DNA of 64,000 nt from Plantibacter sp. Leaf314 (GTDB taxonomy: Bacteria > Actinomycetota > Actinomycetes > Actinomycetales > Microbacteriaceae), in the NCBI RefSeq assembly GCF_001423185.1, contig NZ_LMOB01000003.1, positions 454,230-518,229 of the forward strand, given 5' to 3'. Shown one piece after another: positions 1 through 64,000 of this stretch. The translations under genes were made by a program, and so were the position numbers. Numbering within the stretch: the stretch's first letter is position 1; every line of letters starts with the position of its first letter. Below the pieces are notes generated by a model. The model worked only from the letters and a program-made list of their open reading frames with translations, did no database searches and was not told the DNA's origin.

Positions 1-2
1 TC

Positions 3-704
3 CAAGACCCGAAGTTCTGGGAACCGTTCGGCCGCGTCGCGCTGTTCTTCGTCGTGCAGGTGCCGATCATGCTGGCCCTGTCGCTCACGGCCGCACTCGC
101 ACTCGACAGCGCCCGGCTGCACGGCGCCGCGTTCTTCCGCATCGCCCTCTTCCTGCCGTACGCGGTGCCTGGCGTCGTCGCCGCACTCATCTGGGGCTTC
201 ATCTACGGCGACCAGTTCGGGCTCGCGGGCAGCTTCAACGACCTCGTCGGCGCGCAGATCCTCGAGCCGTTCAGTTCGCAGGCCGTCCTCGCCTCCATCG
301 GCAACATCGTCACGTGGGAGTTCATGGGCTACAACATGCTCATCTTCTACGCCGCCCTCCGGGTGGTCCCCGGCGAGATCTACGAGGCGGCCGAGATTGA
401 CGGCGCCGGACAGTTCCGCACGGTCTTCAGCATCAAGATCCCGGCGCTCCGCGGCGCACTCGTCATCGCGACGATCTTCTCCGTCATCGGGTCCTTCCAG
501 CTCTTCAACGAGCCGAACCTGCTGAAGAACCTCGCCCCCAACGTGATCACGAGCAACTTCACGCCGAACATGTACGCCTACAACCTGTCCTTCGCGGGGC
601 AGCAGTTCAACCTCGCGGCGACGGTCGCGATCATCATGGGCGTCATCACCGCCGTCATCGCCTACGTCGTGCAGGTGCGCGGCTCCCGACAGGAGAACAG
701 CTGA
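3..704 (+). CDS. Sugar ABC transporter permease (MalF-like), 5' end outside window
   Basis: Inner-membrane subunit of a binding-protein-dependent carbohydrate importer. The frame is open from the window edge, so the N-terminus is missing. At least five hydrophobic segments are visible. The EAA loop reads EIYEAAEIDGAGQFRTVFSIKIP, the cytoplasmic contact with the ATPase, and the C-terminus is the final membrane helix. The stop overlaps the next permease start by one base (TGATG), so the two are translationally coupled. No ATPase gene lies nearby; actinobacterial sugar importers of this type often share a distant MsiK-type ATPase (family knowledge). The neighbouring GH35 enzyme suggests a galactoside substrate, which is inference. 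Confidence 0.93.
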   Translation, partial: QDPKFWEPFGRVALFFVVQVPIMLALSLTAALALDSARLHGAAFFRIALFLPYAVPGVVAALIWGFIYGDQFGLAGSFNDLVGAQILEPFSSQAVLASIGNIVTWEFMGYNMLIFYAALRVVPGEIYEAAEIDGAGQFRTVFSIKIPALRGALVIATIFSVIGSFQLFNEPNLLKNLAPNVITSNFTPNMYAYNLSFAGQQFNLAATVAIIMGVITAVIAYVVQVRGSRQENS

Positions 705-1654
705 TGGCCACCGTCTCGAACCCCACCGTGCGTCCGCAGACCGTCTCGACGAGCACCGCCCGCAACGCACGCGCCTTCGACCGCCCCACCCGGAAGCGCC
801 ACGATCCGCGACGCAAGCGCTCGCTCGTCCTGACGATCGTCATGGCCGTGTTCCTCATCTACTCCGTCGTCCCGATCCTCTGGCTCGTCATCAACGCGAC
901 GAAGTCCCAGCCCGACCTCTTCTCCTCCTTCGGCCTCTGGTTCGGCGACGGCGGGTTCAACCTGTGGCAGAACATCGTCGACACCGTGACCTACCGCGAC
1001 GGCCAGTTCGTCGGCTGGTTCGGCAACACGCTCCTTTACGTCGTCGTCGGCGCCGGTGGGGCGACCCTCCTCGCGACGATCGGCGGCTACGGGCTCGCGA
1101 AGTTCCGGTTCCCGGGCAAGCGTGCGGTCTTCGCGATCATCCTCGGCTCCATCGCGGTGCCCGGAACCGCGCTCGCCGTGCCGACGTTCCTCATGTTCAG
1201 TCAGCTCGGCCTGACGAACACGCCGTGGGCCGTCATCCTGCCCTCGCTCGTCAGCCCGTTCGGCCTGTACCTGATCTGGACGTACGCGGTCGACGCCGTG
1301 CCCACCGAACTGCTCGAAGCGGCACGGATGGACGGCGCGGGGGAGTTCCGCACCTTCTTCACGATCTCGCTCCGGCTGCTCGGACCCGGCATCGTCACGG
1401 TCCTCCTCTTCGCGATCGTCGCGACCTGGAACAACTACTTCCTGCCGCTGATCATGCTCTCCGAACCCACCTGGTACCCGCTCACCGTCGGCCTCAGTCA
1501 ATGGAGTGCACAGGCCACGGGTGTCGCGGCCCAGCCGATCTTCAACCTCGTGATCACCGGATCGCTCCTGACCATCGTCCCGATCGTCATCGCGTTCCTC
1601 TTCCTGCAGCGCTTCTGGCAGTCCGGCCTCAGCGCCGGCAGCGTCAAGGGCTGA
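704..1654 (+). CDS. Sugar ABC transporter permease (MalG-like)
   Basis: Second membrane subunit (316 aa) of the same importer. A polar N-terminal tail of about 40 residues precedes a first membrane helix (VLTIVMAVFLIYSVVPILWL). The EAA motif is ELLEAARMDGAGEFRTFFTI, in the place expected for MalG/CarD-type permeases, and the protein ends with a helix and a short basic tail. It starts on the A of the upstream TGA, and no separate Shine-Dalgarno is needed. It is followed by two copies of the dispersed 22-bp repeat before the binding-protein gene. Confidence 0.95.
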   Translation: MATVSNPTVRPQTVSTSTARNARAFDRPTRKRHDPRRKRSLVLTIVMAVFLIYSVVPILWLVINATKSQPDLFSSFGLWFGDGGFNLWQNIVDTVTYRDGQFVGWFGNTLLYVVVGAGGATLLATIGGYGLAKFRFPGKRAVFAIILGSIAVPGTALAVPTFLMFSQLGLTNTPWAVILPSLVSPFGLYLIWTYAVDAVPTELLEAARMDGAGEFRTFFTISLRLLGPGIVTVLLFAIVATWNNYFLPLIMLSEPTWYPLTVGLSQWSAQATGVAAQPIFNLVITGSLLTIVPIVIAFLFLQRFWQSGLSAGSVKG

Positions 1655-1671
1655 TCCGCTCCCGTCCGTCC

Positions 1672-1740
1672 GGTCCCTGAGCCTGTCGAAGGGCCCCGGT
1701 CCACAACCGCTTTCCCCCGGTCCCTGAGCTTGTCGAAGGG
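1672..1740 (+). repeat. Two dispersed 22-bp repeats between permease and binding-protein genes
   Basis: Two direct copies of the family GGTCCCTGAGCCTGTCGAAG+GG lie at 1672-1693 and 1719-1740; the second carries CTTG for CCTG. They fill most of the 131-bp gap upstream of the binding-protein ribosome site. Other copies occur around 7.1-7.3, 10.7, 20.5 and 42.8 kb. Each copy contains an interrupted complementarity (CCCT...AGGG) and could form a weak hairpin in the operon mRNA. Confidence 0.85.
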
Positions 1741-1785
1741 CCACCAGCACCACTCCTCCTCCCAACGCAGTGAAAGGAAACACCC

Positions 1786-3138
1786 ATGAAGCGCATCTCA
1801 CCGTCCCGCACGGTCCTGCGCCGCGCGGCCACGGCGGCCGTCGCGTCCGCGATGATCGGAGCGTCGCTCGTCGCCTGCTCGTCCGGCGGCGGCACCACCG
1901 CCTCGGGCGACGCCAAGGACATCGAATCGGCCCTCGAGGCCGGTGGCGAGCTGACCTACTGGTCGTGGACCCCGTCCGCGGAGGCCCAGGTCGCCGCGTT
2001 CGAGAAGGCCTACCCCAAGGTGAAGGTCAACCTCGTGAACGCGGGCACCAACACCACCGAGTACACGAAGCTGCAGAACGCGATCAAGGCCGGCAAGGGT
2101 GCCCCGGACGTCGCGCAGGTCGAGTACTACGCCATCCCGCAGTTCGCGCTGAGCGACTCCCTCGTCGACCTCAACGCCTACGGCTTCGGCGACCTCAAGG
2201 ACGACTACAGCCCCGGACCGTGGAGCTCCGTCAACATCGGCGACGGCCTGTACGCCCTCCCGCAGGACTCCGGCCCCATGGCCATGTTCTACAACAAGAC
2301 GGTGTTCGACCAGTACGGCATCGCCGTCCCGACCACCTGGGACGAGTACATCGCCGCCGCGGCCCAGCTGCACACCGCCGACCCGTCGAAGTACATCACC
2401 AACGACTCCGGTGACTCCGGCTTCGCGACCAGCATGATCTGGCAGGCCGGTGGCCGTCCCTTCACCGCCGACGGCACCAAGGTGAGCGTCAACCTCGCCG
2501 ACGAGGGCTCGAAGAAGTGGGCAGACACCTGGAACCAGCTCGTCGAGGGTGACCTGCTCTCCGACGTCCCCGGGTGGAGCGACGACTGGTACAAGTCGCT
2601 CGGCAACGGCAGCATCGCGACCCTCATCACGGGCGCCTGGATGCCCGGCGTGCTCGAGTCGTCCGTCGCCGAGGCCTCCGGCCAGTGGCGCGTCGCCCCG
2701 ATCCCGACCTACGACGGCAAGCCGGCCAACGCCGAGAACGGTGGCGGCGGCCAGGTCGTGCTGAAGCAGAGCAAGAACCCGGCGCTCGCCGCGGGCTTCC
2801 TCAAGTGGCTGAACAACGACGAGGAGAGCGTCAAGGTCTTCCTCGACAACGGCGGCTTCCCGGCGACCACCGCCGACCTGAACTCCGACGAGTTCCTCTC
2901 CGCCGCCCCCGAGTACTTCGGTGGACAGAAGATCAACGAGGTGCTCGTCCAGGGTGCCAAGGACGTGTCGACGGGTTGGCAGTACCTGCCCTACCAGGTC
3001 TACGCGAACAGCATCTTCGCCGACACCGTCGGGCAGTCCTACGCCAACCGGGCAGACCTGAACGACGGTCTCGCCGACTGGCAGAAGCAGCTCGTCGAGT
3101 ACGGCAACACGCAGGGCTTCACGGTCACCGAGAAGTAG
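1786..3138 (+). CDS. Extracellular sugar-binding lipoprotein of ABC importer
   Basis: Solute-binding protein (450 aa) that captures the sugar outside the cell and delivers it to the two upstream permeases. A basic N-terminus (MKRISPSRTVLRR), a hydrophobic stretch and the lipobox SLVAC place the lipidated cysteine at residue 31, followed by a Ser/Gly linker. The mature part has the SBP_bac_1 style (WSWTPSAEAQVAAFEKAYP near residues 60-80; tryptophan-rich cleft region GAWMPGVLES). AAAGGAAA lies just upstream of the ATG. The gene sits after the permeases rather than before them. Confidence 0.95.
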   Translation: MKRISPSRTVLRRAATAAVASAMIGASLVACSSGGGTTASGDAKDIESALEAGGELTYWSWTPSAEAQVAAFEKAYPKVKVNLVNAGTNTTEYTKLQNAIKAGKGAPDVAQVEYYAIPQFALSDSLVDLNAYGFGDLKDDYSPGPWSSVNIGDGLYALPQDSGPMAMFYNKTVFDQYGIAVPTTWDEYIAAAAQLHTADPSKYITNDSGDSGFATSMIWQAGGRPFTADGTKVSVNLADEGSKKWADTWNQLVEGDLLSDVPGWSDDWYKSLGNGSIATLITGAWMPGVLESSVAEASGQWRVAPIPTYDGKPANAENGGGGQVVLKQSKNPALAAGFLKWLNNDEESVKVFLDNGGFPATTADLNSDEFLSAAPEYFGGQKINEVLVQGAKDVSTGWQYLPYQVYANSIFADTVGQSYANRADLNDGLADWQKQLVEYGNTQGFTVTEK

Positions 3139-3143
3139 TCGTC

Positions 3144-3173
3144 CACCGGCTCCGGTCCCTCCCGGAGCCGGTG
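3144..3173 (+). terminator. 12-bp GC hairpin after binding-protein gene
   Basis: Perfect inverted repeat: CACCGGCTCCGG, a 6-base loop, then CCGGAGCCGGTG, starting 6 bases after the stop codon. There is no T tract, so it is more likely an mRNA-stabilising hairpin or partial attenuator between the abundant binding protein and the downstream enzyme than a full terminator. Confidence 0.6.
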
Positions 3174-3220
3174 GCGCGGCCTGCGGCGACACCGCGGGCA
3201 CCTGCACCATCAGCACCATC

Positions 3221-3272
3221 GACCGTGGCCGGTCGGCGGACCCGCACGGGTCTCGTCGGGCCGGCCACGGTC
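3221..3272 (+). other. Second perfect 12-bp inverted repeat before the GH35 gene
   Basis: GACCGTGGCCGG (3221-3232) pairs with CCGGCCACGGTC (3261-3272) around a 28-base loop that contains a smaller CCG/CGG stem. It lies 35 bases before the GH35 start. With the hairpin at 3144 it gives two consecutive structured elements, which could set a lower expression level for the enzyme than for the transporter. It could alternatively be a regulator-binding site. Confidence 0.45.
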
Positions 3273-3307
3273 GCTCCATCCCGACCTCTTCATCACGGAG
3301 CCCCAGC

Positions 3308-5065
3308 ATGCCCACGTTCTCCATCGGCGCCGACGACTTCCTGCTCGACGGCCAGCCGTTCCGGATCCTCTCCGGAGCCCTCCACTACTTCCGGGTGCAC
3401 CCCGAGCAGTGGGCGGACCGCATCGCGAAGGCGAAGCTCATGGGGCTCAACACGATCGAGACGTACGTGGCCTGGAACCAGCACAGCCCCGAGCGCGGCG
3501 TGTTCGACACCACCGGCACCAACGACCTCGAGCGCTTCCTCGACCTCATCGCCGAGGCCGGCATGTACGCGATCGTGCGGCCCGGCCCCTACATCTGCGC
3601 CGAGTGGGACAACGGCGGCCTGCCGGGTTGGCTGCTCCACGATCCGGAGCTCGGACTGCGTCGCAGCGAGCCCCGGTACCTCGCGGCCGTCCGCGAGTAC
3701 TTCGAGGCGCTCCTCCCGATCGTCGCCGCGCGGCAGATCGACCGCGGTGGTCCCGTCATCCTCGTGCAGGTCGAGAACGAGTACGGCGCTTACGGCGACG
3801 ACCACGACTACCTGCGTACCCTGACCGCCTGGACCCGTGAGCTCGGGATCACCGTGCCGCTGACGACGGTCGACCAGCCGACCGCGCAGATGCTCGAGGA
3901 CGGCAGCATCCCCGAGCTCCACAAGACCGGTTCCTTCGGCAGCCGTTCGCTCGAACGCCTCGCGACCCTGCGGGAGCACCAGCCGACCGGCCCGCTGATG
4001 TGCTCGGAGTTCTGGGACGGGTGGTTCGACCACTGGGGTGAGCACCACCACACGACCCCGGTGGCGGAGACGGCCGCCGACCTCGACGCGCTGCTCGCCA
4101 CGGGTGCGTCGGTCAACATCTACATGTTCCACGGCGGCACGAACTTCGGGTTCACCGGCGGCGCGAACGACAAGGGGCAGTACCGCTCCCACGTCACGTC
4201 CTACGATTACGACGCCCCACTCGATGAGGCCGGTCACCCGACGGAGAAGTTCTTCGCCTTCCGCGACGTGATCGCGAAGTACGCCGAGGTGCCGACGGAC
4301 ATCCCGCCCGCCGCGGCGGACGCGCCGGCGTTCACCGCCGCGTTCGAGTCCGAGGTGCCCTTCGCGCAGGTCGCCGACGAGCTCGCACCGCTCGAAGCGT
4401 TCGACCGGATCCCGACGATGGACGAACTCGGGGCCTTCAGCGGTCTCGCACGCTACCGTGCGCGGCTCGGTGGACGTGGCGGCGTGCTGCGGTTCGCCGA
4501 GGTGCGCGACCGCGTCGTCGTGTCCGTCGACGGCGTGCCGGTCGGGACGCTGACCCGCGAGTTCCAGGAGCGTTCCCTCGTGATCCCGGCGGGCGAGACG
4601 CTCGAACTCCTCCTCGAGAACCAGGGACGCGTCAACTACGGCAGACGCCTCGGTGAGCCGAAGGGCATCATCGGGCCCGTGTCGCTCGACGGCGTCGAAC
4701 TGACTGCCTGGGGGATCGCGCCGATCGCCCTCGACCGACTCGACGAGGTCGTCGACGCCGCGGCGTCGCGGACGCCTGTCGCACCGATCAGCGGTGCCGG
4801 CCCGGTGCTGCTCACCGCGACCGTGACGCTCGATGCACCCACCGACCTGTTCCTCGACACCGCCGCCTGGGGCAAGGGACTCGTCTGGGTGAACGGCTTC
4901 CTGCTGGGCCGCTACTGGTCGAGAGGGCCGCAGCACACGCTCTACGTCCCCGGAGGTCAGTTGCGTGCGGGGGCGAACCGGTTCACCGTGTTCGAGTTCC
5001 ACGCGTTGACCGCGCCGGAGCTCTCCTTCCTGGCCCGTCCGTCGCTCGGTCCCGTGGAGTTCTAG
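3308..5065 (+). CDS. Beta-galactosidase, glycoside hydrolase family 35
   Basis: 585-aa cytoplasmic enzyme (no signal peptide) that removes terminal beta-galactosyl residues. The N-terminal TIM barrel carries the GH35 signature HYFRVHPEQWADRI, RPGPYICAEWDNGGLP (residues 91-106), QVENEYG with the probable acid/base Glu158, and CSEFWDGWFDHWG with the probable nucleophile Glu234. The C-terminal part (about 380-585) has two beta-sandwich domains, including WGKGLVWVNGFLLGRYW. GGAG precedes the ATG. Linkage to the ABC importer suggests uptake of a galactoside (for example plant galactan oligosaccharides) and internal hydrolysis; the substrate is inferred. Confidence 0.95.
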   Translation: MPTFSIGADDFLLDGQPFRILSGALHYFRVHPEQWADRIAKAKLMGLNTIETYVAWNQHSPERGVFDTTGTNDLERFLDLIAEAGMYAIVRPGPYICAEWDNGGLPGWLLHDPELGLRRSEPRYLAAVREYFEALLPIVAARQIDRGGPVILVQVENEYGAYGDDHDYLRTLTAWTRELGITVPLTTVDQPTAQMLEDGSIPELHKTGSFGSRSLERLATLREHQPTGPLMCSEFWDGWFDHWGEHHHTTPVAETAADLDALLATGASVNIYMFHGGTNFGFTGGANDKGQYRSHVTSYDYDAPLDEAGHPTEKFFAFRDVIAKYAEVPTDIPPAAADAPAFTAAFESEVPFAQVADELAPLEAFDRIPTMDELGAFSGLARYRARLGGRGGVLRFAEVRDRVVVSVDGVPVGTLTREFQERSLVIPAGETLELLLENQGRVNYGRRLGEPKGIIGPVSLDGVELTAWGIAPIALDRLDEVVDAAASRTPVAPISGAGPVLLTATVTLDAPTDLFLDTAAWGKGLVWVNGFLLGRYWSRGPQHTLYVPGGQLRAGANRFTVFEFHALTAPELSFLARPSLGPVEF

Positions 5066-5125
5066 GCGCCGTCCGAGCGGTGGCCGTCCGCTTCCATCGG
5101 CGGCCCCGATGTCGGGGGCGACGGC

Positions 5126-5138
5126 TACCATTGGTGGG
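5126..5138 (+). promoter_or_regulatory. Leaderless promoter -10 of dnaX
   Basis: TACCAT (5126-5131) ends exactly six bases before the GTG start at 5138, so transcription should begin at or next to the start codon. No purine-rich ribosome site lies in front of the GTG. The same geometry recurs at several other genes in the window. Confidence 0.6.
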
Positions 5139-7729
5139 TGGTCACTGCTCTGTATCGCCGGTATCGGCCCGAGACGTTCGCCGAGATGATCGGTCAGGCG
5201 CAGGTCACCGATCCCCTCATGACGGCCCTGCGCACCAACCGGGTCAATCACGCCTATCTGTTCAGTGGTCCGCGAGGCTGCGGCAAGACGACGTCGGCCC
5301 GCATCCTGGCCCGTTGCCTCAACTGCGCCGAGGGCCCGACCGACACCCCCTGCGGTGTCTGCGCGAGCTGTGTCGACCTCTCACGCGACGGCTCGGGCTC
5401 GCTCGACGTCGTCGAGATCGACGCCGCCAGCCACAACGGTGTCGACGACGCCCGCGACCTCCGCGAGCGCGCGATCTTCGCGCCGGCCCGCGACCGCTAC
5501 AAGATCTTCATCCTCGACGAGGCGCACATGGTCACCCCGCAGGGCTTCAACGCGCTGCTGAAGATCGTGGAGGAGCCGCCGGAGCACGTGAAGTTCATCT
5601 TCGCGACGACCGAGCCCGACAAGGTGATCGGCACCATCCGTTCGCGCACCCACCACTACCCGTTCCGGCTCATCCCGCCGGCCCAGATGCTCGACTACGT
5701 GCAGCAGCTCTGCGACAGCGAGCACGTCGGCGTCGAGCCGGGCGTCCTGCCGCTCGTGGTCCGCGCCGGTGGCGGTTCGGCGCGCGACACCCTGTCGCTG
5801 CTCGACCAGCTGATGGCCGGCTCGGAGGGCGACTCGGTCGACTACGAACGTGCCGTCGCGCTGCTCGGCTACACGCACACCGCGCTGCTCGACGAGGTCG
5901 TCGACGCCCTCGCCGCGCGCGACTCCGGGGCCGCGTTCAGCACGGTCGACCGCGTCATCCAGACGGGACAGGACCCCCGACGCTTCGTCGACGACCTGCT
6001 CGAACGACTCCGCGACCTCATCGTCGTGGCCGCCACCGGGGAGAACGCGGCCGCCGTGCTGCGTGGTCTGCCCCAGGACGAACTCGACAAGATGCTCGGC
6101 CAGGCGCGTGCCTTCGGCATCGCCGAGCTCTCCCGCACGGCGGACGTCGTCAACGAGGCGCTCACGCAGATGACGGGCGCGACCTCGCCACGGCTCCACC
6201 TCGAACTCATGATGGCCCGCATCCTCGTCCCCGCGGCCGACGACTCCGCCCGCGGAGCGCTCGTCCGGGTCGAGCGCCTCGAGCGCCGCATCGGTGTCGA
6301 CGGTGTCGCAGCCGACCCCACCGCTACAGCGCCCTCGGCCTCGGTTCCGGCACCCGCCTCGAGCCCGGCCGTTCCGGCAGGGGCTCCGTCATCCGCACAG
6401 GCCCCGGCCCCCGCATCGTCTCCGGTCCCCGAGCCGGTCGACGCACGCGCAGCTGCCGCTCCCGCGCCGGTCGCCCCTCCGGCCCCGGCCGCGCCCCGCG
6501 TCGGCCCGGTCACGCTGCAGCTCGTCCGCGACGCGTGGCCGGAGATCGTCGCCCGGGTCGAGAAGGCCGACCGCAAGGCGTGGATGATCGTCGTCAACGC
6601 CCAGGTCGGTGGCTACTCCGACGACGAGGTCCTCACCCTCGTGTTCGCGAACAACAGCGACCTCAACGACTTCAAGGCACGCCACGCTCCGGGCACCGGG
6701 GTCGCCGAGGTGCTGCGCACCGCCGTGCTCGACGTCCTCGGCGTGCGGGTCAAGTACCTCGCCAAGGTCGCGGGTGCCGAGGAGCCCCCGGCGGTCCGCG
6801 CCGGTGCGGCGGCCTCGGGCCCCACCTCGTCGGAGCCGTCCGCCTGGTCGACGCCGAGCCTGCCGCAGAACGTCCCAGCGCCCGCAGCGCCGTCGTCGAC
6901 CGGCGGCCCCGCCTCCGCGGCGTCCCGCCCGTCGTGGCCGACGGTCGCGCCGGCCGGAGGAGCGGACGCCGCGTCCTCGTCCGAGCCCGCTGCCGGCGGT
7001 TCCGGCGTCGCCGTCATCGAGTCGCCGGCTCCGTCGCCTGCGGCGCCGGTCGAGGAGCGGGCCTCGGTCTCGTCCTCCTCCTGGGCGACGGTCGCCCCGC
7101 CGGCCGACGAGCCCGAGCCGTCCTCGGTCCCTGAGCCTGTCGAAGGGCCCACGGCATCTCCGGCGCCTGCCTCCGCCACGCAGCCGTCTCCGGTCCGCGA
7201 GCCTGTCGAAGCGCCCACCTCCTCTCCGGCGCCTGCCTCGACGACACCACCGTCTCCGGTCCCTGAGCCTGTCGAAGGGCAGCCCACCCAGCCCACAGGA
7301 CCCGCAGCTTCCGCCCCGACGACCACGCCGCGCCAGCAGGCCGCGCCGTCGCGCCAGCAGGCGCCCGCCCGAGGTCCCGCCAACGGCGACGCCCTCGGCT
7401 CGCGGACCGTCACCTGGGACGTGGTCTCGATCCCGTCCGACGCGGACGCACCGCCGCCGGACGACGAGCCGCCGTACCCCGACCCCTACGACGCCCCGGC
7501 GTCCGCGGCGGCCCCCTCGGCTCCCGCCGCTCCGGCTCCGGCCGCTCCAGCCACCCCACCCGAGGCCGAGCGCCGGCAGCCGCTGGTCAAGATGCGTCAG
7601 GCGCCCCCGGCGTCGGCGGGCTCCCATCCGGCGGGCGACAACCGGTACGGCGAGAGCGTCGTCCGCGAGCTCCTCGGCGCCACATTCATCGAGGAGCAGC
7701 CGCACGAGCCGCGCTCCGGAGGGCGGTAG
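5138..7729 (+). CDS. dnaX: DNA polymerase III subunit gamma/tau
   Basis: Clamp-loader ATPase (863 aa). It carries Walker A GPRGCGKT (residues 44-51), a zinc-binding Cys cluster (C60, C63, C72, C75, C78), EIDAASHNGVDD, Walker B/DEAH (127-130) and an SRT sensor region, then domain III. Residues about 385-430 and 560-830 are Pro/Ala/Ser-rich linker; a small folded block (LVRDAWPEIVARVEKADRKAW to about 540) lies between. The linker contains three 22-residue tandem units carrying PEPVEG/REPVEA, encoded by the dispersed 22-bp DNA repeat. GTG start, leaderless. recR follows after 3 bases. Confidence 0.97.
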   Translation: MVTALYRRYRPETFAEMIGQAQVTDPLMTALRTNRVNHAYLFSGPRGCGKTTSARILARCLNCAEGPTDTPCGVCASCVDLSRDGSGSLDVVEIDAASHNGVDDARDLRERAIFAPARDRYKIFILDEAHMVTPQGFNALLKIVEEPPEHVKFIFATTEPDKVIGTIRSRTHHYPFRLIPPAQMLDYVQQLCDSEHVGVEPGVLPLVVRAGGGSARDTLSLLDQLMAGSEGDSVDYERAVALLGYTHTALLDEVVDALAARDSGAAFSTVDRVIQTGQDPRRFVDDLLERLRDLIVVAATGENAAAVLRGLPQDELDKMLGQARAFGIAELSRTADVVNEALTQMTGATSPRLHLELMMARILVPAADDSARGALVRVERLERRIGVDGVAADPTATAPSASVPAPASSPAVPAGAPSSAQAPAPASSPVPEPVDARAAAAPAPVAPPAPAAPRVGPVTLQLVRDAWPEIVARVEKADRKAWMIVVNAQVGGYSDDEVLTLVFANNSDLNDFKARHAPGTGVAEVLRTAVLDVLGVRVKYLAKVAGAEEPPAVRAGAAASGPTSSEPSAWSTPSLPQNVPAPAAPSSTGGPASAASRPSWPTVAPAGGADAASSSEPAAGGSGVAVIESPAPSPAAPVEERASVSSSSWATVAPPADEPEPSSVPEPVEGPTASPAPASATQPSPVREPVEAPTSSPAPASTTPPSPVPEPVEGQPTQPTGPAASAPTTTPRQQAAPSRQQAPARGPANGDALGSRTVTWDVVSIPSDADAPPPDDEPPYPDPYDAPASAAAPSAPAAPAPAAPATPPEAERRQPLVKMRQAPPASAGSHPAGDNRYGESVVRELLGATFIEEQPHEPRSGGR
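7126..7279 (+). repeat. Dispersed repeat captured in frame in dnaX, 66-bp period
   Basis: Copies of the 22-bp dispersed repeat lie at 7126-7147, 7192-7213 (variant CGCGAG...GCG) and 7258-7279. They are spaced exactly 66 bp, so each unit encodes 22 residues and stays in frame (VPEPVEG, VREPVEA, VPEPVEG). The bases between the copies are also similar (ACCTCTCCGGCGCCTGCCTC-type), showing tandem duplication of a whole unit. Confidence 0.85.
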
Positions 7730-7732
7730 GCC

Positions 7733-8332
7733 ATGTACGAGGGAATCGTCCAAGATCTGATCGACGAGTTCGGGCGACTGCCGGGCATCGGTCCGAAGTC
7801 GGCGCAGCGCATCGCGTTCCACATCCTCCAGACGGAGTCGTTCGACGTGTCGAAGCTCGCCGAGCTCCTCACCGTCGTGCGCGAGAAGGTGAAGTTCTGC
7901 GAGATCTGCGGCAACATCTCCGAGCAGAACCTGTGCAGTGTGTGCCGCGATCCACGGCGGAACCCGGCGCTCATCTGCGTCGTCGAAGAGCCCAAGGACG
8001 TCGTCGCCATCGAGCGCACACGTGAGTTCCGCGGGTTCTACCACGTGCTCGGTGGCGCCATCAGCCCCATCGACGGCGTCGGGCCCGACGACCTCAACAT
8101 CCGTCGACTCATGCAGCGTCTGGCCGACGGCACGGTCACCGAGGTCATCATCGCGACCGACCCGAACCTCGAGGGCGAAGCGACCGCCACCTACCTCAGC
8201 CGGCTGCTGCTCCCGATGGGGATCCGCATCACCCGACTCGCCTCCGGCCTGCCCGTCGGCGGTGATCTCGAGTACGCCGACGAGGTCACCCTCGGGCGCG
8301 CCTTCGAGGGCCGCACCGTCGTCAGCGGCTGA
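7733..8332 (+). CDS. recR: Recombination mediator RecR
   Basis: 199-aa protein of the RecFOR pathway; it loads RecA on gapped DNA. Helix-hairpin-helix N-terminus ([18 protein letters not shown]), a four-Cys zinc site ([19 protein letters not shown], about residues 57-75) and a Toprim domain ([12 protein letters not shown]). Length is normal for the family. GGAGG lies at the end of dnaX, and the gene is 3 bases from the dnaX stop. The usual ybaB/ebfC gene is not between them. Confidence 0.97.
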
Positions 8333-8380
8333 GCCGCCGGCCCACCCACCCGTTCACCCCAGCCCGCTCTGACGCCGGTC

Positions 8381-8460
8381 GACCCGTTCTCAGGAGTCGG
8401 CCGGTGTGTCGGGTTCGGCCGGCGTCGCCGCGCCGGGGAACTCCTGAGTTGGGGCGGGTC
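8381..8460. repeat. Long bipartite inverted repeat between recR and GNAT gene
   Basis: GACCCG-tt-CTCAGGAGT (8381-8397) is mirrored by ACTCCTGAG-ttgggg-CGGGTC (8440-8460). The loop of about 42 bases itself contains GGCCGG/CCGGCG complementarity. It lies between two convergent genes, so it may end transcription from both sides, although there is no T tract on either strand. No second copy was noticed in this window. Confidence 0.55.
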
Positions 8461-8469
8461 CGGCGGGGG

Positions 8470-9222
8470 TCAGGCGTCGGCGGACGGCGAGGGCCACTCG
8501 GCCACCACCGGCCGCACCGAGAGCTGCCGACCGACGGCGGAGAAGCCGAGCTTCCTCGCGACCGCGCGCGATCCGGGGTTCGTGTCGGCCGCCCGCCACT
8601 GGGGGAGCAGGCCGTGCTCGAGCGCGTGCTCGACGGCGGTCGAGGCGAGCCGGGTCGCGAGACCGGTGCCGCGAGCCTCCGGTGCCGTCAGTGCCGTGAC
8701 GTGTGCGACCCCGAGCGGCCAGGAGCGGTAGCCGGCGACAGCCAGTACGCGTCCGTGGTCGCGTACGGAGAACAGGGGAGAGGTGATCCCGAAGATCCCG
8801 CTCTCCGAGGCCTCATCGTCGCCCACCTTCGACAGCATCGACTCGATGGCGGGGTCGCTCGCCTTGCTCGCCACCACGTCGATCTCCTCGGCGGGCGTGA
8901 ACCGGCCGGGCAGCAGGTAGTCGAGGGTCGCCGGGCCGAGGACCTCGGCGATCTGCATCCGGGATCGCAGGAAGTCGACGGTGCCGACGTTCTTCGGCGA
9001 CTCGTCCTCGATCGCCAGTCGTTTCGCCGTGTCCTCGTCGGGCACGATCGCGAGGGCGCTGCCGGCGATCTCGACGACGCCGATCCAGCCGGGCGGGCAG
9101 GCCATCGACCCGGCGTTCACGACGACCGCGACGCGTCCCGGGGTGAACCGTGCGGTCGGCGAGGCGAGCCCCTGCCAGAGGCGCCGCACCGTCGCGAGCA
9201 CCCGAGCGTCGTCCTGTTGCAT
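8470..9222 (-). CDS. GNAT-family N-acetyltransferase
   Basis: 250 aa. The C-terminal half is a Gcn5-related acetyltransferase fold: VAHVTALTAPEARGTGLATRLAS (the R/Q-x-x-G-x-G/A acetyl-CoA loop, here RGTGLA) followed by AADTNPGSRAVARKLGFSAVGRQLSV. The N-terminal half (about 1-120) is a family-specific extension. The acyl acceptor is unknown. The ATG lies six bases after TAGGGT, the leaderless geometry. Convergent with recR and divergent from lysC. Confidence 0.85.
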   Translation of the reverse strand: MQQDDARVLATVRRLWQGLASPTARFTPGRVAVVVNAGSMACPPGWIGVVEIAGSALAIVPDEDTAKRLAIEDESPKNVGTVDFLRSRMQIAEVLGPATLDYLLPGRFTPAEEIDVVASKASDPAIESMLSKVGDDEASESGIFGITSPLFSVRDHGRVLAVAGYRSWPLGVAHVTALTAPEARGTGLATRLASTAVEHALEHGLLPQWRAADTNPGSRAVARKLGFSAVGRQLSVRPVVAEWPSPSADA

Positions 9223-9228
9223 GCGCCA

Positions 9229-9234
9229 ACCCTA
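9229..9234 (-). promoter_or_regulatory. Leaderless -10 of the GNAT gene
   Basis: On the minus strand TAGGGT is followed by six bases (TGGCGC) and then the ATG at 9222. No Shine-Dalgarno is present. Confidence 0.5.
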
Positions 9235-9381
9235 CCCAGCGGGTGCCACCGTCCGGGGCCGGTCACGGCGGTCGCGAACCGGGTGAGGGTGCCCTTCGTC
9301 ACATGAACGGCGCGGAATGCCCGGATGGGTAGGATGATCGCGGGGCCGCTCGTGCCCGCACCGACTTCCCCAGGAGATCCG

Positions 9382-10668
<1,287 letters not shown>

Positions 10669-10673
10669 CGCCG

Positions 10674-10695
10674 CCCTTCGACCAGCTCAGGGACC
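10674..10695 (-). repeat. Dispersed 22-bp repeat, inverted orientation
   Basis: On the minus strand it reads as the family sequence with CTGG for CCTG (GGTCCCTGAGCTGGTCGAAG plus GG). It lies just after the lysC stop and upstream of asd, and is one of only two copies in reverse orientation. Confidence 0.75.
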
Positions 10696-10709
10696 GGACG
10701 GTCGCCTGA

Positions 10710-11864
<1,155 letters not shown>

Positions 11865-11892
11865 CCGGCTCCCGGAACCCGACAGGGGAGAC

Positions 11893-12615
11893 ATGTCGCG
11901 CCCACGCCTGCGCCGACGCTGGTTCGTCGCCTTCATCGCCGCCGCCGTCGCGGTGGCCGCAGTCGTCACCGTGAGCGGTCTGCGTGCCGACGTGCAGCAG
12001 ACCACCGTCGCGCGTGCCGGGTCCGGCTCAGAGGTGGCGGTCGGTCCGCTGGTCGCGTTCTACGGAGACTCGTACACGAAGGGGTCCGCGGCGTCGGCAC
12101 CCGCCGCTCGCTGGTCCTCGCTCGTCGCCCAGGCCGAGGGGTGGACGGAGTACAACGCCGGGTACCCGGGGCTGGGGTTCGTCCGCAAGCGCGACCAGGT
12201 CGGCGACGTCGCGGCCGACGTCATCGCGCAGCACCCCGAGGTCCTCATCGTCGCGCTCGGCATCAACGACAACTTCGAGTGGACGGGCAACGAGGAGGCG
12301 ATCCGGGAGGCGATCCTGCCGGAGTTCCAGCGCCTGCGGGACGGCCTGCCCGGAACGCGGATCGTCGTCGTCGAGCCCTGGTGGTTCACGGCGGAGCGTC
12401 CCGACTCGCTGGAGCAGATCATCGGGTGGGTCCACGACGCCGCCGACACGATCGACGCCGACTACATCTCGGGTGCGTCGCACTGGCTCGACGAGGATCC
12501 CGCGGCCTGGATCTCCGCCGACGGTCTGCACCCGAGCGACGCCGGCTACGCGCACATCGCGCAGCGGATGCTCGAGGAGCTCGACGCCCTGTCGCCAGCA
12601 CTCCCCGGACGCTGA
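11893..12615 (+). CDS. Secreted or membrane-anchored SGNH/GDSL hydrolase
   Basis: 240 aa from the ATG at 11893 (GGGGAG upstream). A basic start and one hydrophobic helix (FVAFIAAAVAVAAVVTV) target it to the membrane or outside. Block I FYGDSYT has the nucleophile Ser60, block III is LGIND, and block V DGLHPSDAGY supplies the Asp/His. The family contains esterases, lipases and O-acetyl-sugar deacetylases; the substrate cannot be told. It begins 28 bases after asd and may be cotranscribed. Confidence 0.85.
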   Translation: MSRPRLRRRWFVAFIAAAVAVAAVVTVSGLRADVQQTTVARAGSGSEVAVGPLVAFYGDSYTKGSAASAPAARWSSLVAQAEGWTEYNAGYPGLGFVRKRDQVGDVAADVIAQHPEVLIVALGINDNFEWTGNEEAIREAILPEFQRLRDGLPGTRIVVVEPWWFTAERPDSLEQIIGWVHDAADTIDADYISGASHWLDEDPAAWISADGLHPSDAGYAHIAQRMLEELDALSPALPGR

Positions 12616-12739
12616 GGCTCCGGCCCGGCCGGTCTTCCGGGTGCTGCGCGCACCGAGCGCAACTGTCTCGACATCGAGCTATCCGATAAGTGGCGATCAC
12701 TGACCTCGCGCGGGTGGAGAGCTCGCGCCTCGCCGCGAC

Positions 12740-12752
12740 TAGACTGCTCTGG
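12740..12752 (+). promoter_or_regulatory. Leaderless -10 of mqo
   Basis: TAGACT (12740-12745) then six bases (GCTCTG) and the GTG start. No ribosome site is present. Confidence 0.6.
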
Positions 12753-14218
12753 TGACCGAAACCATCGACGTAGCCCTCATTGGTGGTGGCATCATGAGCG
12801 CCACGCTCGCCGCCCTCATCCACCAGGTGCAGCCTGATTGGAAGGTGGAGGTCTACGAGCGCCTGAGCGACGTCGCGCTCGAGAGCTCCAACCCGTGGAA
12901 CAACGCGGGAACGGGCCACGCGGCGCTGTGCGAGCTGAACTACATGCCGCAGGACGCCCACGGGAAGGTCGACCCGGCCAAGGCCATCGGCATCAACGAG
13001 CAGTTCCAGCTCAGCCGCCAGTTCTGGGCGCACCTCGTGGAAGAGGGGCTGCTGGGCGAGCCCGACACGTTCATCAACCCCACGCCGCACATGACCTTCG
13101 TCCGTGGCGAGAAGGACGTCGAGTACCTGCGGAAGCGGTACGAGGCGCTCAAGGACGAGCCCCTGTTCGCCGGCATCGAATTCTCCGAAGACCCCGCGGT
13201 CATCGCCGAGTGGGCACCGCTGCTCATCAACCGTCGTGCCGTCGGCGAGCGCATCGCCGCCACGCGGATCACGGCGGGCACCGACGTCGACTTCGGTTCG
13301 CTCACCCACAAGCTCTTCGATGCGGCACCGTCCGCCCACGTGCGGTTGAACCACGAGGTCCGCTCGCTCAAGCGCCTGAAAGACGGCACCTGGCGGATCC
13401 GGGGTCGGCAGACGCTCGGCCGCTCGCCGATGGAGATCAACGCCCGCTTCGTGTTCGTCGGAGCCGGCGGATGGGCGCTCAAGCTGCTGCAGAAGTCCGG
13501 CATCCCCGAGATCAAGGGCTACGGCGTCTTCCCGATCGGCGGCCAGTTCCTCCGCACCGACAACCCCGCGGTCGTGTCGAAGCACCAGGCCAAGGTCTAC
13601 AGCCAGGCCTCGGTCGGCGCCCCGCCCATGTCGGTCCCGCACCTCGACACCCGCGTGGTCGACGGTCAGGCGAGCCTCCTCTTCGGCCCGTACGCGACCT
13701 TCAGCCCGAAGTTCCTCAAGCGTGGTTCCATCCTCGACCTCGTCACCCAGGTCCGCCCGCACAACCTCTTCCCGATGCTGGCGGTCGCGAAGGACAACCC
13801 GAGCCTGATCACCTACCTCGTCGGGCAGCTCCTGCAGTCCCGCTCGCAGAAGATGGAGAGCCTGCGGGAGTTCCTGCCGACGGCGAAGGACGAGGACTGG
13901 TACCTCATCGAGGCCGGCCAGCGCGCTCAGGTCATGAAGAAGGACAAGGACAAGGGCGGCGTCCTGCAGTTCGGGACCGAGGTCATCACCGGCGCCGACG
14001 GCACGATCGCAGGCCTCCTCGGAGCGTCGCCCGGTGCCTCGACCGCCGTCCCGATCATGCTCGACGTGCTGCGCAAGTGCTTCCCCGACCGCATGACGGC
14101 GTGGGAGCCACGGCTGCGCGAGATGATCCCGACGTACGGCTCGACGCTGAACGACGTCCCCGCCAGGGCGGCCGAGGTGCTCGAAAGCACGGCTGAGGCG
14201 CTCGACATCTCGCTCTGA
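12752..14218 (+). CDS. mqo: Malate:quinone oxidoreductase
   Basis: Membrane-associated FAD enzyme (488 aa) oxidising L-malate to oxaloacetate and passing electrons to the quinone pool; a TCA-cycle step. FAD-binding N-terminus VALIGGGIMSATLAALI, then NPWNNAGTGHAALCELNYMP, a strong Mqo signature, and C-terminal LLGASPGASTAVPIMLDVL. Length is typical of the family. GTG start with no leader. Single-gene unit between the SGNH and tdk genes. Confidence 0.97.
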   Translation: MTETIDVALIGGGIMSATLAALIHQVQPDWKVEVYERLSDVALESSNPWNNAGTGHAALCELNYMPQDAHGKVDPAKAIGINEQFQLSRQFWAHLVEEGLLGEPDTFINPTPHMTFVRGEKDVEYLRKRYEALKDEPLFAGIEFSEDPAVIAEWAPLLINRRAVGERIAATRITAGTDVDFGSLTHKLFDAAPSAHVRLNHEVRSLKRLKDGTWRIRGRQTLGRSPMEINARFVFVGAGGWALKLLQKSGIPEIKGYGVFPIGGQFLRTDNPAVVSKHQAKVYSQASVGAPPMSVPHLDTRVVDGQASLLFGPYATFSPKFLKRGSILDLVTQVRPHNLFPMLAVAKDNPSLITYLVGQLLQSRSQKMESLREFLPTAKDEDWYLIEAGQRAQVMKKDKDKGGVLQFGTEVITGADGTIAGLLGASPGASTAVPIMLDVLRKCFPDRMTAWEPRLREMIPTYGSTLNDVPARAAEVLESTAEALDISL

Positions 14219-14299
14219 CGCGGTCTCGACCGCTCCGGGCCAGGTGAACGGCTGTCGACGGCCGTCGCCGTCGATGCAACAGGTGCCGTCTCCGAACCC

Positions 14300-14312
14300 T
14301 AAGCTTGCCTGG
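14300..14312 (+). promoter_or_regulatory. Leaderless -10 of tdk
   Basis: TAAGCT (14300-14305), six bases (TGCCTG), then the GTG at 14312. This is the same spacing as at dnaX and mqo. Confidence 0.6.
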
Positions 14313-14962
14313 TGGCGAAACTCTACTTCCGTTACGGGGCGATGAACTCCGGCAAGAGCACCGCCCTGCTCCAGGCTGCCTTCAACTACGAGGAACGCGG
14401 TCACCGCGTCCTCCTCGCCAAGCCGTCGCTCGACACCAAGGGCGACGCCGCCATCGTGAGTCGCCTGGGCGTCACGCGAGACGCCGACTTCCTGCTCGGT
14501 CCGGACGACGACGCGGTCCAGGTGTTCGCCGAGCACCGCCGACGGGTCGTCGCGGAGACCGGCGCGGACGTCAGCTGCCTCCTCGTCGACGAGGCGCAGT
14601 TCCTGCACGCCGGGCAGGTCGACGGCCTCCTGCGGATCGCCCTTCTGGAAGGCATCCCCGTCCTCGCCTACGGCATCCGCACCGACTTCCAGACCGTCGC
14701 CTTCCCCGGGAGCCGCCGCCTCCTCGAGGTGTCGCACAGCCTCGAGGAACTGAAGACGATCTGCCGCTGCGGACGCAAGGCGATCTTCAACGGGCGCCGC
14801 TTCGGCGACACCTTCGTCTTCGACGGCGACCAGGTCGCCATCGACGGCACCACGGTCACCTACGAATCGCTCTGCGGCGTCTGCTACCTGCAGGAGTCCG
14901 GCGGCCGACTCTCCTCCACCTCTCCCACCGTCCGACCCATCAGCGAAGGATCACACGCATGA
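14312..14962 (+). CDS. tdk: Thymidine kinase
   Basis: Salvage enzyme phosphorylating thymidine (216 aa). P-loop GAMNSGKST (residues 9-17), catalytic Glu94 in LVDEAQFLH, AYGIRTDFQ, and a zinc-finger-type CRCGRKAIF with a second Cys pair CGVCY near the C-terminus. Type II (TK1-like) kinase by these motifs. GTG start, leaderless. The stop overlaps the next ATG (ATGA). Confidence 0.95.
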   Translation: MAKLYFRYGAMNSGKSTALLQAAFNYEERGHRVLLAKPSLDTKGDAAIVSRLGVTRDADFLLGPDDDAVQVFAEHRRRVVAETGADVSCLLVDEAQFLHAGQVDGLLRIALLEGIPVLAYGIRTDFQTVAFPGSRRLLEVSHSLEELKTICRCGRKAIFNGRRFGDTFVFDGDQVAIDGTTVTYESLCGVCYLQESGGRLSSTSPTVRPISEGSHA

Positions 14963-16269
14963 AGCTCTCCGTCATCGGCTGCGGCTACCTGGGCGCCGTG
15001 CACGCGGCCGCCATGGCATCGATCGGTCACGAGGTCGTCGGCATCGACGTCGACCCCGCGAAGATCGAGGCGCTCGCTGCCGGTCGTTCGCCGATCTTCG
15101 AACCGGGACTGCCCGAGCTCCTCCTCGCCGGTGTCGAGTCCGGTCGCCTGCGGTTCAGCACCGACATGGCCGACGCGGCCGGGGCGACCATGCACTTCGT
15201 GGCGGTCGGTACCCCGCAGAAGGCCGGTTCCAACGCGGCCGATCTGCGCTACGTGGACGCCGCGGTGACGGCGCTCCTCCCGCACCTGTCGGCCGGTGAC
15301 GTCGTCGTCGGCAAGTCGACCGTGCCCGTCGGCACCGCAGCGCGCCTCGCGGAGCTCGTCGCCCCCACGGGTGCCGTGCTCGCCTGGAACCCCGAGTTCC
15401 TCCGCGAGGGCTTCGCCGTCCAGGACACCATCGCCCCCGACCGGCTCGTGTACGGTCTGCCGCCGGCTCCCGAGGACGCCGCTGTCGCCCGTGCCGCCTT
15501 CGACGAGGTGTACGCGCAGGCGCTCGCCACCGGGACGCCGCTCGTCGCCACCGGCTACTCGACCGCCGAGCTCGTCAAGGTCGCCGCCAACGCCTTCCTC
15601 GCCACCAAGATCTCGTTCATCAACGCCATGGCGGAGATCGCCGAGGTCACGGACGCGGACGTCACGGAGCTCGCCGACGCGATCGGGTACGACGCGCGGA
15701 TCGGCCGTCGCTTCCTGAACGCCGGCGTCGGCTTCGGCGGCGGCTGCCTGCCGAAGGACATCCGCGCGTTCACGGCGCGAGCGGAGGAGCTCGGTCGCGG
15801 CGAGTCGGTCGCGTTCCTGAAGGAGGTCGACGCCATCAACCTCCGTCGCCGTCAGCGGGTCGTCGACCTCGTCGTCGAGGAGCTCGGTGGGAGCGCCTAC
15901 CAGAAGCGTGTCGCGGTGCTCGGACTCGCCTTCAAGCCCGACAGCGACGACGTCCGTGACTCGCCGGCCCTCGACGTGGCCGTCGGGCTCAACGGTCTCG
16001 GTGCGAAGGTCCTCGCGTTCGACCCGGAGGCCGTGCCCAACGCGCGTCGTCTCCACCCGCAGCTCATGTTCGCGGAGTCCGCTGAAGAGGCGGTGACCGA
16101 CGCCGACATCGTCGTGGTCGTGACCGAGTGGAAGGCGTTCCGCGCCCTCGACCCGGAGGCGGTGGCGGCGCTGACCGCCGGCAAGATCGTCGTGGACGGC
16201 CGCAACTGCCTCGACGTCGACGCGTGGCGTGGTGCCGGGTGGCGCTACGTCGGCCTCGGTCGCCCCTGA
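14959..16269 (+). CDS. ugd: UDP-glucose 6-dehydrogenase
   Basis: Two-step NAD-dependent oxidation of UDP-glucose to UDP-glucuronate, a precursor of envelope polysaccharides. 436 aa from the ATG overlapping the tdk stop (GAAGGA upstream). Rossmann motif VIGCGYLGAVHA, catalytic Cys263 in GFGGGCLPKD, and C-terminal domain FKPDSDDVRDSPA. A related UDP-sugar dehydrogenase (UDP-ManNAc/GlcNAc type) is possible, but the spacing and motifs favour UDP-glucose. The 3' end overlaps the convergent VanZ gene by 25 bases. Confidence 0.92.
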   Translation: MKLSVIGCGYLGAVHAAAMASIGHEVVGIDVDPAKIEALAAGRSPIFEPGLPELLLAGVESGRLRFSTDMADAAGATMHFVAVGTPQKAGSNAADLRYVDAAVTALLPHLSAGDVVVGKSTVPVGTAARLAELVAPTGAVLAWNPEFLREGFAVQDTIAPDRLVYGLPPAPEDAAVARAAFDEVYAQALATGTPLVATGYSTAELVKVAANAFLATKISFINAMAEIAEVTDADVTELADAIGYDARIGRRFLNAGVGFGGGCLPKDIRAFTARAEELGRGESVAFLKEVDAINLRRRQRVVDLVVEELGGSAYQKRVAVLGLAFKPDSDDVRDSPALDVAVGLNGLGAKVLAFDPEAVPNARRLHPQLMFAESAEEAVTDADIVVVVTEWKAFRALDPEAVAALTAGKIVVDGRNCLDVDAWRGAGWRYVGLGRP

Positions 16270-16682
16270 GCGCTGACGAGGAGTCGGACGACGAGCACGA
16301 TCGTCGCGCCGAGCAGCCCTCCGGCGGCGTTCGCGTAGACGTCGGCGATGGTCGCGACCCGAGCGGGGAGCAGCGTCTGGCCGAGCTCGATGGCGACGGA
16401 GAACGTCGTCGTCGTCAACGGAGCGATCCACCACAGCTTCAGGGGGAGCTCCAACGCGAGGAGTGCGCCGAGCGGGATGAACAGGACGACGTTCGCGGCG
16501 GACTCGACGAAGCGGTAGTCGAACCAGGACGGCGCTCCGGCGGCCTGGAGTCGATCGATCAGCGCCAGCAGGGTGTCCCGCCCACCGGCGTCGACGGGCG
16601 TCGGCCAGAACGCGATCCCGAGCATGACGCACAGGCAGACCAGCAGCAGGACCCCGATGATGATTCGAGGTGTGCGGGTCAT
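16245..16682 (-). CDS. VanZ family membrane protein
   Basis: 145 aa from the ATG at 16682 (AGGAG 13 bases upstream); upstream in-frame ATGs at 16745 and 16787 are possible but lack better sites. Four hydrophobic segments: IIIGVLLLVCLCVMLGIAFWP, VVLFIPLGALLAL, a helix with FSVAIELGQTL, and ADVYANAAGGLLGATIVLVV. N-V-x-F-x-P-x-G and E-x-x-Q...R...D-x-x-x-N-x-x-G are VanZ hallmarks. VanZ confers low-level teicoplanin resistance in enterococci; the role in actinobacteria is not known. Confidence 0.88.
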   Translation of the reverse strand: MTRTPRIIIGVLLLVCLCVMLGIAFWPTPVDAGGRDTLLALIDRLQAAGAPSWFDYRFVESAANVVLFIPLGALLALELPLKLWWIAPLTTTTFSVAIELGQTLLPARVATIADVYANAAGGLLGATIVLVVRLLVSAQGRPRPT

Positions 16683-16765
16683 CTGCGGTGCGGCTCCTGA
16701 TCGGTCGTCGGGTCGTGCCGTCGGCACCTCGCAATCGTAGGCCATGGGGTGCCCGAGACCCGGGC

Positions 16766-16820
16766 GACGGGCGGCTGCTTGCCCCAAAACGGGGGCGTGC
16801 AGCGCCCCGTTCCGCCCGTC
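16766..16820. other. Structured divergent promoter region (inverted repeats)
   Basis: GACGGGCGG (16766-16774) is mirrored by CCGCCCGTC (16812-16820), with an inner stem CGGGGGCG/CGCCCCG around TGCAG. It lies between the divergent VanZ and DUF4012 genes, just upstream of TAGGCT (16831-16836), a candidate -10 for the latter. This could be an operator for a shared regulator. Confidence 0.4.
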
Positions 16821-16861
16821 AGCTGGCGGCTAGGCTGTGCCTACCCGAACAAGGAGCACTC

Positions 16862-18661
16862 TTGGCTGACCCACGCCCGGCGACGGCCGGCATCCCCACG
16901 AGTGGTCGCCGACGGTCCCGCCGCTGGTGGATCGCACTGGCCGTCCTCCTCGTCGTCCTCGCCCTCGGAGCGTGGCTGGGTGTCCGGGCCTCCCTCGCGA
17001 AGTCCGCCCTCGAGGCCGCCCAGGCGGATGCCAAGACCCTCCAGACCGCCGTCCTCGACGGTGATGCGAGCGGCACCGACGCCACCCGACAGTCGTTGTC
17101 GGCGCACACCGGCGAGGCCGTCTCCCTGACGAGCGATCCGGTGTGGCGCGCCGCCGAGGTCCTCCCGTTCCTCGGCGTGAACTTCTCCGCGGTCCGCGAG
17201 GCCGCAGCCGCGACGGACGACGTGGCGGACGACGTGATCCCGTCGGTCGTCGAGATCGCCGGTCGGGTCAACCTCTCCTCGCTCCTCCCCGGCGACGGGT
17301 CGATCGCCACCGAGCCGTTGCGTGACGTCGCGCCGAGGGTGGCCGAAGCCGCGGCCGCCGCCGACGCCATTGCGGGTCGCGTCGACACGATCAGCACGGA
17401 CGGTGCCCTCCCGGTCGTCGCGGACGCCGTCGAGAAGCTCACCCGGACCCTCGACGGGGCGAGCACGATGCTCGACACGGCCGCGCGCGCCACGGCCCTC
17501 CTCCCCGACATGGCAGGCGGGGCGGGGCCGCGGAACATCATGGTGATGATCCAGAACAACGCGGAGGTGCGCTCGAGCGGCGGCATCGCCGGCGCCGTGG
17601 CGCTGATCCACGCGGAGAACGGCGTCATCTCCTTCGCCGGGACCCGCGGCAGTGACGACTTCTCCAAGTTCCCGACCCCGGTCCTGCCGCTCACCCCCTT
17701 CGAGCAGAACGTCTACACCGACAACCTCGGCACCTACATCCAGGACACCAACCTCACCGTCGACTTCAGCCGGACGGGCGAACTCGCCGCCGCCATGGGC
17801 ACCCGGGTGTTCGGCGTGCCCATCGACACCGTGGTCGCCATCGACCCCTACGTCCTCGCCCACCTGCTGCAGGCGACCGGCCCGGTCGCCCTGCCGGACG
17901 GCTCCGAACTCACCGCCGACAACGCCCCGAAGACCCTCCTGAGCGACGTCTACGCGCGGTTCCCGGACCGGCTCGTCCAGGACGCCTTCTTCGCCGCCGT
18001 CTCGGGTTCGGTCTTCGAGACCATGATCTCCCGGTCACCGGACCCCGCCGCGCTCGTCGAGGCGCTGTCGGCATCCGCTGCGGAGAACCGGCTCCACCTC
18101 TGGAGTGCCGTGCCCGCCGAGCAGACGCTCATCGCCCAGACGACGCTCGCCGGGATCCCGCCCGCGACCGACGACGACGCCGTGTACACCGGGGTGTACC
18201 TCGAGGACCTCACCCGGGCGAAGATGGACTACTACCTGGAGACGAAGGTCGACCTCCGCGACGCCCGCTGCACGAGCCAGGGCGCCGAGTACGTCGTCGC
18301 CGTCACCCTCACGTCCACTGCCCCGGCGGACGCCGCGACGTCCCTCCCCGACTACGTGACCGCGGGCGGACGCTTCGGCACCCCTCCCGGCGACATCGCG
18401 ACGCGCGTCGTGATCCACGGACCACTCGGCGCGGCCCTCCTCGGAGCGAGCGACGGAACCGACCTCGCGGTGAAGGCGGTGACCGACCCGAACGGTCGCC
18501 TCTACGCGCAGACCGACGTGACCCTCACTCCGGGGGCATCCACCGAACTCGTCTTCACGGTGGTCGCTCCGAAGGCCTCCGACGTACCCCCAAACCTGGT
18601 CACAACCCCCGGAATCACGGGCAAAACGACGATTTCGACCTTCCCTCGCTGTGGCTCCTGA
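16862..18661 (+). CDS. DUF4012 domain-containing membrane protein
   Basis: 599 aa from TTG at 16862, chosen because AAGGAG lies 7 bases upstream and the coding region downstream begins with a basic tail plus one membrane helix (WWIALAVLLVVLALGAWLGV). The large remainder is extracellular. The DUF4012 core shows MVMIQNNAEVRSSGGIAGAVALI and LQATGPVALPDGSELTADNA. Function unknown; homologues are common next to polysaccharide and envelope genes in actinobacteria. Two surface-protein genes follow, and an element shared upstream of both lies partly inside the 3' end of this gene. Confidence 0.85.
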   Translation: MADPRPATAGIPTSGRRRSRRWWIALAVLLVVLALGAWLGVRASLAKSALEAAQADAKTLQTAVLDGDASGTDATRQSLSAHTGEAVSLTSDPVWRAAEVLPFLGVNFSAVREAAAATDDVADDVIPSVVEIAGRVNLSSLLPGDGSIATEPLRDVAPRVAEAAAAADAIAGRVDTISTDGALPVVADAVEKLTRTLDGASTMLDTAARATALLPDMAGGAGPRNIMVMIQNNAEVRSSGGIAGAVALIHAENGVISFAGTRGSDDFSKFPTPVLPLTPFEQNVYTDNLGTYIQDTNLTVDFSRTGELAAAMGTRVFGVPIDTVVAIDPYVLAHLLQATGPVALPDGSELTADNAPKTLLSDVYARFPDRLVQDAFFAAVSGSVFETMISRSPDPAALVEALSASAAENRLHLWSAVPAEQTLIAQTTLAGIPPATDDDAVYTGVYLEDLTRAKMDYYLETKVDLRDARCTSQGAEYVVAVTLTSTAPADAATSLPDYVTAGGRFGTPPGDIATRVVIHGPLGAALLGASDGTDLAVKAVTDPNGRLYAQTDVTLTPGASTELVFTVVAPKASDVPPNLVTTPGITGKTTISTFPRCGS

Positions 18662-18669
18662 CATAGCAT
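18584..18669 (+). promoter_or_regulatory. Upstream region of first LAxTG-like gene (copy A)
   Basis: A block GTACCCCCAAA-CC-TGGTCACA with following CGGAAT..CGG begins at 18584 inside the DUF4012 coding end, and TAGCAT (18664-18669) with TGACA context is a candidate -10. A closely similar block plus the same TAGCATGA hexamer occurs before the paralogous gene (19395-19469), so the regulatory region was duplicated with the gene and retained. Confidence 0.55.
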
Positions 18670-18783
18670 GACAACACCTCAGGAAGCCACGCACCCGAAT
18701 TCGTGACCCTGGGGAACCTCGCGCGGACGCCCACCCGAAATCGGCGGACGCAGGGGTACTCGACGTTCCTTGGGGATACACAC

Positions 18784-19332
18784 ATGAAGCGCACCCTTGC
18801 CCTAGCATCGCTCTGCCTGCTCGCCGTCTTCGCGGTCCCGACCGCGGCGAACGCAGCCACCGACTCGTCCACGTACGGCCCTGCCGGCTGTGCCACCCTC
18901 ACCCCGGTCTCGGTGACCCAGGGGGAGTCCACCGTGTTCCGTTGCGACGGCACCTTCGACCCCGGCACCCCCGTGACGGTCACGGTCGATGGCCCCGGCT
19001 GCAGCGTGCCCGCCCCCGCCAAGCCGAACACCGCCGGCACGACCGAGCAGGCCGCCGGCCAGAGCGCCGTCCCCACCTCCGGGACGTTCAGCGCCGACAC
19101 CGCTCGCGCGTTCGCCGTGACGATCTCGACCGACGCGACGAAGTCGGGCACCTGCATGGTGACCGCGACCCAGGGTGCGACCACCGAGAGCGCCTCCTTC
19201 CAGGTCTCCGAGCGCGAGTTCGCCTCGACCGGCTTCGACGGTGGAGCCCTGCCGTGGATCGGTGGCGGCCTGCTCGTCGTCGGCGCCGGCGTCGTCTCCG
19301 CGCTCGCCGTCCGTCGCCGCAAGACCGCCTGA
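18784..19332 (+). CDS. Secreted surface protein with LPxTG-like C-terminus
   Basis: 182 aa from the ATG at 18784 (GGGGA upstream). Signal peptide MKRTLALASLCLLAVFAVPTAANA (cleavage near residue 24), a small beta-rich domain with Cys pairs (GPAGCATLTP...FRCDGTF), and a C-terminal sorting module: FASTG, hydrophobic helix (IGGGLLVVGAGVVSALAV) and RRRK tail. FASTG deviates from the LAxTG motif recognised by actinobacterial class E sortases by Phe for Leu, so covalent anchoring is likely but not certain. Paralogous to the next gene. No enzymatic domain seen. Confidence 0.82.
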   Translation: MKRTLALASLCLLAVFAVPTAANAATDSSTYGPAGCATLTPVSVTQGESTVFRCDGTFDPGTPVTVTVDGPGCSVPAPAKPNTAGTTEQAAGQSAVPTSGTFSADTARAFAVTISTDATKSGTCMVTATQGATTESASFQVSEREFASTGFDGGALPWIGGGLLVVGAGVVSALAVRRRKTA

Positions 19333-19394
19333 TCGGGTCATCCGGTCCCGGGTCCGCGAGCATGTCTCGCGGGCCCGGGGCGGCCGGGGTGCCC

Positions 19395-19469
19395 GTACCC
19401 CCAAAGGTGGTCACATCCGCGGAATTCCGCGGTTTTCAGCGGTCCCGTCGGCGGCCGCTGCCCTAGCAT
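19395..19469 (+). promoter_or_regulatory. Upstream region of second LAxTG gene (copy B)
   Basis: GTACCCCCAAA-GG-TGGTCACA and CGGAATTCCG start at 19395; TAGCAT lies at 19464-19469. It matches copy A at 18584-18669 at most positions of the block, although the distance between block and hexamer is 69 rather than 80 bases. Confidence 0.55.
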
Positions 19470-19577
19470 GATCACGGCCATGGAGGCCACGAGTGACCAG
19501 TGCTCGGCTCCAGGCCCACTGTCCGCATGACGCGTCATCGCACCGCATGCGCCATCCGCACACCTAGGGGCCCGCAC

Positions 19578-20111
19578 ATGAACCGCACTCTCTCCGCCGC
19601 CGCACTCGTCCTCCTCGCCGTCGTCGCGCTGCCCACCGCAGCCAACGCCGTCGAGGGTGAGAGCTACGGACCCGGCAGCTGCAACTCGATCACGCCCGCG
19701 AGCGTCGCCCGGGGTGCAGCCGTCACCTACTCCTGCTCGGACTTCTGGGCGGCGAACCAGACCGTGTCGATCACCATCGACTCGTCGGCCGCAGGCGGAT
19801 CGACCCGCACGCTGTCGACCGTCGCCGACGCGGCCGGTGACATCGACGTCTCGATCGACACCGCAGCCGACCCCGCCGGCACCTACACGCTGACGGCCAC
19901 CCAGGGTGCCGTGAGCGACTCGTCCGACTTCACCGTGCTCGACCCGGCTGAGGCCGCTGCCGCCGCTGCGTCCGACCCGTCCGCCGGGGGCAACGCCCTC
20001 GCCGACACCGGCTTCGCCGGAACGGCCCTCCCGTGGGCCGCCGGAGGCCTCCTCGCCGTCGGTGCCGCAGCGCTCGGCACCGTCCTCGTGCGCCGCCGCC
20101 AGCAGGCCTGA
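19578..20111 (+). CDS. Secreted surface protein with LADTG sorting signal
   Basis: 177 aa. Signal peptide MNRTLSAAALVLLAVVALPTAANA, Cys-containing Ig-like domain (GPGSCNSITPASVARGAAVTYSCSDF), Ala-rich linker, then LADTG (a class E sortase motif), membrane helix and RRRQQA tail. Clear paralogue of the preceding gene: similar signal peptide, GP.C..ITP..V..G core and C-terminus. Probably cell-wall anchored; ligand unknown. No sortase gene is in the window. Confidence 0.85.
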   Translation: MNRTLSAAALVLLAVVALPTAANAVEGESYGPGSCNSITPASVARGAAVTYSCSDFWAANQTVSITIDSSAAGGSTRTLSTVADAAGDIDVSIDTAADPAGTYTLTATQGAVSDSSDFTVLDPAEAAAAAASDPSAGGNALADTGFAGTALPWAAGGLLAVGAAALGTVLVRRRQQA

Positions 20112-20234
20112 GAGCACGGATCGGTCGGGCGTCGACGACGCCGCCCGATCGATCCGGTCCAGGATCGCCCGATTCTCGGAAGTGGCGAACAGCCGCTGAA
20201 AAATCGGCTATCCTAGACAAGGCCTTCGGGCCAT

Positions 20235-20308
<74 letters not shown>

Positions 20309-20314
20309 CAGCAA

Positions 20315-20357
20315 AGCCCGGTCAGATGAGTAATCATCCGACCGGGCTTCTCTGTTT
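20315..20357 (+). terminator. Rho-independent terminator of tRNA-Pro
   Basis: AGCCCGGTC-A-GATGA / loop GTAA / TCATC-C-GACCGGGCT, followed by TCTCTGTTT. Confidence 0.9.
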
Positions 20358-20416
20358 CCCAGGGATGGCGAACCGTCGAGCCGGCGGGTTGCACATCCCG
20401 CTACCCCGACAGCATT

Positions 20417-20459
20417 AGCCCGGTCAGACAAGCAATTGTCTGACCGGGCTTCTCTGTTT
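20417..20459 (+). terminator. Second, duplicated terminator
   Basis: AGCCCGGTCAGACAA / loop GCAA / TTGTCTGACCGGGCT, a perfect 15-bp stem, then TTCTCTGTTT. Upper-stem bases differ from the first copy but stay paired. Confidence 0.88.
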
Positions 20460-20489
20460 CCCAGGGATGGCGAACCGCCAAGCCGCTCC

Positions 20490-20554
20490 GGTCCCTGAGC
20501 TTGTCGAAGGGTGCTCCGTCCGACCCCGCCTCGGTCCCTGAGCCTGTCGAAGGG
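20490..20554 (+). repeat. Two dispersed 22-bp repeats
   Basis: Direct copies lie at 20490-20511 (CTTG variant) and 20533-20554 (consensus), just downstream of the metallophosphoesterase stop and after the duplicated tRNA-Pro terminators. Confidence 0.85.
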
Positions 20555-20575
20555 CGGCCTACGCCCCGAACCGCC

Positions 20576-21550
20576 TCAGACCGCGGTACGGCGGGGGAGC
20601 AGCGTCACGAGCGACGCCTCCGGGCGGCACGCGAAGCGGACCGGCGCGTAGATGGACGTCCCGAGGCCCGCCGACACGTTGAGGTACGCGGAGCGGAGCG
20701 CGTGACGCCACACGCTGAGCCCCTTCACCTGCTTGCGGGGGATGTCGCAGTTGGTCACCAGCGCGCCGTAGCCGGGCACGCAGACCTGCCCGCCGTGGGT
20801 GTGTCCGGCGAAGATGAACTGGGCCCCCTGCGTCACGAACGCGTCGAGCACGCGGCGGTACGGGGCGTGCATCACGCCGACCGTCACGGTGTGCGCCAGG
20901 GCGGGGTCGTCGGTCGAGAGGGTCTCCGCGTCGAGCCGCTCGTCGATGAGGGCCGTCAACGTGTCCAGGCGGTCGAAGTGCTTGTGCGGGTCGTCGACGC
21001 CGAAGAGGTCGAGTCGTGTCCCGCGGACGGTGATCTCGCCGACCGCGTTGTTGAGGTCCAGCCAGCCCAGGTCCTCCATGAAGAACCGCTCGAGCGCGCC
21101 GGTGTCGAGCGTCGTCGGGGAGACGTGCTTGGAGGAGGTCTGCGTGAAGTACTTGAACGGGTTCTTCGCGCTCGGACCGTAGTAGTCGTTCGAGCCGTGC
21201 ACGAACGCGCCGGGGACGCCGGCGAACACGGACAGCGCGGCACGGATGCCGTCGATGCCGTGCTCGTGGCCGAGGTTGTCGCCGGTGTTGATGACGACGT
21301 CCGGGCGGAGCTCGGCGAGCTCGCGCAACCAGGCCTGCTTGCGACGCTGCCACGGAGCCATGTGGAGGTCGGAGAGGTGGAGCACGGTGATCGGCTCGGC
21401 GTCCGGTGGCAGGACCGGAGCGGTCACCCGGCGGAGCGTGAAGGCGTTGCGTTCGACGAGGGACGCGTACCCGAAGGTGAGGGCGCCGAGGCCGGCCACG
21501 ACGGCCGCCGCGGTGCCGAGTCTGCCGCCGGTGCTCATGGGTGCCGCCAT
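20576..21550 (-). CDS. Membrane-anchored metallophosphoesterase
   Basis: 324 aa. An N-terminal hydrophobic segment (LGTAAAVVAGLGALTFGYASL) is followed by a calcineurin-like dinuclear metal domain: HLSDLHM, NTGDNLG, GSNDYYG (in place of GNHE) and GHTHGGQV. The family includes YkuE/YaeI-type phosphodiesterases acting on lipid or nucleotide phosphates; the substrate here is unknown. AAGGAG lies just before the ATG. It follows the PBP gene on the same strand after a strong terminator, so it has its own promoter. PBP and metallophosphoesterase genes are commonly adjacent in actinobacteria (family knowledge). Confidence 0.9.
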   Translation of the reverse strand: MAAPMSTGGRLGTAAAVVAGLGALTFGYASLVERNAFTLRRVTAPVLPPDAEPITVLHLSDLHMAPWQRRKQAWLRELAELRPDVVINTGDNLGHEHGIDGIRAALSVFAGVPGAFVHGSNDYYGPSAKNPFKYFTQTSSKHVSPTTLDTGALERFFMEDLGWLDLNNAVGEITVRGTRLDLFGVDDPHKHFDRLDTLTALIDERLDAETLSTDDPALAHTVTVGVMHAPYRRVLDAFVTQGAQFIFAGHTHGGQVCVPGYGALVTNCDIPRKQVKGLSVWRHALRSAYLNVSAGLGTSIYAPVRFACRPEASLVTLLPRRTAV

Positions 21551-21652
21551 CGATCGTCTCCTTCTCGGTCGTCGGGTGGTTCCGACCGTCCCCCGAGCGT
21601 ACCGGGTGCGCCCTCCGAGGACCCTCGGAGCGCCCGTCGTGGAAAACGCCGA

Positions 21653-21683
21653 AGGGCCCGGTCGGGATGTCCGACCGGGCCCT
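21653..21683 (-). terminator. Terminator of the PASTA penicillin-binding protein gene
   Basis: Perfect 13-bp stem AGGGCCCGGTCGG / loop GATGT / CCGACCGGGCCCT; on the minus strand it is followed shortly by TTTTCC. Confidence 0.85.
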
Positions 21684-21701
21684 CCTGGTTGACGCGAACC
21701 G

Positions 21702-24254
21702 CTAACAGCTGGTCTTGGAGACCGTCACGGTGACCTTGCCGTCCTTGCGCGCCGCCGTCCCCGCCGGGGGATCGACCCCCGTCACCTTCGGGGTCGTGGC
21801 TGCCGGATCGACCGCACACTTCTGGCCCACATTCGCGAACCCGGCGCTCTGGAGAGCCGCCTTGGCCTCGTCGTAACTCGCGGCGCCGCTCACGTCGGGG
21901 ACGGTCGCCAGGAGGCCGTTGCTGGTGTAGACGGTCACGATGGAGCCCTTCGGCACCGTACCCGAGGGGTTCGTGCTCGCGGCCTGGCCTGCCGGCAGCG
22001 CGGAGTCACCGGCGCCGCCGTTCGCGAAGCCGAAGCCGGCATCCTCGAGCAGCTTCTGCGCCTCTTCGATCGTCTTGCCTGCGACGTCGGGCACCTGGAC
22101 CGACTGGCCGTTGATCAGCGACGGATCCGGGTCGCCGAACGCCGAGCCGCCGAACTTGGCGTTGGCGGTCAACATGATCCGTGGCCAGATCTTGTGTCGG
22201 ATCGTGGCCACCTGGCCGGCGTCGAAGTACGTGCGGCGGAGGTTGACGTGGCCGGTCGCATTGAAGACACCGACGATCGTCGCGGCCTGGGTGCTGGCAC
22301 CGCTCATCCACGTGGCCTCGTTGTTGTCGGTCGTGCCCGTCTTGCCGATGAGCGGGATGCCGTCGCCGGTGCGCGACGAGCTCGTCGTGCCGCCGTTGAA
22401 GGTGGCCTGCAGGGCTACGTTGGCGGTGGCCGCGACGTTCGCCTCGAGGCCGACGCGGCAGTTGGCCGCCGGGACCGGGATCTCGGTGCCGTCGGGCTTC
22501 ACGACGCGGTCGATCGCGATCGGGTCGCAGGTGGTGCCGCCGGACGCGAAGGTCGCGAAGGCGGTCGCCATGCTGAGCGGCGCGACCTCGTTGGTACCGA
22601 GGACGGTCGCGGGGGACTGGAGCAGCGGCCCGCCGTCTGCGCGGTGGACGCCCATCGACTCGGCCGTCTTGCGGATGCCGCAGAGGTCGAGCTGCTTCGC
22701 CATCGCGATGAAGCCGGTGTTGATGGACAGCTTCGTCGACTGGAGTGCGGTGTACTGGCCACCGTTGCCACCCTCGTCGTTGCCGGGGTTCCAGTCGGAG
22801 CCGGCGTACACGGTGCCACCGTCGGCGCAGGAGTCCTTGAACGTGCCCCACGGCGATCGCTTGCGGCCGTCGACGCCCTCGTTCAGGCCGTGGCCTTCCT
22901 TGAGCCACTCGGCCAGCGTGAAGGTCTTGTACGTCGATCCGGGCTGGAAGCCGGTGGACCCGCCGTAGTCGACGTCGGTGTTGTAGTTGACGGCCGAGTA
23001 GTTCGACCCGAGGGCGAGGGTGTCCTCGTCGCTCGCATAGTCCTTGTTCTGCGCCATGGCGAGGATGCGCCCGGTTCCGGGCTGGACCGTCACCGCCACC
23101 GCGCCGATGTCGAGCTGGTCGCTCGCGTGCGGGATGTAGGCGTCGAGCGCGGTCTGTGCCGAGTACTGCAGGTCGAGGTCGAGGGTCGTGAACACGTCGT
23201 AGCCGCCGCGGTTGAAGGCGGCCCAGCGCTCGTCCTCGGTCGCACCGAAGATCGGGTTGTTCTGGAACACCCGCGTGACGTAGTCGCAGAAGTAGCCCGC
23301 TCCCGGGCTCACGTTCACGGCCGTGATGCACCCGGTGCTCGACGGCGTGATCGTCGGGGTGATGACCGTGACGATCGCCGCGTCGTACTGCTCCTGCGTG
23401 ATCTTCTTCTCGGCGAGCATCTTGCCGAGGATGTAGTCGCGCCGGTCCTTCGTCTTGCTGTAGCCGTCGGCCGCGCCGTTCACCTCGTTCTCGGGCTGGT
23501 CGAAGCGCAGGTTCGACGGGTTGTTCACCACGGCGAGCAGCGTCGCCGCCTGCTCGAGGGTGAGGTTCGCCGCCGTCGTGTTGAAGTAGTAGTTGGCGGC
23601 GGCCTCGATGCCGTACACGCGCCCGCCGAAGCCGGTGATGTTCAGGTAGCCGCGCAGGATGTCCTGCTTGCCGTAGCGCTTCTCCAGGCCGATGGCCATG
23701 CGCATCTCCTTGAGCTTGCGCTCCGGAGTCGTCTTCGTCGCCTCTTCGTACGCGGCCTTCATCTTGGCCTCGTCGGTGATGGCCTCGGCCTTCTGCACGA
23801 GCACGTTCTTCACGTACTGCTGCGTGATCGACGAACCACCCTGCAGATCGCGCCCCGTCGCGCTGATCGCGACGGCTCGGATCGTTCCCGTGAGGTCGAC
23901 GCCGCCGTGCTCGTAGAAGCGCGGGTCTTCAGCAGCGATCGCCGCGTCCTTGACGAACTGGTTGATCTGGTCCCAGCCCACCTCGATGCGGTTCTGCTGG
24001 TAGAAGGACGCGAGCAGCTGCGGGTTGCCCGCACTGTCGGTCGCGTAGATGTTGGACTTCTGCGCCAGCTCGTCGAGGGCCAGGTAGTCGGGGAGACCGT
24101 CGAACACGTTGATCGTGCTGTTGGTCGCGATCCCGGTGACGGCGAGGGCCGGCGTGACCGTCGCGGTGACGAGGACACCCGCCGCGACGCTCAGCCCGAG
24201 GAAGCCCAGGAGGCCGCCGAGCACACCGGTGGCCGTGCGATGTTGTTGAGGCAT
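21702..24254 (-). CDS. Class A penicillin-binding protein with two PASTA domains
   Basis: 850-aa bifunctional peptidoglycan synthase. One membrane helix (residues about 12-38); glycosyltransferase family 51 domain with AAEDPRFYEHGG (catalytic Glu109) and GGSSITQQYVKN (139-150); transpeptidase with STYK (Ser440), SIN (510-512) and KTG (638-640). Two C-terminal PASTA domains (about 720-781 and 784-848; PDVAGKTIEEAQ, PDVSGAASYDEAK), which in relatives bind muropeptides or beta-lactams. TAGCAT six bases before the ATG marks a leaderless promoter. Paralogous to the next gene upstream, close to colinear through residue 700. Confidence 0.95.
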   Translation of the reverse strand: MPQQHRTATGVLGGLLGFLGLSVAAGVLVTATVTPALAVTGIATNSTINVFDGLPDYLALDELAQKSNIYATDSAGNPQLLASFYQQNRIEVGWDQINQFVKDAAIAAEDPRFYEHGGVDLTGTIRAVAISATGRDLQGGSSITQQYVKNVLVQKAEAITDEAKMKAAYEEATKTTPERKLKEMRMAIGLEKRYGKQDILRGYLNITGFGGRVYGIEAAANYYFNTTAANLTLEQAATLLAVVNNPSNLRFDQPENEVNGAADGYSKTKDRRDYILGKMLAEKKITQEQYDAAIVTVITPTITPSSTGCITAVNVSPGAGYFCDYVTRVFQNNPIFGATEDERWAAFNRGGYDVFTTLDLDLQYSAQTALDAYIPHASDQLDIGAVAVTVQPGTGRILAMAQNKDYASDEDTLALGSNYSAVNYNTDVDYGGSTGFQPGSTYKTFTLAEWLKEGHGLNEGVDGRKRSPWGTFKDSCADGGTVYAGSDWNPGNDEGGNGGQYTALQSTKLSINTGFIAMAKQLDLCGIRKTAESMGVHRADGGPLLQSPATVLGTNEVAPLSMATAFATFASGGTTCDPIAIDRVVKPDGTEIPVPAANCRVGLEANVAATANVALQATFNGGTTSSSRTGDGIPLIGKTGTTDNNEATWMSGASTQAATIVGVFNATGHVNLRRTYFDAGQVATIRHKIWPRIMLTANAKFGGSAFGDPDPSLINGQSVQVPDVAGKTIEEAQKLLEDAGFGFANGGAGDSALPAGQAASTNPSGTVPKGSIVTVYTSNGLLATVPDVSGAASYDEAKAALQSAGFANVGQKCAVDPAATTPKVTGVDPPAGTAARKDGKVTVTVSKTSC

Positions 24255-24260
24255 GGATCG

Positions 24261-24266
24261 ATGCTA
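24261..24266 (-). promoter_or_regulatory. Leaderless -10 of PASTA PBP gene
   Basis: Minus-strand TAGCAT, then CGATCC (6 bases), then ATG at 24254. The paralogue has TACCTT-CGATCCT-ATG, so the discriminator is conserved between the copies. Confidence 0.55.
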
Positions 24267-24374
24267 AGCGACATTCCTGAAAAAGGCCCGCTCAGAGCGA
24301 CGTCGAAACCCGATCGTTGTCGGGCCGGCGGCGGGAGGTCGGGAAGCCGACCGCCCCGCCCGCCGTCCGTCCGA

Positions 24375-26717
24375 TCAATCCGGAGGGCCGTTGCCGGTGC
24401 CGTTCCCGGTGCCGTTGTTGCCGTTCCCGGGCGCGGCCGGCTCACCGGGTTCACCCGTGCCGCCGGTGCCGCCCTCGTCGCCCGGTGCCGGTGTCGGCGC
24501 CTGGGTGGGTGCCTGCGTCGGGTCGGCGGTCGGTGCTGGCGACGGGGTCGCATCCTCTCCGCTGCCACCTGATCCGTCGCCCTGCAGCGTGGCGCGGTCG
24601 GCCTCAGGGAAGTCGCCACCCGGATACTTCGCCAGGGCGGCCGTCATGATCTCCGGCCAGATGAGGTGGCGCATCGACGCGACCTGCGTGCCGTCGATGT
24701 AGGTGTCGCGGAGGTTGACGTGCCCGGAGACGTTGAACGTGCCGACGACCGTCGCGACGGTCGTGCTCGCGCCGCTCATCCAGGTCGCCTCGGCGTTGTC
24801 GGTCGTCCCGGTCTTGCCGATCAGTTCGCCGACCCCGTCGGTGCGGCTGCCGGAGGCCGAGGCGGTGCCGTTCGACACCACCCCCTGGAGGACGTCGTCG
24901 GCGGCGGCCGCCACCTTGGCGTCGACGGACTGGCGGCAGTTCGCCGAGGGGACCTCGGCGGTCGAGCCGTCGGGCTTCGTGATCGAGTCGATGGCGATCG
25001 GGTCGCAGGTCTTGCCGCCGGCGGCGAGGGTCGCGAACGCCGTCGCCATGCTCAACGGAGCGACCTCGTTCGTGCCGAGCACCGTGGCCGGGGAGTTGTT
25101 CAGCGGTGCTCCGTCGGCGCGGTGCACGCCCATCGACTCGGCCGTCTTGCTGATGTCGCAGAGGTCGAGTTCCTGCGCCATCGCGATGAAGGCCGTGTTG
25201 ATCGACTGTTGCGTGGCCCGACGGACCGTGTACGAACCGGATTCACCCTCGTCGTTCCGTGGGCTCCATCCGGCCTCGGCCTGTTCCGTCCCGCCCGGCA
25301 CACAACTGTTGGTGAAGGTGCCCCAGTCGGATCGGCGGTTCGCGTTGATCGACTCGTTCACACCCTTGCCCGCCTTCAGCCAGTCGGTGAGGGTGAAGAT
25401 CTTGTACGTCGACCCGGGCTGGAACCCGGCCGATCCGCCGTAGGCCTGATCGGTGTTGTAGTTGATGGCGCTGTAGTTGGCGCCCGTCGCGAGCACGTCG
25501 GGGTCCTGTGAGTAGTCCTTGTTCTGCGCCATCGCGAGGATGCGTCCCGAACCGGGCTGCACGCTCACCGAGACGGCGCCGAGGTCGGCCTCGGTGGTGG
25601 TCTTCGGCACGTACTCGTCGATCGCGGCCTGTGATGCGCCCTGCAGATCGAGGTCGAGGGTCGTGAAGACGCTGTACCCGCCGCGCTTGAAGTTCGTCCA
25701 GCGCTCCTCCTGGGTGGCACCGAAGATCTCGTTGTTCTGCAGCACATTGGTGACGTAGTCGCAGAAGTAGGCCGCCGACGCGGCAGCCGAGCAGCCGGTG
25801 ACCGGCGGCACGATCGTCGGTGTCACCGGCACCGCGATGGCGGCGTCATGCTGCTCCTGGGAGATCTTCGCCTCCTTGAGCATCTGGTCGAGGACGTAGT
25901 CCCGGCGGGTCTTCGTCAGGGCGTATCCGTTCGCGGCCCCGTTGTCGGCGTTGTCCGGTCTGTCGATGCGGAGGTTCTCGGGGTTGTTGACGATCGCGAG
26001 GAGCGTCGCCGCCTGTTCCAGGGTGAGGTTCGCGGCGGTGGTGTTGAAGTAGTAGTTCGCGGCGGCCTCGATCCCGTAGACCCGACCGCCGAACCCGGAG
26101 ATGTTGAGGTACCCGCGGAGGATGTCCTCCTTGCCGTACGTCTTCTCCAGACCGATCGCGAGCCGCATCTCCTTGAGCTTGCGCTCCGGGGTCGTGGCCG
26201 TCGCCTCCTCGTAGGCCTTCTTGCTCTCGGCCGCATCGGGGATCGCCTCGGCCTTCTGCACGAGCACGTTCTTCACGTACTGCTGCGTGATCGAGGAGCC
26301 ACCCTGCGTGGACCCGCCGGCGGCGTTGTTGACCACGGCGCGGACCGTGCCCGCGAGGTCGATGCCGCCGTGGTCGAAGAAGCGCGGGTCTTCGGCCGAG
26401 ACGGCCGCGTCCTTCGCGAACTGGGAGATCTGGTCCCAGCTGTCCTCGATGCGGTTCTGGTCGTAGAAGGAGGCGAGGAGCACCGGGTTGCCGGCGGAGT
26501 CCTTCGCGTAGATGCTCGACTTCTGGGCGAGCGAGTCGAGCTGGAGGTAGTCGGGGAGACCGTCGAAGACGGTGATGCCCGTGGACGTGGCGAGGCCCGT
26601 CATCGCGATGGCGGGGGTGACCGCAGCGGTCGCGAGGACACCGGCGGCGACACTCAGGCCGACGAAGCCGAGGACGCTCTGCACGACCGTCTTCGCGGGG
26701 GTACGTGGTTCAGGCAT
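24375..26717 (-). CDS. Class A penicillin-binding protein with low-complexity tail
   Basis: 780-aa paralogue of the neighbouring PBP. Single N-terminal helix, GT51 with AAEDPRFFDHGG (Glu109) and GGSSITQQYVKN, transpeptidase STYK (Ser436), SIN (505-507), KTG (635-637). In place of PASTA domains it ends in about 65 residues rich in Pro, Ala, Thr, Gly and Asn (TQAPTQAPTPAP; GNGNNGTGNGTGNG). TACCTT lies seven bases before the ATG. All catalytic motifs are intact in both copies, so both are probably active; the tails imply different localisation or regulation. Confidence 0.95.
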   Translation of the reverse strand: MPEPRTPAKTVVQSVLGFVGLSVAAGVLATAAVTPAIAMTGLATSTGITVFDGLPDYLQLDSLAQKSSIYAKDSAGNPVLLASFYDQNRIEDSWDQISQFAKDAAVSAEDPRFFDHGGIDLAGTVRAVVNNAAGGSTQGGSSITQQYVKNVLVQKAEAIPDAAESKKAYEEATATTPERKLKEMRLAIGLEKTYGKEDILRGYLNISGFGGRVYGIEAAANYYFNTTAANLTLEQAATLLAIVNNPENLRIDRPDNADNGAANGYALTKTRRDYVLDQMLKEAKISQEQHDAAIAVPVTPTIVPPVTGCSAAASAAYFCDYVTNVLQNNEIFGATQEERWTNFKRGGYSVFTTLDLDLQGASQAAIDEYVPKTTTEADLGAVSVSVQPGSGRILAMAQNKDYSQDPDVLATGANYSAINYNTDQAYGGSAGFQPGSTYKIFTLTDWLKAGKGVNESINANRRSDWGTFTNSCVPGGTEQAEAGWSPRNDEGESGSYTVRRATQQSINTAFIAMAQELDLCDISKTAESMGVHRADGAPLNNSPATVLGTNEVAPLSMATAFATLAAGGKTCDPIAIDSITKPDGSTAEVPSANCRQSVDAKVAAAADDVLQGVVSNGTASASGSRTDGVGELIGKTGTTDNAEATWMSGASTTVATVVGTFNVSGHVNLRDTYIDGTQVASMRHLIWPEIMTAALAKYPGGDFPEADRATLQGDGSGGSGEDATPSPAPTADPTQAPTQAPTPAPGDEGGTGGTGEPGEPAAPGNGNNGTGNGTGNGPPD

Positions 26718-26825
26718 AGGATCGAAGGTAAGCGGGGAAACTGTGAGCGAGCTTCACCCGGTGTTCGCCACGTCCGTCCCCTGCGCATCCGCCTCACTGT
26801 GTGGAGCGCCCGATCGAGGAGAGAC

Positions 26826-26981
26826 ATGACCCGCTGGGAGTACCTCACCACGCCGTTGATGATCCACAACACGGCAGCCATCCTGAACAACTGGGGCGGG
26901 GACGGCTGGGAACTCGTCCAGGTCGTCACCGGTCCCGAGGGCGGCCTCGTCGCCTACCTCAAACGACCCATCGCCGACTGA
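26826..26981 (+). CDS. Small DUF4177-type protein
   Basis: 51 aa: a short WEYLTTPL...ILNNWGGDGWELVQVV protein, the one-domain DUF4177 pattern (aromatic-rich start, then LN-x-x-G-x-x-GWELV). Function unknown. GAGGAGAG precedes the ATG. It lies 23 bases before the RidA gene and is probably cotranscribed with it. In actinobacteria DUF4177 and RidA genes are often adjacent (family knowledge). Confidence 0.82.
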   Translation: MTRWEYLTTPLMIHNTAAILNNWGGDGWELVQVVTGPEGGLVAYLKRPIAD

Positions 26982-27004
26982 CCGCACGCCCCGGAGGAGC
27001 CCCC

Positions 27005-27475
27005 ATGTCCCAGATCGCCGATCGACTCGCCGAGCTCGACATCACCCTGCCCACCGTCGTCCCGCCCGTGGCCGCGTACGTCCCCGCGGTCGTCTCCGGC
27101 GACCACGTCTTCACCTCCGGTCAACTGCCGATGACCGACGGCAAGCTCCCGGCCACCGGCAAGGTCGGTGAGGGCGACGGCCTCGTCTCGCCAGCGGACG
27201 CGAAGGCGTACGCCCGCACCTGTGCCCTCAACGCGCTCGCCGCGGTGGAGAGCCAGATCGGTTCGCTCGACCGCGTCACCCGTATCGTGAAGGTCGTCGG
27301 CTTCGTCGCCTCCGACCCGGCGTTCACCGGCCAGCCCGGCGTGATCAACGGTGCTTCCGAGGTCCTCGGCGAGATCTTCGGCGACCTCGGCGTGCACGCC
27401 CGTTCGGCTGTCGGCGTCGCGGTCCTCCCGCTCGACTCGCCGGTCGAGGTGGAGCTCATCGTCGAATTCGCCTAG
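27005..27475 (+). CDS. RidA family (YjgF/Rid) protein
   Basis: 156 aa from the ATG at 27005 (GGAGGAG upstream). Rid proteins are small trimers that deaminate reactive enamine/imine intermediates of amino-acid metabolism. The Rid fold pattern is visible (AYVPAVVSGDHVFTSGQLPM; VTRIVKVVGFVASDPAF; HARSAVGVAVLPLDSPVEVELIVEF). The catalytic Arg of canonical RidA is replaced around HARSAVGVAVLPL by a form typical of other Rid subgroups, where activity is less clear. Confidence 0.88.
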   Translation: MSQIADRLAELDITLPTVVPPVAAYVPAVVSGDHVFTSGQLPMTDGKLPATGKVGEGDGLVSPADAKAYARTCALNALAAVESQIGSLDRVTRIVKVVGFVASDPAFTGQPGVINGASEVLGEIFGDLGVHARSAVGVAVLPLDSPVEVELIVEFA

Positions 27476-27496
27476 CGAGTCCCTGCGTCGACGCAC

Positions 27497-27533
27497 GAGA
27501 GCCGGATGGAATCAGCGATTCCGTCCGGCTCTC
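27497..27533. terminator. Bidirectional terminator between ridA and acs
   Basis: 17-bp stem GAGAGCCGGATGGAATC / loop AGC / GATTCCGTCCGGCTCTC with one T-G wobble, between convergent genes. Confidence 0.85.
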
Positions 27534-27550
27534 GTACTTGGAGCACTCGC

Positions 27551-29542
<1,992 letters not shown>

Positions 29543-29618
29543 CGTGTGTCTCTCGCTCCCTTGCGAATCCGCGTTCTGACCTGTCCGCGCGTCGGCGGCC
29601 GGGTCCGTGCCATGCACG

Positions 29619-29624
29619 AGCGTA
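29619..29624 (-). promoter_or_regulatory. Candidate -10 of acsA
   Basis: Minus-strand TACGCT about 75 bases upstream of the chosen ATG. No clear -35. Confidence 0.4.
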
Positions 29625-29734
29625 GCGCGTTCTCGGTTGCGGATTTGTCACTCATCCGAACAAACTCCGGCGACCAGTCTGTGAATGATCTGGGCATGGT
29701 AGGGAAACCACTCGATCTGGGGCCATCGGAATGC

Positions 29735-29762
29735 TTGTGTTCCGGGTCGACTGGCGTACACT
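29735..29762 (+). promoter_or_regulatory. Promoter of the 6C RNA
   Basis: TTGTGT (29735-29740), 16 bases, TACACT (29757-29762) with a GCG extension in front. Transcription would start near 29769. A palindrome CGAATA-CT-TATTCG (29773-29786) lies at the expected start and could be an operator. Confidence 0.6.
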
Positions 29763-29768
29763 TGAACC

Positions 29769-29868
29769 CGGCCGAATACTTATTCGTGCATGCAGTGCCA
29801 GCGATTCCCCCCAATCCGGCACTGCAGAGGCGGCACCCATTCCCCCCAATGGGTGCCGCCTTCTTCTG
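29769..29868 (+). ncRNA. 6C small RNA (two C6-loop hairpins)
   Basis: About 100 nt with its own promoter and terminator and no reading frame. Hairpin 1: TGCAGTGCC...GGCACTGCA (29791-29826) enclosing GATT-CCCCCC-AATC. Hairpin 2: GGCGGCACCCATT-CCCCCC-AATGGGTGCCGCC (29829-29860), followed by TTCTTCTGTC, also the terminator. Two hairpins each with six C in the apical loop define the actinobacterial 6C RNA family (Rfam '6C'; mycobacterial B11). In mycobacteria the C-rich loops pair with G-rich stretches of mRNAs near ribosome sites. Targets here are unknown. Confidence 0.9.
29829..29868 (+). terminator. Terminator hairpin of the 6C RNA
   Basis: 13-bp perfect stem with CCCCCC loop and a pyrimidine-rich 3' tail (TTCTTCTGTC). 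Confidence 0.8.
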
Positions 29869-29950
29869 TCTCCGGCGGTCACGCGCTCGAGCGGGTGATC
29901 TCGCGCCATGTTGCCCGGAATCGGACGCCGACGCCCTGGGTCATGCAAGA

Positions 29951-29986
29951 ACGCCCGCGCCTCCGGGAATCCGGTGGCACGGGCGT
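29951..29986 (-). terminator. Terminator of the nucleoside/ribose operon
   Basis: ACGCCCG-C-GCC ... GGC-A-CGGGCGT with an inner CCGG-GAAT-CCGG stem; the minus-strand continuation is TCTTGCATG. It lies 17 bases beyond the rbsK stop. Confidence 0.65.
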
Positions 29987-30002
29987 CCTGACAGGCTGCA
30001 GC

Positions 30003-30941
30003 TCAGTCGGAGGCGACGGGATGCTCCTCGCGGAACACCTCGAGTTGCTCCTCGCTCGGGTACGAGGCCTGTGCGCCGGCCCCAGTCGCCGCAAAGCTCC
30101 CGACCGCCGAGGCGAACCGTGCCGCATCGACGAGCGTGTCCCCGGCGGCGAGCCTGCGGGCGAGGGCGCCCATGAACGCGTCACCGCAACCGGTCGTGTC
30201 GACCGCGGTGACCTTCGGCGACCGCACGACGACCGCATCGGTGCTTTCGTCGATCACGACGCTGCCGGCAGCCCCGGTCGTGACGACGGCTCGTCGGACG
30301 CCCCGGTCGCGCAGTGCGGACGCCATCGCCGCCCACCCGGACACCTCGGGATCAATGCCGGTGAGCTCGGCCGCCTCGTGCTCGTTCACGAGGAGCACGC
30401 CCGTCGCCTGCAGGAGTTCCTCGGGCACGGGGCCGAACGGGGAGAGGTTGAGCAGGACGACCGCGCCTGCCGCTGCACCGCGCTGCGCGGCCTCGAGCAC
30501 GGTCTCCAGCGGGACCTCGAGGCACAGGCAGACGACCCCGGCGCTGTCCAGTGCCGACCATGCCTCGCCGATCCGCTCCGGCGCGAGCGTGCCGTTGGCT
30601 CCCGGCGAGACGATGATCGTGTTCTCGCCGGCATCGTCGACGGTGATCACCGCCGTACCCGTCGCCGTGTCGTCCCGGCGCGCGATCCGGGTCACGTCGA
30701 CCCCGGCGTCCGAGAGCGACTCGAGCAGCATCGAACCGTTCGCATCGTCACCGACCGCGCCGACCATCGTGACGTCGCCGCCGAGCCGTCCGGCGGCGAC
30801 CGCCTGGTTGGCGCCCTTGCCGCCGGGGATGACGGCGAGTTCGGAACCGGTGAGCGTCTCACCGGGTTGGGGGAAGCGGGCGGTGCGGACGACGAGATCG
30901 GCGTTCAACGACCCGACGACGACGATGCGTGGACCCTGCAT
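30003..30941 (-). CDS. rbsK: Ribokinase
   Basis: PfkB-family kinase (312 aa) phosphorylating D-ribose to ribose 5-phosphate. N-terminal VVGSLNADLVVRTARFPQPGETL, substrate motif PGGKGANQAVAAGRLGG (about 39-55), and C-terminal DTTGCGDAFMGALA with the catalytic Asp and anion hole. Last gene of a three-gene operon; it would consume ribose released by the nucleoside hydrolase. GAGAGGAG precedes the ATG. Confidence 0.94.
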   Translation of the reverse strand: MQGPRIVVVGSLNADLVVRTARFPQPGETLTGSELAVIPGGKGANQAVAAGRLGGDVTMVGAVGDDANGSMLLESLSDAGVDVTRIARRDDTATGTAVITVDDAGENTIIVSPGANGTLAPERIGEAWSALDSAGVVCLCLEVPLETVLEAAQRGAAAGAVVLLNLSPFGPVPEELLQATGVLLVNEHEAAELTGIDPEVSGWAAMASALRDRGVRRAVVTTGAAGSVVIDESTDAVVVRSPKVTAVDTTGCGDAFMGALARRLAAGDTLVDAARFASAVGSFAATGAGAQASYPSEEQLEVFREEHPVASD

Positions 30942-30953
30942 GATGCTCCTCTC

Positions 30954-32396
30954 TCAGCTCGCCGAAACGGGATCGGCGGGACGGACCTCGGCGCTCGCCG
31001 GCTTCGGGATGAGGAACGAGACCAGGAGGGCGACGGCGGTGACGCCCGCGCCGACCAGCATGGCACTCGTGTATCCCGCGGTCGACGTCCCGCCGTTCGG
31101 TGCCACGGCGATCTGCACCGCCGGAAGCACGACGAAGCTGAGACCGGCGCCCAGGTTGAAGGCGCCCGCGTTCAGCCCGGGCAGGAACCCCGGGTTCTCC
31201 TTCGGCGACAGGACGATGCCGAGCCCGTTGAGCATGATGTTGCCGATACCCGCGTACGTCGCGCCGATGAGGACCGTCGTCGCGATGAGGACCGGCAGGG
31301 AATGGACGCCGACGAGCGCCATGACGACGATCGAGACGATGCTGCCGACGAGTCCGATGCGGAGCACGTTCAGGTAGCCGATGGTCGGCGCGAGACGGCC
31401 GGCGAACGGACCGACGATCCAGCCGACGAGCGCATACGGCGTGAGGAAGGCGAGGGAGGCGAGGTCGGCCTCCATGCTGAACCCCGCGTCGGCGTTCTGC
31501 GCGATGGAGGTGACGAGGCCGTTGACGACGGCGAAGACCCCGGTCATGGTGAGCAGGGTCGTCAGGAGGAGGGCCCACGTGCTGCGCTGACGGAGGTACC
31601 TGGTCGCCACGAGCGGTTCCGCGACGCGCTTCTCGACGGTCCAGAAGATCGCGAACGCGACGAGGGCGACCACGACGAAGCCGCCGACGAGCAACCAGTT
31701 CGCTGCTGCGAGCTTGCCGGCCTCGTTGAACGCGGTGAGGAGTGCCGCGATCGAGACGACGAGCGGGAGCACGCCCCACCAGTCCATCCGCGTGCCCTTC
31801 GAGGGCTGCGAGTTCGCCGCCCACAGGATGACGAAGACGATCGCGACCGCTGCGACGACGGCCATGGTCCAGAAGACGGACCGGAAGCCGTGATTGGTGA
31901 CCAGCCAGCCGCCCGCGAGGGCGTCGATCCCGGCGATCCCGCCGTTGACCGCGGTGATGAGGCCCATCATGGCGCCGTACCGCTTGGGGTCGGTGACCTC
32001 TGCGCGCAGCATGAGCAAGGTGATGGGCACGACCGGCCCGGACACGCCCTGGATGATGCGGCCGACGAACAGCATCTCGACGTTGACGGCGAGGGCCGCG
32101 ACGACGGTGCCGATGAGCATGACGACGAGCATCCCGGTGAGGACGCGCTTGCGGCCGACGATGTCGCTGAGGCGGGGGAGGAAGACGGAGAACAGGGCGG
32201 CGGTGGTGAAGAACATCGTCTGCGAGAGGCCGATGGTGGCGTCGTCGGTGTTCAGCTCGCGCGCCATGCTGACGAGCGCCGGGCTCAGCATGCTGGCGTT
32301 CAGCTGGAAGGCGACGCAGGCCGCGAGCAGCGCGGCCATGAGTGCGCCGATGCGGACCGCGGGCGTCGTGCCGGTGGTGCCGGACGCGGCGCTCAC
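30954..32396 (-). CDS. MFS transporter, probable nucleoside/ribose uptake
   Basis: 480 aa from a GTG (VSAASGTTG) that overlaps the nucleoside hydrolase stop (GTGA), so translation is coupled. About 14 hydrophobic segments fit the DHA2-like layout; the loop after helix 2 is LPRLSDIVGRKRVLTG and an internal loop is RAEVTDPKRYGAMMGLITAVNGG. The family is mostly drug efflux, but placement between a nucleoside hydrolase and ribokinase under one regulator points to nucleoside uptake. Substrate inferred only. Confidence 0.88.
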   Translation of the reverse strand: MSAASGTTGTTPAVRIGALMAALLAACVAFQLNASMLSPALVSMARELNTDDATIGLSQTMFFTTAALFSVFLPRLSDIVGRKRVLTGMLVVMLIGTVVAALAVNVEMLFVGRIIQGVSGPVVPITLLMLRAEVTDPKRYGAMMGLITAVNGGIAGIDALAGGWLVTNHGFRSVFWTMAVVAAVAIVFVILWAANSQPSKGTRMDWWGVLPLVVSIAALLTAFNEAGKLAAANWLLVGGFVVVALVAFAIFWTVEKRVAEPLVATRYLRQRSTWALLLTTLLTMTGVFAVVNGLVTSIAQNADAGFSMEADLASLAFLTPYALVGWIVGPFAGRLAPTIGYLNVLRIGLVGSIVSIVVMALVGVHSLPVLIATTVLIGATYAGIGNIMLNGLGIVLSPKENPGFLPGLNAGAFNLGAGLSFVVLPAVQIAVAPNGGTSTAGYTSAMLVGAGVTAVALLVSFLIPKPASAEVRPADPVSAS

Positions 32397-33340
32397 AGCT
32401 CGACCTGCCCGATGTCCTCGAGCGCTTCGGTGACGAGTCCCCAGAAGCGGGCGTGGTCGAGATCCGTCGCGGCCCAGGTGCTGCAGTCGTCCGGGGCGGG
32501 GTGGCGGAAGTCGGCGACCGTCATGCCGAGCGTGAGCGTGCCGGTGAGCTCGATGTCGATCGGGACCTTGACGGTGCGCACGATCGTCGGGTCGATCACG
32601 TAGGCGACGGCGCACGGGTCGTGCACGGGCGGACTGTCGAAGCCCTGCGCGTCCTTGTAGGTGGTGCCGAAGAATTCGAGCAGCTCGACGACGAACCGCG
32701 CCGGGCCGGTGCCGACAGCGGCGATGCGCTCGACGACCTCGGGCGTCGCGAGGGCCTGGTGTGTCAGATCGAGACCGACCATCACGACGGGCCAGGCCTC
32801 GTTGAAGACGATGTGTGCGGCTTCCGGGTCGATCTTGATGTTGAACTCGGCGACCGCCGACCAGTTGCCGACGTGATACCCGCCGCCCATGAGGACGACC
32901 TCCTTCACGCGGTCCACGATCCGCGGCTCCTTGCGGGCGGCGAGGGCGATGTTCGTCAGGCCGCCGGTCGGTACGAGGGTGATCTCGCCGGGCTCGTGCG
33001 ACATCACGAGGTCGATGATGAGGTCGACGGCGTGCCGCTGGTCGAGCTCGATCGCGGGGTCGGGGAGGACGGGGCCGTCCATGCCCGACTCGCCGTGGAT
33101 GTCCGGTGCGTTCTCGAGCGGACGCACGAGGGGGCGGTCGGCGCCGGCTGCGAAGGGCACGTCGGTGATCCCGGCGATGCGGGCGACGGCGAGGGCGTTC
33201 CTGGTGACCTTCGGGAGCGTCTGGTTGCCGACGACGGTGGTGACGGCGAGGAGCTCGATCTCCGGGTTGCCGTGCGCCAGGAGGATGGCGATCGCGTCGT
33301 CGTGGCCGGGGTCGCAGTCGAGGATGATCTTGCGGGGCAT
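32393..33340 (-). CDS. Nucleoside hydrolase (inosine-uridine preferring type)
   Basis: Cleaves N-ribosyl bonds of nucleosides to base plus ribose. 315 aa from the ATG at 33340 (GTGGAGA upstream). The N-terminal calcium-binding Asp cluster ILDCDPGHDDAIA (Asp8, 10, 14, 15), VTTVVGNQT, and ALAARKEPRIVDRVKEVVLMGG are family motifs, with the active-site loop near HDPCAVAYVIDP. First gene of the operon; divergent from lacI. Confidence 0.95.
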   Translation of the reverse strand: MPRKIILDCDPGHDDAIAILLAHGNPEIELLAVTTVVGNQTLPKVTRNALAVARIAGITDVPFAAGADRPLVRPLENAPDIHGESGMDGPVLPDPAIELDQRHAVDLIIDLVMSHEPGEITLVPTGGLTNIALAARKEPRIVDRVKEVVLMGGGYHVGNWSAVAEFNIKIDPEAAHIVFNEAWPVVMVGLDLTHQALATPEVVERIAAVGTGPARFVVELLEFFGTTYKDAQGFDSPPVHDPCAVAYVIDPTIVRTVKVPIDIELTGTLTLGMTVADFRHPAPDDCSTWAATDLDHARFWGLVTEALEDIGQVEL

Positions 33341-33391
33341 GGTTCTCCACATCGTTGGGGTGCCGGCGCGGTGCGAGCCGCGACGAACGTA

Positions 33392-33433
33392 AAGCGCTTC
33401 AGGTGCGCCGCGAGCAGCTTACGTCAAGCGCTT
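33392..33433. promoter_or_regulatory. Two LacI-type operators between nucleoside operon and its regulator
   Basis: AAGCGCTT palindromes at 33392-33399 and 33426-33433, 34 bp centre to centre. The flanks are also alike (ACGTaAAGCGCTTcAGGT and ACGTcAAGCGCTTtAGGT). The central CG of an even palindrome is the LacI/GalR signature. They lie 52 and 86 bases upstream of the hydrolase start and 59-100 bases upstream of lacI. Confidence 0.85.
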
Positions 33434-33479
33434 TAGGTTCGCCAATCCGGGCCATCGGCCCCGAGGCTCCGGCGCCCGA

Positions 33480-33492
33480 TACGATCGACGGG
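33480..33492 (+). promoter_or_regulatory. Leaderless -10 of lacI-type gene
   Basis: TACGAT (33480-33485), six bases CGACGG, GTG start. Confidence 0.55.
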
Positions 33493-34571
33493 TGACTGAC
33501 GCGTCGAACGATCCCAGCCCGCGCGGCGCCCGTCGGGTGACCGCCGCGATGGTCGCGGAGCGTGCAGGGACGTCGGTCGCGACCGTGTCGCTCGTCGCCA
33601 ACGGCAAGGACGCCGGCCATGTCTCGGCGCGGAACGCCGAGCGGGTCCGTCGGGCGATCGCGGAGCTCGGGTACGTCGCCGACCACGCTGCCCGGGCGCT
33701 TGCCAGCGGATCGAGCAACCTCGTCGTCTTCGTCACCCCGGATGCCTCGAACCCGTACTTCGGCGCGGTCATCCGCGGGCTCCGTGAGGGGCTCGGCGAC
33801 ACCTACCAGCTCCTCGTCTCGGTGACGGGGGAGGGCGACGTCCCCACCGCCGCAGCACTCGGACGGCTGGCCGCGCTCCGGCCGGCCGGGGTCGTGGTCG
33901 ACGCTCCGAGTGAGGCCTTCCTCGACGAGTTGCGGCTCGACACTCCACTCGTCCTCCTCGACGCGCCTCGGCTTTCCGCTTCGACGGTCGAGGCGGCTTC
34001 GGGTGCTCCGTCGCCGGACCGCCGCGCCGTCTCGGTCGACTTCGACCTCCTCGGCGGGGTGCGCGCGCTCCTCGACCACCTGCATGTGCTCGGGCACCGC
34101 CAGCTCGGCTACCTCGGTGGGCGGACGGCGACCGACACCTTCCGCCTCCGAAGGCTGCTCCTCGAGCGGGAGGCCGCGCTCCGCGGGATGCGGGTGCATG
34201 CCGACGACCGGGCGGAGAGCATCATCGACCTGGCCGCGGCGGCGGAGGCGTTCGTCGACAGCTGGCCGCGGTGGCGCGACGCCGGGGTGACGGCGCTCGT
34301 CTGCGCCACCGACACGCATGCCTACGGGGTGCTGCAGTCGGCGCGGGCGATGGGTATGCCGGTGCCCGGCGAACTCGCCGTGGTCGGGTTCGACGACCTC
34401 GCCTCGTCCGTCGTCAGCGATCCGCCGCTCACGAGTGTGCGGTTGCCCGGTGAGGCGCTCGGTCGTGCCGGGGCCGAGCAACTCCTCGCCCAGATCGAGG
34501 GCCGGACGGCGGCACCGGCGCCCGTGATCGCCGCGGACCTCGTCGTGCGGGCGTCGACGATCGGACGCTGA
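33492..34571 (+). CDS. LacI-family repressor of the nucleoside/ribose operon
   Basis: 359 aa. N-terminal HTH preceded by about 12 extra residues: VTAAMVAERAGTSVATVSLVANGKDAGHVSARNAERVRRAIAELGYVADHAARALASG, the normal LacI DNA-binding and hinge region. Periplasmic-binding-like effector domain (VFVTPDASNPYFGAVIRGLREGL; AVVGFDDLASSVVSDPPLTSVRLP). Divergent from nucleoside hydrolase/MFS/rbsK and separated by two AAGCGCTT operators, so it probably represses that operon, with ribose or a nucleoside as inducer (inferred). Confidence 0.93.
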   Translation: MTDASNDPSPRGARRVTAAMVAERAGTSVATVSLVANGKDAGHVSARNAERVRRAIAELGYVADHAARALASGSSNLVVFVTPDASNPYFGAVIRGLREGLGDTYQLLVSVTGEGDVPTAAALGRLAALRPAGVVVDAPSEAFLDELRLDTPLVLLDAPRLSASTVEAASGAPSPDRRAVSVDFDLLGGVRALLDHLHVLGHRQLGYLGGRTATDTFRLRRLLLEREAALRGMRVHADDRAESIIDLAAAAEAFVDSWPRWRDAGVTALVCATDTHAYGVLQSARAMGMPVPGELAVVGFDDLASSVVSDPPLTSVRLPGEALGRAGAEQLLAQIEGRTAAPAPVIAADLVVRASTIGR

Positions 34572-34732
34572 GCCGGGCCGTCGCGTCGCGGAGCCGGTCG
34601 ATCGTCCGTCCGCCCCGCGCGAAGCCGGCATCGCGTCACTCGATGCGGTGCGACACCGCTCCACAATCGTCCCCACCCGTGTCACCGTCGCCGGTCGCCT
34701 CGTCCGACCGCGAGCACCGACCGGACCGCGCC

Positions 34733-34745
34733 TACGCTCGCCGCA
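34733..34745 (+). promoter_or_regulatory. Leaderless -10 of the Tad ATPase gene
   Basis: TACGCT (34733-34738), six bases CGCCGC, ATG. Confidence 0.5.
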
Positions 34746-35779
34746 TGTCCGAACGTTTCGTCGTCTCCGTGCCGCCCGACACCGCCCCACCCGACCCACC
34801 GGGGGCGGCCGACGAGGCCGAAGCCACCCGCGCGGACGAGTCCCGCGGGGTCACGGCGCTCGCCGATTTCGGCGCCCTCGCGCCCTACCTCGCCGACCCG
34901 GGGGTGACCGACCTCTTCGTGAACGGGACGTCCGGCCTCTGGCTCGACCACGGCGCCGGCCTCGTCCGCGAAGCCGGATGGACGTCCGACGAGGCGACCA
35001 TCCGTGCGCTGGCCATCCGCCTCGTGGCGCGCGGCGGACGGCACGTCGACGAGGCGACCCCGTGCGTCGACGTCCGGCTGCAGGACGGCATCCGTGTCCA
35101 CGTGGTGCTGCCGCCGGTCTCCACGAGGGGCACCCTGCTGTCCATCCGGGTGCCTCGCGATGAGGCGCTGGGATTCGAAGCCCTGCAGTCCGTCGGCATG
35201 TTCCCGTCCACCGTCGCCGAACTCCTGCGTGAGGCCGTGGCCACGCGCGTGAACATCCTCGTCACCGGCGCCGGGGGATCCGGCAAGACGACCCTGCTGG
35301 GTGCCCTGCTCGGGCTCGCGCCACCGGCTGAACGGCTCGTCGTCATCGAGGACGTCGCCGAGCTCCGGATCCTCCACCCGCACGTCGTCGCACTCCAGTC
35401 CCGCCAGGCGAACCTCGAGGGCGCAGGCGGTATCGACCTCGAGCGCCTCCTACGCGAGGCGCTCCGCATGCGGCCCGACCGCCTCGTCCTCGGCGAATGT
35501 CGAGGTCCGGAGGTGCGGGAGTTGCTCTCGGCGCTCAACACCGGCCACGACGGCGGCGCCGGCACGCTCCACGCGAACTCGCTCACGGACGTCCCCGCCA
35601 GGCTCGAAGCGCTCGGTGCGCTCGCCGGCATGAGCCAGGAGGCCGTCGCGCGTCAGGCGACGAGCGCCATCGGGCTCATCGTCCATCTCGCTCGGCTTCC
35701 GGCCGGGAGTCAGGTGGTCGCCGTCGGACGGCTCGTGCTCGACGAACGGGATCGTCTCGCGGTCGAGGAGTTGCCGTGA
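34745..35779 (+). CDS. tadA: Tad/Flp pilus assembly ATPase (CpaF/TadA)
   Basis: Secretion ATPase (344 aa) powering export of Flp pilin or related substrates. An N-terminal domain (about 40-150, FGALAPYLADPGVTDLFVNG) precedes Walker A GAGGSGKT (175-182), an Asp box (VVIEDVAEL), Walker B-like RLVLGECRGPEV, and a His box TGHDGGAGTLHANS. It starts at 34745 with a -10 six bases before. It resembles the mycobacterial Rv3659c type in length and place. Overlaps the next gene (GTGA). Confidence 0.93.
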   Translation: MSERFVVSVPPDTAPPDPPGAADEAEATRADESRGVTALADFGALAPYLADPGVTDLFVNGTSGLWLDHGAGLVREAGWTSDEATIRALAIRLVARGGRHVDEATPCVDVRLQDGIRVHVVLPPVSTRGTLLSIRVPRDEALGFEALQSVGMFPSTVAELLREAVATRVNILVTGAGGSGKTTLLGALLGLAPPAERLVVIEDVAELRILHPHVVALQSRQANLEGAGGIDLERLLREALRMRPDRLVLGECRGPEVRELLSALNTGHDGGAGTLHANSLTDVPARLEALGALAGMSQEAVARQATSAIGLIVHLARLPAGSQVVAVGRLVLDERDRLAVEELP

Positions 35780-36843
35780 TCACCCCTCGATGGCTTCGCC
35801 CCGTGCTCGCGGCGTTCCCTGGCGCGACCCCGCCGGAGGACGACGGTCCCGCGCGGGTCGCCCGCACCACGCGCCGTCTGGCCGTGCTGCTCGGCGCCGG
35901 TGTGGCACCCGCCAGTGCCTGGACGCATCTCGCCGCGGCTGCGGAGCCGCAGGGTGGTGTCACAGGAGCCGGTGCCGTCGAGCCTGGCCGTGACGACGCG
36001 TCGGACGTCGGAGTGGTAGACCCGGAGCCACAGGCGCGCTCGGATGCGGAGGCGCTCGCCGCCGTGGCCGACGCCGCGGTCCGAGGCGGGGACATGCCGC
36101 AGGCCATCGCCGCCATCGCCGAGCAAGAGTCGAGCACGGGCGCTCGCACGGCCTGGGCGGGGCTCGCTGCCGCTTGGCAGGTCGCCTCGATCAGCGGCGC
36201 GCCGCTCGGGGTCTGCCTCCGAGACCTGGCCGGGTCGTTGCGGGAGCTGGATCGGATCGCCCGGGACGTGGGCACGGCGCTCGCCGGCCCTGCGGCCACC
36301 GCGCGGCTCGTGCTGTGGTTGCCGGTCGTGGCCGTCCTCCTCGGGATGGCACTCGGCTTCGACACCCTCCGGACGCTCTTCGCGACAGGACCCGGTCTCG
36401 GCTGCTTGGTCGTCGGCGTGGGGTTCCTCGTGCTCGGTGCACGGTGGAGTGCGTCGCTGAGCGCGCGGGCAGCCCAGCGGGATCCGGCCCCCGGGCTGTC
36501 ACTCGACCTCGTCGCGGTCGCGATGGCGGGTGGGGGCGCCGCTCCGGCGGCCCGGGCGATCGTCGAGGAGGCCTGCACACGGTTCCACGTGCCCTACGAC
36601 GAGCAGGCGATCGCCGGGGTGCTCGCCCTGTCGGCCCGGGCGGGTGTCCCGGCAGGCGAACTGCTCCGGAGCGAGGCGCAGCAGCAACGCGATCAGGCTC
36701 GTTCCGACGGCGAGCGCGCCGCTGCGGTCCTCGCGACGCGCCTGATGATCCCGCTCGGCGTCTGCGTGCTGCCCGCTTTCCTGCTCGTGGGTGTGGCCCC
36801 GCTGCTCCTGAGCGTCCTGACCTCCACCGCACTGGGGTTCTGA
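35776..36843 (+). CDS. Fused TadB-TadC type II secretion F-domain protein
   Basis: Membrane platform protein of the Tad system, 355 aa from a GTG overlapping tadA. It contains two GspF-like halves: residues about 90-185 (DMPQAIAAIAEQ...PLGVCLRDLAGSLRELDRIARDVGTALAGPAATARLVLWLPVV) and about 235-345 (LDLVAVAMAGGGAAPAARAIVEEAC...ATRLMIPLGVCVLPAFLLVGVAPLL). Mycobacteria encode these as separate Rv3658c and Rv3657c proteins; here they appear in one chain with two helices between. The first half is shortened. Confidence 0.82.
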   Translation: MITPRWLRPVLAAFPGATPPEDDGPARVARTTRRLAVLLGAGVAPASAWTHLAAAAEPQGGVTGAGAVEPGRDDASDVGVVDPEPQARSDAEALAAVADAAVRGGDMPQAIAAIAEQESSTGARTAWAGLAAAWQVASISGAPLGVCLRDLAGSLRELDRIARDVGTALAGPAATARLVLWLPVVAVLLGMALGFDTLRTLFATGPGLGCLVVGVGFLVLGARWSASLSARAAQRDPAPGLSLDLVAVAMAGGGAAPAARAIVEEACTRFHVPYDEQAIAGVLALSARAGVPAGELLRSEAQQQRDQARSDGERAAAVLATRLMIPLGVCVLPAFLLVGVAPLLLSVLTSTALGF

Positions 36844-36867
36844 GCCCCGGTGGTCGCCGGTGTGGCT

Positions 36868-37431
36868 CTAGTGTCTCGGGCGCGGCAGAGCGCGCCAGCA
36901 TCGGGCACCGAGCAGGACACCGACTGCGAGTATCACCGCCGGCACGAGGAGCCAGGCCAGGTCGCCGCTCCATCCCACGCCGATCCCGTCCGGACCGGCG
37001 AACGCGAGGACGTCGACGAAGAAGAACCGTGCGTGTGTCTCGGTGAGCGTCGACTGCTCGACGACCGAGAGCATCCCGAGCGTGAACAGGGCGAAGGCGC
37101 ACCAGTAGGCGAGGATCGCGACGCCACCCCAGATGACCCCGATCGACCACACGGGCCGGAGCCGTGTCGGGTCTTCCGCGTATCGGGCGGCGAGTGCTCG
37201 GGGTGAGCCGAGGTCGGCGAGGGCTGCGGCCATCGGCCTCCGCTCGGCTGTGAGGTCCTCGCGGAGCGATCGGACGATCGACCGGCGTTCGCGTCCGGGC
37301 ACGACGGCCTCGAGGTGCCAGTCCACGCGCTGCAGGTAGGCATCGCGACGCCATCGGTCCGCGGCACCCGGGCGGTGCGGAGTGGGTTCGGCGGATCGCT
37401 CGTCCGTCGGGGTGGTCTTGCGATCGGTCAT
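36868..37431 (-). CDS. HAAS-domain membrane protein, partner of PadR
   Basis: 187 aa. The N-terminal soluble part (residues about 25-90, YLQRVDWHLEAVVPGRERRSIVRSLREDLT...ALADLGSPRALAARYAED) matches the HAAS/DUF1700 signalling-domain pattern. Three hydrophobic segments follow (IGVIWGGVAILAYWCAFALFTLGML; FFVDVLAFAG; AWLLVPAVILAVGVLLGA). PadR-HAAS pairs are common one-component membrane-stress-like modules; function not established. Start overlaps the PadR stop by 4 bases. Confidence 0.78.
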   Translation of the reverse strand: MTDRKTTPTDERSAEPTPHRPGAADRWRRDAYLQRVDWHLEAVVPGRERRSIVRSLREDLTAERRPMAAALADLGSPRALAARYAEDPTRLRPVWSIGVIWGGVAILAYWCAFALFTLGMLSVVEQSTLTETHARFFFVDVLAFAGPDGIGVGWSGDLAWLLVPAVILAVGVLLGARCWRALPRPRH

Positions 37432-37778
37432 GGTCGGGCTCCCTCTGGGTCCAGTCCTCGCTCGGCGATGTCGGTCATCGCCCTCCAGCGTGCGATGGCG
37501 TCGAGCCTCGCCGCCTCTCCTCGTTCGGTGATCGCGTAGTACTTCCGTGCCGGTCCGCCAGGTGACGCGACCCGGCGTCCGGTCACCAGGCCGTCACGCT
37601 CGAACCGGCTAAGGACCGGGTACACGACGCCGGTGGCGAGGTCCGTCAGGCCGAGAGCGCGCAATTGCTCCACGAGTTCGTACCCGTACGTCTCGCCGCG
37701 CTGCACGGTCGACAGGATCAGCATCGGCAACACCCCTCGGAGGAGTTGCGAATCGCGTCCCGCCAGCTGTTCATCCAC
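37428..37778 (-). CDS. PadR-family transcriptional regulator
   Basis: 116 aa, GTG start. Winged-helix PadR: LLRGVLPMLILSTVQRGETYGYELVEQLRALGL, then TGVVYPVLSRFERDGLVTGRRV and RKYYAITERGEAARLDAIARW. Forms an operon with the HAAS membrane protein, which it probably autoregulates through the palindrome at 37785-37800. The pair lies opposite to, and in the middle of, the Tad pilus genes. Confidence 0.92.
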   Translation of the reverse strand: MDEQLAGRDSQLLRGVLPMLILSTVQRGETYGYELVEQLRALGLTDLATGVVYPVLSRFERDGLVTGRRVASPGGPARKYYAITERGEAARLDAIARWRAMTDIAERGLDPEGARP

Positions 37779-37784
37779 GACTAA

Positions 37785-37800
37785 TACTCAACCATGAATA
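37785..37800. promoter_or_regulatory. Candidate PadR operator
   Basis: TACTCA-ACCA-TGAATA, an inverted repeat with one mismatch, 7 bases upstream of the padR start and between the divergent padR and pilin genes. Position fits autoregulation and possible control of the pilin side. Confidence 0.5.
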
Positions 37801-37952
37801 GCGCTGCTTCGCAATGGAAGCCGCTCCACAACGCGTCTTGCCACAGCACGCGTCGGTCCCGAGCCCGTTGTCGATCCGACAGCCGCCGCGGCCGGAGACC
37901 ATGGAGGTGTTCGTGCCACGGACACAGCACTCCGGTGCAGGGAAGGAACATC

Positions 37953-38165
37953 ATGATCAGGATCGCAAGCCGGGTCGAGCAGGACATCGTGTGCGAGGCG
38001 CGACGCCTCCTGCGGGACGAGCGAGGGTCGGCGACGGCGGAGTACGCCGTGGCGACCATGGCGGCCGTCGGGTTCGCGGGACTCCTCGTCGCCATCCTCC
38101 GGGGCGATGAGGTGCGGGGCATCCTCACCGACCTCATCCGTCGCGCGCTCACGGCGAACGGTTGA
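37953..38165 (+). CDS. Flp-type pilin, DUF4244 family
   Basis: 70 aa from the ATG at 37953 (GGAAGGA upstream). RRLLRDERGSATAEYAVATMAAVGFAGLLVAIL: a G-S/xxxxE pilin-like cleavage context followed by one hydrophobic helix. This is the actinobacterial DUF4244 pilin (Rv3656c-like). No prepilin peptidase is in the window. Confidence 0.88.
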   Translation: MIRIASRVEQDIVCEARRLLRDERGSATAEYAVATMAAVGFAGLLVAILRGDEVRGILTDLIRRALTANG

Positions 38166-38168
38166 ACG

Positions 38169-38522
38169 GTGCGTCGATGTCGCCGTGCGCTCCGCTCCGA
38201 GGACGGCTCCGTCACGGCGGAGTTCGCCGTCGTGGTCCCAGCAGCCGTCCTGGTGTTGGCGATGGGGCTCTCCGCCATCCAGGTGGGCCTGACCCAGCTC
38301 CGCGCGACCGATGCCGCTGCCGACGCGGCCCGCAGCCTGGGACGCGGCGAGGACGGTGGGACGGCGGCGGGCCGGGTCTCGCAGATGTTGCCGGGGGCGA
38401 CCACCGACAGCAGCTCGGAGGGCGACCTCGTCTGCGTGCAGGTCGCCGCCGCAGGTGGTTCAGGCCTCGCGGCGCTCATCCCGATCTCGGTGTCCTCCTG
38501 CGCCTTGGCCGGCGGACGATGA
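38169..38522 (+). CDS. TadE-like minor pilin
   Basis: 117 aa, GTG start 3 bases after the pilin stop. RSEDGSVTAEFAVVVPAAVLVLAMGLSAIQ is the TadE N-terminal helix; the rest is a short secreted domain with two Cys (LVCVQV, VSSCAL). Corresponds to Rv3655c in the mycobacterial order. Stop overlaps the next ATG. Confidence 0.88.
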   Translation: MRRCRRALRSEDGSVTAEFAVVVPAAVLVLAMGLSAIQVGLTQLRATDAAADAARSLGRGEDGGTAAGRVSQMLPGATTDSSSEGDLVCVQVAAAGGSGLAALIPISVSSCALAGGR

Positions 38523-38932
38523 AGCACCGCCACGGCAGGCTCGGCTTGGCACGGTTGCGCGACGAGGCGGGCGCAGGCTCGGTGCTGGCGGTGGGTGTCA
38601 TGGGCGCGCTCGTCGCGCTCCTCCTCGCCACCCTCCCCGTGGCGACACTGCTCGCCGGGCATCAGCGGGCGGCCAACGCGGCGGACGCAGCCGCGTTGGC
38701 CGCCGCGGACACCCTCTCCGGACGCGTCGCGGGCTTCCCGTGCGACACCGCGCGCGTGGTCGCATCCCGCAACCAGGCCACGCTCGGGGCCTGCACCATC
38801 GAGGGGGAGACGGTCGTCGTCGACGCCATCGTCGAGACCCCGCTCGGCACCGTCACGGTCGCGGCGAGGGCGGGCCCGCCGCCGGACGCCGCAGGGCGGC
38901 CGAACGGCGCACCCGGAAACGCACCGTATTAA
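38519..38932 (+). CDS. Rv3654c-like Tad-locus protein
   Basis: 137 aa. RDEAGAGSVLAVGVMGALVALLLATLPVATLLAGHQRAANAADAAALAAADTLSG is the TadG/Rv3654c-type helix followed by the AADAAALAAA motif; a short tail carries two Cys (FPCDTA, GACTIEG). The last gene of the Tad locus, translationally coupled to TadE (ATGA). Confidence 0.85.
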   Translation: MKHRHGRLGLARLRDEAGAGSVLAVGVMGALVALLLATLPVATLLAGHQRAANAADAAALAAADTLSGRVAGFPCDTARVVASRNQATLGACTIEGETVVVDAIVETPLGTVTVAARAGPPPDAAGRPNGAPGNAPY

Positions 38933-38945
38933 GAGGTACCGGTGC
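38921..38945. terminator. Hairpin between Tad locus and small opposing gene
   Basis: GCACCGTA / 8-base loop / TACCGGTGC with a one-base bulge, overlapping the last Tad stop codon; convergent genes on each side. Confidence 0.4.
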
Positions 38946-38951
38946 GACAGG

Positions 38952-39197
38952 TCAGGGCTGGTCGGATCCGGTCGTGAAGACCGCCTCCAGGAAGCGGTAG
39001 TCGACGGCACTCGGCGCTCCCGAGTCGTCGTACTCCTCACCGGTCGTCCGGGCGTACCGGTAGACCTTGCCGGCCGTGCCACTCGGCACGTCGACGGTGG
39101 GCTTCGGCGATCCCTGATCGGTGAGCGGGGCGCTGATCGTCTTGCCCTCCAGCGGACCGTCGGTCAACTTCACGGTGTAGTTCGTCTGGGTACTCAT
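38952..39197 (-). CDS. Small hypothetical protein
   Basis: 81 aa from the ATG at 39197 (GGGAG upstream). A soluble beta-rich sequence (YTVKLTDGPLEGKTISAPL, GKVYRYARTTGEEYDD, VDYRFLEAVF). No family recognised; no signal peptide or helix. It is convergent with the Tad locus and divergent from topA. Confidence 0.72.
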   Translation of the reverse strand: MSTQTNYTVKLTDGPLEGKTISAPLTDQGSPKPTVDVPSGTAGKVYRYARTTGEEYDDSGAPSAVDYRFLEAVFTTGSDQP

Positions 39198-39317
39198 GGG
39201 ACACATTCTGCTCCCAACGCCGCAGAACGCAAGGGGATGGACACCCGAGTGGCCCGCCTCCCGATTGGACAAGCCTGCCGTGCACGTGTGTATGGTGTCG
39301 CTGATGGAAGGAGCCTC

Positions 39318-42200
39318 GTGGCAGGCAAGAAACTCGTGATCGTAGAGTCACCGACCAAGATGAAGTCGATCGCCGGATACCTCGGTGACGATTACGAGGT
39401 GTTGTCCTCGGTCGGGCACATCCGCGACCTCATCGAGCCGAAGAACCTTCCCGCCGAGCTCAAGAAGGGCTCCCTCGGCAAGTTCTCGGTCGACGTCGAC
39501 AACGGCTTCGAGCCGTACTACGTCGTCTCGGACGCGAAGAAGAAGACCGTCGCGGACCTCAAACGCGCCCTCAAAAACGCCGACGAACTCCTCCTCGCGA
39601 CTGATGAGGACCGCGAAGGCGAGGCGATCGCCTGGCACCTCCTGCAGGTCCTGCAGCCCAAGGTCCCGGTCAGCCGCATGGTGTTCCACGAGATCACCAA
39701 GGACGCCATCCTCGCCGCCAAGGACAAGACGCGACCCCTCGACACCGACCTCGTCGACGCCCAGGAGACCCGCCGCATCCTCGACCGCCTCTACGGGTAC
39801 GAGATCTCCCCGGTGCTCTGGCGCAAGGTCGGTCCCGGACTGAGCGCGGGACGCGTGCAGTCCGCCGCGACCCGACTCGTCGTCGACCGCGAGCGTGAGC
39901 GCCTCGCGTTCCGCGCCGCCTCCTACTGGGACGTCATCGCCCGCTTCCTCCCGGGTGAAGACGCCACCGGTGCACCCTTCACCGCCCGCCTCGTCCGCCT
40001 CGACGGCGACCGCGTCGCCACCGGCCGCGACTTCGACGACCTCGGCCAGCTCAAGGGCAGCGCCGTCCCGCTCGACGAACAGCGCGCCACGGCGCTCGCC
40101 GCAGCACTCGAGCAGTCGAAGGCGACCGTCCTCTCGGTCGAGTCGAAGCCGTACTCGCGTCGACCGGCAGCGCCGTTCACCACCTCGACGTTGCAGCAGG
40201 AGGCGGGCCGGAAGCTCCGGTTCTCCGCCCGCCAGACGATGAGCGTCGCGCAGTCGCTCTACGAGAACGGCTACATCACCTATATGCGTACCGACTCGCC
40301 GTCGCTGAGCAAGCAGGCGATCGATGCGGCGCGCAAGCAGGCGGCGTCCCTCTACGGAGCCGAGACGGTGCCGGACAAGCCGCGCCTCTACAGCGGCAAG
40401 AGCAAGAACGCGCAGGAGGCGCACGAGGCGATCCGGCCGTCCGGAGACACCTTCCGCACCCCGTCGTCGCTCTCCTCGACGCTCCGCGGCAACGACTTCA
40501 AGCTCTACGACCTCATCTGGAAGCGCACCGTCGCCAGCCAGATGGCCGACGCCAAGGGCTCGACCGCGACGATCACGCTCGAGGCCGCGACCGAGGTCGG
40601 CCGCGCCGAGTTCACCGCATCGGGTACCGTCATCACCTTCCGTGGCTTCCTCGCCGCGTACGAAGAGGGTCAGGACGAGGACCGCAACTCCCAGGAGGAC
40701 GCCGCCGAGGCGAAACTGCCGCCGCTGACCGAGGGGCAGCAGCTCGGTGTCGCCGACCCGGAGGCGAAGGGGCACGAGACCTCGCCGCCCCCGCGGTACA
40801 CGGAGGCCAGCCTCGTGAAGCGCCTCGAGGAGCTCGGCATCGGCCGCCCCTCGACGTTCGCGTCGATCATCTCCACGATCATCGACCGTGGTTATGTGAC
40901 GCAGCGCGGCCAGGCGCTCATCCCGAGCTGGGTGGCGTTCAGCGTCGTCCGACTGTTGGAGGAGTACTTCGAGGAACTCGTCGAGTACGACTTCACGGCT
41001 GAGATGGAGAACGACCTCGACCGCATCGCCGGAGGAACGGTCGATCGTGTCGACTGGCTCAAGGGCTTCTACTTCGGAGACGACGCCGGCCGTGGCCTCC
41101 GCCAGGTGATCGACAACCTCGGCGACATCGACGCTCGTCGGATCAACTCGATCGTCATCGACGACGGGGTCACGCTGCGGATCGGCAAGTACGGCCCGTA
41201 CCTCGAGGTGACACCGGACGGCCCGCCGCCCGCCGAGGGCGAGGAAGGCCCGACGCCGCGTCGGGTCAACCTGCCCGAGGATCTCGCGCCGGACGAGCTG
41301 ACGCCGGAGAAGGCGCACGAACTCATCGACGCGCCCGTCGTGGGCGATCGCGTCATCGGCCTGAATCCGGCCACCGGCAAGGAGATCGTCGCGAAGGACG
41401 GCCGGTTCGGCCCATACATCACGGAACTCGACCCGGAGCCCGAGGCGGAACTCTCCGTGGACACGGCGACCGGCGAGGTCACCGAGCCTGCAGCCGGCGC
41501 GAAGAAGAAGGCTCCTGCCAAGAAGAAGGCAGCGGCGGAGAAGCCCCGCACGGCGTCGCTCTTCAAGTCGATGGACCTCGCGACGATCGACCTCGAGACC
41601 GCACTCAAGCTCCTCGACCTGCCGCGTGTCGTCGGGGCGGACCCCGAGTCCGGTGAGGAGATCCTGGCGCAGAACGGCCGATACGGTCCCTACTTGAAGA
41701 AGGGCACCGACACCCGGTCGCTCACCTCCGAGGACGACATCTTCACCGTCGACCTCCCCGGCGCGGTCGAGCTGTTCGCTCAGCCGAAGTACGGCGCTCG
41801 GAAGGCGTCGAGCGCGCTGAAGGAGTTCGAAGCGGACCCGGAGAGCGGCAAGCCGATCAAGATCAAGGACGGCCGTTTCGGCGCCTACGTCACCGACGGG
41901 GTGACCAACGCGACGATCCCGCGCGGCGAACAGGTCGAAGACGTCGACTTCGAGCGAGCGGTCCAGCTGCTGGCGGACAAGCGCGCGAAGGGCCCGGCGA
42001 AGCCGAAGACGACCAAGAAGGCTCCGGCGAAGAAGGCCCCTGCCAAGAAGGCACCCGCCAAGAAGGCCACGACAGCCAAGGCGACCACGGCGAAGGCCAC
42101 GACGGCGACGTCGACGGCGCGGTCCGCCGCGGCGAAGAAGGCGGCCGCGACCCGTGCTGCCAACAAGGCGGCTGCGGCGAAGGCCGACGCCGTCACGTGA
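39318..42200 (+). CDS. topA: DNA topoisomerase I
   Basis: Type IA topoisomerase relaxing negative supercoils (960 aa). GTG at 39318 with GGAAGGA upstream and the family start MAGKKLVIVESPTK. Toprim ATDEDREGEAIAWH, active-site Tyr322 in ITYMRTDS, and C-terminal repeats each with a GRFGPY/GRYGPY motif in place of Cys4 zinc fingers, as in other actinobacteria. It ends in a Lys/Ala-rich tail (KKAPAKKAPAKK type) that in mycobacteria helps processivity. Stop overlaps tmk start (GTGA). Confidence 0.97.
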   Translation: MAGKKLVIVESPTKMKSIAGYLGDDYEVLSSVGHIRDLIEPKNLPAELKKGSLGKFSVDVDNGFEPYYVVSDAKKKTVADLKRALKNADELLLATDEDREGEAIAWHLLQVLQPKVPVSRMVFHEITKDAILAAKDKTRPLDTDLVDAQETRRILDRLYGYEISPVLWRKVGPGLSAGRVQSAATRLVVDRERERLAFRAASYWDVIARFLPGEDATGAPFTARLVRLDGDRVATGRDFDDLGQLKGSAVPLDEQRATALAAALEQSKATVLSVESKPYSRRPAAPFTTSTLQQEAGRKLRFSARQTMSVAQSLYENGYITYMRTDSPSLSKQAIDAARKQAASLYGAETVPDKPRLYSGKSKNAQEAHEAIRPSGDTFRTPSSLSSTLRGNDFKLYDLIWKRTVASQMADAKGSTATITLEAATEVGRAEFTASGTVITFRGFLAAYEEGQDEDRNSQEDAAEAKLPPLTEGQQLGVADPEAKGHETSPPPRYTEASLVKRLEELGIGRPSTFASIISTIIDRGYVTQRGQALIPSWVAFSVVRLLEEYFEELVEYDFTAEMENDLDRIAGGTVDRVDWLKGFYFGDDAGRGLRQVIDNLGDIDARRINSIVIDDGVTLRIGKYGPYLEVTPDGPPPAEGEEGPTPRRVNLPEDLAPDELTPEKAHELIDAPVVGDRVIGLNPATGKEIVAKDGRFGPYITELDPEPEAELSVDTATGEVTEPAAGAKKKAPAKKKAAAEKPRTASLFKSMDLATIDLETALKLLDLPRVVGADPESGEEILAQNGRYGPYLKKGTDTRSLTSEDDIFTVDLPGAVELFAQPKYGARKASSALKEFEADPESGKPIKIKDGRFGAYVTDGVTNATIPRGEQVEDVDFERAVQLLADKRAKGPAKPKTTKKAPAKKAPAKKAPAKKATTAKATTAKATTATSTARSAAAKKAAATRAANKAAAAKADAVT

Positions 42201-42832
42201 GCGAGGGAGCGCGGCCCCGCGGGTTGTTCATCACCCTCGAGGGCGGAGACGGTGTCGGCAAGTCGACGCAGGCGAGCCTGCTGAGCGACTGGTTCGAGCA
42301 GCAGGGTCGCACCGTCGTCCGCACCCGCGAACCGGGCGGGAGCGATCTCGGGGTCGAGATCCGCGAGATCGTGCTGCACCATCGCGGCGACATCTCCCCG
42401 CGTGCCGAGGCGCTGCTGTACGCCGCGGACCGTGCCCACCACATCGCCACCGTCGTGCGTCCGGCACTCGCCCGCGGCGAGATCGTGTTGCAGGACCGCT
42501 ACCTCGACTCCTCCGTCGCCTACCAGGGCAGCGGACGGGTCCTCGACGCGGCGCAGATCCGGGGCATCTCGCTGTGGGCCGCGGAGGGCCTGCTCCCCGA
42601 CGTCACCGTGCTCCTCGACCTGGACGTCGCCGTCGCCCGAGGTCGGCTCGACAACGCCAACAAGCGGTTCGACCGGCTGGAGGCTGAGGCGCAGGACTTC
42701 CACACCCGCGTGCGCGAATCGTTCCTGGCCCTCGCGGCAGCGGAACCGGAGCGGTTCCTCGTCGTGGACGCCGCGCTGCCGCCCGAGGAACTCGCGGCCG
42801 ACATCCGCGAGCGGATCGCGCCACTCCTCTGA
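42197..42832 (+). CDS. tmk: Thymidylate kinase
   Basis: 211 aa. dTMP to dTDP. P-loop LEGGDGVGKST (14-24), DR(Y/X) motif LQDRYLDSSVAYQGSGR, REPGGSDLG. Overlaps topA by 4 bases, so it is coupled. The synteny topA-tmk-holB is usual in Microbacteriaceae. Confidence 0.95.
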   Translation: MSEGARPRGLFITLEGGDGVGKSTQASLLSDWFEQQGRTVVRTREPGGSDLGVEIREIVLHHRGDISPRAEALLYAADRAHHIATVVRPALARGEIVLQDRYLDSSVAYQGSGRVLDAAQIRGISLWAAEGLLPDVTVLLDLDVAVARGRLDNANKRFDRLEAEAQDFHTRVRESFLALAAAEPERFLVVDAALPPEELAADIRERIAPLL

Positions 42833-42840
42833 TCAGACCC

Positions 42841-42915
42841 GGTCCCTGAGCCTGTCGAAGGGCGGCCCGGTGTCTGGAAGCGTGAGCTCGGCACTTCGAC
42901 AAGTTCAGTGACCGG
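42841..42915. repeat. Dispersed repeat pair downstream of tmk
   Basis: A consensus copy lies at 42841-42862, and a degenerate reverse copy (CTTCGACAAGTTCAGTGACC core) at 42894-42915; together they face each other as an imperfect inverted repeat. Confidence 0.7.
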
Positions 42916-42943
42916 TGGGCGGCTCAGTGACCGGTGGGCGGCT
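42906..42943 (+). repeat. 19-bp tandem duplication
   Basis: CAGTGACCGGTGGGCGGCT occurs twice in succession, followed by CAGTGAT, at the edge of the degenerate dispersed repeat and about 60 bases upstream of the holB promoter. Confidence 0.85.
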
Positions 42944-43004
42944 CAGTGATCGCCCGTCGGCTCGGATACCCGCACGACCGCCAGCCGCCGTCGGTGGCGC
43001 CCGG

Positions 43005-43017
43005 TATCGTTGACCCA
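43005..43017 (+). promoter_or_regulatory. Leaderless -10 of holB
   Basis: TATCGT (43005-43010), six bases TGACCC, ATG. Confidence 0.55.
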
Positions 43018-44150
43018 TGGCTTCCTGGACCGACTTGACGGGTCAACGCGACGCGATCGAGTTGTTGCAGGCCGCGTCGGACCCGGTCGAACCCAAAGGC
43101 CTCACCCACGCCTGGCTCATCACCGGTCCGCCCGGTTCCGGCCGGTCGACCCTGGCCTATGCGTTCGCTGCGGCACTCCTCAGCCGAGAGCCCGGGGGAG
43201 ACGACGTCACCCGTCGGCAGGTCGAAGCGCGCACCCACCCCGACCTCTCCGCGCTGAGCACCGACCGCGTCATCATCACGATCGACGAGGTCCGCGACCT
43301 GGTCCGCAACGCCTACCGTGCACCGTCCGTGGCTCGTTTCCGCGTCATGGTCGTGGAAGACGCCGACCGCATGACCGAGCGCACCTCAAACCTGCTGCTG
43401 AAGTCCCTCGAGGAGCCGCCCAGCAGCACGATCTGGGTCCTGTGCGCGCCCAGCGAGGCGGACCTCCTGCCGACGATCCGGTCCCGTGTGCGCTCCGTCC
43501 GGCTCGGCGTGCCGACCATCGACGACGTCGCGGAGCTGCTGGAACGACGCGACGGCGTGGCGCACGACATCGCGGAGCGCGCGGCCCGTGAAGCTCAGAG
43601 CCACGTGGGGATGGCCCACCGTCTGGCGACCGATCCCGGAGCCCGGCAACGTCGTGAGTCCACCCTGCGGGCCGTCCTCGACATCCGCAGTGCGGGTCAG
43701 GCCGTCGTCACGGCCGGGCGGCTCCTGGAACTCGCCGGAGACGACGCGAAGGCCTACACCTCGCTGCGCGACGAGGCCGAGCGCGAGAGCACGCTGCGGT
43801 CGCTCGGCGTCGAGCCCGGCCAATCCGTCCCTCCCGCCCTCCGGTCGCAGGTGCGGGCGATGGAGGAGGACCAGAAGCGGCGCGCGACACGGAGTCTCCG
43901 CGACGGGCTCGACCGCATCATGGTCGACCTGCTGTCGCTCTATCGCGACATCGTGCTCCTCCAGCTGGGACACGACGCCACGATCATCAACCGGGAATTG
44001 CGTCCGGAACTCGAGGATGCCGCTCGGCGGACGACGCCGGCGGTTACGATCGATACCTTGGAGGCGATCTCCGTCGCCCGAACACGAATCGAAGGGAACG
44101 TCGCCCCAGCGCTGGCCTTGGAGGCCATGCTCGTGTCGGCGGTCCGGTAG
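43017..44150 (+). CDS. holB: DNA polymerase III subunit delta'
   Basis: Clamp-loader subunit (377 aa). GPPGSGRST (38-46) is a Walker A with Arg in place of Lys, and the second SRC motif reads SRV, as expected of a non-hydrolysing delta' subunit. VVEDADRMTERTSNLLLKSLEEPPSSTIWVLCAPSEADLLPTIRSR is highly characteristic. The next gene starts 10 bases later. Confidence 0.94.
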   Translation: MASWTDLTGQRDAIELLQAASDPVEPKGLTHAWLITGPPGSGRSTLAYAFAAALLSREPGGDDVTRRQVEARTHPDLSALSTDRVIITIDEVRDLVRNAYRAPSVARFRVMVVEDADRMTERTSNLLLKSLEEPPSSTIWVLCAPSEADLLPTIRSRVRSVRLGVPTIDDVAELLERRDGVAHDIAERAAREAQSHVGMAHRLATDPGARQRRESTLRAVLDIRSAGQAVVTAGRLLELAGDDAKAYTSLRDEAERESTLRSLGVEPGQSVPPALRSQVRAMEEDQKRRATRSLRDGLDRIMVDLLSLYRDIVLLQLGHDATIINRELRPELEDAARRTTPAVTIDTLEAISVARTRIEGNVAPALALEAMLVSAVR

Positions 44151-44159
44151 GGAGCCTCT

Positions 44160-45782
44160 GTGACTTCGCCCAGGCAGCAGCCGTCGGCCTCGATGGGACC
44201 GGCCGGTGGATCCCGCCGCAGCGGTCCCCGTGCGCGGCGGACGGCACGTGTCGCGCTCGTCGCCGGTCTCGCGGTGGCGGCCCTCACGCTGAGTGGATGC
44301 GTCACGGCGTTCCTGCCCCCGAAGGCCGCCGAACCGACGCCGTCGTCGTCGGCGGCGACCAGCGACGTCGATGCGGCGCTGAAGCCCTTCTATGAGCAGC
44401 AGCTCGACTGGAAGACCAGTGGGTGCGTCGACGGCTTCGAGTGCGCCACGGCGAAGGCGCCCATCGACTGGGACAACCCGTCCGATGGCGAGCTGTCCCT
44501 CGCACTCGTGCGTCACCAGGCGACGAACGGCAAGCCGATCGGTTCGCTCTTCATGAACCCCGGCGGCCCGGGCGGTTCCGGCTACAGCCTCGTCGCCGAC
44601 AGCCTCGACTTCGCGGTCGACAAGGACCTGCAGGAGAACTTCGACGTCGTCGGCTTCGACCCTCGTGGTGTCGGCAAGTCGACGCCCGTCACCTGCCTGA
44701 GTGATTCGGAGATGGACGCATACCTGTACGACGTCACGCCGGGCGAGCGCGGCTCCGACGAGTGGATCGCCGCCAACGAGAAGGCCGCGAAGGACTTCGG
44801 CGACGCCTGTGCGGAGGAGACCGGCAAGATGCTCGAGTTCGTCGACACGCAGAGTGCAGCGAAGGACCTCGACATGCTCCGGGCGGCCGTCGGCGACAAG
44901 CAGCTCTACTACCTCGGCTACTCGTACGGCACCTTCCTCGGCGCGACCTACGCCGAACTCTTCCCGAAGAACGTCGGGCGCCTCGTCCTCGACGGGGCGA
45001 TCGATCCGTCGACGTCGAACTTCGAGGTGGTGAAGGAGCAGGCCAAGGGCTTCGAGAGCGCGCTGCGCGCCTACCTCGAGGACTGCATGTCGGGGACGGA
45101 CTGCCCGTTCTCCGGTTCGGTCGACGACGCGATGACGGAGATCAAGAGCCTCCTCGACCAGGTGGACGCGAGCCCGATCCCCGCTGACGACGGCCGTGAG
45201 CTCGGCGGCAACACGCTGCTCACCGCGATCATCTACCCGCTGTACCAGGCCGACGCCTGGCCGTACCTGAGTCGGATGTTCGACGAGGTCATGCAGGGCG
45301 GCACGGACATCGCGTTCCAGTTCGCCGACGGATACAACGGTCGCGGCGACACCGGCAAGTACACCGACAACCAGACCGAGGCCTTCAACGCGATCAACTG
45401 CCTCGACTACAGCTACGACGACGACAAGACGAAGATGGCCGACGAGGCCAAGGAACTCGAGCAGGCCGCTCCGGTGATCGGCGAGTACATGGCCTACGGC
45501 GACACGTTCTGCGCGAACTGGCCGTACCAGACGAGGACCGAGCGTGGCGAGATCCATGCGAAGGGTGCCGCTCCGATCCTCGTCGTCGGAACCACGAACG
45601 ACCCGGCCACGCCGTACGTCTGGGCGCAGAACCTCGCGGAGCAGCTCGACCAGGGCCAGCTCATCACCTACAAGGGTGAGGGGCACACCGGCTACAACAA
45701 GGGCAGCGACTGTGTGAACCAGGCGGTCGACCAGTACCTCATCGATGGCACCGTCCCGTCGAAGGACCCGATGTGCAGTTGA
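44160..45782 (+). CDS. Secreted alpha/beta hydrolase lipoprotein (tripeptidyl aminopeptidase-like)
   Basis: 540 aa. A basic N-region, hydrophobic stretch and lipobox TLSGC (Cys47) indicate a lipoprotein. The N-terminal half of an alpha/beta-hydrolase (NPGGPGGSGYS oxyanion region), nucleophile Ser255 in GYSYGT, then a TAP-like C-terminal domain with the Asp in VVGTTNDPATPY and the His in GEGHTGYN. Close to the actinobacterial SlpD/Tap class that removes N-terminal tripeptides from secreted proteins; specificity is not shown. Confidence 0.9.
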   Translation: MTSPRQQPSASMGPAGGSRRSGPRARRTARVALVAGLAVAALTLSGCVTAFLPPKAAEPTPSSSAATSDVDAALKPFYEQQLDWKTSGCVDGFECATAKAPIDWDNPSDGELSLALVRHQATNGKPIGSLFMNPGGPGGSGYSLVADSLDFAVDKDLQENFDVVGFDPRGVGKSTPVTCLSDSEMDAYLYDVTPGERGSDEWIAANEKAAKDFGDACAEETGKMLEFVDTQSAAKDLDMLRAAVGDKQLYYLGYSYGTFLGATYAELFPKNVGRLVLDGAIDPSTSNFEVVKEQAKGFESALRAYLEDCMSGTDCPFSGSVDDAMTEIKSLLDQVDASPIPADDGRELGGNTLLTAIIYPLYQADAWPYLSRMFDEVMQGGTDIAFQFADGYNGRGDTGKYTDNQTEAFNAINCLDYSYDDDKTKMADEAKELEQAAPVIGEYMAYGDTFCANWPYQTRTERGEIHAKGAAPILVVGTTNDPATPYVWAQNLAEQLDQGQLITYKGEGHTGYNKGSDCVNQAVDQYLIDGTVPSKDPMCS

Positions 45783-45795
45783 TGGCGGGACCTCG

Positions 45796-46437
45796 ATGAC
45801 CATGACGGTGCCGGCCGAACTCGGGCTCCGCGAGCGGAAGCGCCTCGCGACGCGTCGGGCGATCCAGCACGCGGTGTTGACGCTCGCGGGGGAGCACGGG
45901 CTCGAGAACGTGACGGTCGAGGAGGTGAGCCGGCGGGCGGAGATCTCACCGCGGACCTTCTTCAACTACTTCGGGACGAAGGAGGAGGCGCTGATCGGCG
46001 ACATCCCGTTGATCCCCGACGGCGACGCCCTCGAAGCCTTCCTGACCGCGGGCCCGGCGACCGACGTCCTCACCGATCTCGGCGAGTTGTTGGCCCGGAC
46101 GGTGGGCGATGCCGACGAGGACGTCGAGATCCACCATCTCCGCAAGGACGTGCTGCGTGATCACCCGCACCTCCTCGGGGCGCGGATCGCGAGCATGCGC
46201 GGTTTCGAAGAAGGTCTGTACAAGGTCGTCGAGCGGCGGGTGCTGAACGACGAGCCCGCGCTCGCGGATGACTCGGAAGCCCTCTTCGATCGGTGTTGGA
46301 TGATGACGATGGTGGGATTCGCGGGGCTCCGCCATGCCTGGCGTTGCTGGGCCGATGCGCCGACCCCCGGGTCGCTCGCGGAGCGGATCCGTCGTTCTTT
46401 CGCTGAGCTGTACACGACCGTGCAAAAGCTGCGCTAA
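45796..46437 (+). CDS. TetR-family regulator
   Basis: 213 aa from the ATG at 45796. HTH: RLATRRAIQHAVLTLAGEHGLENVTVEEVSRRAEISPRTFFNYFGTKEEALIG. The C-terminal ligand domain is unclassified (MftR-like subgroup by the start of the HTH). It lies 13 bases after the aminopeptidase stop and 35 bases before tRNA-Thr. The regulated gene is not evident. Confidence 0.88.
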   Translation: MTMTVPAELGLRERKRLATRRAIQHAVLTLAGEHGLENVTVEEVSRRAEISPRTFFNYFGTKEEALIGDIPLIPDGDALEAFLTAGPATDVLTDLGELLARTVGDADEDVEIHHLRKDVLRDHPHLLGARIASMRGFEEGLYKVVERRVLNDEPALADDSEALFDRCWMMTMVGFAGLRHAWRCWADAPTPGSLAERIRRSFAELYTTVQKLR

Positions 46438-46472
46438 CATGGATACTCGTGCGCCGGGCGACCAGTGCACGC

Positions 46473-46548
46473 GCCGCCCTAGCTCAGTCGGCAGAGCATC
46501 TCACTCGTAATGAGAAGGTCAAGGGTTCGATTCCCTTGGGCGGCTCCA
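46473..46548 (+). tRNA. tRNA-Thr (anticodon CGT), CCA encoded
   Basis: Acceptor GCCGCCC/GGGCGGC, D arm GCTC-AGTCGGCA-GAGC, anticodon stem CTCAC(T)/AATGAG with CGT, T arm AAGGGTTCGATTCCCTT; CCA at 46546-46548 is encoded. An integrase gene and iterons lie immediately downstream, so its 3' end is the probable attachment site. Confidence 0.95.
46525..46548 (+). other. Probable attachment site of the island (tRNA-Thr 3' end)
   Basis: Inferred from the tRNA 3' half next to a tyrosine integrase transcribed toward it. The matching direct repeat at the far end was not found up to 64 kb, so the other boundary lies outside the window or has decayed. Confidence 0.45.
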
Positions 46549-46663
46549 CCAGCATCACCCGGCCGTTGCCCTGGAAAACGCAGGTCAGCGGCCATTTTCT
46601 TGCCCACTCACAGGCCCGTCCGACCGGCCGAACTGGGCGACAGCTGCCGGCTAGGCGCGAAAA

Positions 46664-46699
46664 TGTAGCAACGCGTGTAGCAACGCATGTAGCAACGAC
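46664..46699 (+). repeat. Three 12-bp iterons by the integrase 3' end
   Basis: TGTAGCAACGCG, TGTAGCAACGCA, TGTAGCAACGAC at 46664, 46676 and 46688, period exactly 12. They lie between tRNA-Thr and the integrase stop (46737), where arm-type integrase or excisionase sites are expected. Otherwise the gap 46549-46736 shows nothing. Confidence 0.8.
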
Positions 46700-46736
46700 C
46701 CCGCGAACGGCAGTGAACAACGGCGAACGTGCATGG

Positions 46737-47891
46737 TCATTCCGGTCCTACAGCGGGGGAGTCGAGCGCGGCATTCATCGCGTCTGAGGCGTTCCGCAAG
46801 GTCGTCGGTGCGACGTGCGAGTAGATGTCGGAAGTGATCGCCATGTTGGCGTGGCCGAGTATTTCCATGACCGTGCGCATCTGCACACCTTGGGCCAGCA
46901 GGAGCGACGCGCAGGTGTGACGCATGTCGTGAAACCGGATTCGGCGCACGTTCGCGGCGGCGATCTCCTTGTCGAAGCTCCGGCGGAGGTTGCTCGGCTC
47001 GATGGGGGTACCGGTCCGTGTCGTGAAGACGAGCCCGGAATCGACCCAGGCATCGCCGGCCGCGCGCTGATCCGAGAGTTGGTTCGCGGCTCGAGTTCTG
47101 AGCGCAGCGATAGCTCGAGCCGGTAGGGGCAGCGTCCGCCGCGATCGCGCGGTCTTCGTCGGTCCGATCGAGATCCCTTGACCGGTTCCGGCGCGGTGAG
47201 CAGTCTGTCGGATGCGGAGCTGTGTTCGCTCGGCGTTGATGTCTGCCCAGCGCAGGCCGAGCAGCTCTCCCCGGCGAAGTCCGAGCGTCAGCGCGAGAAC
47301 GTAGAGCTCGGCGAATTGTGAGTCGCGGCTGGACTCCATAAAGGCGGAAGCCTCCTCCGCTGTCCACGGCTCCACTTCCTGGTGCTCGATCTTGGGAGCG
47401 CGGACGAGTGCCGCGACGTTACGCCCGATGTGCTGCTCGCGGGCTGCTTCGGCGAGGATACTGCGGAGCACGGCGTGAGCAAGCCGCACGGTGTGGGCCG
47501 AGACGCCCGTGCGCGCGATGTTGGAGTGCATTTCGCGGACGTGTTGTGGCGTCAGCTGTTCGAGTTTCTTCGTGCTTAGCGATGGGAGCACGTGTTTCTG
47601 CAGAACCCACTCGTAGTTGGCCCTGGTGGTCGGGCGGAGCACGCTCGGTGCGATGTGGGTGAGCCAGTGCTCGGAGTAGGTCTTCACGGTCCAGCCCGAG
47701 ACCGCGGTTGGGACGCCGGCGTCTGTCTGGGTGATGAGGTCGCGGAGCTTGGCGGCGACCTGCGCTTTGGTGTGTCCATAGACGGTGCGGCGCTTTCGCG
47801 CTCCGTTTGCGGCCAGCACGTACGCTGCGCCAGTCCACTGGCCGTCGTCGCGCTTGTAGATCGAGCCCTCGCCGTTTGCGCGCTGACTCAC
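46737..47891 (-). CDS. int: Tyrosine recombinase / integrase
   Basis: 384 aa. An N-terminal SAM-like arm/core-binding domain (VKTYSEHWLTHI...LQKHVLPSL) and catalytic domain with Arg206 (LGLRRGE), Lys246, His321-x-x-Arg324 (FHDMRHTCAS), His347 (LGHANM) and nucleophile Tyr357 (DIYSHV). All catalytic residues are present. Phage/ICE-type integrase of actinobacteria; it should act on the adjacent tRNA-Thr. Overlaps the excisionase gene by 4 bases. Confidence 0.94.
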   Translation of the reverse strand: MSQRANGEGSIYKRDDGQWTGAAYVLAANGARKRRTVYGHTKAQVAAKLRDLITQTDAGVPTAVSGWTVKTYSEHWLTHIAPSVLRPTTRANYEWVLQKHVLPSLSTKKLEQLTPQHVREMHSNIARTGVSAHTVRLAHAVLRSILAEAAREQHIGRNVAALVRAPKIEHQEVEPWTAEEASAFMESSRDSQFAELYVLALTLGLRRGELLGLRWADINAERTQLRIRQTAHRAGTGQGISIGPTKTARSRRTLPLPARAIAALRTRAANQLSDQRAAGDAWVDSGLVFTTRTGTPIEPSNLRRSFDKEIAAANVRRIRFHDMRHTCASLLLAQGVQMRTVMEILGHANMAITSDIYSHVAPTTLRNASDAMNAALDSPAVGPE

Positions 47892-48094
47892 GCCTGGTCT
47901 TCACCTGCGAGCTGCCGAGCAAAGCGGCGCAGTGCGGCGACGGGGATGCGTCTGGCTCGTCCGATCTTGACGCTGGATAGGTGGCCGAGTCTCATGAGGT
48001 CATAGACCGTGGAGCGTCCCACTCCGAGTGATTCTGCTGCCTCTTCGGCGGTGAGCAGGAGCTTGTCGATTGGCATGATGATCCGATCAGTCAT
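47888..48094 (-). CDS. Excisionase-type HTH protein
   Basis: 68 aa from the ATG at 48094 (alternative ATG at 48076; no strong ribosome site for either). LLTAEEAAESLGVGRSTVYDLMRLGHLSSVKIGRARRIPVAALRRFARQL is the MerR-like AlpA/excisionase HTH. Stop overlaps the integrase start (ATGA), the usual xis-int arrangement. The 48095-48367 gap carries no recognisable gene. Confidence 0.85.
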   Translation of the reverse strand: MTDRIIMPIDKLLLTAEEAAESLGVGRSTVYDLMRLGHLSSVKIGRARRIPVAALRRFARQLAGEDQA

Positions 48095-48367
48095 TGGCCG
48101 CCCGAGCGGGCGCCCCGTGACTCCTCTTGTCGGGAGGCTCGGCAAGCGGCGGACCCCGACGGATCGTGCTGTCTTTCGGATCGGCTGGGTCCGTGAGGAG
48201 CGAGCCTCCGCTTTTCTGACGGAGCGCGCGGTGCGGGGTGCTCGAGAGTCGGCTCGGGCAAGCGCCGAAAGGCGGCAATGGCTGACGTCGGCACCGGGGC
48301 ATCGACGAAGCGGTTGCAATCACATCGAGCGGCAACCGAACTGGACGTCGTTGATGTCCGTCAGTCG

Positions 48368-49000
48368 CTAGTGGTGATCGCCGAGACCTTCGGCTGGACG
48401 CGCCTGACCAAGCATGGCCGCCGCAGAGCGACGGAGGATGTGGGCTGTCAGGGGGTCATCGATCTCCCGCATCGCAGCGTGCGCATTCGTGCCGTCAATG
48501 AGCGCTAAGAGCTGCCACGCAGCCTCGCTCGAGTCCTCGACCGTGAAGTCGCCCGCACGCATTCCCTGCTCGATCAGATCACTGAGCAGGCGATGCCATC
48601 GCTCGGATTGCTCGCGCAGTTCTATGCGGAGCTGAGGGTTGCGTCTTGCGACCGCCCAACTCTCAACCCAGACGAACGCGCTGGCCGCGTACTCCGCCTC
48701 CGGCGAAGCCCCGAGCACAGTGTCGAGCTTCTCAACCGGATTCGACAGCGCCGCCAGAGCGTTCGCGGTCTCGGCGTACTCCTCGGAGGCGATCGTCGCA
48801 TACGTCTTTGCAACGAGCTCGTCCAGAGAAAAGTAGTGCGTAACGAGGCCTGCGGCGATGCCTGCACCGGTCGCAACGGACCGTACCGACAACGCACCGA
48901 GCCCCTCGTCGCGAGCGATCTGAACGGCGGCGCGGAGGATCTCAGTGGCCCGTTGTTCGGGCGACAACCTGACACGTACGCGTGAATCCTTCGTTGACAT
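48368..49000 (-). CDS. TetR-family regulator of the agmatine-type cassette
   Basis: 210 aa. EQRATEILRAAVQIARDEGLGALSVRSVATGAGIAAGLVTHYFSLDELVAKTY, then a BetI/YcdC-like C-terminal domain (FVWVESWAVARRNPQLRIELREQ). Divergent from the NCS1 permease gene with a palindrome between. Probably represses the permease operon in response to its substrate; inducer inferred (agmatine or a related amine). Confidence 0.9.
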   Translation of the reverse strand: MSTKDSRVRVRLSPEQRATEILRAAVQIARDEGLGALSVRSVATGAGIAAGLVTHYFSLDELVAKTYATIASEEYAETANALAALSNPVEKLDTVLGASPEAEYAASAFVWVESWAVARRNPQLRIELREQSERWHRLLSDLIEQGMRAGDFTVEDSSEAAWQLLALIDGTNAHAAMREIDDPLTAHILRRSAAAMLGQARPAEGLGDHH

Positions 49001-49027
49001 GCCCCCATAGTCTCACTACGCTCACCT

Positions 49028-49047
49028 TATTGTTCAGCTGTTCAATA
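49028..49047. promoter_or_regulatory. TetR operator
   Basis: TATTGTTCAGCTGTTCAATA, 16 of 20 positions symmetric, in the 65-bp gap between divergent tetR and permease genes, 18 bases upstream of the permease ATG. Confidence 0.65.
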
Positions 49048-49065
49048 GGCGACGGAGGCTTTGAG

Positions 49066-50490
49066 ATGAGCAAGAGCGACATCGGGATCGACACCGCGGG
49101 ACACATCGAGGTCGGCGGGATCGACTACATCGCGGAATCTCAGCGCCATGGACGCCCGCTTGGCCTGTTCGGAATCTGGGCGGCAGCGAACGTGACCTAC
49201 CTCTACATCGTCTACGGCGGGCTCTTAGTCATCCTTGGACTGCAGGTGTGGGAAGCGCTCGTCATCTGCGTCGTCGGAAACCTGTGGTGGTTCGTGGTGG
49301 GATGGGTTGCGGTATCCGGGCCGGCCTCCGGCACCCCGAGCGTGATCATCATGCGAGCCATGTTCGGGCTCCGTGGCAACACGCTGTTCGGTGCCGGGCT
49401 CGGCGCCGCAATCGCGATCCTCTTCGTGATCCTCAACGTCACCTTCGCCGCGCTCGCGTCGAACGCACTCCTCACCGCGCTCGGTCTCGACGTCACACCG
49501 GTGGGTTCCTTCTTCCTACTGCTTGCCGTGGCCGCACTCAGCCTCACGCTGAGCGTGTTCGGCCATGCGACGATCGAACGCCTGAGTCCATACATTTCCG
49601 GCGCCGTGGGCGCGTGTTTCCTGCTCGCCGGAGTGTATGTGCTCAAGGCCGCGGATTGGGGCTTCCAGTCACCCGCACTCGGTGGGTGGGAGCGCACTGC
49701 GCTATGGCTCGTGGGATTGACGATCATCGCTTCTGGACCGCTCTCCTGGGGAACCAGCGCCGACTTCTCCCGGTATCTCCCGACACGAAGCTCGAGCAGG
49801 GGCGTGGTCATCTGGACGGCGCTCGGCGGCATCATCCCGTCTGTGCTCCTCGGAGCACTGGGCGTCGTCGCAGCAACCTGCATCGACATGAACGATCCCC
49901 AGACCGCCATCGCAGCGATCCTGCCGACATACTTCTACCCGGTGTTCCTCGCAGCAGTGATCGTTGGGAGCATCGCGAACAACGCCCTCACCGCATACTC
50001 CGCGGGTCTCTACGTGCAGACCTTCGCTCCTCGTATGCGCCGTTGGGTGATTGTGTTGCTCGTCGGAATCGTCTGCGTGGTCGCGGCGGCCTACCTCGTC
50101 TTCCTGGCCCCTGATCTCCTCGAGACCCTGAACTACCTCATCGAGATCTCGGTGGCAGTGATGGGCCCGCTCCTCGCCGTGTACGCGATCGATATCGTTC
50201 TGCGACGGAACCGGTACAACGGACTCGAGCTGAGCCGGACCGATCCTGACAGCCCGTTCTGGTTCCGCGGAGGATGGTCCCTACCGGGCACGGCGGCCAT
50301 GCTGATCGCCACCACCGTGGCACTGCTGATGGTCAACACCACCCTGTACATCGGTCCGATCGCGGCGGCTCTGGACGGCGCGGACCTGTCCTCCATCGCC
50401 GGGCCGACTCTTGCAGCAGTGATTTACTCGACGCTCTGGACGCACGAAGACCGATCCGCCAAGCACGACGCGCTCGGAGCCACCGCGTGA
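49066..50490 (+). CDS. NCS1-family permease (purine-cytosine permease-like)
   Basis: 474 aa from the ATG at 49066 (GGAGG upstream). Twelve hydrophobic segments; the NCS1 signature appears in GASTS-like FGIWAAANVTYLYIVYGG and SWGTSADFSRYLPTRSS. Family members carry cytosine, purines, hydantoins or allantoin with Na+ or H+. Here the downstream genes suggest agmatine or a carbamoyl amine as substrate (inferred from context). Stop overlaps the next GTG. Confidence 0.9.
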   Translation: MSKSDIGIDTAGHIEVGGIDYIAESQRHGRPLGLFGIWAAANVTYLYIVYGGLLVILGLQVWEALVICVVGNLWWFVVGWVAVSGPASGTPSVIIMRAMFGLRGNTLFGAGLGAAIAILFVILNVTFAALASNALLTALGLDVTPVGSFFLLLAVAALSLTLSVFGHATIERLSPYISGAVGACFLLAGVYVLKAADWGFQSPALGGWERTALWLVGLTIIASGPLSWGTSADFSRYLPTRSSSRGVVIWTALGGIIPSVLLGALGVVAATCIDMNDPQTAIAAILPTYFYPVFLAAVIVGSIANNALTAYSAGLYVQTFAPRMRRWVIVLLVGIVCVVAAAYLVFLAPDLLETLNYLIEISVAVMGPLLAVYAIDIVLRRNRYNGLELSRTDPDSPFWFRGGWSLPGTAAMLIATTVALLMVNTTLYIGPIAAALDGADLSSIAGPTLAAVIYSTLWTHEDRSAKHDALGATA

Positions 50491-51251
50491 GCCTTCCTGT
50501 CGTCGACCACTGGTTCCGTATGCGCGACGTCGCGCCGGGACTGATACAAATCGACGAACCCTACGCGCACGAATTCGTCCGGGGCAACATCTGGTGGCGG
50601 CAAGGTCACGACCGCGACCTCATCGTCGACACCGGTCTCGGTGTCGGCTCGCTGAAGCAGGCACTCGAAGCGGAATCGCACGCTCAAGGTCGTCTGTGGC
50701 GAGAACCGATCGTCGTCCTCACGCACGGCCACCTCGACCACGCGGGTGGAGCTGCCGAATTCGACGACGTTCGCGCGCACCCCGGGGATACTCCTGCAGC
50801 CGTCACCTCGCTTCACGCCCCTACGTTCGCACGACAACTCGGCGCCCCTTCAGACCCGTCGATGCCCAGCGACATGTTCGTCACAGCTTCGCCTCGCACC
50901 GGGTGGGATCCTGCCGTCCATGATGTCGGCGAGATCACCGTGACCGCCGTCGAGGACGGCGACGTGATCGATCTCGGCGACCGGCAGTACGAAGTACTCC
51001 ACCTTCCCGGACACACCCCGGGTAGCCTCGCACTCGTCGACCGGGCAAACCGCGAACTGATCTCAGGAGACGCGGTCTACGACGACTACCTCCTAGACGG
51101 TCTCCACGAGTCAAACCAAGACGACTACCGCGTCTCGATGAAGCTCCTGGCGGCGCTCGAGGTCGATGTCGTCAGGCCAGGCCACGGCGCATCATTCGAT
51201 CGCTACGTGCTCGACCGCATCGCGCGGGCGTACCTGGCCGGAGGACCGTGA
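50487..51251 (+). CDS. MBL-fold metallo-hydrolase
   Basis: 254 aa from the GTG overlapping the permease stop. Metal-binding LTHGHLDHAGG (HxHxDH), a second-shell LHLPGHTPGS and SGDAVYDD motif; C-terminal His in RPGHGASFD. Cytoplasmic. A recurring companion of NCS1 permease/agmatine cassettes in actinobacteria by my recollection; role unknown. Confidence 0.88.
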   Translation: MSLPVVDHWFRMRDVAPGLIQIDEPYAHEFVRGNIWWRQGHDRDLIVDTGLGVGSLKQALEAESHAQGRLWREPIVVLTHGHLDHAGGAAEFDDVRAHPGDTPAAVTSLHAPTFARQLGAPSDPSMPSDMFVTASPRTGWDPAVHDVGEITVTAVEDGDVIDLGDRQYEVLHLPGHTPGSLALVDRANRELISGDAVYDDYLLDGLHESNQDDYRVSMKLLAALEVDVVRPGHGASFDRYVLDRIARAYLAGGP

Positions 51252-51309
51252 TGCCGCATCTCCCCTCGCGCTCGTACCGCCCTCGAGCGTTCCTCGGACG
51301 GACCACACC

Positions 51310-52329
51310 ATGAACACCTTCACCCTCCGCAGCACCAACGGAGTCCCCGCGTCTCCCGCCCGGGTCGATGCTGGCGACCGCTTCCCGCTCCGCGTCGCGG
51401 TCGTCCAACACGCCTGGAACCCGGACCGGGACGAGCTCGTCGCCGACCTCGACGCGGCTATCGGGATGGCAGCCGGAGCCGGGGCCCGCATCGTCTTTCT
51501 GCCGGAGCTCACCCTCAGCCGCTATCCGGCGGACGAGCTTCCGATGGGCCGTGCGGACGTCACGGCGGAGTCTCTGTTCGACGGTTCTACAGTGACGTTC
51601 GCCCGCGCGGCCGCGGCCCACCACAACGTCTTCGTCCACGCCTCGTTGTACGAGGCCACCGGCGACGTCACCGGTCGAGGCTTTGACACCGCGGTGATCG
51701 TCGCACCTGACGGCTCACTCGTCGCCCGGACGAGCAAGCTACACATCCCTGTGACCGCGGGATACTACGAGGACCAGTACTTCCGCGAAGCACCGGCCGC
51801 AGGACGTGAGGGTACCGGCGGAGATGGCACCGGTCAGACGACGCCCTACCCTGTCTACACGCTGGACACGCTCGACGGGGCACGCATCGGACTGCCTACC
51901 TGCTGGGACGAGTGGTTCCCCGAAGTCGCCCGCGCCTACTCGCTCGGCGGTGCCAATATTGTCGTCTATCCGACAGCGATCGGGTCCGAGCCCGATCACC
52001 CCGACTTCGATACCAGACCGCTCTGGGAGCAAGTGATTGTCGGTAACGGGATCGCGAACGGTCTGTTCATGGTCGTGCCGAACCGCACGGGCTCGGAGAC
52101 GCGCTCTGATGGCAGTGCAGGCAACACGTTCTACGGCTCGTCATTCATCAGCGACCCTTACGGTTGTATCCTGGCGAGCGCCGGACGGGACGAGCAGGTC
52201 GTCCTCGTCGCGGACCTGGAGCTCGAGCAGCGACACGACTGGCTGAACCTGTTTCCCTTCCTCCGCACCCGTCGGCCCGACACATACGGTGCGCTTGTCG
52301 AGCCGGTCAATGCAGAGGCCTCCGTATGA
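51310..52329 (+). CDS. aguB: N-carbamoylputrescine amidase-type carbon-nitrogen hydrolase
   Basis: 339 aa from the ATG at 51310. Nitrilase-superfamily triad: Glu in FLPELTLSRYP, Lys in TSKLHIP, Cys in LPTCWDEWFPE. The CWDEWFPE form and the adjacency to an agmatine deiminase relic point to N-carbamoylputrescine to putrescine, CO2 and ammonia. Stop overlaps the aguA relic start (ATGA). There are 58 unexplained bases between the MBL stop and this start. Confidence 0.85.
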   Translation: MNTFTLRSTNGVPASPARVDAGDRFPLRVAVVQHAWNPDRDELVADLDAAIGMAAGAGARIVFLPELTLSRYPADELPMGRADVTAESLFDGSTVTFARAAAAHHNVFVHASLYEATGDVTGRGFDTAVIVAPDGSLVARTSKLHIPVTAGYYEDQYFREAPAAGREGTGGDGTGQTTPYPVYTLDTLDGARIGLPTCWDEWFPEVARAYSLGGANIVVYPTAIGSEPDHPDFDTRPLWEQVIVGNGIANGLFMVVPNRTGSETRSDGSAGNTFYGSSFISDPYGCILASAGRDEQVVLVADLELEQRHDWLNLFPFLRTRRPDTYGALVEPVNAEASV

Positions 52330-52665
52330 GCTGGACGATGCGACCCGAGAGGGCACCACACGAACGCACGTGGATGGCCTGGCCGACGAGCGGCTACACC
52401 GTCGGCGACACCATGGAAGCAGCTGAAGAGGCCCGACAGACCTGGGCTGCGGTCGCCAACGCCATCGTCGCCTTCGAGCCTGTGACCGTCGTCGTTGATC
52501 CTCGCGACATCGATATGCTCGTTCGGCGACACCCGTGATGACGAAGCTGCAGCCATCCTCGCGGCCGCATACCCAGGACGGACCGTCGTTCAGGTCGATG
52601 GACGGCCGCTCTTCGCCAGAGGCGGTGGCATTCACTGCACCACCCAACAACTACCAGCCCTCTAG
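52326..52665 (+). pseudogene. aguA: Agmatine deiminase, internally deleted
   Basis: The first about 70 codons read MSWTMRPERAPHERTWMAWPTSGYTVGDT...VVVDPRD, a normal agmatine deiminase N-terminus. From about 52524 the other frame encodes FGDTRDDEAAAILAAAYPGRTVVQVDGR..FARGGGIHCTTQQLPAL*, the normal C-terminus including the catalytic Cys block (GGGIHC). The centre, roughly 230 residues of a protein of about 340, is missing and the frames do not match. The product would be inactive. Confidence 0.9.
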
Positions 52666-52714
52666 CCGCAATGGGCGGCGTACCAGTGACGGACTCGTGA
52701 TCCGCAGATAGCTC

Positions 52715-52750
52715 GAAGCGCCCGATGAGGAATTCCTCAACGGGCGCTTC
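52715..52750. terminator. Hairpin between aguA relic and SDR gene
   Basis: GAAGCGCCCGATGAGG with its mirror CCTCAACGGGCGCTTC, a 15-16-bp near-perfect stem between convergent units. No long T tract. Confidence 0.6.
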
Positions 52751-52850
52751 GGCTTGAGCCGCTCTGACGACAGGTCCCACCACGTGGTCGTCGTTCTGCC
52801 GACGTCGGGTCTCGGACAGCCGCGATTCCGACGGTGGGCGCGACGTGCGC

Positions 52851-53606
52851 CTACTGTGCCAGGTAGCCGCCGTCGACGGGGTAGTACGAGCCGGTGACGA
52901 AGCTTGCAGCATCGCTTGCGAGGAAGGCGATCACGGCTGCCACCTCGTCGGCCTTACCGAGTCGTCCGATCGGGTGCTTGCTCTCCGTGTATCGAAGCGC
53001 ATCGGCGTCCATCTTGCCTTCGACGAACGGGGTGAGGATGAAGCCAGGACCGACAGCGTTGATGCGAACGCCCTGCGCGGCGTAGTCGAGCGCGGCGGCT
53101 CTGGTGAGTCCCAAGACGGCGTGCTTTGAGGTGATGTATGCGCTGGACATGGCAACGCCGATGCTGGAGCCGATGGAGGCGGTGTTGACGATCGCGCCCC
53201 CGCCGTTCGCGACCAGCGCTGGCAGTTGGGCCCGCATCCCGTTCATCACCCCGGTGACGTTGACTGCGAGGACGTCATCCCAGGTCTGCGCGGGATACTC
53301 GGCGGCTTGAGCAACTGATCCACCAACCCCTGCATTGTTGATGGCGATACCGAGCGGTGCGAGCTCGCTAGCCTTGCGCACGGCCTCGAAGGCGTGCTCC
53401 GGGTCGGTGACATCTCCGACCAGACCCACGGCAGAGCCGCCGGCAGCGATGATCTCATCGACCACGGTGTGGAGGAGTTCGGCGTTGATGTCAGTGACAA
53501 GAACGGACGCTCCGTTCGCGGCAAGCAAGTGAGCAGCGGCCCGGCCAATGCCGGATGCGCCTCCTGTCACGATTGCGGAACGGTTGGCGACGTCGTATGC
53601 GGCCAT
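52851..53606 (-). CDS. Short-chain dehydrogenase/reductase (classical)
   Basis: 251 aa. Cofactor site TGGASGIGRAA (15-25), DVTD, NNAGVGG, catalytic S-Y-K: NTASIGSSIG, SAYITSKHAV; C-terminal GSYYPVDGGYLAQ. NAD(P)-dependent oxidoreductase; Asp39 after beta-2 (LVTDIN) favours NAD. The alcohol/ketone substrate is unknown. RBS AAAGAAG. Confidence 0.92.
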   Translation of the reverse strand: MAAYDVANRSAIVTGGASGIGRAAAHLLAANGASVLVTDINAELLHTVVDEIIAAGGSAVGLVGDVTDPEHAFEAVRKASELAPLGIAINNAGVGGSVAQAAEYPAQTWDDVLAVNVTGVMNGMRAQLPALVANGGGAIVNTASIGSSIGVAMSSAYITSKHAVLGLTRAAALDYAAQGVRINAVGPGFILTPFVEGKMDADALRYTESKHPIGRLGKADEVAAVIAFLASDAASFVTGSYYPVDGGYLAQ

Positions 53607-53713
53607 GATGTGCTTCTTTCTCTAGGGGTGATTTGCGTGTCAAATGGAGGTCTGCGTGAACGAACTGCCCACGATCGTTGGAAAGAAGGCGTCTGTTCTT
53701 CGGGATTGAGTCG

Positions 53714-54628
53714 TTATACGGGAAAGGTGACGCCAGTGAGTTCCTCGGACACGGACCACAGTCGGCGCTGTGTCGTCAGGTCGTAGGAGGCGGCGCTTGA
53801 CGTGACCAGATGAGGGTGTCCGCGGGTCTCACGCATGCGGTCGGGGCCGTAGTACTGGCCGCCGAGCACGCTTGCATCAGTCGCGGCACGCAGAGTGGGT
53901 AGTGCGCCTCCAGCAGCGCTCTGAGCAAGCAAAGGCTTGACGGCGGCCGAGGCGACTCGCGCGAAAGCGGGCAAGTTCTGGGTCAGCTCGGTTGAAGCGT
54001 TGCCCGGGTGGGCGGCAACGGCGATGGTGCTGCCCCGTTCGGCGAGGCGGCGCTGTAGCTCGTAGGTGAACATCAGGTTCGCCAGCTTGGCCTGACCGTA
54101 GGCGGCGACCCGGTCGTAGGTGCGGTCCCACTGCAGGTCGTCGAAGTAGATGTCCGCTCGAATGCGGTGGCCGTAGCTGCTGACCGTCACCACGCGGGAG
54201 CCCGGCACGGGCAGGAGGTGGTCGAGCAGTAGACCGGTCAACGCGAAGTGGCCGAGGTGATTGACGCCGAACTGCAGGTCGAATCCGTCGGTCGTCTTCT
54301 GCTGCGGTGTGTACATCACGCCAGCGTTGTTGATGAGTAGATCGATCCGCGGGTGTGCAGACCGGAGCTCGGCGGCCGCTGCGTGCACGGATGCCAGGGA
54401 GCCCAGATCCAGCTTTTGCACCGTGACGCGGGCGTCGCGCACCTGGTCGGCGATCCTCGCCGCAGCTTCCTGGCCCTTGTTGATGTCGCGGACGGCGAGG
54501 ACGACGGCCGAGCCGTGGTCGGCGAGGGCACGGGCTGTTTCGAATCCCAGCCCGCTGCTGGCTCCGGTGATGACGGCGACCCGTCCGTCCTGGCGAGGAA
54601 TGTCGTTCGTGGTCCATGGGGTGGTCAC
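53714..54628 (-). CDS. SDR family oxidoreductase (WWOX/retinol dehydrogenase-like)
   Basis: 304 aa. TGASSGLGFETARALADHGSAVVLAVRD (20-47), NNAGVM, YGQAKLANLMFTYELQRRL for the YxxxK. The C-terminal portion is longer than classical SDRs, as in atypical light-dependent-protochlorophyllide-reductase-like proteins of Actinobacteria. Divergent from TetR with a 15-bp palindrome between, so probably its target. Confidence 0.9.
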   Translation of the reverse strand: MTTPWTTNDIPRQDGRVAVITGASSGLGFETARALADHGSAVVLAVRDINKGQEAAARIADQVRDARVTVQKLDLGSLASVHAAAAELRSAHPRIDLLINNAGVMYTPQQKTTDGFDLQFGVNHLGHFALTGLLLDHLLPVPGSRVVTVSSYGHRIRADIYFDDLQWDRTYDRVAAYGQAKLANLMFTYELQRRLAERGSTIAVAAHPGNASTELTQNLPAFARVASAAVKPLLAQSAAGGALPTLRAATDASVLGGQYYGPDRMRETRGHPHLVTSSAASYDLTTQRRLWSVSEELTGVTFPV

Positions 54629-54684
54629 GGGGTAGCTCCGATGTTTCGTAGTCGATGGGTTGTGTTGCCACTATAGGACACAGA

Positions 54685-54699
54685 TGGCACTCAGTGCCA
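54685..54699. promoter_or_regulatory. TetR operator (perfect 15-bp palindrome)
   Basis: TGGCACT-C-AGTGCCA in the 102-bp gap between divergent SDR and tetR genes. TATAGT on the minus strand (about 54670-54675) is a candidate SDR -10, and TAGGGT (54718-54723) lies seven bases before the tetR ATG, so the operator sits between both promoters. Confidence 0.8.
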
Positions 54700-54730
54700 C
54701 ACATGCCGATGTGACGATAGGGTGGTACAC

Positions 54731-55330
54731 ATGACCGAGTCCACTCCCATCCCCGTGCGTGAACGAGCGCGACGGGCAATGCGTGCCGAGCTGGCGATGC
54801 TGGCCCAGGACCTGTTTGCAGCCAAGGGCTACGAGCAGACGACGATCGACGACCTGGTCGCTGCTGCCGGCATCTCCAGGCGCACGTTCTTTCGCTACTT
54901 CACCTCGAAAGAGGACCTCATGCTGGGCAAGTACGACGCCTGGTCGCAGATGCTCGGTGAGGCGCTCGCTGCGCGGCCCGCTGAGGAGCCGATCTGGGAA
55001 TCGCTGCGGCGGTCGTTCGACGTCGTGGTCGAGCACTTCGAAGACGCGACACTGGCGGAGCGGGCACTCGCGATCGAGTTGATCATCCACGACAACCCCG
55101 CCTTGAGCGCGGGGGAACTCGAGAGGATCTCGCGCGTTCAGGGCGATCTTGCCGAGCTGGTGGGGGAGCGCATCGGCCATCGACCGGGCACCGACCCGCG
55201 CGCGACGGTCATCGCCGGCGCGGCCCTGACCTGCGTGGTCGCCGCGAAAGACCTCTGGATGACCACCGACCGGGGTCGGCCGTTCGGAGTGTTGCTCGAC
55301 GAGGCGATGGGGTCGCTCAAGCCAATCTGA
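54731..55330 (+). CDS. TetR-family regulator, divergent from SDR
   Basis: 199 aa from the ATG at 54731; an upstream GTG (54722) would put three residues more and is less likely. RRAMRAELAMLAQDLFAAKGYEQTTIDDLVAAAGISRRTFFRYFTSKEDLMLGKYD is a clear HTH. C-terminal domain of AcrR type 17-like class. Probably autoregulates and represses the SDR. Confidence 0.91.
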   Translation: MTESTPIPVRERARRAMRAELAMLAQDLFAAKGYEQTTIDDLVAAAGISRRTFFRYFTSKEDLMLGKYDAWSQMLGEALAARPAEEPIWESLRRSFDVVVEHFEDATLAERALAIELIIHDNPALSAGELERISRVQGDLAELVGERIGHRPGTDPRATVIAGAALTCVVAAKDLWMTTDRGRPFGVLLDEAMGSLKPI

Positions 55331-55502
55331 ACGCCATCGTTCCAGCGGAGCGGCTGATACCGACGCGGCGCGTCTCAGACGCTCGCGGGAGCGGCCGGTC
55401 CTGCGCTTTCTGCGAACAGGTCGTGATTGCCGCTGGAAGCCGTGGTCGAACGATGACGTCGACGTCGCCTGTGGCCTCGGTGCGACTCATGCGTCGAATC
55501 CC

Positions 55503-55550
55503 ACCTCGCCGACCGCGGCCGCGAGCATTCGCGGCCTCGGTCGGCGAGGT
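55503..55550. terminator. Large bidirectional hairpin terminator
   Basis: ACCTCGCCGACCG...CGGTCGGCGAGGT with inner CGGCCGCG/CGCGGCC, between convergent tetR and GH2 genes. The rest of 55331-55502 shows no gene. Confidence 0.75.
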
Positions 55551-55555
55551 CGTGT

Positions 55556-57997
55556 TCAGTGCGCAGTACTGGTCGGCGCGCCCACCTTGAGGGTCACCTG
55601 GACGGGGTCGAGGTCAGGAGCCGTCACGTCGACCGTGATGGTTCCCATGCCAGTCGGGCGGACGATCGCGAGGAGGCGCCCATCGAAGGTCGTGAACTCC
55701 TGCGCGTCGAACTTCTCCATCGTGTCGGGGCGCGCACTGCCGAGCCCCTGCAGGGTCCCTACGCCGCTGACTTCGACCCTGACGGCACGGTCGACATTGC
55801 TCGCGAGGGTGCCGCGTTCGTCGCGGAGCTCGACGGTGATGAAGCTGAGGTCCGAAGAGTCGTCGAGGAGCAGGTCGCGATCGACACTCACCGCCAGCTG
55901 CAGCTTGGTGGAGGCGGCGAGGAGGCTGGTCCGGCCGACCGTCTCCCCTCCAGTGATCGCGACGGCGGTGAGTTCGCCCGGCGCATACGGCACCTCGAAG
56001 GTGGACCGATAGCGGTTGTCGCGACCACTCGGGGCCCGTCCGATGCTGTCGCCGTTCAGCAACAGTTCGACCTCGTCGGCGTCGCTGTACACCTCGACGG
56101 TGATCGGCGAGCCGACGGCGACGTCCCAGCTCCAGCTGGCGATGCTGTCGGACCACGTCCATGGGCTGGCCTGCTGATGCGTGCCGCGCGGGTGGGGGCG
56201 CTGCACGGCGATGAAGGGCTCGTGCCGCAAGCCGAAGACGATCTCGCGGTAGTACGAGGCGGGACGCCGTAGTCCGGTGATGTCGATGTCCCCGCACCAT
56301 GCCGCCAGCCACGGGTAGGGAGCTGCGAACAAGGGGGCCTCGTCGTCAGAGAGGTACTGCATGCGTCCGATGCCGGCCTCGCCCAGGTAGTCCCAACCGG
56401 TCCAGGTGAAGTCGCCGATGACATGCGGGTTGTCCTGCACCAGCCGCCAATTGGTGTCGATGTTCGTGGGGAACGTCTCGGTGCCGACGATGATGCGGTT
56501 GGGGAATGCCGTGCGGTCGGCGGCGTACCGGGAGTCGCCGTAGTTGAGGCCCGCGACATCCACGATGGCGAACGATTCCGCGGTCTTCTCCGTCACGATG
56601 TCGGAGGAGTTGATCACGCCCATGAGGTCGCCCGCAGCGTTCACTCCACCTGGGGCGCTGCCGTCGTCCTGCGCACCCATGAGGGCGGCGATGTCCGTGA
56701 GGACGGAGACGAATCCGTTGATGCTGTTCGTGAGATACCTGGTGTCGTCGAGCGAGCGAATCTTCTCGGCGATCTTGCGCCCCCACCCAGATCCGAGTGG
56801 GGTGCCCGTCTCGGGGATCTCGTTGCCGATGGAGTAGAAGATGACGGAGGGGTGATTGAAGTCCTTCGCGACCAGTGCCTCGACGTCACGCTCCCACCAT
56901 TCGGGGAAGGACAACGAGTAGTCGAACGTGGACTTGCCGACGGTCCACATGTCGAAGGTCTCGTCCATGACGAGCATGCCGTGTCGGTCGCAGGCGTCGA
57001 GCATCGCTTGACTGAGCGGGTTGTGAGAGCTGCGGATGGCGTTGAATCCTGCCTCTTTGAGGAGTTGCACGCGTCGCTCTTCGGCGCGACCGATCGAGGC
57101 AGCGCCGAGGATGCCATTGTCATGGTGGATGCACGCGCCGCGGAGCTTCACGGTCGTCCCGTTGATCCGCAGGCCGTCATGGGGGTCGAGCTGCAGGGTG
57201 CGAATACCGAAGACCGTCTCACGTTCCTCGGCGGTGACCTCTCCGTCGAGCACAGTGCTGACGGCCGTGTACAGGGATGGGTGGTCGACGTCCCAGAGCT
57301 CCGGGGAGGCGACGTAGAGTCGCTGACGGACGACGGATGTCGACCCGGCTCGGATGGTGAGCGGGGCTGTGTCGGAGGTGACGGCGCGTCCGTCCGGGGC
57401 CCGGAGGACCGTGGTGATCGAGCGGTGAGCGGTGGCGGTGCTTTCGTTCTGGACTGTGGTCATGACTTCGACGACGGCGCGGCTCGCATCGATGTCGGGG
57501 GTCGTGATCTGTGTGCCGGTCGGGGTGAGGTGGACGAGTTCCGTGACATGCAGCACTGCGTCGCGGTGCATGCCGACGCCGGTGTACCAACGAGAGTCCT
57601 CGTGCGCGCGCGATTCCACGCGGATGGAGTTCGACTCGCCGTACTTCAGGTAGGGGTCGAGCGGAACGAAGAAGGTCGAGTACCCGAACGGGCGCTGGGC
57701 GGCGAATACGTCGTTGACGTAGACCATCGCATCGCGATGGACTCCTTGGAGCTCCAGGGTCACGCGCTTGTCCCGGTACTCCTCAGAGATGTCGAGCGTT
57801 TTGGTGTACTCGACGCTCGCGCTGGGGAAATAGCCGGTGTGAGCGGAGCGACCGGCGTCACCGGAACGGTCCCGGTGGATGAGTGCGTCGTGTGGTAGCC
57901 GGACGGTGACTGCCTCCGCGGACGCACTCTGAAGAGCCTCGAAGATGCTCTTGTGCTCGCGGACGCTCCAGTCGTCGTTGAATGAGGTGGTCGTCAT
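55556..57997 (-). CDS. Glycoside hydrolase family 2 (beta-galactosidase-like)
   Basis: 813 aa from the ATG at 57997 (AAGGAG upstream); no signal peptide, so cytoplasmic. LPHDALIHRD sugar-binding domain (to about 150), Ig-like domain, TIM barrel with acid/base Glu393 (IGNEIPE) and nucleophile Glu507 (GTETFP), then WTGWDYLGEAG; the C-terminus has a DUF4982-like beta domain (EVYSDADEVELLLNGDSIG) and one more beta domain. Activity could be beta-galactosidase, beta-glucuronidase or related. Last gene of the LacI-linked operon. Confidence 0.93.
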   Translation of the reverse strand: MTTTSFNDDWSVREHKSIFEALQSASAEAVTVRLPHDALIHRDRSGDAGRSAHTGYFPSASVEYTKTLDISEEYRDKRVTLELQGVHRDAMVYVNDVFAAQRPFGYSTFFVPLDPYLKYGESNSIRVESRAHEDSRWYTGVGMHRDAVLHVTELVHLTPTGTQITTPDIDASRAVVEVMTTVQNESTATAHRSITTVLRAPDGRAVTSDTAPLTIRAGSTSVVRQRLYVASPELWDVDHPSLYTAVSTVLDGEVTAEERETVFGIRTLQLDPHDGLRINGTTVKLRGACIHHDNGILGAASIGRAEERRVQLLKEAGFNAIRSSHNPLSQAMLDACDRHGMLVMDETFDMWTVGKSTFDYSLSFPEWWERDVEALVAKDFNHPSVIFYSIGNEIPETGTPLGSGWGRKIAEKIRSLDDTRYLTNSINGFVSVLTDIAALMGAQDDGSAPGGVNAAGDLMGVINSSDIVTEKTAESFAIVDVAGLNYGDSRYAADRTAFPNRIIVGTETFPTNIDTNWRLVQDNPHVIGDFTWTGWDYLGEAGIGRMQYLSDDEAPLFAAPYPWLAAWCGDIDITGLRRPASYYREIVFGLRHEPFIAVQRPHPRGTHQQASPWTWSDSIASWSWDVAVGSPITVEVYSDADEVELLLNGDSIGRAPSGRDNRYRSTFEVPYAPGELTAVAITGGETVGRTSLLAASTKLQLAVSVDRDLLLDDSSDLSFITVELRDERGTLASNVDRAVRVEVSGVGTLQGLGSARPDTMEKFDAQEFTTFDGRLLAIVRPTGMGTITVDVTAPDLDPVQVTLKVGAPTSTAH

Positions 57998-58067
57998 GAT
58001 TGCTCCTTCGTCTGGGGCAGTCGCCCCGGGTGGTGGTCGGTGTCGCAGCCCACGTGTTGCGGTCCGT

Positions 58068-59072
58068 TCAAGCGGCCCGTGCTGCATGTGCCGCGGAACG
58101 GATTCGGTCCAGGAGGGCGAACGTTTGGATCGAGGCATCCAGCGGGTGCAGCGGATGTTCCGATAGGCCCTGGGCGATGGCGTCCCCGACGGCGCGCAGC
58201 ATCGGGACGTATCCATGGCCTTCCGTTTCGATCGTGGTGGTCGTAGGCGACCCGAACGCCTCTTCGATAGTGCCGGCGTGGGTGGTGAAGCGGGTGGCCG
58301 CCCAGAACGGGGCCGGCACGTCGATCCACCCCTCGGTTCCATTGACCGAGGCGCTGGGATCGATGTACTCGACCATCGAGGCGGCGAGGTCGGCGAATCG
58401 TCCGTCGGGGTACTCGAGGCTCGCGCGGCAGTTGAGGTCGACGCCGTCCAGTCGACGCACCTGGGTGGCATCGACGCGCATTGGCGTTCCGAGGAGGTCG
58501 AGTGCGAGTGTCACTGGGTAGATCCCCTGATCGAGCAGAGTGCTGCTGGATCGGACCCGGGACCAGCGCGCCGACTCCGCCGTGTCGAACGGGAGTCCGA
58601 ACGACGCTCGGATACTTCGCACCTGTCCGATCGCGCCGGCTCGGATCGTCTCCACGAGACTGCGATACGCAGGAGCGAACTTCATCCACATCCCCTCCAT
58701 CGCGAATCGGCGCGATTCCCGCGCGACACGCGCGATGGTCCGCGCTTCGTCCGCGTCGACACCGATCGGCTTCTCGATCAGGACGTGTTTGCCAGCTCGG
58801 AGCGCTGCGAGCGCGATCGACAGGTGGGTCGCATGCGGGGTGGCGATGTAGACGATGTCGAGCTCAGGATCGGCGAGCATCTCGTCGAGATGCCCGAACG
58901 CTCTAGCCGCTTGGTGCTCTGAGGCGAATGCCGCTGCCGTCGAGGCATCACGCGAGCAGACCGCGAGTAGACGGGCGGCGTCCAGGTGCCGGAGGTCCGA
59001 GCAGATGGACCTCGAGATGTCGCCGGTACCGATGACACCCCACGCCAGTGGGTTCCCCAAGGCGTTCATCAT
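58068..59072 (-). CDS. Gfo/Idh/MocA family oxidoreductase
   Basis: 334 aa, starting at ATG-ATG 59072/59069 inside the upstream stop (ATGATGA). N-terminal NAD site WGVIGTGDISRSICSDLR, then EKPIGVDADEARTIARVARES (EKP signature) and C-terminal beta domain. Family members oxidise or epimerise sugars; coupling with GH2 and a GPH symporter suggests a sugar or sugar acid from the released glycoside. Confidence 0.92.
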   Translation of the reverse strand: MMNALGNPLAWGVIGTGDISRSICSDLRHLDAARLLAVCSRDASTAAAFASEHQAARAFGHLDEMLADPELDIVYIATPHATHLSIALAALRAGKHVLIEKPIGVDADEARTIARVARESRRFAMEGMWMKFAPAYRSLVETIRAGAIGQVRSIRASFGLPFDTAESARWSRVRSSSTLLDQGIYPVTLALDLLGTPMRVDATQVRRLDGVDLNCRASLEYPDGRFADLAASMVEYIDPSASVNGTEGWIDVPAPFWAATRFTTHAGTIEEAFGSPTTTTIETEGHGYVPMLRAVGDAIAQGLSEHPLHPLDASIQTFALLDRIRSAAHAARAA

Positions 59073-60559
59073 CCCTGCTCTACAAGAGCACTCGCGCGCC
59101 GTGCCGACAGGTCGCGTTGCATCTGGGACATGGACTTGTCGATATTGAGGAAGAACACGATTACCGCTATCAGGACCGACACGATCAGTGGCAGCCAGAG
59201 GTAGAGGAAAATCTCGACGTCGATCGCCGATTGTGGCTGCGAGGCGGCGGCACCGTCGTAGGCGCCGAAAGCGAGCAGCCAACCGACGAGGGCCGTACCG
59301 AGGCCGGCGCCGAAGTTCTGGCCGGCGGTCGCTGCGGCGTAGGTCATTCCGTCCAAGCGGACGCCGCTCTTCCACTCCCCGTAGTCGACGACGTCGGCGA
59401 CCAGGGCGAACATGACCGAGGCCGTCGGGATGCCGCCGAGCGCGCGGATCAAACTGCCGACGAGGAGGAGGGTGATGTTGGTGGGGTCGATGAGCGTGAT
59501 GAGCGCGCCGGCGACGGTCAGGCCGGTGCCGATCAGGACCGGAGTTCGTTTACCGAACCGCCCGATGATGGTGGGCATGAACCACATTCCGAGCAGCAGT
59601 GGCGCGAGGCCCGCGATGCTGAGCAGGCCGAACAACGCGGGGTCGTCGAGGACGTCGGAGGCGAAGTAGATGCCGATGCCCGCTGTTCCCTGGACCATGT
59701 ACTGCAGGAGGAAGAATCCGAAGACGAGGAAGAAATAGGGGTTGCGGAACAAGATGCGAATCGTCTTGCCCAGTGGTCTCTTCGGCTCGGAGCTCGTGTT
59801 GGCGGTGGTGTGCACGCGTTCCTTCGTGCCGAAGAACACGATCAGGAGCGTGATCGCGGCGATGCCACCGTAAATGAGGGTCGTCGCCGTCCAGCCTCCT
59901 TGTCCGCCGCCAAAGGCAGTCAGCAGCGGAATCGTCAGCGTGTTCACCAGAAGGGTGGTCAGAATCGCGCAGAAGGTGCGGATCACGGTGAGGGACACAC
60001 GCGTCCGGGAGTCGGACGTGATCACGGACAGCAGCGTGTGATATGCGAGGTTGGAGCTGACGAAGCCGACGCCGAGGCACAGGAAATAGAAGACGAACGC
60101 GTAGATCTCTTTGCCGGTCTCGTTCAGTCCTGCGGGGACGTTGAACAGCAGAACGAAAGAGATGACGAGGACGGGCATGCTGAAGAGGATCCAAGGCCGC
60201 GCCTTGCCCCAGCGCGTCGAGGTCTTGTCGACCAGAGTGCCGACGACGAGGTCGAGCGTGCCGTCAAGCACACGTCCGAGCAGCAACAGGGTGCCCGCGA
60301 TTGCGGCACCGACACCGACGGTGTCAGTCAGGTAAAACAGGAGGAATGCCGACGCGGGCGCGAAGATCAGATTCGCGCCGATGTCGCCCACGCCGTAAGA
60401 GAGTTTCTCGCGAAGCTTGAGCTTCTCGCCTGAACGGTCTGCGTGGATGGCCGCTCCGACCGCTTCCGCGGAAAGCGCGGCGGTGACCGACTCTTCGGTA
60501 CTGAGAGCGACTGCGGCGCGCATCTGCTCGCCCTGTACCCGCCCGGGATCTTTCGCCAT
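59069..60559 (-). CDS. GPH-family MFS symporter (glycoside:cation)
   Basis: 496 aa from the ATG at 60559 (AAGGAG upstream; two in-frame ATGs further upstream lack one). About 12 membrane segments. LREKLSYGVGDIGANLIFAPASAFLLFYLTDTVGV and the loop DKTSTRWGKARPWIL are typical of the melibiose/glucuronide symporter family. It would import the glycoside for the GH2 enzyme. First gene of the three-gene operon. Confidence 0.92.
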   Translation of the reverse strand: MAKDPGRVQGEQMRAAVALSTEESVTAALSAEAVGAAIHADRSGEKLKLREKLSYGVGDIGANLIFAPASAFLLFYLTDTVGVGAAIAGTLLLLGRVLDGTLDLVVGTLVDKTSTRWGKARPWILFSMPVLVISFVLLFNVPAGLNETGKEIYAFVFYFLCLGVGFVSSNLAYHTLLSVITSDSRTRVSLTVIRTFCAILTTLLVNTLTIPLLTAFGGGQGGWTATTLIYGGIAAITLLIVFFGTKERVHTTANTSSEPKRPLGKTIRILFRNPYFFLVFGFFLLQYMVQGTAGIGIYFASDVLDDPALFGLLSIAGLAPLLLGMWFMPTIIGRFGKRTPVLIGTGLTVAGALITLIDPTNITLLLVGSLIRALGGIPTASVMFALVADVVDYGEWKSGVRLDGMTYAAATAGQNFGAGLGTALVGWLLAFGAYDGAAASQPQSAIDVEIFLYLWLPLIVSVLIAVIVFFLNIDKSMSQMQRDLSARRASALVEQG

Positions 60560-60635
60560 GGATGACTCCTTCGTCATAGCAGTGTCCGCAAGGCATCCCT
60601 GCAACAACAGGAAGTTGGTGACGCGTGACACTGAC

Positions 60636-60652
60636 GCGCGTTAGTAACGCGC
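60636..60652. promoter_or_regulatory. Candidate LacI operator of the GH2 operon
   Basis: GCGCGTTA-G-TAACGCGC, a perfect 17-bp palindrome between divergent symporter and lacI genes, 77 bases upstream of the symporter start and 58 upstream of lacI. A second ACGCGT core lies at about 60620. Confidence 0.75.
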
Positions 60653-60710
60653 GACATCAAGCTAGGCGCTCTTGTGCCACCTGTCAACCGGGCTGTGCCA
60701 GAATTCATAA

Positions 60711-61721
60711 ATGACCGCAACAACGCCCGGCCGCCGAGCGACGAGCTCAGATGTCGCTCGACGTGCGGGGCTGTCTCGGACGACGGTGAGCCAGATCCTC
60801 AACGGGAACGTGGACAGCTTCCCGCAGGAGACGCGCGACCGCGTCTCGATGGCTGCGGCAGAGCTGAACTACCGTCCATCGCGGGCAGGCCGCGCTCTCG
60901 CGACGGGGGTGAGTGACATGGTCGTCATCGTCATTCCGAGCGCTACCTTCGGCCCGCATCTTCAGAACGCTGTCGATCAGATCACTGAGGCCTCGGCCGT
61001 CCTCGGATTGAGCGTCGTCGTCCGCTTCGCCGGTCGCGACACGACCGCGACGCTCACCTCGGTCCTTGACCTCAGGCCGATGGCCATCATTGACTTCGGA
61101 GTCTTCGCGCCCGAGCAGGGGCGGATGCTCGAAGCGTCCGGCAGTCGCTTGATTCCGTCCGGACCCGAAGCCGGTCGCGATGTGACGGACGAATTGGATC
61201 TGTTCATCGGGCGCCTCCAGGTGCGCGAGCTCGTCCGCTGCGGAAAGCGGCGCATGATCTACGCACAACTGCAGGACTCGCGCTCAGCCCCGTATGGCGA
61301 ATCACGGCTCAGGGGTGTTCGAGCGGAATGCTCCGAGCTCGGCCTCCTCGAGCCGGTCGTGATCCGGGTGCAACTCAATGCAGACTCCGCTACAGATGCT
61401 CTGGCATCCGCGCTCACGGTGATCGGAGCTGACGACGTGGCCGTATGCGCCTATAACGACGACGTCGCCATCGCCGTCATCGCGGCTGCGCGCCGGTTGA
61501 ACCTCGACGTGCCCGCCCAGGTCGGCGTCCTCGGTGTCGATCACACGATGCTCGGCCAACTCATCGCGCCGCGTCTCACCACCGTGCACATTGACCTCCC
61601 AACGATCATCGACGCGTTCCTCGGGCAGCTCGCGGTCATCCGCGGTGCGGCGGCGATGAACGCGGGTGCTGCTCTCGAGCCGGGCGATGTCGTCTGGGTG
61701 GTTCCAGGCGACAGCTGCTGA
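60711..61721 (+). CDS. LacI-family regulator of the GH2 operon
   Basis: 336 aa. SSDVARRAGLSRTTVSQILNGNVDSFPQETRDRVSMAAAELNYRPSRAGRALATG: HTH and hinge helix; the rest is a periplasmic-binding-like effector domain. ATG at 60711 has no ribosome site; CAGAAT lies six bases before it, so it may be leaderless. Divergent from the symporter-dehydrogenase-GH2 operon, with a palindromic operator between. Confidence 0.92.
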   Translation: MTATTPGRRATSSDVARRAGLSRTTVSQILNGNVDSFPQETRDRVSMAAAELNYRPSRAGRALATGVSDMVVIVIPSATFGPHLQNAVDQITEASAVLGLSVVVRFAGRDTTATLTSVLDLRPMAIIDFGVFAPEQGRMLEASGSRLIPSGPEAGRDVTDELDLFIGRLQVRELVRCGKRRMIYAQLQDSRSAPYGESRLRGVRAECSELGLLEPVVIRVQLNADSATDALASALTVIGADDVAVCAYNDDVAIAVIAAARRLNLDVPAQVGVLGVDHTMLGQLIAPRLTTVHIDLPTIIDAFLGQLAVIRGAAAMNAGAALEPGDVVWVVPGDSC

Positions 61722-61745
61722 CGGCGGGCAGCTCTACGCCGTCAT

Positions 61746-61787
61746 CGATGCTGACGACTTCCCCCCACCGCGTCCTCGTCAGCATCG
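61746..61787. terminator. 12-bp hairpin between lacI and SMR genes
   Basis: CGATGCTGACGA / 18-base C-rich loop / TCGTCAGCATCG, between convergent genes. There is no T tract. The loop contains a run of six C, reminiscent of, but not structured as, the 6C RNA. Confidence 0.5.
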
Positions 61788-61877
61788 CTCCGGTGTGGCT
61801 CGAGAGCGGTCAGGTTCGGACCATGTCGATCCACGGATCGACGGGTGGGGGGACAGCAGGAGTTGCTCAGTCGGGTG

Positions 61878-62195
61878 TCAGTGTGCTGCGCCGAGTTCGA
61901 TGAGTAAGACGCCGCCCATGATGAGGACGATCCCGAGGCTCATCAACCAGGTGAGTGGCTCCTTGAAGAGTGCCCTGGAGATGATCGCGGTGATGGCGAC
62001 GCCCGCTGCTGCCCAGATGCCATAGGCGATCCCGAGGGGCATTCCATTCGACAACGTGAGGGAGAGCATGACGAAGGCCATGATGTAGCCGACCACCACC
62101 CCGCCGTACCAGCGGTTGTTGTCGACGGCGAGGCGAAGGGACGTGGTCCCGGCGACTTCGAAGACGATCGCACCGATCAGAAGCACGTAAGCCAT
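61878..62195 (-). CDS. Small multidrug resistance (SMR) subunit
   Basis: 105 aa, four membrane helices. Conserved Glu13 in IGAIVFEVAGTTSLR and SNGMPLGIAYGIWAAAGVA are the SMR hallmarks. Start overlaps the stop of the second SMR gene (TGATG), so they are probably a hetero-dimeric pair, as in EbrAB-type pumps that expel cationic compounds with H+ exchange. Confidence 0.92.
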   Translation of the reverse strand: MAYVLLIGAIVFEVAGTTSLRLAVDNNRWYGGVVVGYIMAFVMLSLTLSNGMPLGIAYGIWAAAGVAITAIISRALFKEPLTWLMSLGIVLIMGGVLLIELGAAH

Positions 62196-62548
62196 CAGGC
62201 GGCCCTCACTTTCTGTGCCGCCTGCGCTCCGAGTTCGACGCAGAGGACACCGGCAATGATCACGACGATGCCGATTCCCATGAACAGTGTGATCGGCTCA
62301 CCGAAGACCACGAGGGACCCGATGGCGGTCAATGCGACGCCGCTGGCACCCCAGATGCCGTATGCGACGCCGAGGGCCATCCCGGTGCGGAGCACCATGG
62401 CGAGCAGGATGAATGCGCCGAGATATCCGACGACGACGAGCGCGTAGAACCCGGGGTGACTCAGGGCGCCCTTCAGGGACAGCGAGCCTGCCACCTCGGT
62501 GAGGATCGCGGCGACAAGCAGCAGCCACCCTTTGACAGTGTTGGTCAT
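62195..62548 (-). CDS. Small multidrug resistance (SMR) partner
   Basis: 117 aa. Conserved Glu18 in VAAILTEVAGSLSLKGAL, AYGIWGASGVALTAIGS. Slightly longer at both ends than its partner. Overlaps the tetR stop by 4 bases; the three genes are one operon. Confidence 0.92.
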   Translation of the reverse strand: MTNTVKGWLLLVAAILTEVAGSLSLKGALSHPGFYALVVVGYLGAFILLAMVLRTGMALGVAYGIWGASGVALTAIGSLVVFGEPITLFMGIGIVVIIAGVLCVELGAQAAQKVRAA

Positions 62549-63072
62549 GAGTTGGTTCCTTCGCCGATCAGACGTTGGGTGATGGCCCGGAGGGTCGCGG
62601 TCTCGTCGTCGCGGGTGACATTGATGCCGAACGCCTTATTGAGCCAGGCCCCGTCGGCGATGAGACGAGCCGCACGCAGGGATGCGCGCTCGATGGGGGT
62701 TCCTTCAAGGTCGTCCCCGAACCAGGGGCTGAGACGGGCAACCCACTGTTCTGCGAGGCCATCCCGGATCCGGACGTCGACCATGAACGCCAGGTCGCTG
62801 TTATCGAAGTCACTCGTGAGTGCATAGTCGACGTACGCGGCCAGTTTCTCGCGTGGCGTGGTGGCGGCTGGCGCTCGGGAGGTCAGGTCTGCCTCCCATT
62901 TGGCGGTGATGCGGTCCACGACGGACACGACCAGCTTCTCCTTCGTGGGGAAGTGGTGCACTACGCCGGGCTTTGTCAGGCCGGCCTCGCGAGCGACGGC
63001 GTCGATGGTGAGCGCTTCACTACGGCGGAGCACTTCGATCGCATGGTCGAGGATTTCGGTTTTCGAGGGCAT
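62545..63072 (-). CDS. TetR-family repressor of the SMR pair
   Basis: 175 aa from the ATG at 63072 (MPSKTEILDHAIEVL). HTH LTIDAVAREAGLTKPGVVHHFPTKEKLVVSVVD. Probable local repressor, autoregulated through the palindrome 12 bases upstream. Substrates of the pump (quaternary amines or dyes) are probably its inducers (family knowledge). Confidence 0.91.
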   Translation of the reverse strand: MPSKTEILDHAIEVLRRSEALTIDAVAREAGLTKPGVVHHFPTKEKLVVSVVDRITAKWEADLTSRAPAATTPREKLAAYVDYALTSDFDNSDLAFMVDVRIRDGLAEQWVARLSPWFGDDLEGTPIERASLRAARLIADGAWLNKAFGINVTRDDETATLRAITQRLIGEGTNS

Positions 63073-63083
63073 TTCTCGAGGAT

Positions 63084-63105
63084 ACCTACCATACGGACGG
63101 TAGGT
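63084..63105. promoter_or_regulatory. TetR operator of the SMR operon
   Basis: ACCTACC (63084-63090) and GGTAGGT (63099-63105), perfect 7-bp arms with an 8-base centre (ATACGGAC), just upstream of the tetR ATG. Confidence 0.8.
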
Positions 63106-63239
63106 CAACCTGTGCCTGGAAGTCTTGATTCTCCGTCAGCGCACTCACCTGAGTTCTTGCGATGGCACGCCATTCCTCCCGTCCTTGTCATCCGTAGCCT
63201 CGGCGCGCTCGCCGTCGAACGACTCGGATCTGGTGGGCG

Positions 63240-63482
63240 CGGTCGGGAGCTGCGTTGCCGCGCTGTTGGGGGCCCCGATCCTGGGGGCCGGCTGAGCCTT
63301 GACGGCGGCGGCGAGAAGGGCAACGTCAGCCTGGTCCGGGTGCTCGTGAGTAACGAGGACCAGGGCGCGGCCCGGATGACATCCGGGGCTGGCGAAAGGA
63401 AGCTGCCGGGGTCGACGAGGAAGGAAACACCATCCTTCTCGATTGCGATCGTTGAGTCGGGGTGCTTGCGGAGGATCGTGAC
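63240..63482 (-). pseudogene. MBL-fold hydrolase relic, frameshifted
   Basis: VTILRKHPDSTIAIEKDGVSFLVDPGSFLSPAPDVIRAA in one frame, then ALVLVTHEHPDQADVALLAAAVKAQPAPRIGAPNSAATQLPTA in another, switching near 63366. The metal motif is THEHPDQAD where HxHxDH is expected. No start codon remains (GTCACG), and the C-terminus is lost. It continues directly from the pyrG-like relic. Confidence 0.8.
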
Positions 63483-63488
63483 GCATGG

Positions 63489-63728
63489 TTCAACGAACTC
63501 AACGACGGTGCCGTCCGGTGAGGTGCCGGAGAACACGAGCCCGGCATCCGTGATTTGATCTCGGTACGTGTTGTTGCCCTCGTGGCGGTGACGGTGCCGC
63601 TCGAACGTCTCCGTGGTGCCGATGACGTCGGCGGCGAGAGAGCCCTCGCTGAACGATGCAGGGTAGCGCCCGAGACGCCTCGAGCCTCCGAGGCCGACTG
63701 AGGCGATCATGTCCACCTGCGCGGCCAT
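63489..63728 (-). pseudogene. CTP synthase (pyrG) C-terminal relic
   Basis: GLGGSRRLGRYPASFSEGSL..., FERHRHRHEGNNTYRDQITDAG and LVFSGTSPDGTVVEFVE correspond to the last part of the glutaminase domain of CTP synthase (ERHRHRYEVNN...SGTSPDG). The synthetase domain and the glutaminase Cys are absent, so it is non-functional. It is fused to the MBL relic. The remaining stretch 63729-63883 shows nothing. Confidence 0.8.
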
Positions 63729-63883
63729 GGTCGCGGTGCATGGCGTCGAGGGACTGATGATCCGTCGTTGTAGGAACCAGCGCCTGAAACGGCGCGTGGC
63801 TACACCCACCGCTTCTCCACGGTCGCGGTCCGACCCAACCCTCGTGCGTATCGGGAGTCTACGGTTCGGCCCGGATTGCGAAC

Positions 63884-64000
63884 TTACGCGATGCGGATGA
63901 GTTTCTTGTTGACGAACTCGTCCATGGCGGGCTTGCCCATTTCACGGCCGGTGCCGGAGCGCTTCACGCCGCCGAAGGGGAGTTCTGCGGCGTCGCCGAG
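63884..64000 (-). CDS. Aldehyde dehydrogenase C-terminus, cut by window edge
   Basis: 39 codons: [38 protein letters not shown], with the [13 protein letters not shown] block of the aldehyde dehydrogenase superfamily (succinate-semialdehyde class likely). Intact at the 3' end; the rest lies beyond the window. Confidence 0.88.

Follow-up and report, generated by a model that had tools for sequence, protein, structure and literature searches.

In the window, the whole stretch of 64,000 nucleotides analysed here, and in a larger sample of the same genome, a TANNNT hexamer six or seven bases before ATG or GTG very probably marks housekeeping promoters of leaderless genes, including a GTCRG-bearing subset (dnaX and holB among them) that is probably switched by PafBC; start site, translation from the 5′ end, PafBC binding and induction by damage are predicted here from sequence. 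The rule itself is the already known leaderless promoter of actinobacteria. Mechanistically, TANNNT would be the −10 element of a promoter for the housekeeping RNA polymerase, and the six- or seven-base discriminator would place the first transcribed base on the A or G that opens the start codon. Ribosomes would initiate on the 5′-terminal AUG or GUG without a Shine-Dalgarno sequence. This leaderless interpretation, in which the −10 box would set +1 on the start codon, was put forward in the first-pass annotation and is supported as the best reading.

Distance from −10 box to start codon

Spacing was counted over an 864 kb sample of this genome (~22% of the total). When this sample was scanned without gene models, TANNNT stood 5, 6, 7, 8 and 9 bases before ATG 3, 107, 41, 14 and 13 times, with counts of 0–18 at spacings outside the six/seven peak, and before GTG 13, 48, 13, 19 and 11 times. 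No spacing signal was seen before CTG in the 864 kb, and TTG yielded a slight rise at six bases (11 vs 2–8 at other spacings). At gene starts, in-frame matches at six bases numbered 83 for ATG, 35 for GTG and 3 for TTG (0–3 for TTG at other spacings). Both this use of ATG and GTG but hardly TTG, and the fixed short distance of six to seven bases, are those of a leaderless promoter. Moreover, the 83 ATG matches in the gene frame compared with 9 and 1 in the other two frames, and in a comparison of 64 XYNNNZ patterns six bases upstream of ATG, TANNNT was the outlier at 29 standard deviations, the next reaching 2.0. TANNNT-N6-RTG occurred at 155 sites, 118 of them called gene starts, and the TANNNT excess corresponded to ~19% of called genes.

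The check proposed in the first-pass annotation, whether spacing six is enriched relative to the others, was thus strongly positive on 864 kb. Its claim of constant spacing survived in that six dominates, but seven is also used, and orthologues alternate between the two. With 118 box-bearing starts at N6 and 37 at N7, the stated "exactly six" has to be relaxed to six in most cases and seven in a minority.

Start choice by the polymerase is not exact. It is conceivable, if unlikely, that in many cases +1 lies 1–5 bases upstream of the start codon, chiefly at spacing seven, leaving a short leader; the share of seven-base starts (37 of 155) and the count at spacing eight (11 vs 4) would fit this. 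Against it, counts drop steeply past seven, and in mycobacteria an RTG placed at +1 is the efficient arrangement (Shell 2015, PMC4633059).

All ten TANNNT-N6-RTG sites in the window, where chance would give ~2.6 (mean of spacings 9–20), were in-frame starts of called genes (Table 1). The eight hexamers with six-base gaps listed earlier were all genuine, as were the seven-base cases before a PBP and a TetR gene, but two of the ten sites (VanZ-like and TetR-like genes) had been overlooked. A further listed case, CAGAAT six bases before a lacI-type gene at 60711, is present in the sequence but lacks statistical support, since CANNNT at six bases reached only 34 vs 26 (z 1.5). Other one-mismatch variants at N6 were likewise dropped for want of a clear excess, except GANNNT (49 vs 27), which rises together with GANNNG and GANNNA, as leftovers of Shine-Dalgarno sequences would.

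Table 1. Candidate leaderless promoters and putative upstream elements in the window
Feature	Box or element	Spacing	Start codon	Span	Strand	Remark
dnaX −10 box	TACCAT (5126-5131)	N6	GTG 5138	5126..5140	+	79/79 aligned related loci with N6 or N7 box
dnaX −26 element, putative PafBC/RecA-NDp type	TGTCGG			5110..5115	+	10 bases 5′ of −10 box
GNAT gene	TAGGGT	N6	ATG 9222	9220..9234	-	letters checked
mqo	TAGACT	N6	GTG 12752	12740..12754	+	letters and family loci
tdk	TAAGCT	N6	GTG 14312	14300..14314	+	letters and family loci
VanZ-like gene	TACGAT	N6	GTG 16727	16725..16739	-	absent from first-pass list
PASTA PBP	TAGCAT	N6	ATG 24254	24252..24266	-	letters and family loci
Second PBP	TACCTT	N7	ATG 26717	26715..26730	-	
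lacI-type regulator	TACGAT	N6	GTG 33492	33480..33494	+	
tadA	TACGCT	N6	ATG 34745 (candidate)	34733..34747	+	in-frame GTG 34679 further upstream
holB	TATCGT	N6	ATG 43017	43005..43019	+	letters and family loci
holB −26 element, putative PafBC/RecA-NDp type	GTCGG			42990..42994	+	10 bases 5′ of −10 box
TetR-type regulator	TAGGGT	N7	ATG 54731	54718..54733	+	
TetR-like gene	TATCCT	N6	ATG 63072	63070..63084	-	absent from first-pass list

Features of the box-bearing starts

Shine-Dalgarno matches of at least 5 bases preceded 3% (N6) and 8% (N7) of box-bearing genes, compared with 26–33% of other genes and 5% of internal RTG codons, so that the reported absence of this sequence holds in the mass. Box-bearing starts were also rare inside operons, with 12 among 221 genes at most 30 bases behind a same-strand gene vs 141 among 542 others (763 of 768 genes, those without an upstream neighbour being omitted; gaps were taken from box starts for box-bearing genes and from coding-score starts for the rest). 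A G was found at box+7 in 66% (N6) and 72–73% (N7) of cases, compared with 41% for the remaining intergenic TANNNT and 29% for those within genes. This G, two bases past the box, tracked the box and not the start codon, the behaviour that would be expected of a discriminator contact.

No −35 element stood out at the leaderless promoters, TTG at box−23 (6 of 155 vs a mean of 1.2) being the best among the −35-like words that were tried. A C at −1 was dropped as start-site evidence: it occurred in 60% of N6 genes and, because 56% of other genes also carry it, is not specific as an initiation signature.

A subset with a DNA-damage-type element

Both dnaX and holB carry GTCRG exactly 10 bases 5′ of the −10 box. 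Measured against TGTCRG-N10-TANNNT, dnaX is exact (TGTCGG), while holB deviates in the first base (CGTCGG). The cassette GTCRG-N10-TANNNT-N6/7-RTG occurred 37 times in the whole genome vs 0 times read backwards, a zero that is partly luck, as relatives average ~2 per genome and ~3 are expected at this genome size from other spacings. In 60 genomes of the family it was counted 1541 vs 122 times, and in 59 of the class 1210 vs 154 times. At −15 from the box, GTCRG was present in 68 of 79 related dnaX loci but in only 10 of 30 holB family loci. It also appeared in 6 of 30 PBP loci, the own locus not among them, and PBP promoters are accordingly not claimed as PafBC targets; by eye, they show a CAG word with some similarity.

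Of the 37 subset genes, 19 were assigned to DNA repair, replication or topology, vs 0 of 20 other leaderless control genes, where control genes were named by Pfam, most subset genes by NCBIfam, and functional classes follow our own reading of family names. This is the repair-rich content of a PafBC/RecA-NDp regulon. Within the 864 kb sample the share was 7 of 8; the 18 subset genes not counted as DNA repair include a 6-codon frame. The wide functional range noted earlier is not wholly random, because the replication genes dnaX and holB fall into this subset. With the GTCRG −26 element at a fixed distance, such promoters would probably be switched on by PafBC as single-stranded DNA accumulates, and their mRNAs would be leaderless too.

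One protein matched HTH_PafC (PF19187, 4e-33), WYL and WCX; its neighbour carries WYL and WCX but no HTH_PafC and owes the name PafB to its position. Neither has an NCBIfam match, and the organism thus encodes PafC as judged by HTH_PafC and PafB as judged by position. PF19187 is not exclusive to PafC, since 3 of 14 control genomes also passed the cut-off.

GTCRG before dnaX and holB might instead be unlinked to PafBC, either bound by a different regulator or acting as a weak element of promoters in general. This we consider improbable, slightly more so than a short leader, even though the PafBC link is a prediction, the genome has seven WYL-domain matches, the CAG word at PBP promoters is partly similar, and two genomes (G010, G046) combine a PF19187 match with no motif excess. 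Word, 10-base spacing and orientation agree with the published mycobacterial TGTCGG-10N-TANNNT (PMC8151990), the gene content is of the DNA-repair kind, and the only 2 of 60 genomes lacking a PF19187 match (G005, G015) show no clear excess (2 vs 4; 2 vs 1).

Returning to the PafBC reading, a leaderless arrangement was found at 9 of 17 GTCRG-N10-TANNNT sites in the 864 kb sample, or ~8 of 13 once the average for 12 other spacings is taken off, which exceeds the 141 of 542 (26%) for genes not close behind a same-strand gene. From these patterns we infer a leaderless PafBC regulon. Across Actinomycetia, the PafBC damage response may even run largely on leaderless mRNAs, with a rigid GTCRG-N10-TANNNT-N6/7-RTG cassette producing repair proteins and the clamp loader (dnaX, holB) by 5′-terminal initiation under damage, an extension that we rate at somewhat less than an even chance.

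Gene starts and conservation

Genes were called with our own codon-usage script, not a published gene finder (768 genes, 90% of the 864 kb), which missed some frames resembling real genes; its coding score for starts is blind to promoters. Coding-score and box starts coincided in 104 of 155 box-bearing genes of the sample and in 4 of 10 window genes (12752, 14312, 43017, 63072). In 5 of 10 (5138, 9222, 16727, 24254, 33492) the coding-score start lay 7–16 codons downstream, and for tadA (34745) the score prefers a start 22 codons earlier. Among side observations, the nine out-of-frame ATG matches at N6 (frame 1) suggested leaderless small frames, and 30 intergenic TANNNT-N6-RTG leftovers comprised short frames as well as missed genes.

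In family sets of 30 loci, each including the own locus, the box was present in 29 (mqo), 11 (tdk), 26 (PASTA PBP, 21 of them at seven bases) and 22 (holB). That the boxes are chance words picked for fit, with real promoters further upstream and leadered mRNAs, is hardly credible: although TANNNT is a loose motif, starts were partly picked by eye, the coding score prefers another start for 6 of 10 window genes and ~10 of 117 in-frame N6 matches are expected by chance, this would not square with the sharp six/seven peak free of gene models, the isolated position of TANNNT among the 64 patterns, the in-frame bias of ATG or the dnaX box kept in every aligned locus.

Comparison with known systems

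The leaderless rule is confirmed but known, and the GTCRG subset matters more. Searching for its 30-base cassette allows a DNA-damage regulon to be predicted where a genome lacks expression data, puts two clamp-loader genes (dnaX, holB) into that predicted regulon, and raises the question of whether the mycobacterial-type damage response depends on leaderless translation. The rule can still aid the correction of gene starts in Microbacteriaceae and flag genes that a simple caller overlooks.

Published leaderless actinobacterial promoters (Zheng et al. 2011, PMC3160421; Cortes et al. 2013, PMC3898074; Shell et al. 2015, PMC4633059) likewise have TANNNT ~12 bases before the start, no clear −35, no Shine-Dalgarno sequence, a 5′-terminal ATG or GTG, and a share of about a fifth of genes (published actinobacterial mean 19.2%, range 2.3–29.8). 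There is no difference in kind; the host here is a Plantibacter-like member of the Microbacteriaceae. Annotating starts by the rule, as was proposed, works but has precedents in gene finders that already model leaderless starts: GeneMarkS-2 and StartLink use leaderless transcription when placing actinobacterial starts (PMC9581028), and the rule is a manual version of the same principle.

In the part of the PafBC literature covered, no statement of a leaderless PafBC regulon and no dnaX in it were found; for M. smegmatis with pafBC deleted, HolB is listed at −1.8 (PMC5656591). The mycobacterial RecA-NDp/PafBC promoters (tTGTCRgtg-8 nt-TannnT; TGTCGG-10N-TANNNT) share element, spacing and orientation to the −10 box with the subset described here; repair genes are common to both, and a PafC-type gene is present. 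As a point of difference, 37 pattern matches here stand directly at RTG, in the leaderless arrangement.

Box-bearing gene starts in the window and in a larger sample

The first-pass annotation had proposed that eight unrelated genes of the window share a –10 box, TANNNT, ending exactly six bases before the start codon, and the sequence bears this out for each of the eight in box, gap and start codon. The full search for TANNNT, six bases (N6) and RTG (ATG or GTG) returned ten sites, two of them overlooked in that list, and all ten were in-frame starts of called genes. Of the four sites with a seven-base gap (N7), two lay at gene starts and two before short intergenic frames. The LacI gene with CAGAAT, put forward as a similar case, found no support in the CANNNT counts (34 vs 26). 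Gene names in the window are supported by Pfam (GNAT, mqo, tdk, LacI, T2SSE-type ATPase, TetR, PBP) and NCBIfam (dnaX, holB, tadA, PBP). A promoter-blind choice of start by codon usage agreed with the box in four of the ten N6 genes, and fell later in five and earlier in one (tadA, which has three in-frame starts).

Coordinates of the features (window positions unless a contig or stretch is named)
Feature	Position	Strand	Remark
Window	G000:C3:454230-518229	forward	Own genome (G000), 3.96 Mb in three contigs
N6 gene start	16727	-	Overlooked earlier
N6 gene start	63072	-	Overlooked earlier
N7 gene start	54731	+	
N7 gene start	26717	-	
LacI gene	60711		CAGAAT
tadA start	34643		
tadA start	34679		Chosen by codon usage
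tadA start	34745		Chosen by box
PBP promoter	24254, upstream	-	Compared with L122-L151 (relatives)
Two adjoining WYL genes	C1:170000-178000		
Surroundings of WYL genes	L284 1833-7845		

The predicted enrichment of a six-base spacing was borne out in 864 kb of the genome (two 400-kb blocks and the window), in which 768 genes were called by codon usage. Without gene models, TANNNT preceded ATG 107 times at six bases and 41 times at seven, versus 0-18 times at the remaining spacings to 20; at six bases it also preceded GTG 48 times (11-26 at other spacings) and TTG 11 times (2-8), with no peak before CTG. Among 64 XYNNNZ patterns six bases before ATG, TANNNT stood out by 29 standard deviations, reckoned above spacings 9-38, with the runner-up at 2.0. 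With gene models, in-frame counts at six/seven bases were 83/30 for ATG, 35/7 for GTG and 3/1 for TTG, and those of out-of-frame ATG at six bases 9 and 1. Observed against background, the counts were 117 vs 10 at six, 37 vs 7 at seven and 11 vs 4 at eight bases, and the excess of box-bearing starts corresponded to about 19% of the 768 genes. Six bases thus predominate (118 gene starts), although the spacing is not fixed, seven being used as well (37 gene starts). The codon-usage choice fell on the same codon at 104 of these 155 starts.

The N6 sites of the sample, likewise 155, comprised 118 at called starts, 23 intergenic and 14 within genes. The predictive value of TANNNT-N6-RTG for gene starts is therefore at least 76%, a lower bound because several intergenic sites (listed among L082-L121) stand before long frames, apparently genes that the caller overlooked. 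Other sites in this list stand before frames of 11-75 codons, which may encode leaderless small proteins.

Make-up and conservation of the promoters

The claimed lack of a Shine-Dalgarno sequence at box-bearing starts also held, with matches of at least five bases in 3% (N6) and 8% (N7), compared to 26-33% in the remaining genes (four classes) and 5% at 742 internal RTG codons; the 16S rRNA end carries the usual anti-Shine-Dalgarno sequence. Box-bearing starts made up only 12/221 of the genes at most 30 bases behind an upstream same-strand gene, versus 40/134 (gap 31-100), 24/142 (gap >100) and 77/266 (divergent), the pattern expected of transcription-start elements rather than ribosome sites. 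No –35 consensus was found in the 118 N6 promoters. Between box and start, their strongest bias was a G two bases past the box (66%), which recurred in the 37 N7 promoters (72-73%) and therefore tracks the box; the same position held G at 41% of other intergenic and 29% of genic TANNNT words. The next bias, C at –1 (60%), was dropped as evidence, since other genes have C there nearly as often (56%).

For dnaX, the closest named relatives are Plantibacter (98-99% in the first 120 residues, in a search that may not have included the own record), so the genome is very probably Plantibacter. An N-terminal alignment was possible for 79 of the 80 related loci, most of them titled as Microbacteriaceae (L012, matching at the C-terminus only, was left out). 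The box was present in all 79, at six bases in 67 and at seven in 12, with a GTG start in 75. Among the 30 best-match loci per gene, own included, it was found in 29 for mqo, 26 for PBP (21 at seven bases), 22 for holB and 11 for tdk, a few of these counts depending on doubtful starts (e.g. L140, L230, L237) and the PBP loci possibly including paralogues. On visual inspection, many of the box-less tdk loci appear to adjoin the end of an upstream frame, so that no promoter would be expected there. Spacing, Shine-Dalgarno scarcity, gene position and conservation together support the leaderless-promoter interpretation.

Inspection by eye of the PBP promoters of relatives further revealed, in many, GTCGC or a similar word adjoining the –10 box on its 5′ side, together with a TTTNCAG-like word with its CAG 13 bases upstream of that box, possibly marking a separate regulator site or an extended –10.

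A DNA-damage-type element in a subset of leaderless promoters

In 68 of the 79 dnaX loci, the T of the box is preceded at a distance of exactly 15 bases by a GTCRG word; no other offset has more than 2 loci. This element is nearly as conserved as the box itself and keeps register with it when the box-start gap shifts from six to seven. By sequence, the pair is the mycobacterial RecA-NDp motif, given in the literature as tTGTCRgtg-8 nt-TannnT (PMC5656591) or TGTCGG-10N-TANNNT (PMC8151990), and whose –26 motif is described as contacted by PafB, with sigma A contacted by PafC (PMC11804915).

The element also precedes holB, where it is kept in 10 of 30 family loci. Among the 155 leaderless promoters, eight carried GTCRG at –15 (mean 0.8 over the 33 offsets tried); seven serve uvrA, uvrB, polA, gyrB/parE, a recQ-type helicase, dnaX and holB, and the gene of the eighth had no family match. 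In the 864-kb sample as a whole, GTCRG-TANNNT pairs numbered 17 at a ten-base spacing (N10) and 1-8 at 12 other spacings, and the arrangement was leaderless in 9 of the 17 (0-3 at the others). One leadered N10 case (61 bases) precedes what we take, from its first residues, to be dnaE.

Across the whole genome, GTCRG-N10-TANNNT-N6/7-RTG matched 37 times and its backwards-read control 0 times. Going by family assignments, taken mostly from NCBIfam and for the AlkZ-like, SprT-like and UvrD-type proteins from Pfam, we count 19 of the 37 as DNA repair, replication or topology: DnaQ-like, UvrA, UvrB, PolA, GyrB/ParE, LigA, UvrD-type helicase, XseA, AlkZ-like, Mfd, SprT-like, RadA, two RecQ-type, RecF, SbcD, exonuclease III, DnaX and HolB. 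Several proteins scored below curated cut-offs because they were cut at 501 residues. Borderline, and outside the 19, were oligoribonuclease, a MATE protein with a weaker DinF match, a weak FtsK and Dcm. The other 14 comprised NAD kinase-like, FadD, epoxide hydrolase, PepO-like, HemB, MFS, phosphodiesterase, Eis-like, MsbA-like ABC and five without family, including one unscanned 6-codon frame and one 60-codon frame scanned in NCBIfam only. Among 20 leaderless genes without GTCRG, a random draw from 132 usable such genes beyond the window, Pfam assigned none to repair or replication (three had no family). The motif and gene content of this subset are observed; that it is regulated by DNA damage and translated without a leader is our inference.

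Of the two adjoining WYL genes, one carries the PF19187 HTH_PafC domain, and the other is called PafB from its place. The frames after them look like tatA and tatC, and the surroundings also seem to hold genes for an FKBP-type protein and a tRNA methyltransferase. The leaderless GTCRG cassette gave 1541 matches versus 122 for the control in 60 Microbacteriaceae genomes and 1210 versus 154 in 59 genomes from the class (G000 being in both sets), above control in 57 of each. PF19187 matched in 58 of the 60 family genomes; the two without it, G005 and G015, had cassette counts of 2 vs 4 and 2 vs 1. The link is not strict, since G010 (4 vs 4) and G046 (3 vs 4) match PF19187 without a cassette excess, all four genomes are small, and 3 of 14 control genomes also have a PF19187 match above the cut-off. 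In G010 and G046 the regulon may have been lost or have degenerated.

Relation to known leaderless and DNA-damage promoters

A literature search, mostly by titles among the matches listed, returned no statement of a leaderless PafBC regulon, which is weak evidence of absence because the main regulon literature was only partly covered. Among the matches listed on PafBC, dnaX and holB, PafBC appeared only in PMC5656591, and among those listed on leaderless genes in Microbacteriaceae or Clavibacter nothing was on point by title.

The leaderless TANNNT promoter itself is well known in actinobacteria, and the rule is not new. Zheng 2011 (PMC3160421) places TANNNT about 12 bases upstream in leaderless actinobacterial genes, 19.2% on average; Cortes 2013 (PMC3898074) puts the share at 26% among genes that have a primary start site, and reports no –35 motif; Shell 2015 (PMC4633059) finds a 5′-end RTG necessary and sufficient in mycobacteria; and gene-start tools already allow for leaderless transcription (PMC9581028). 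One paper (PMC2897130) describes a RecA-NDp promoter within a misannotated gene, leadered there, and a leaderless lexA. What the present analysis adds to the known rule is the DNA-damage-type subset.
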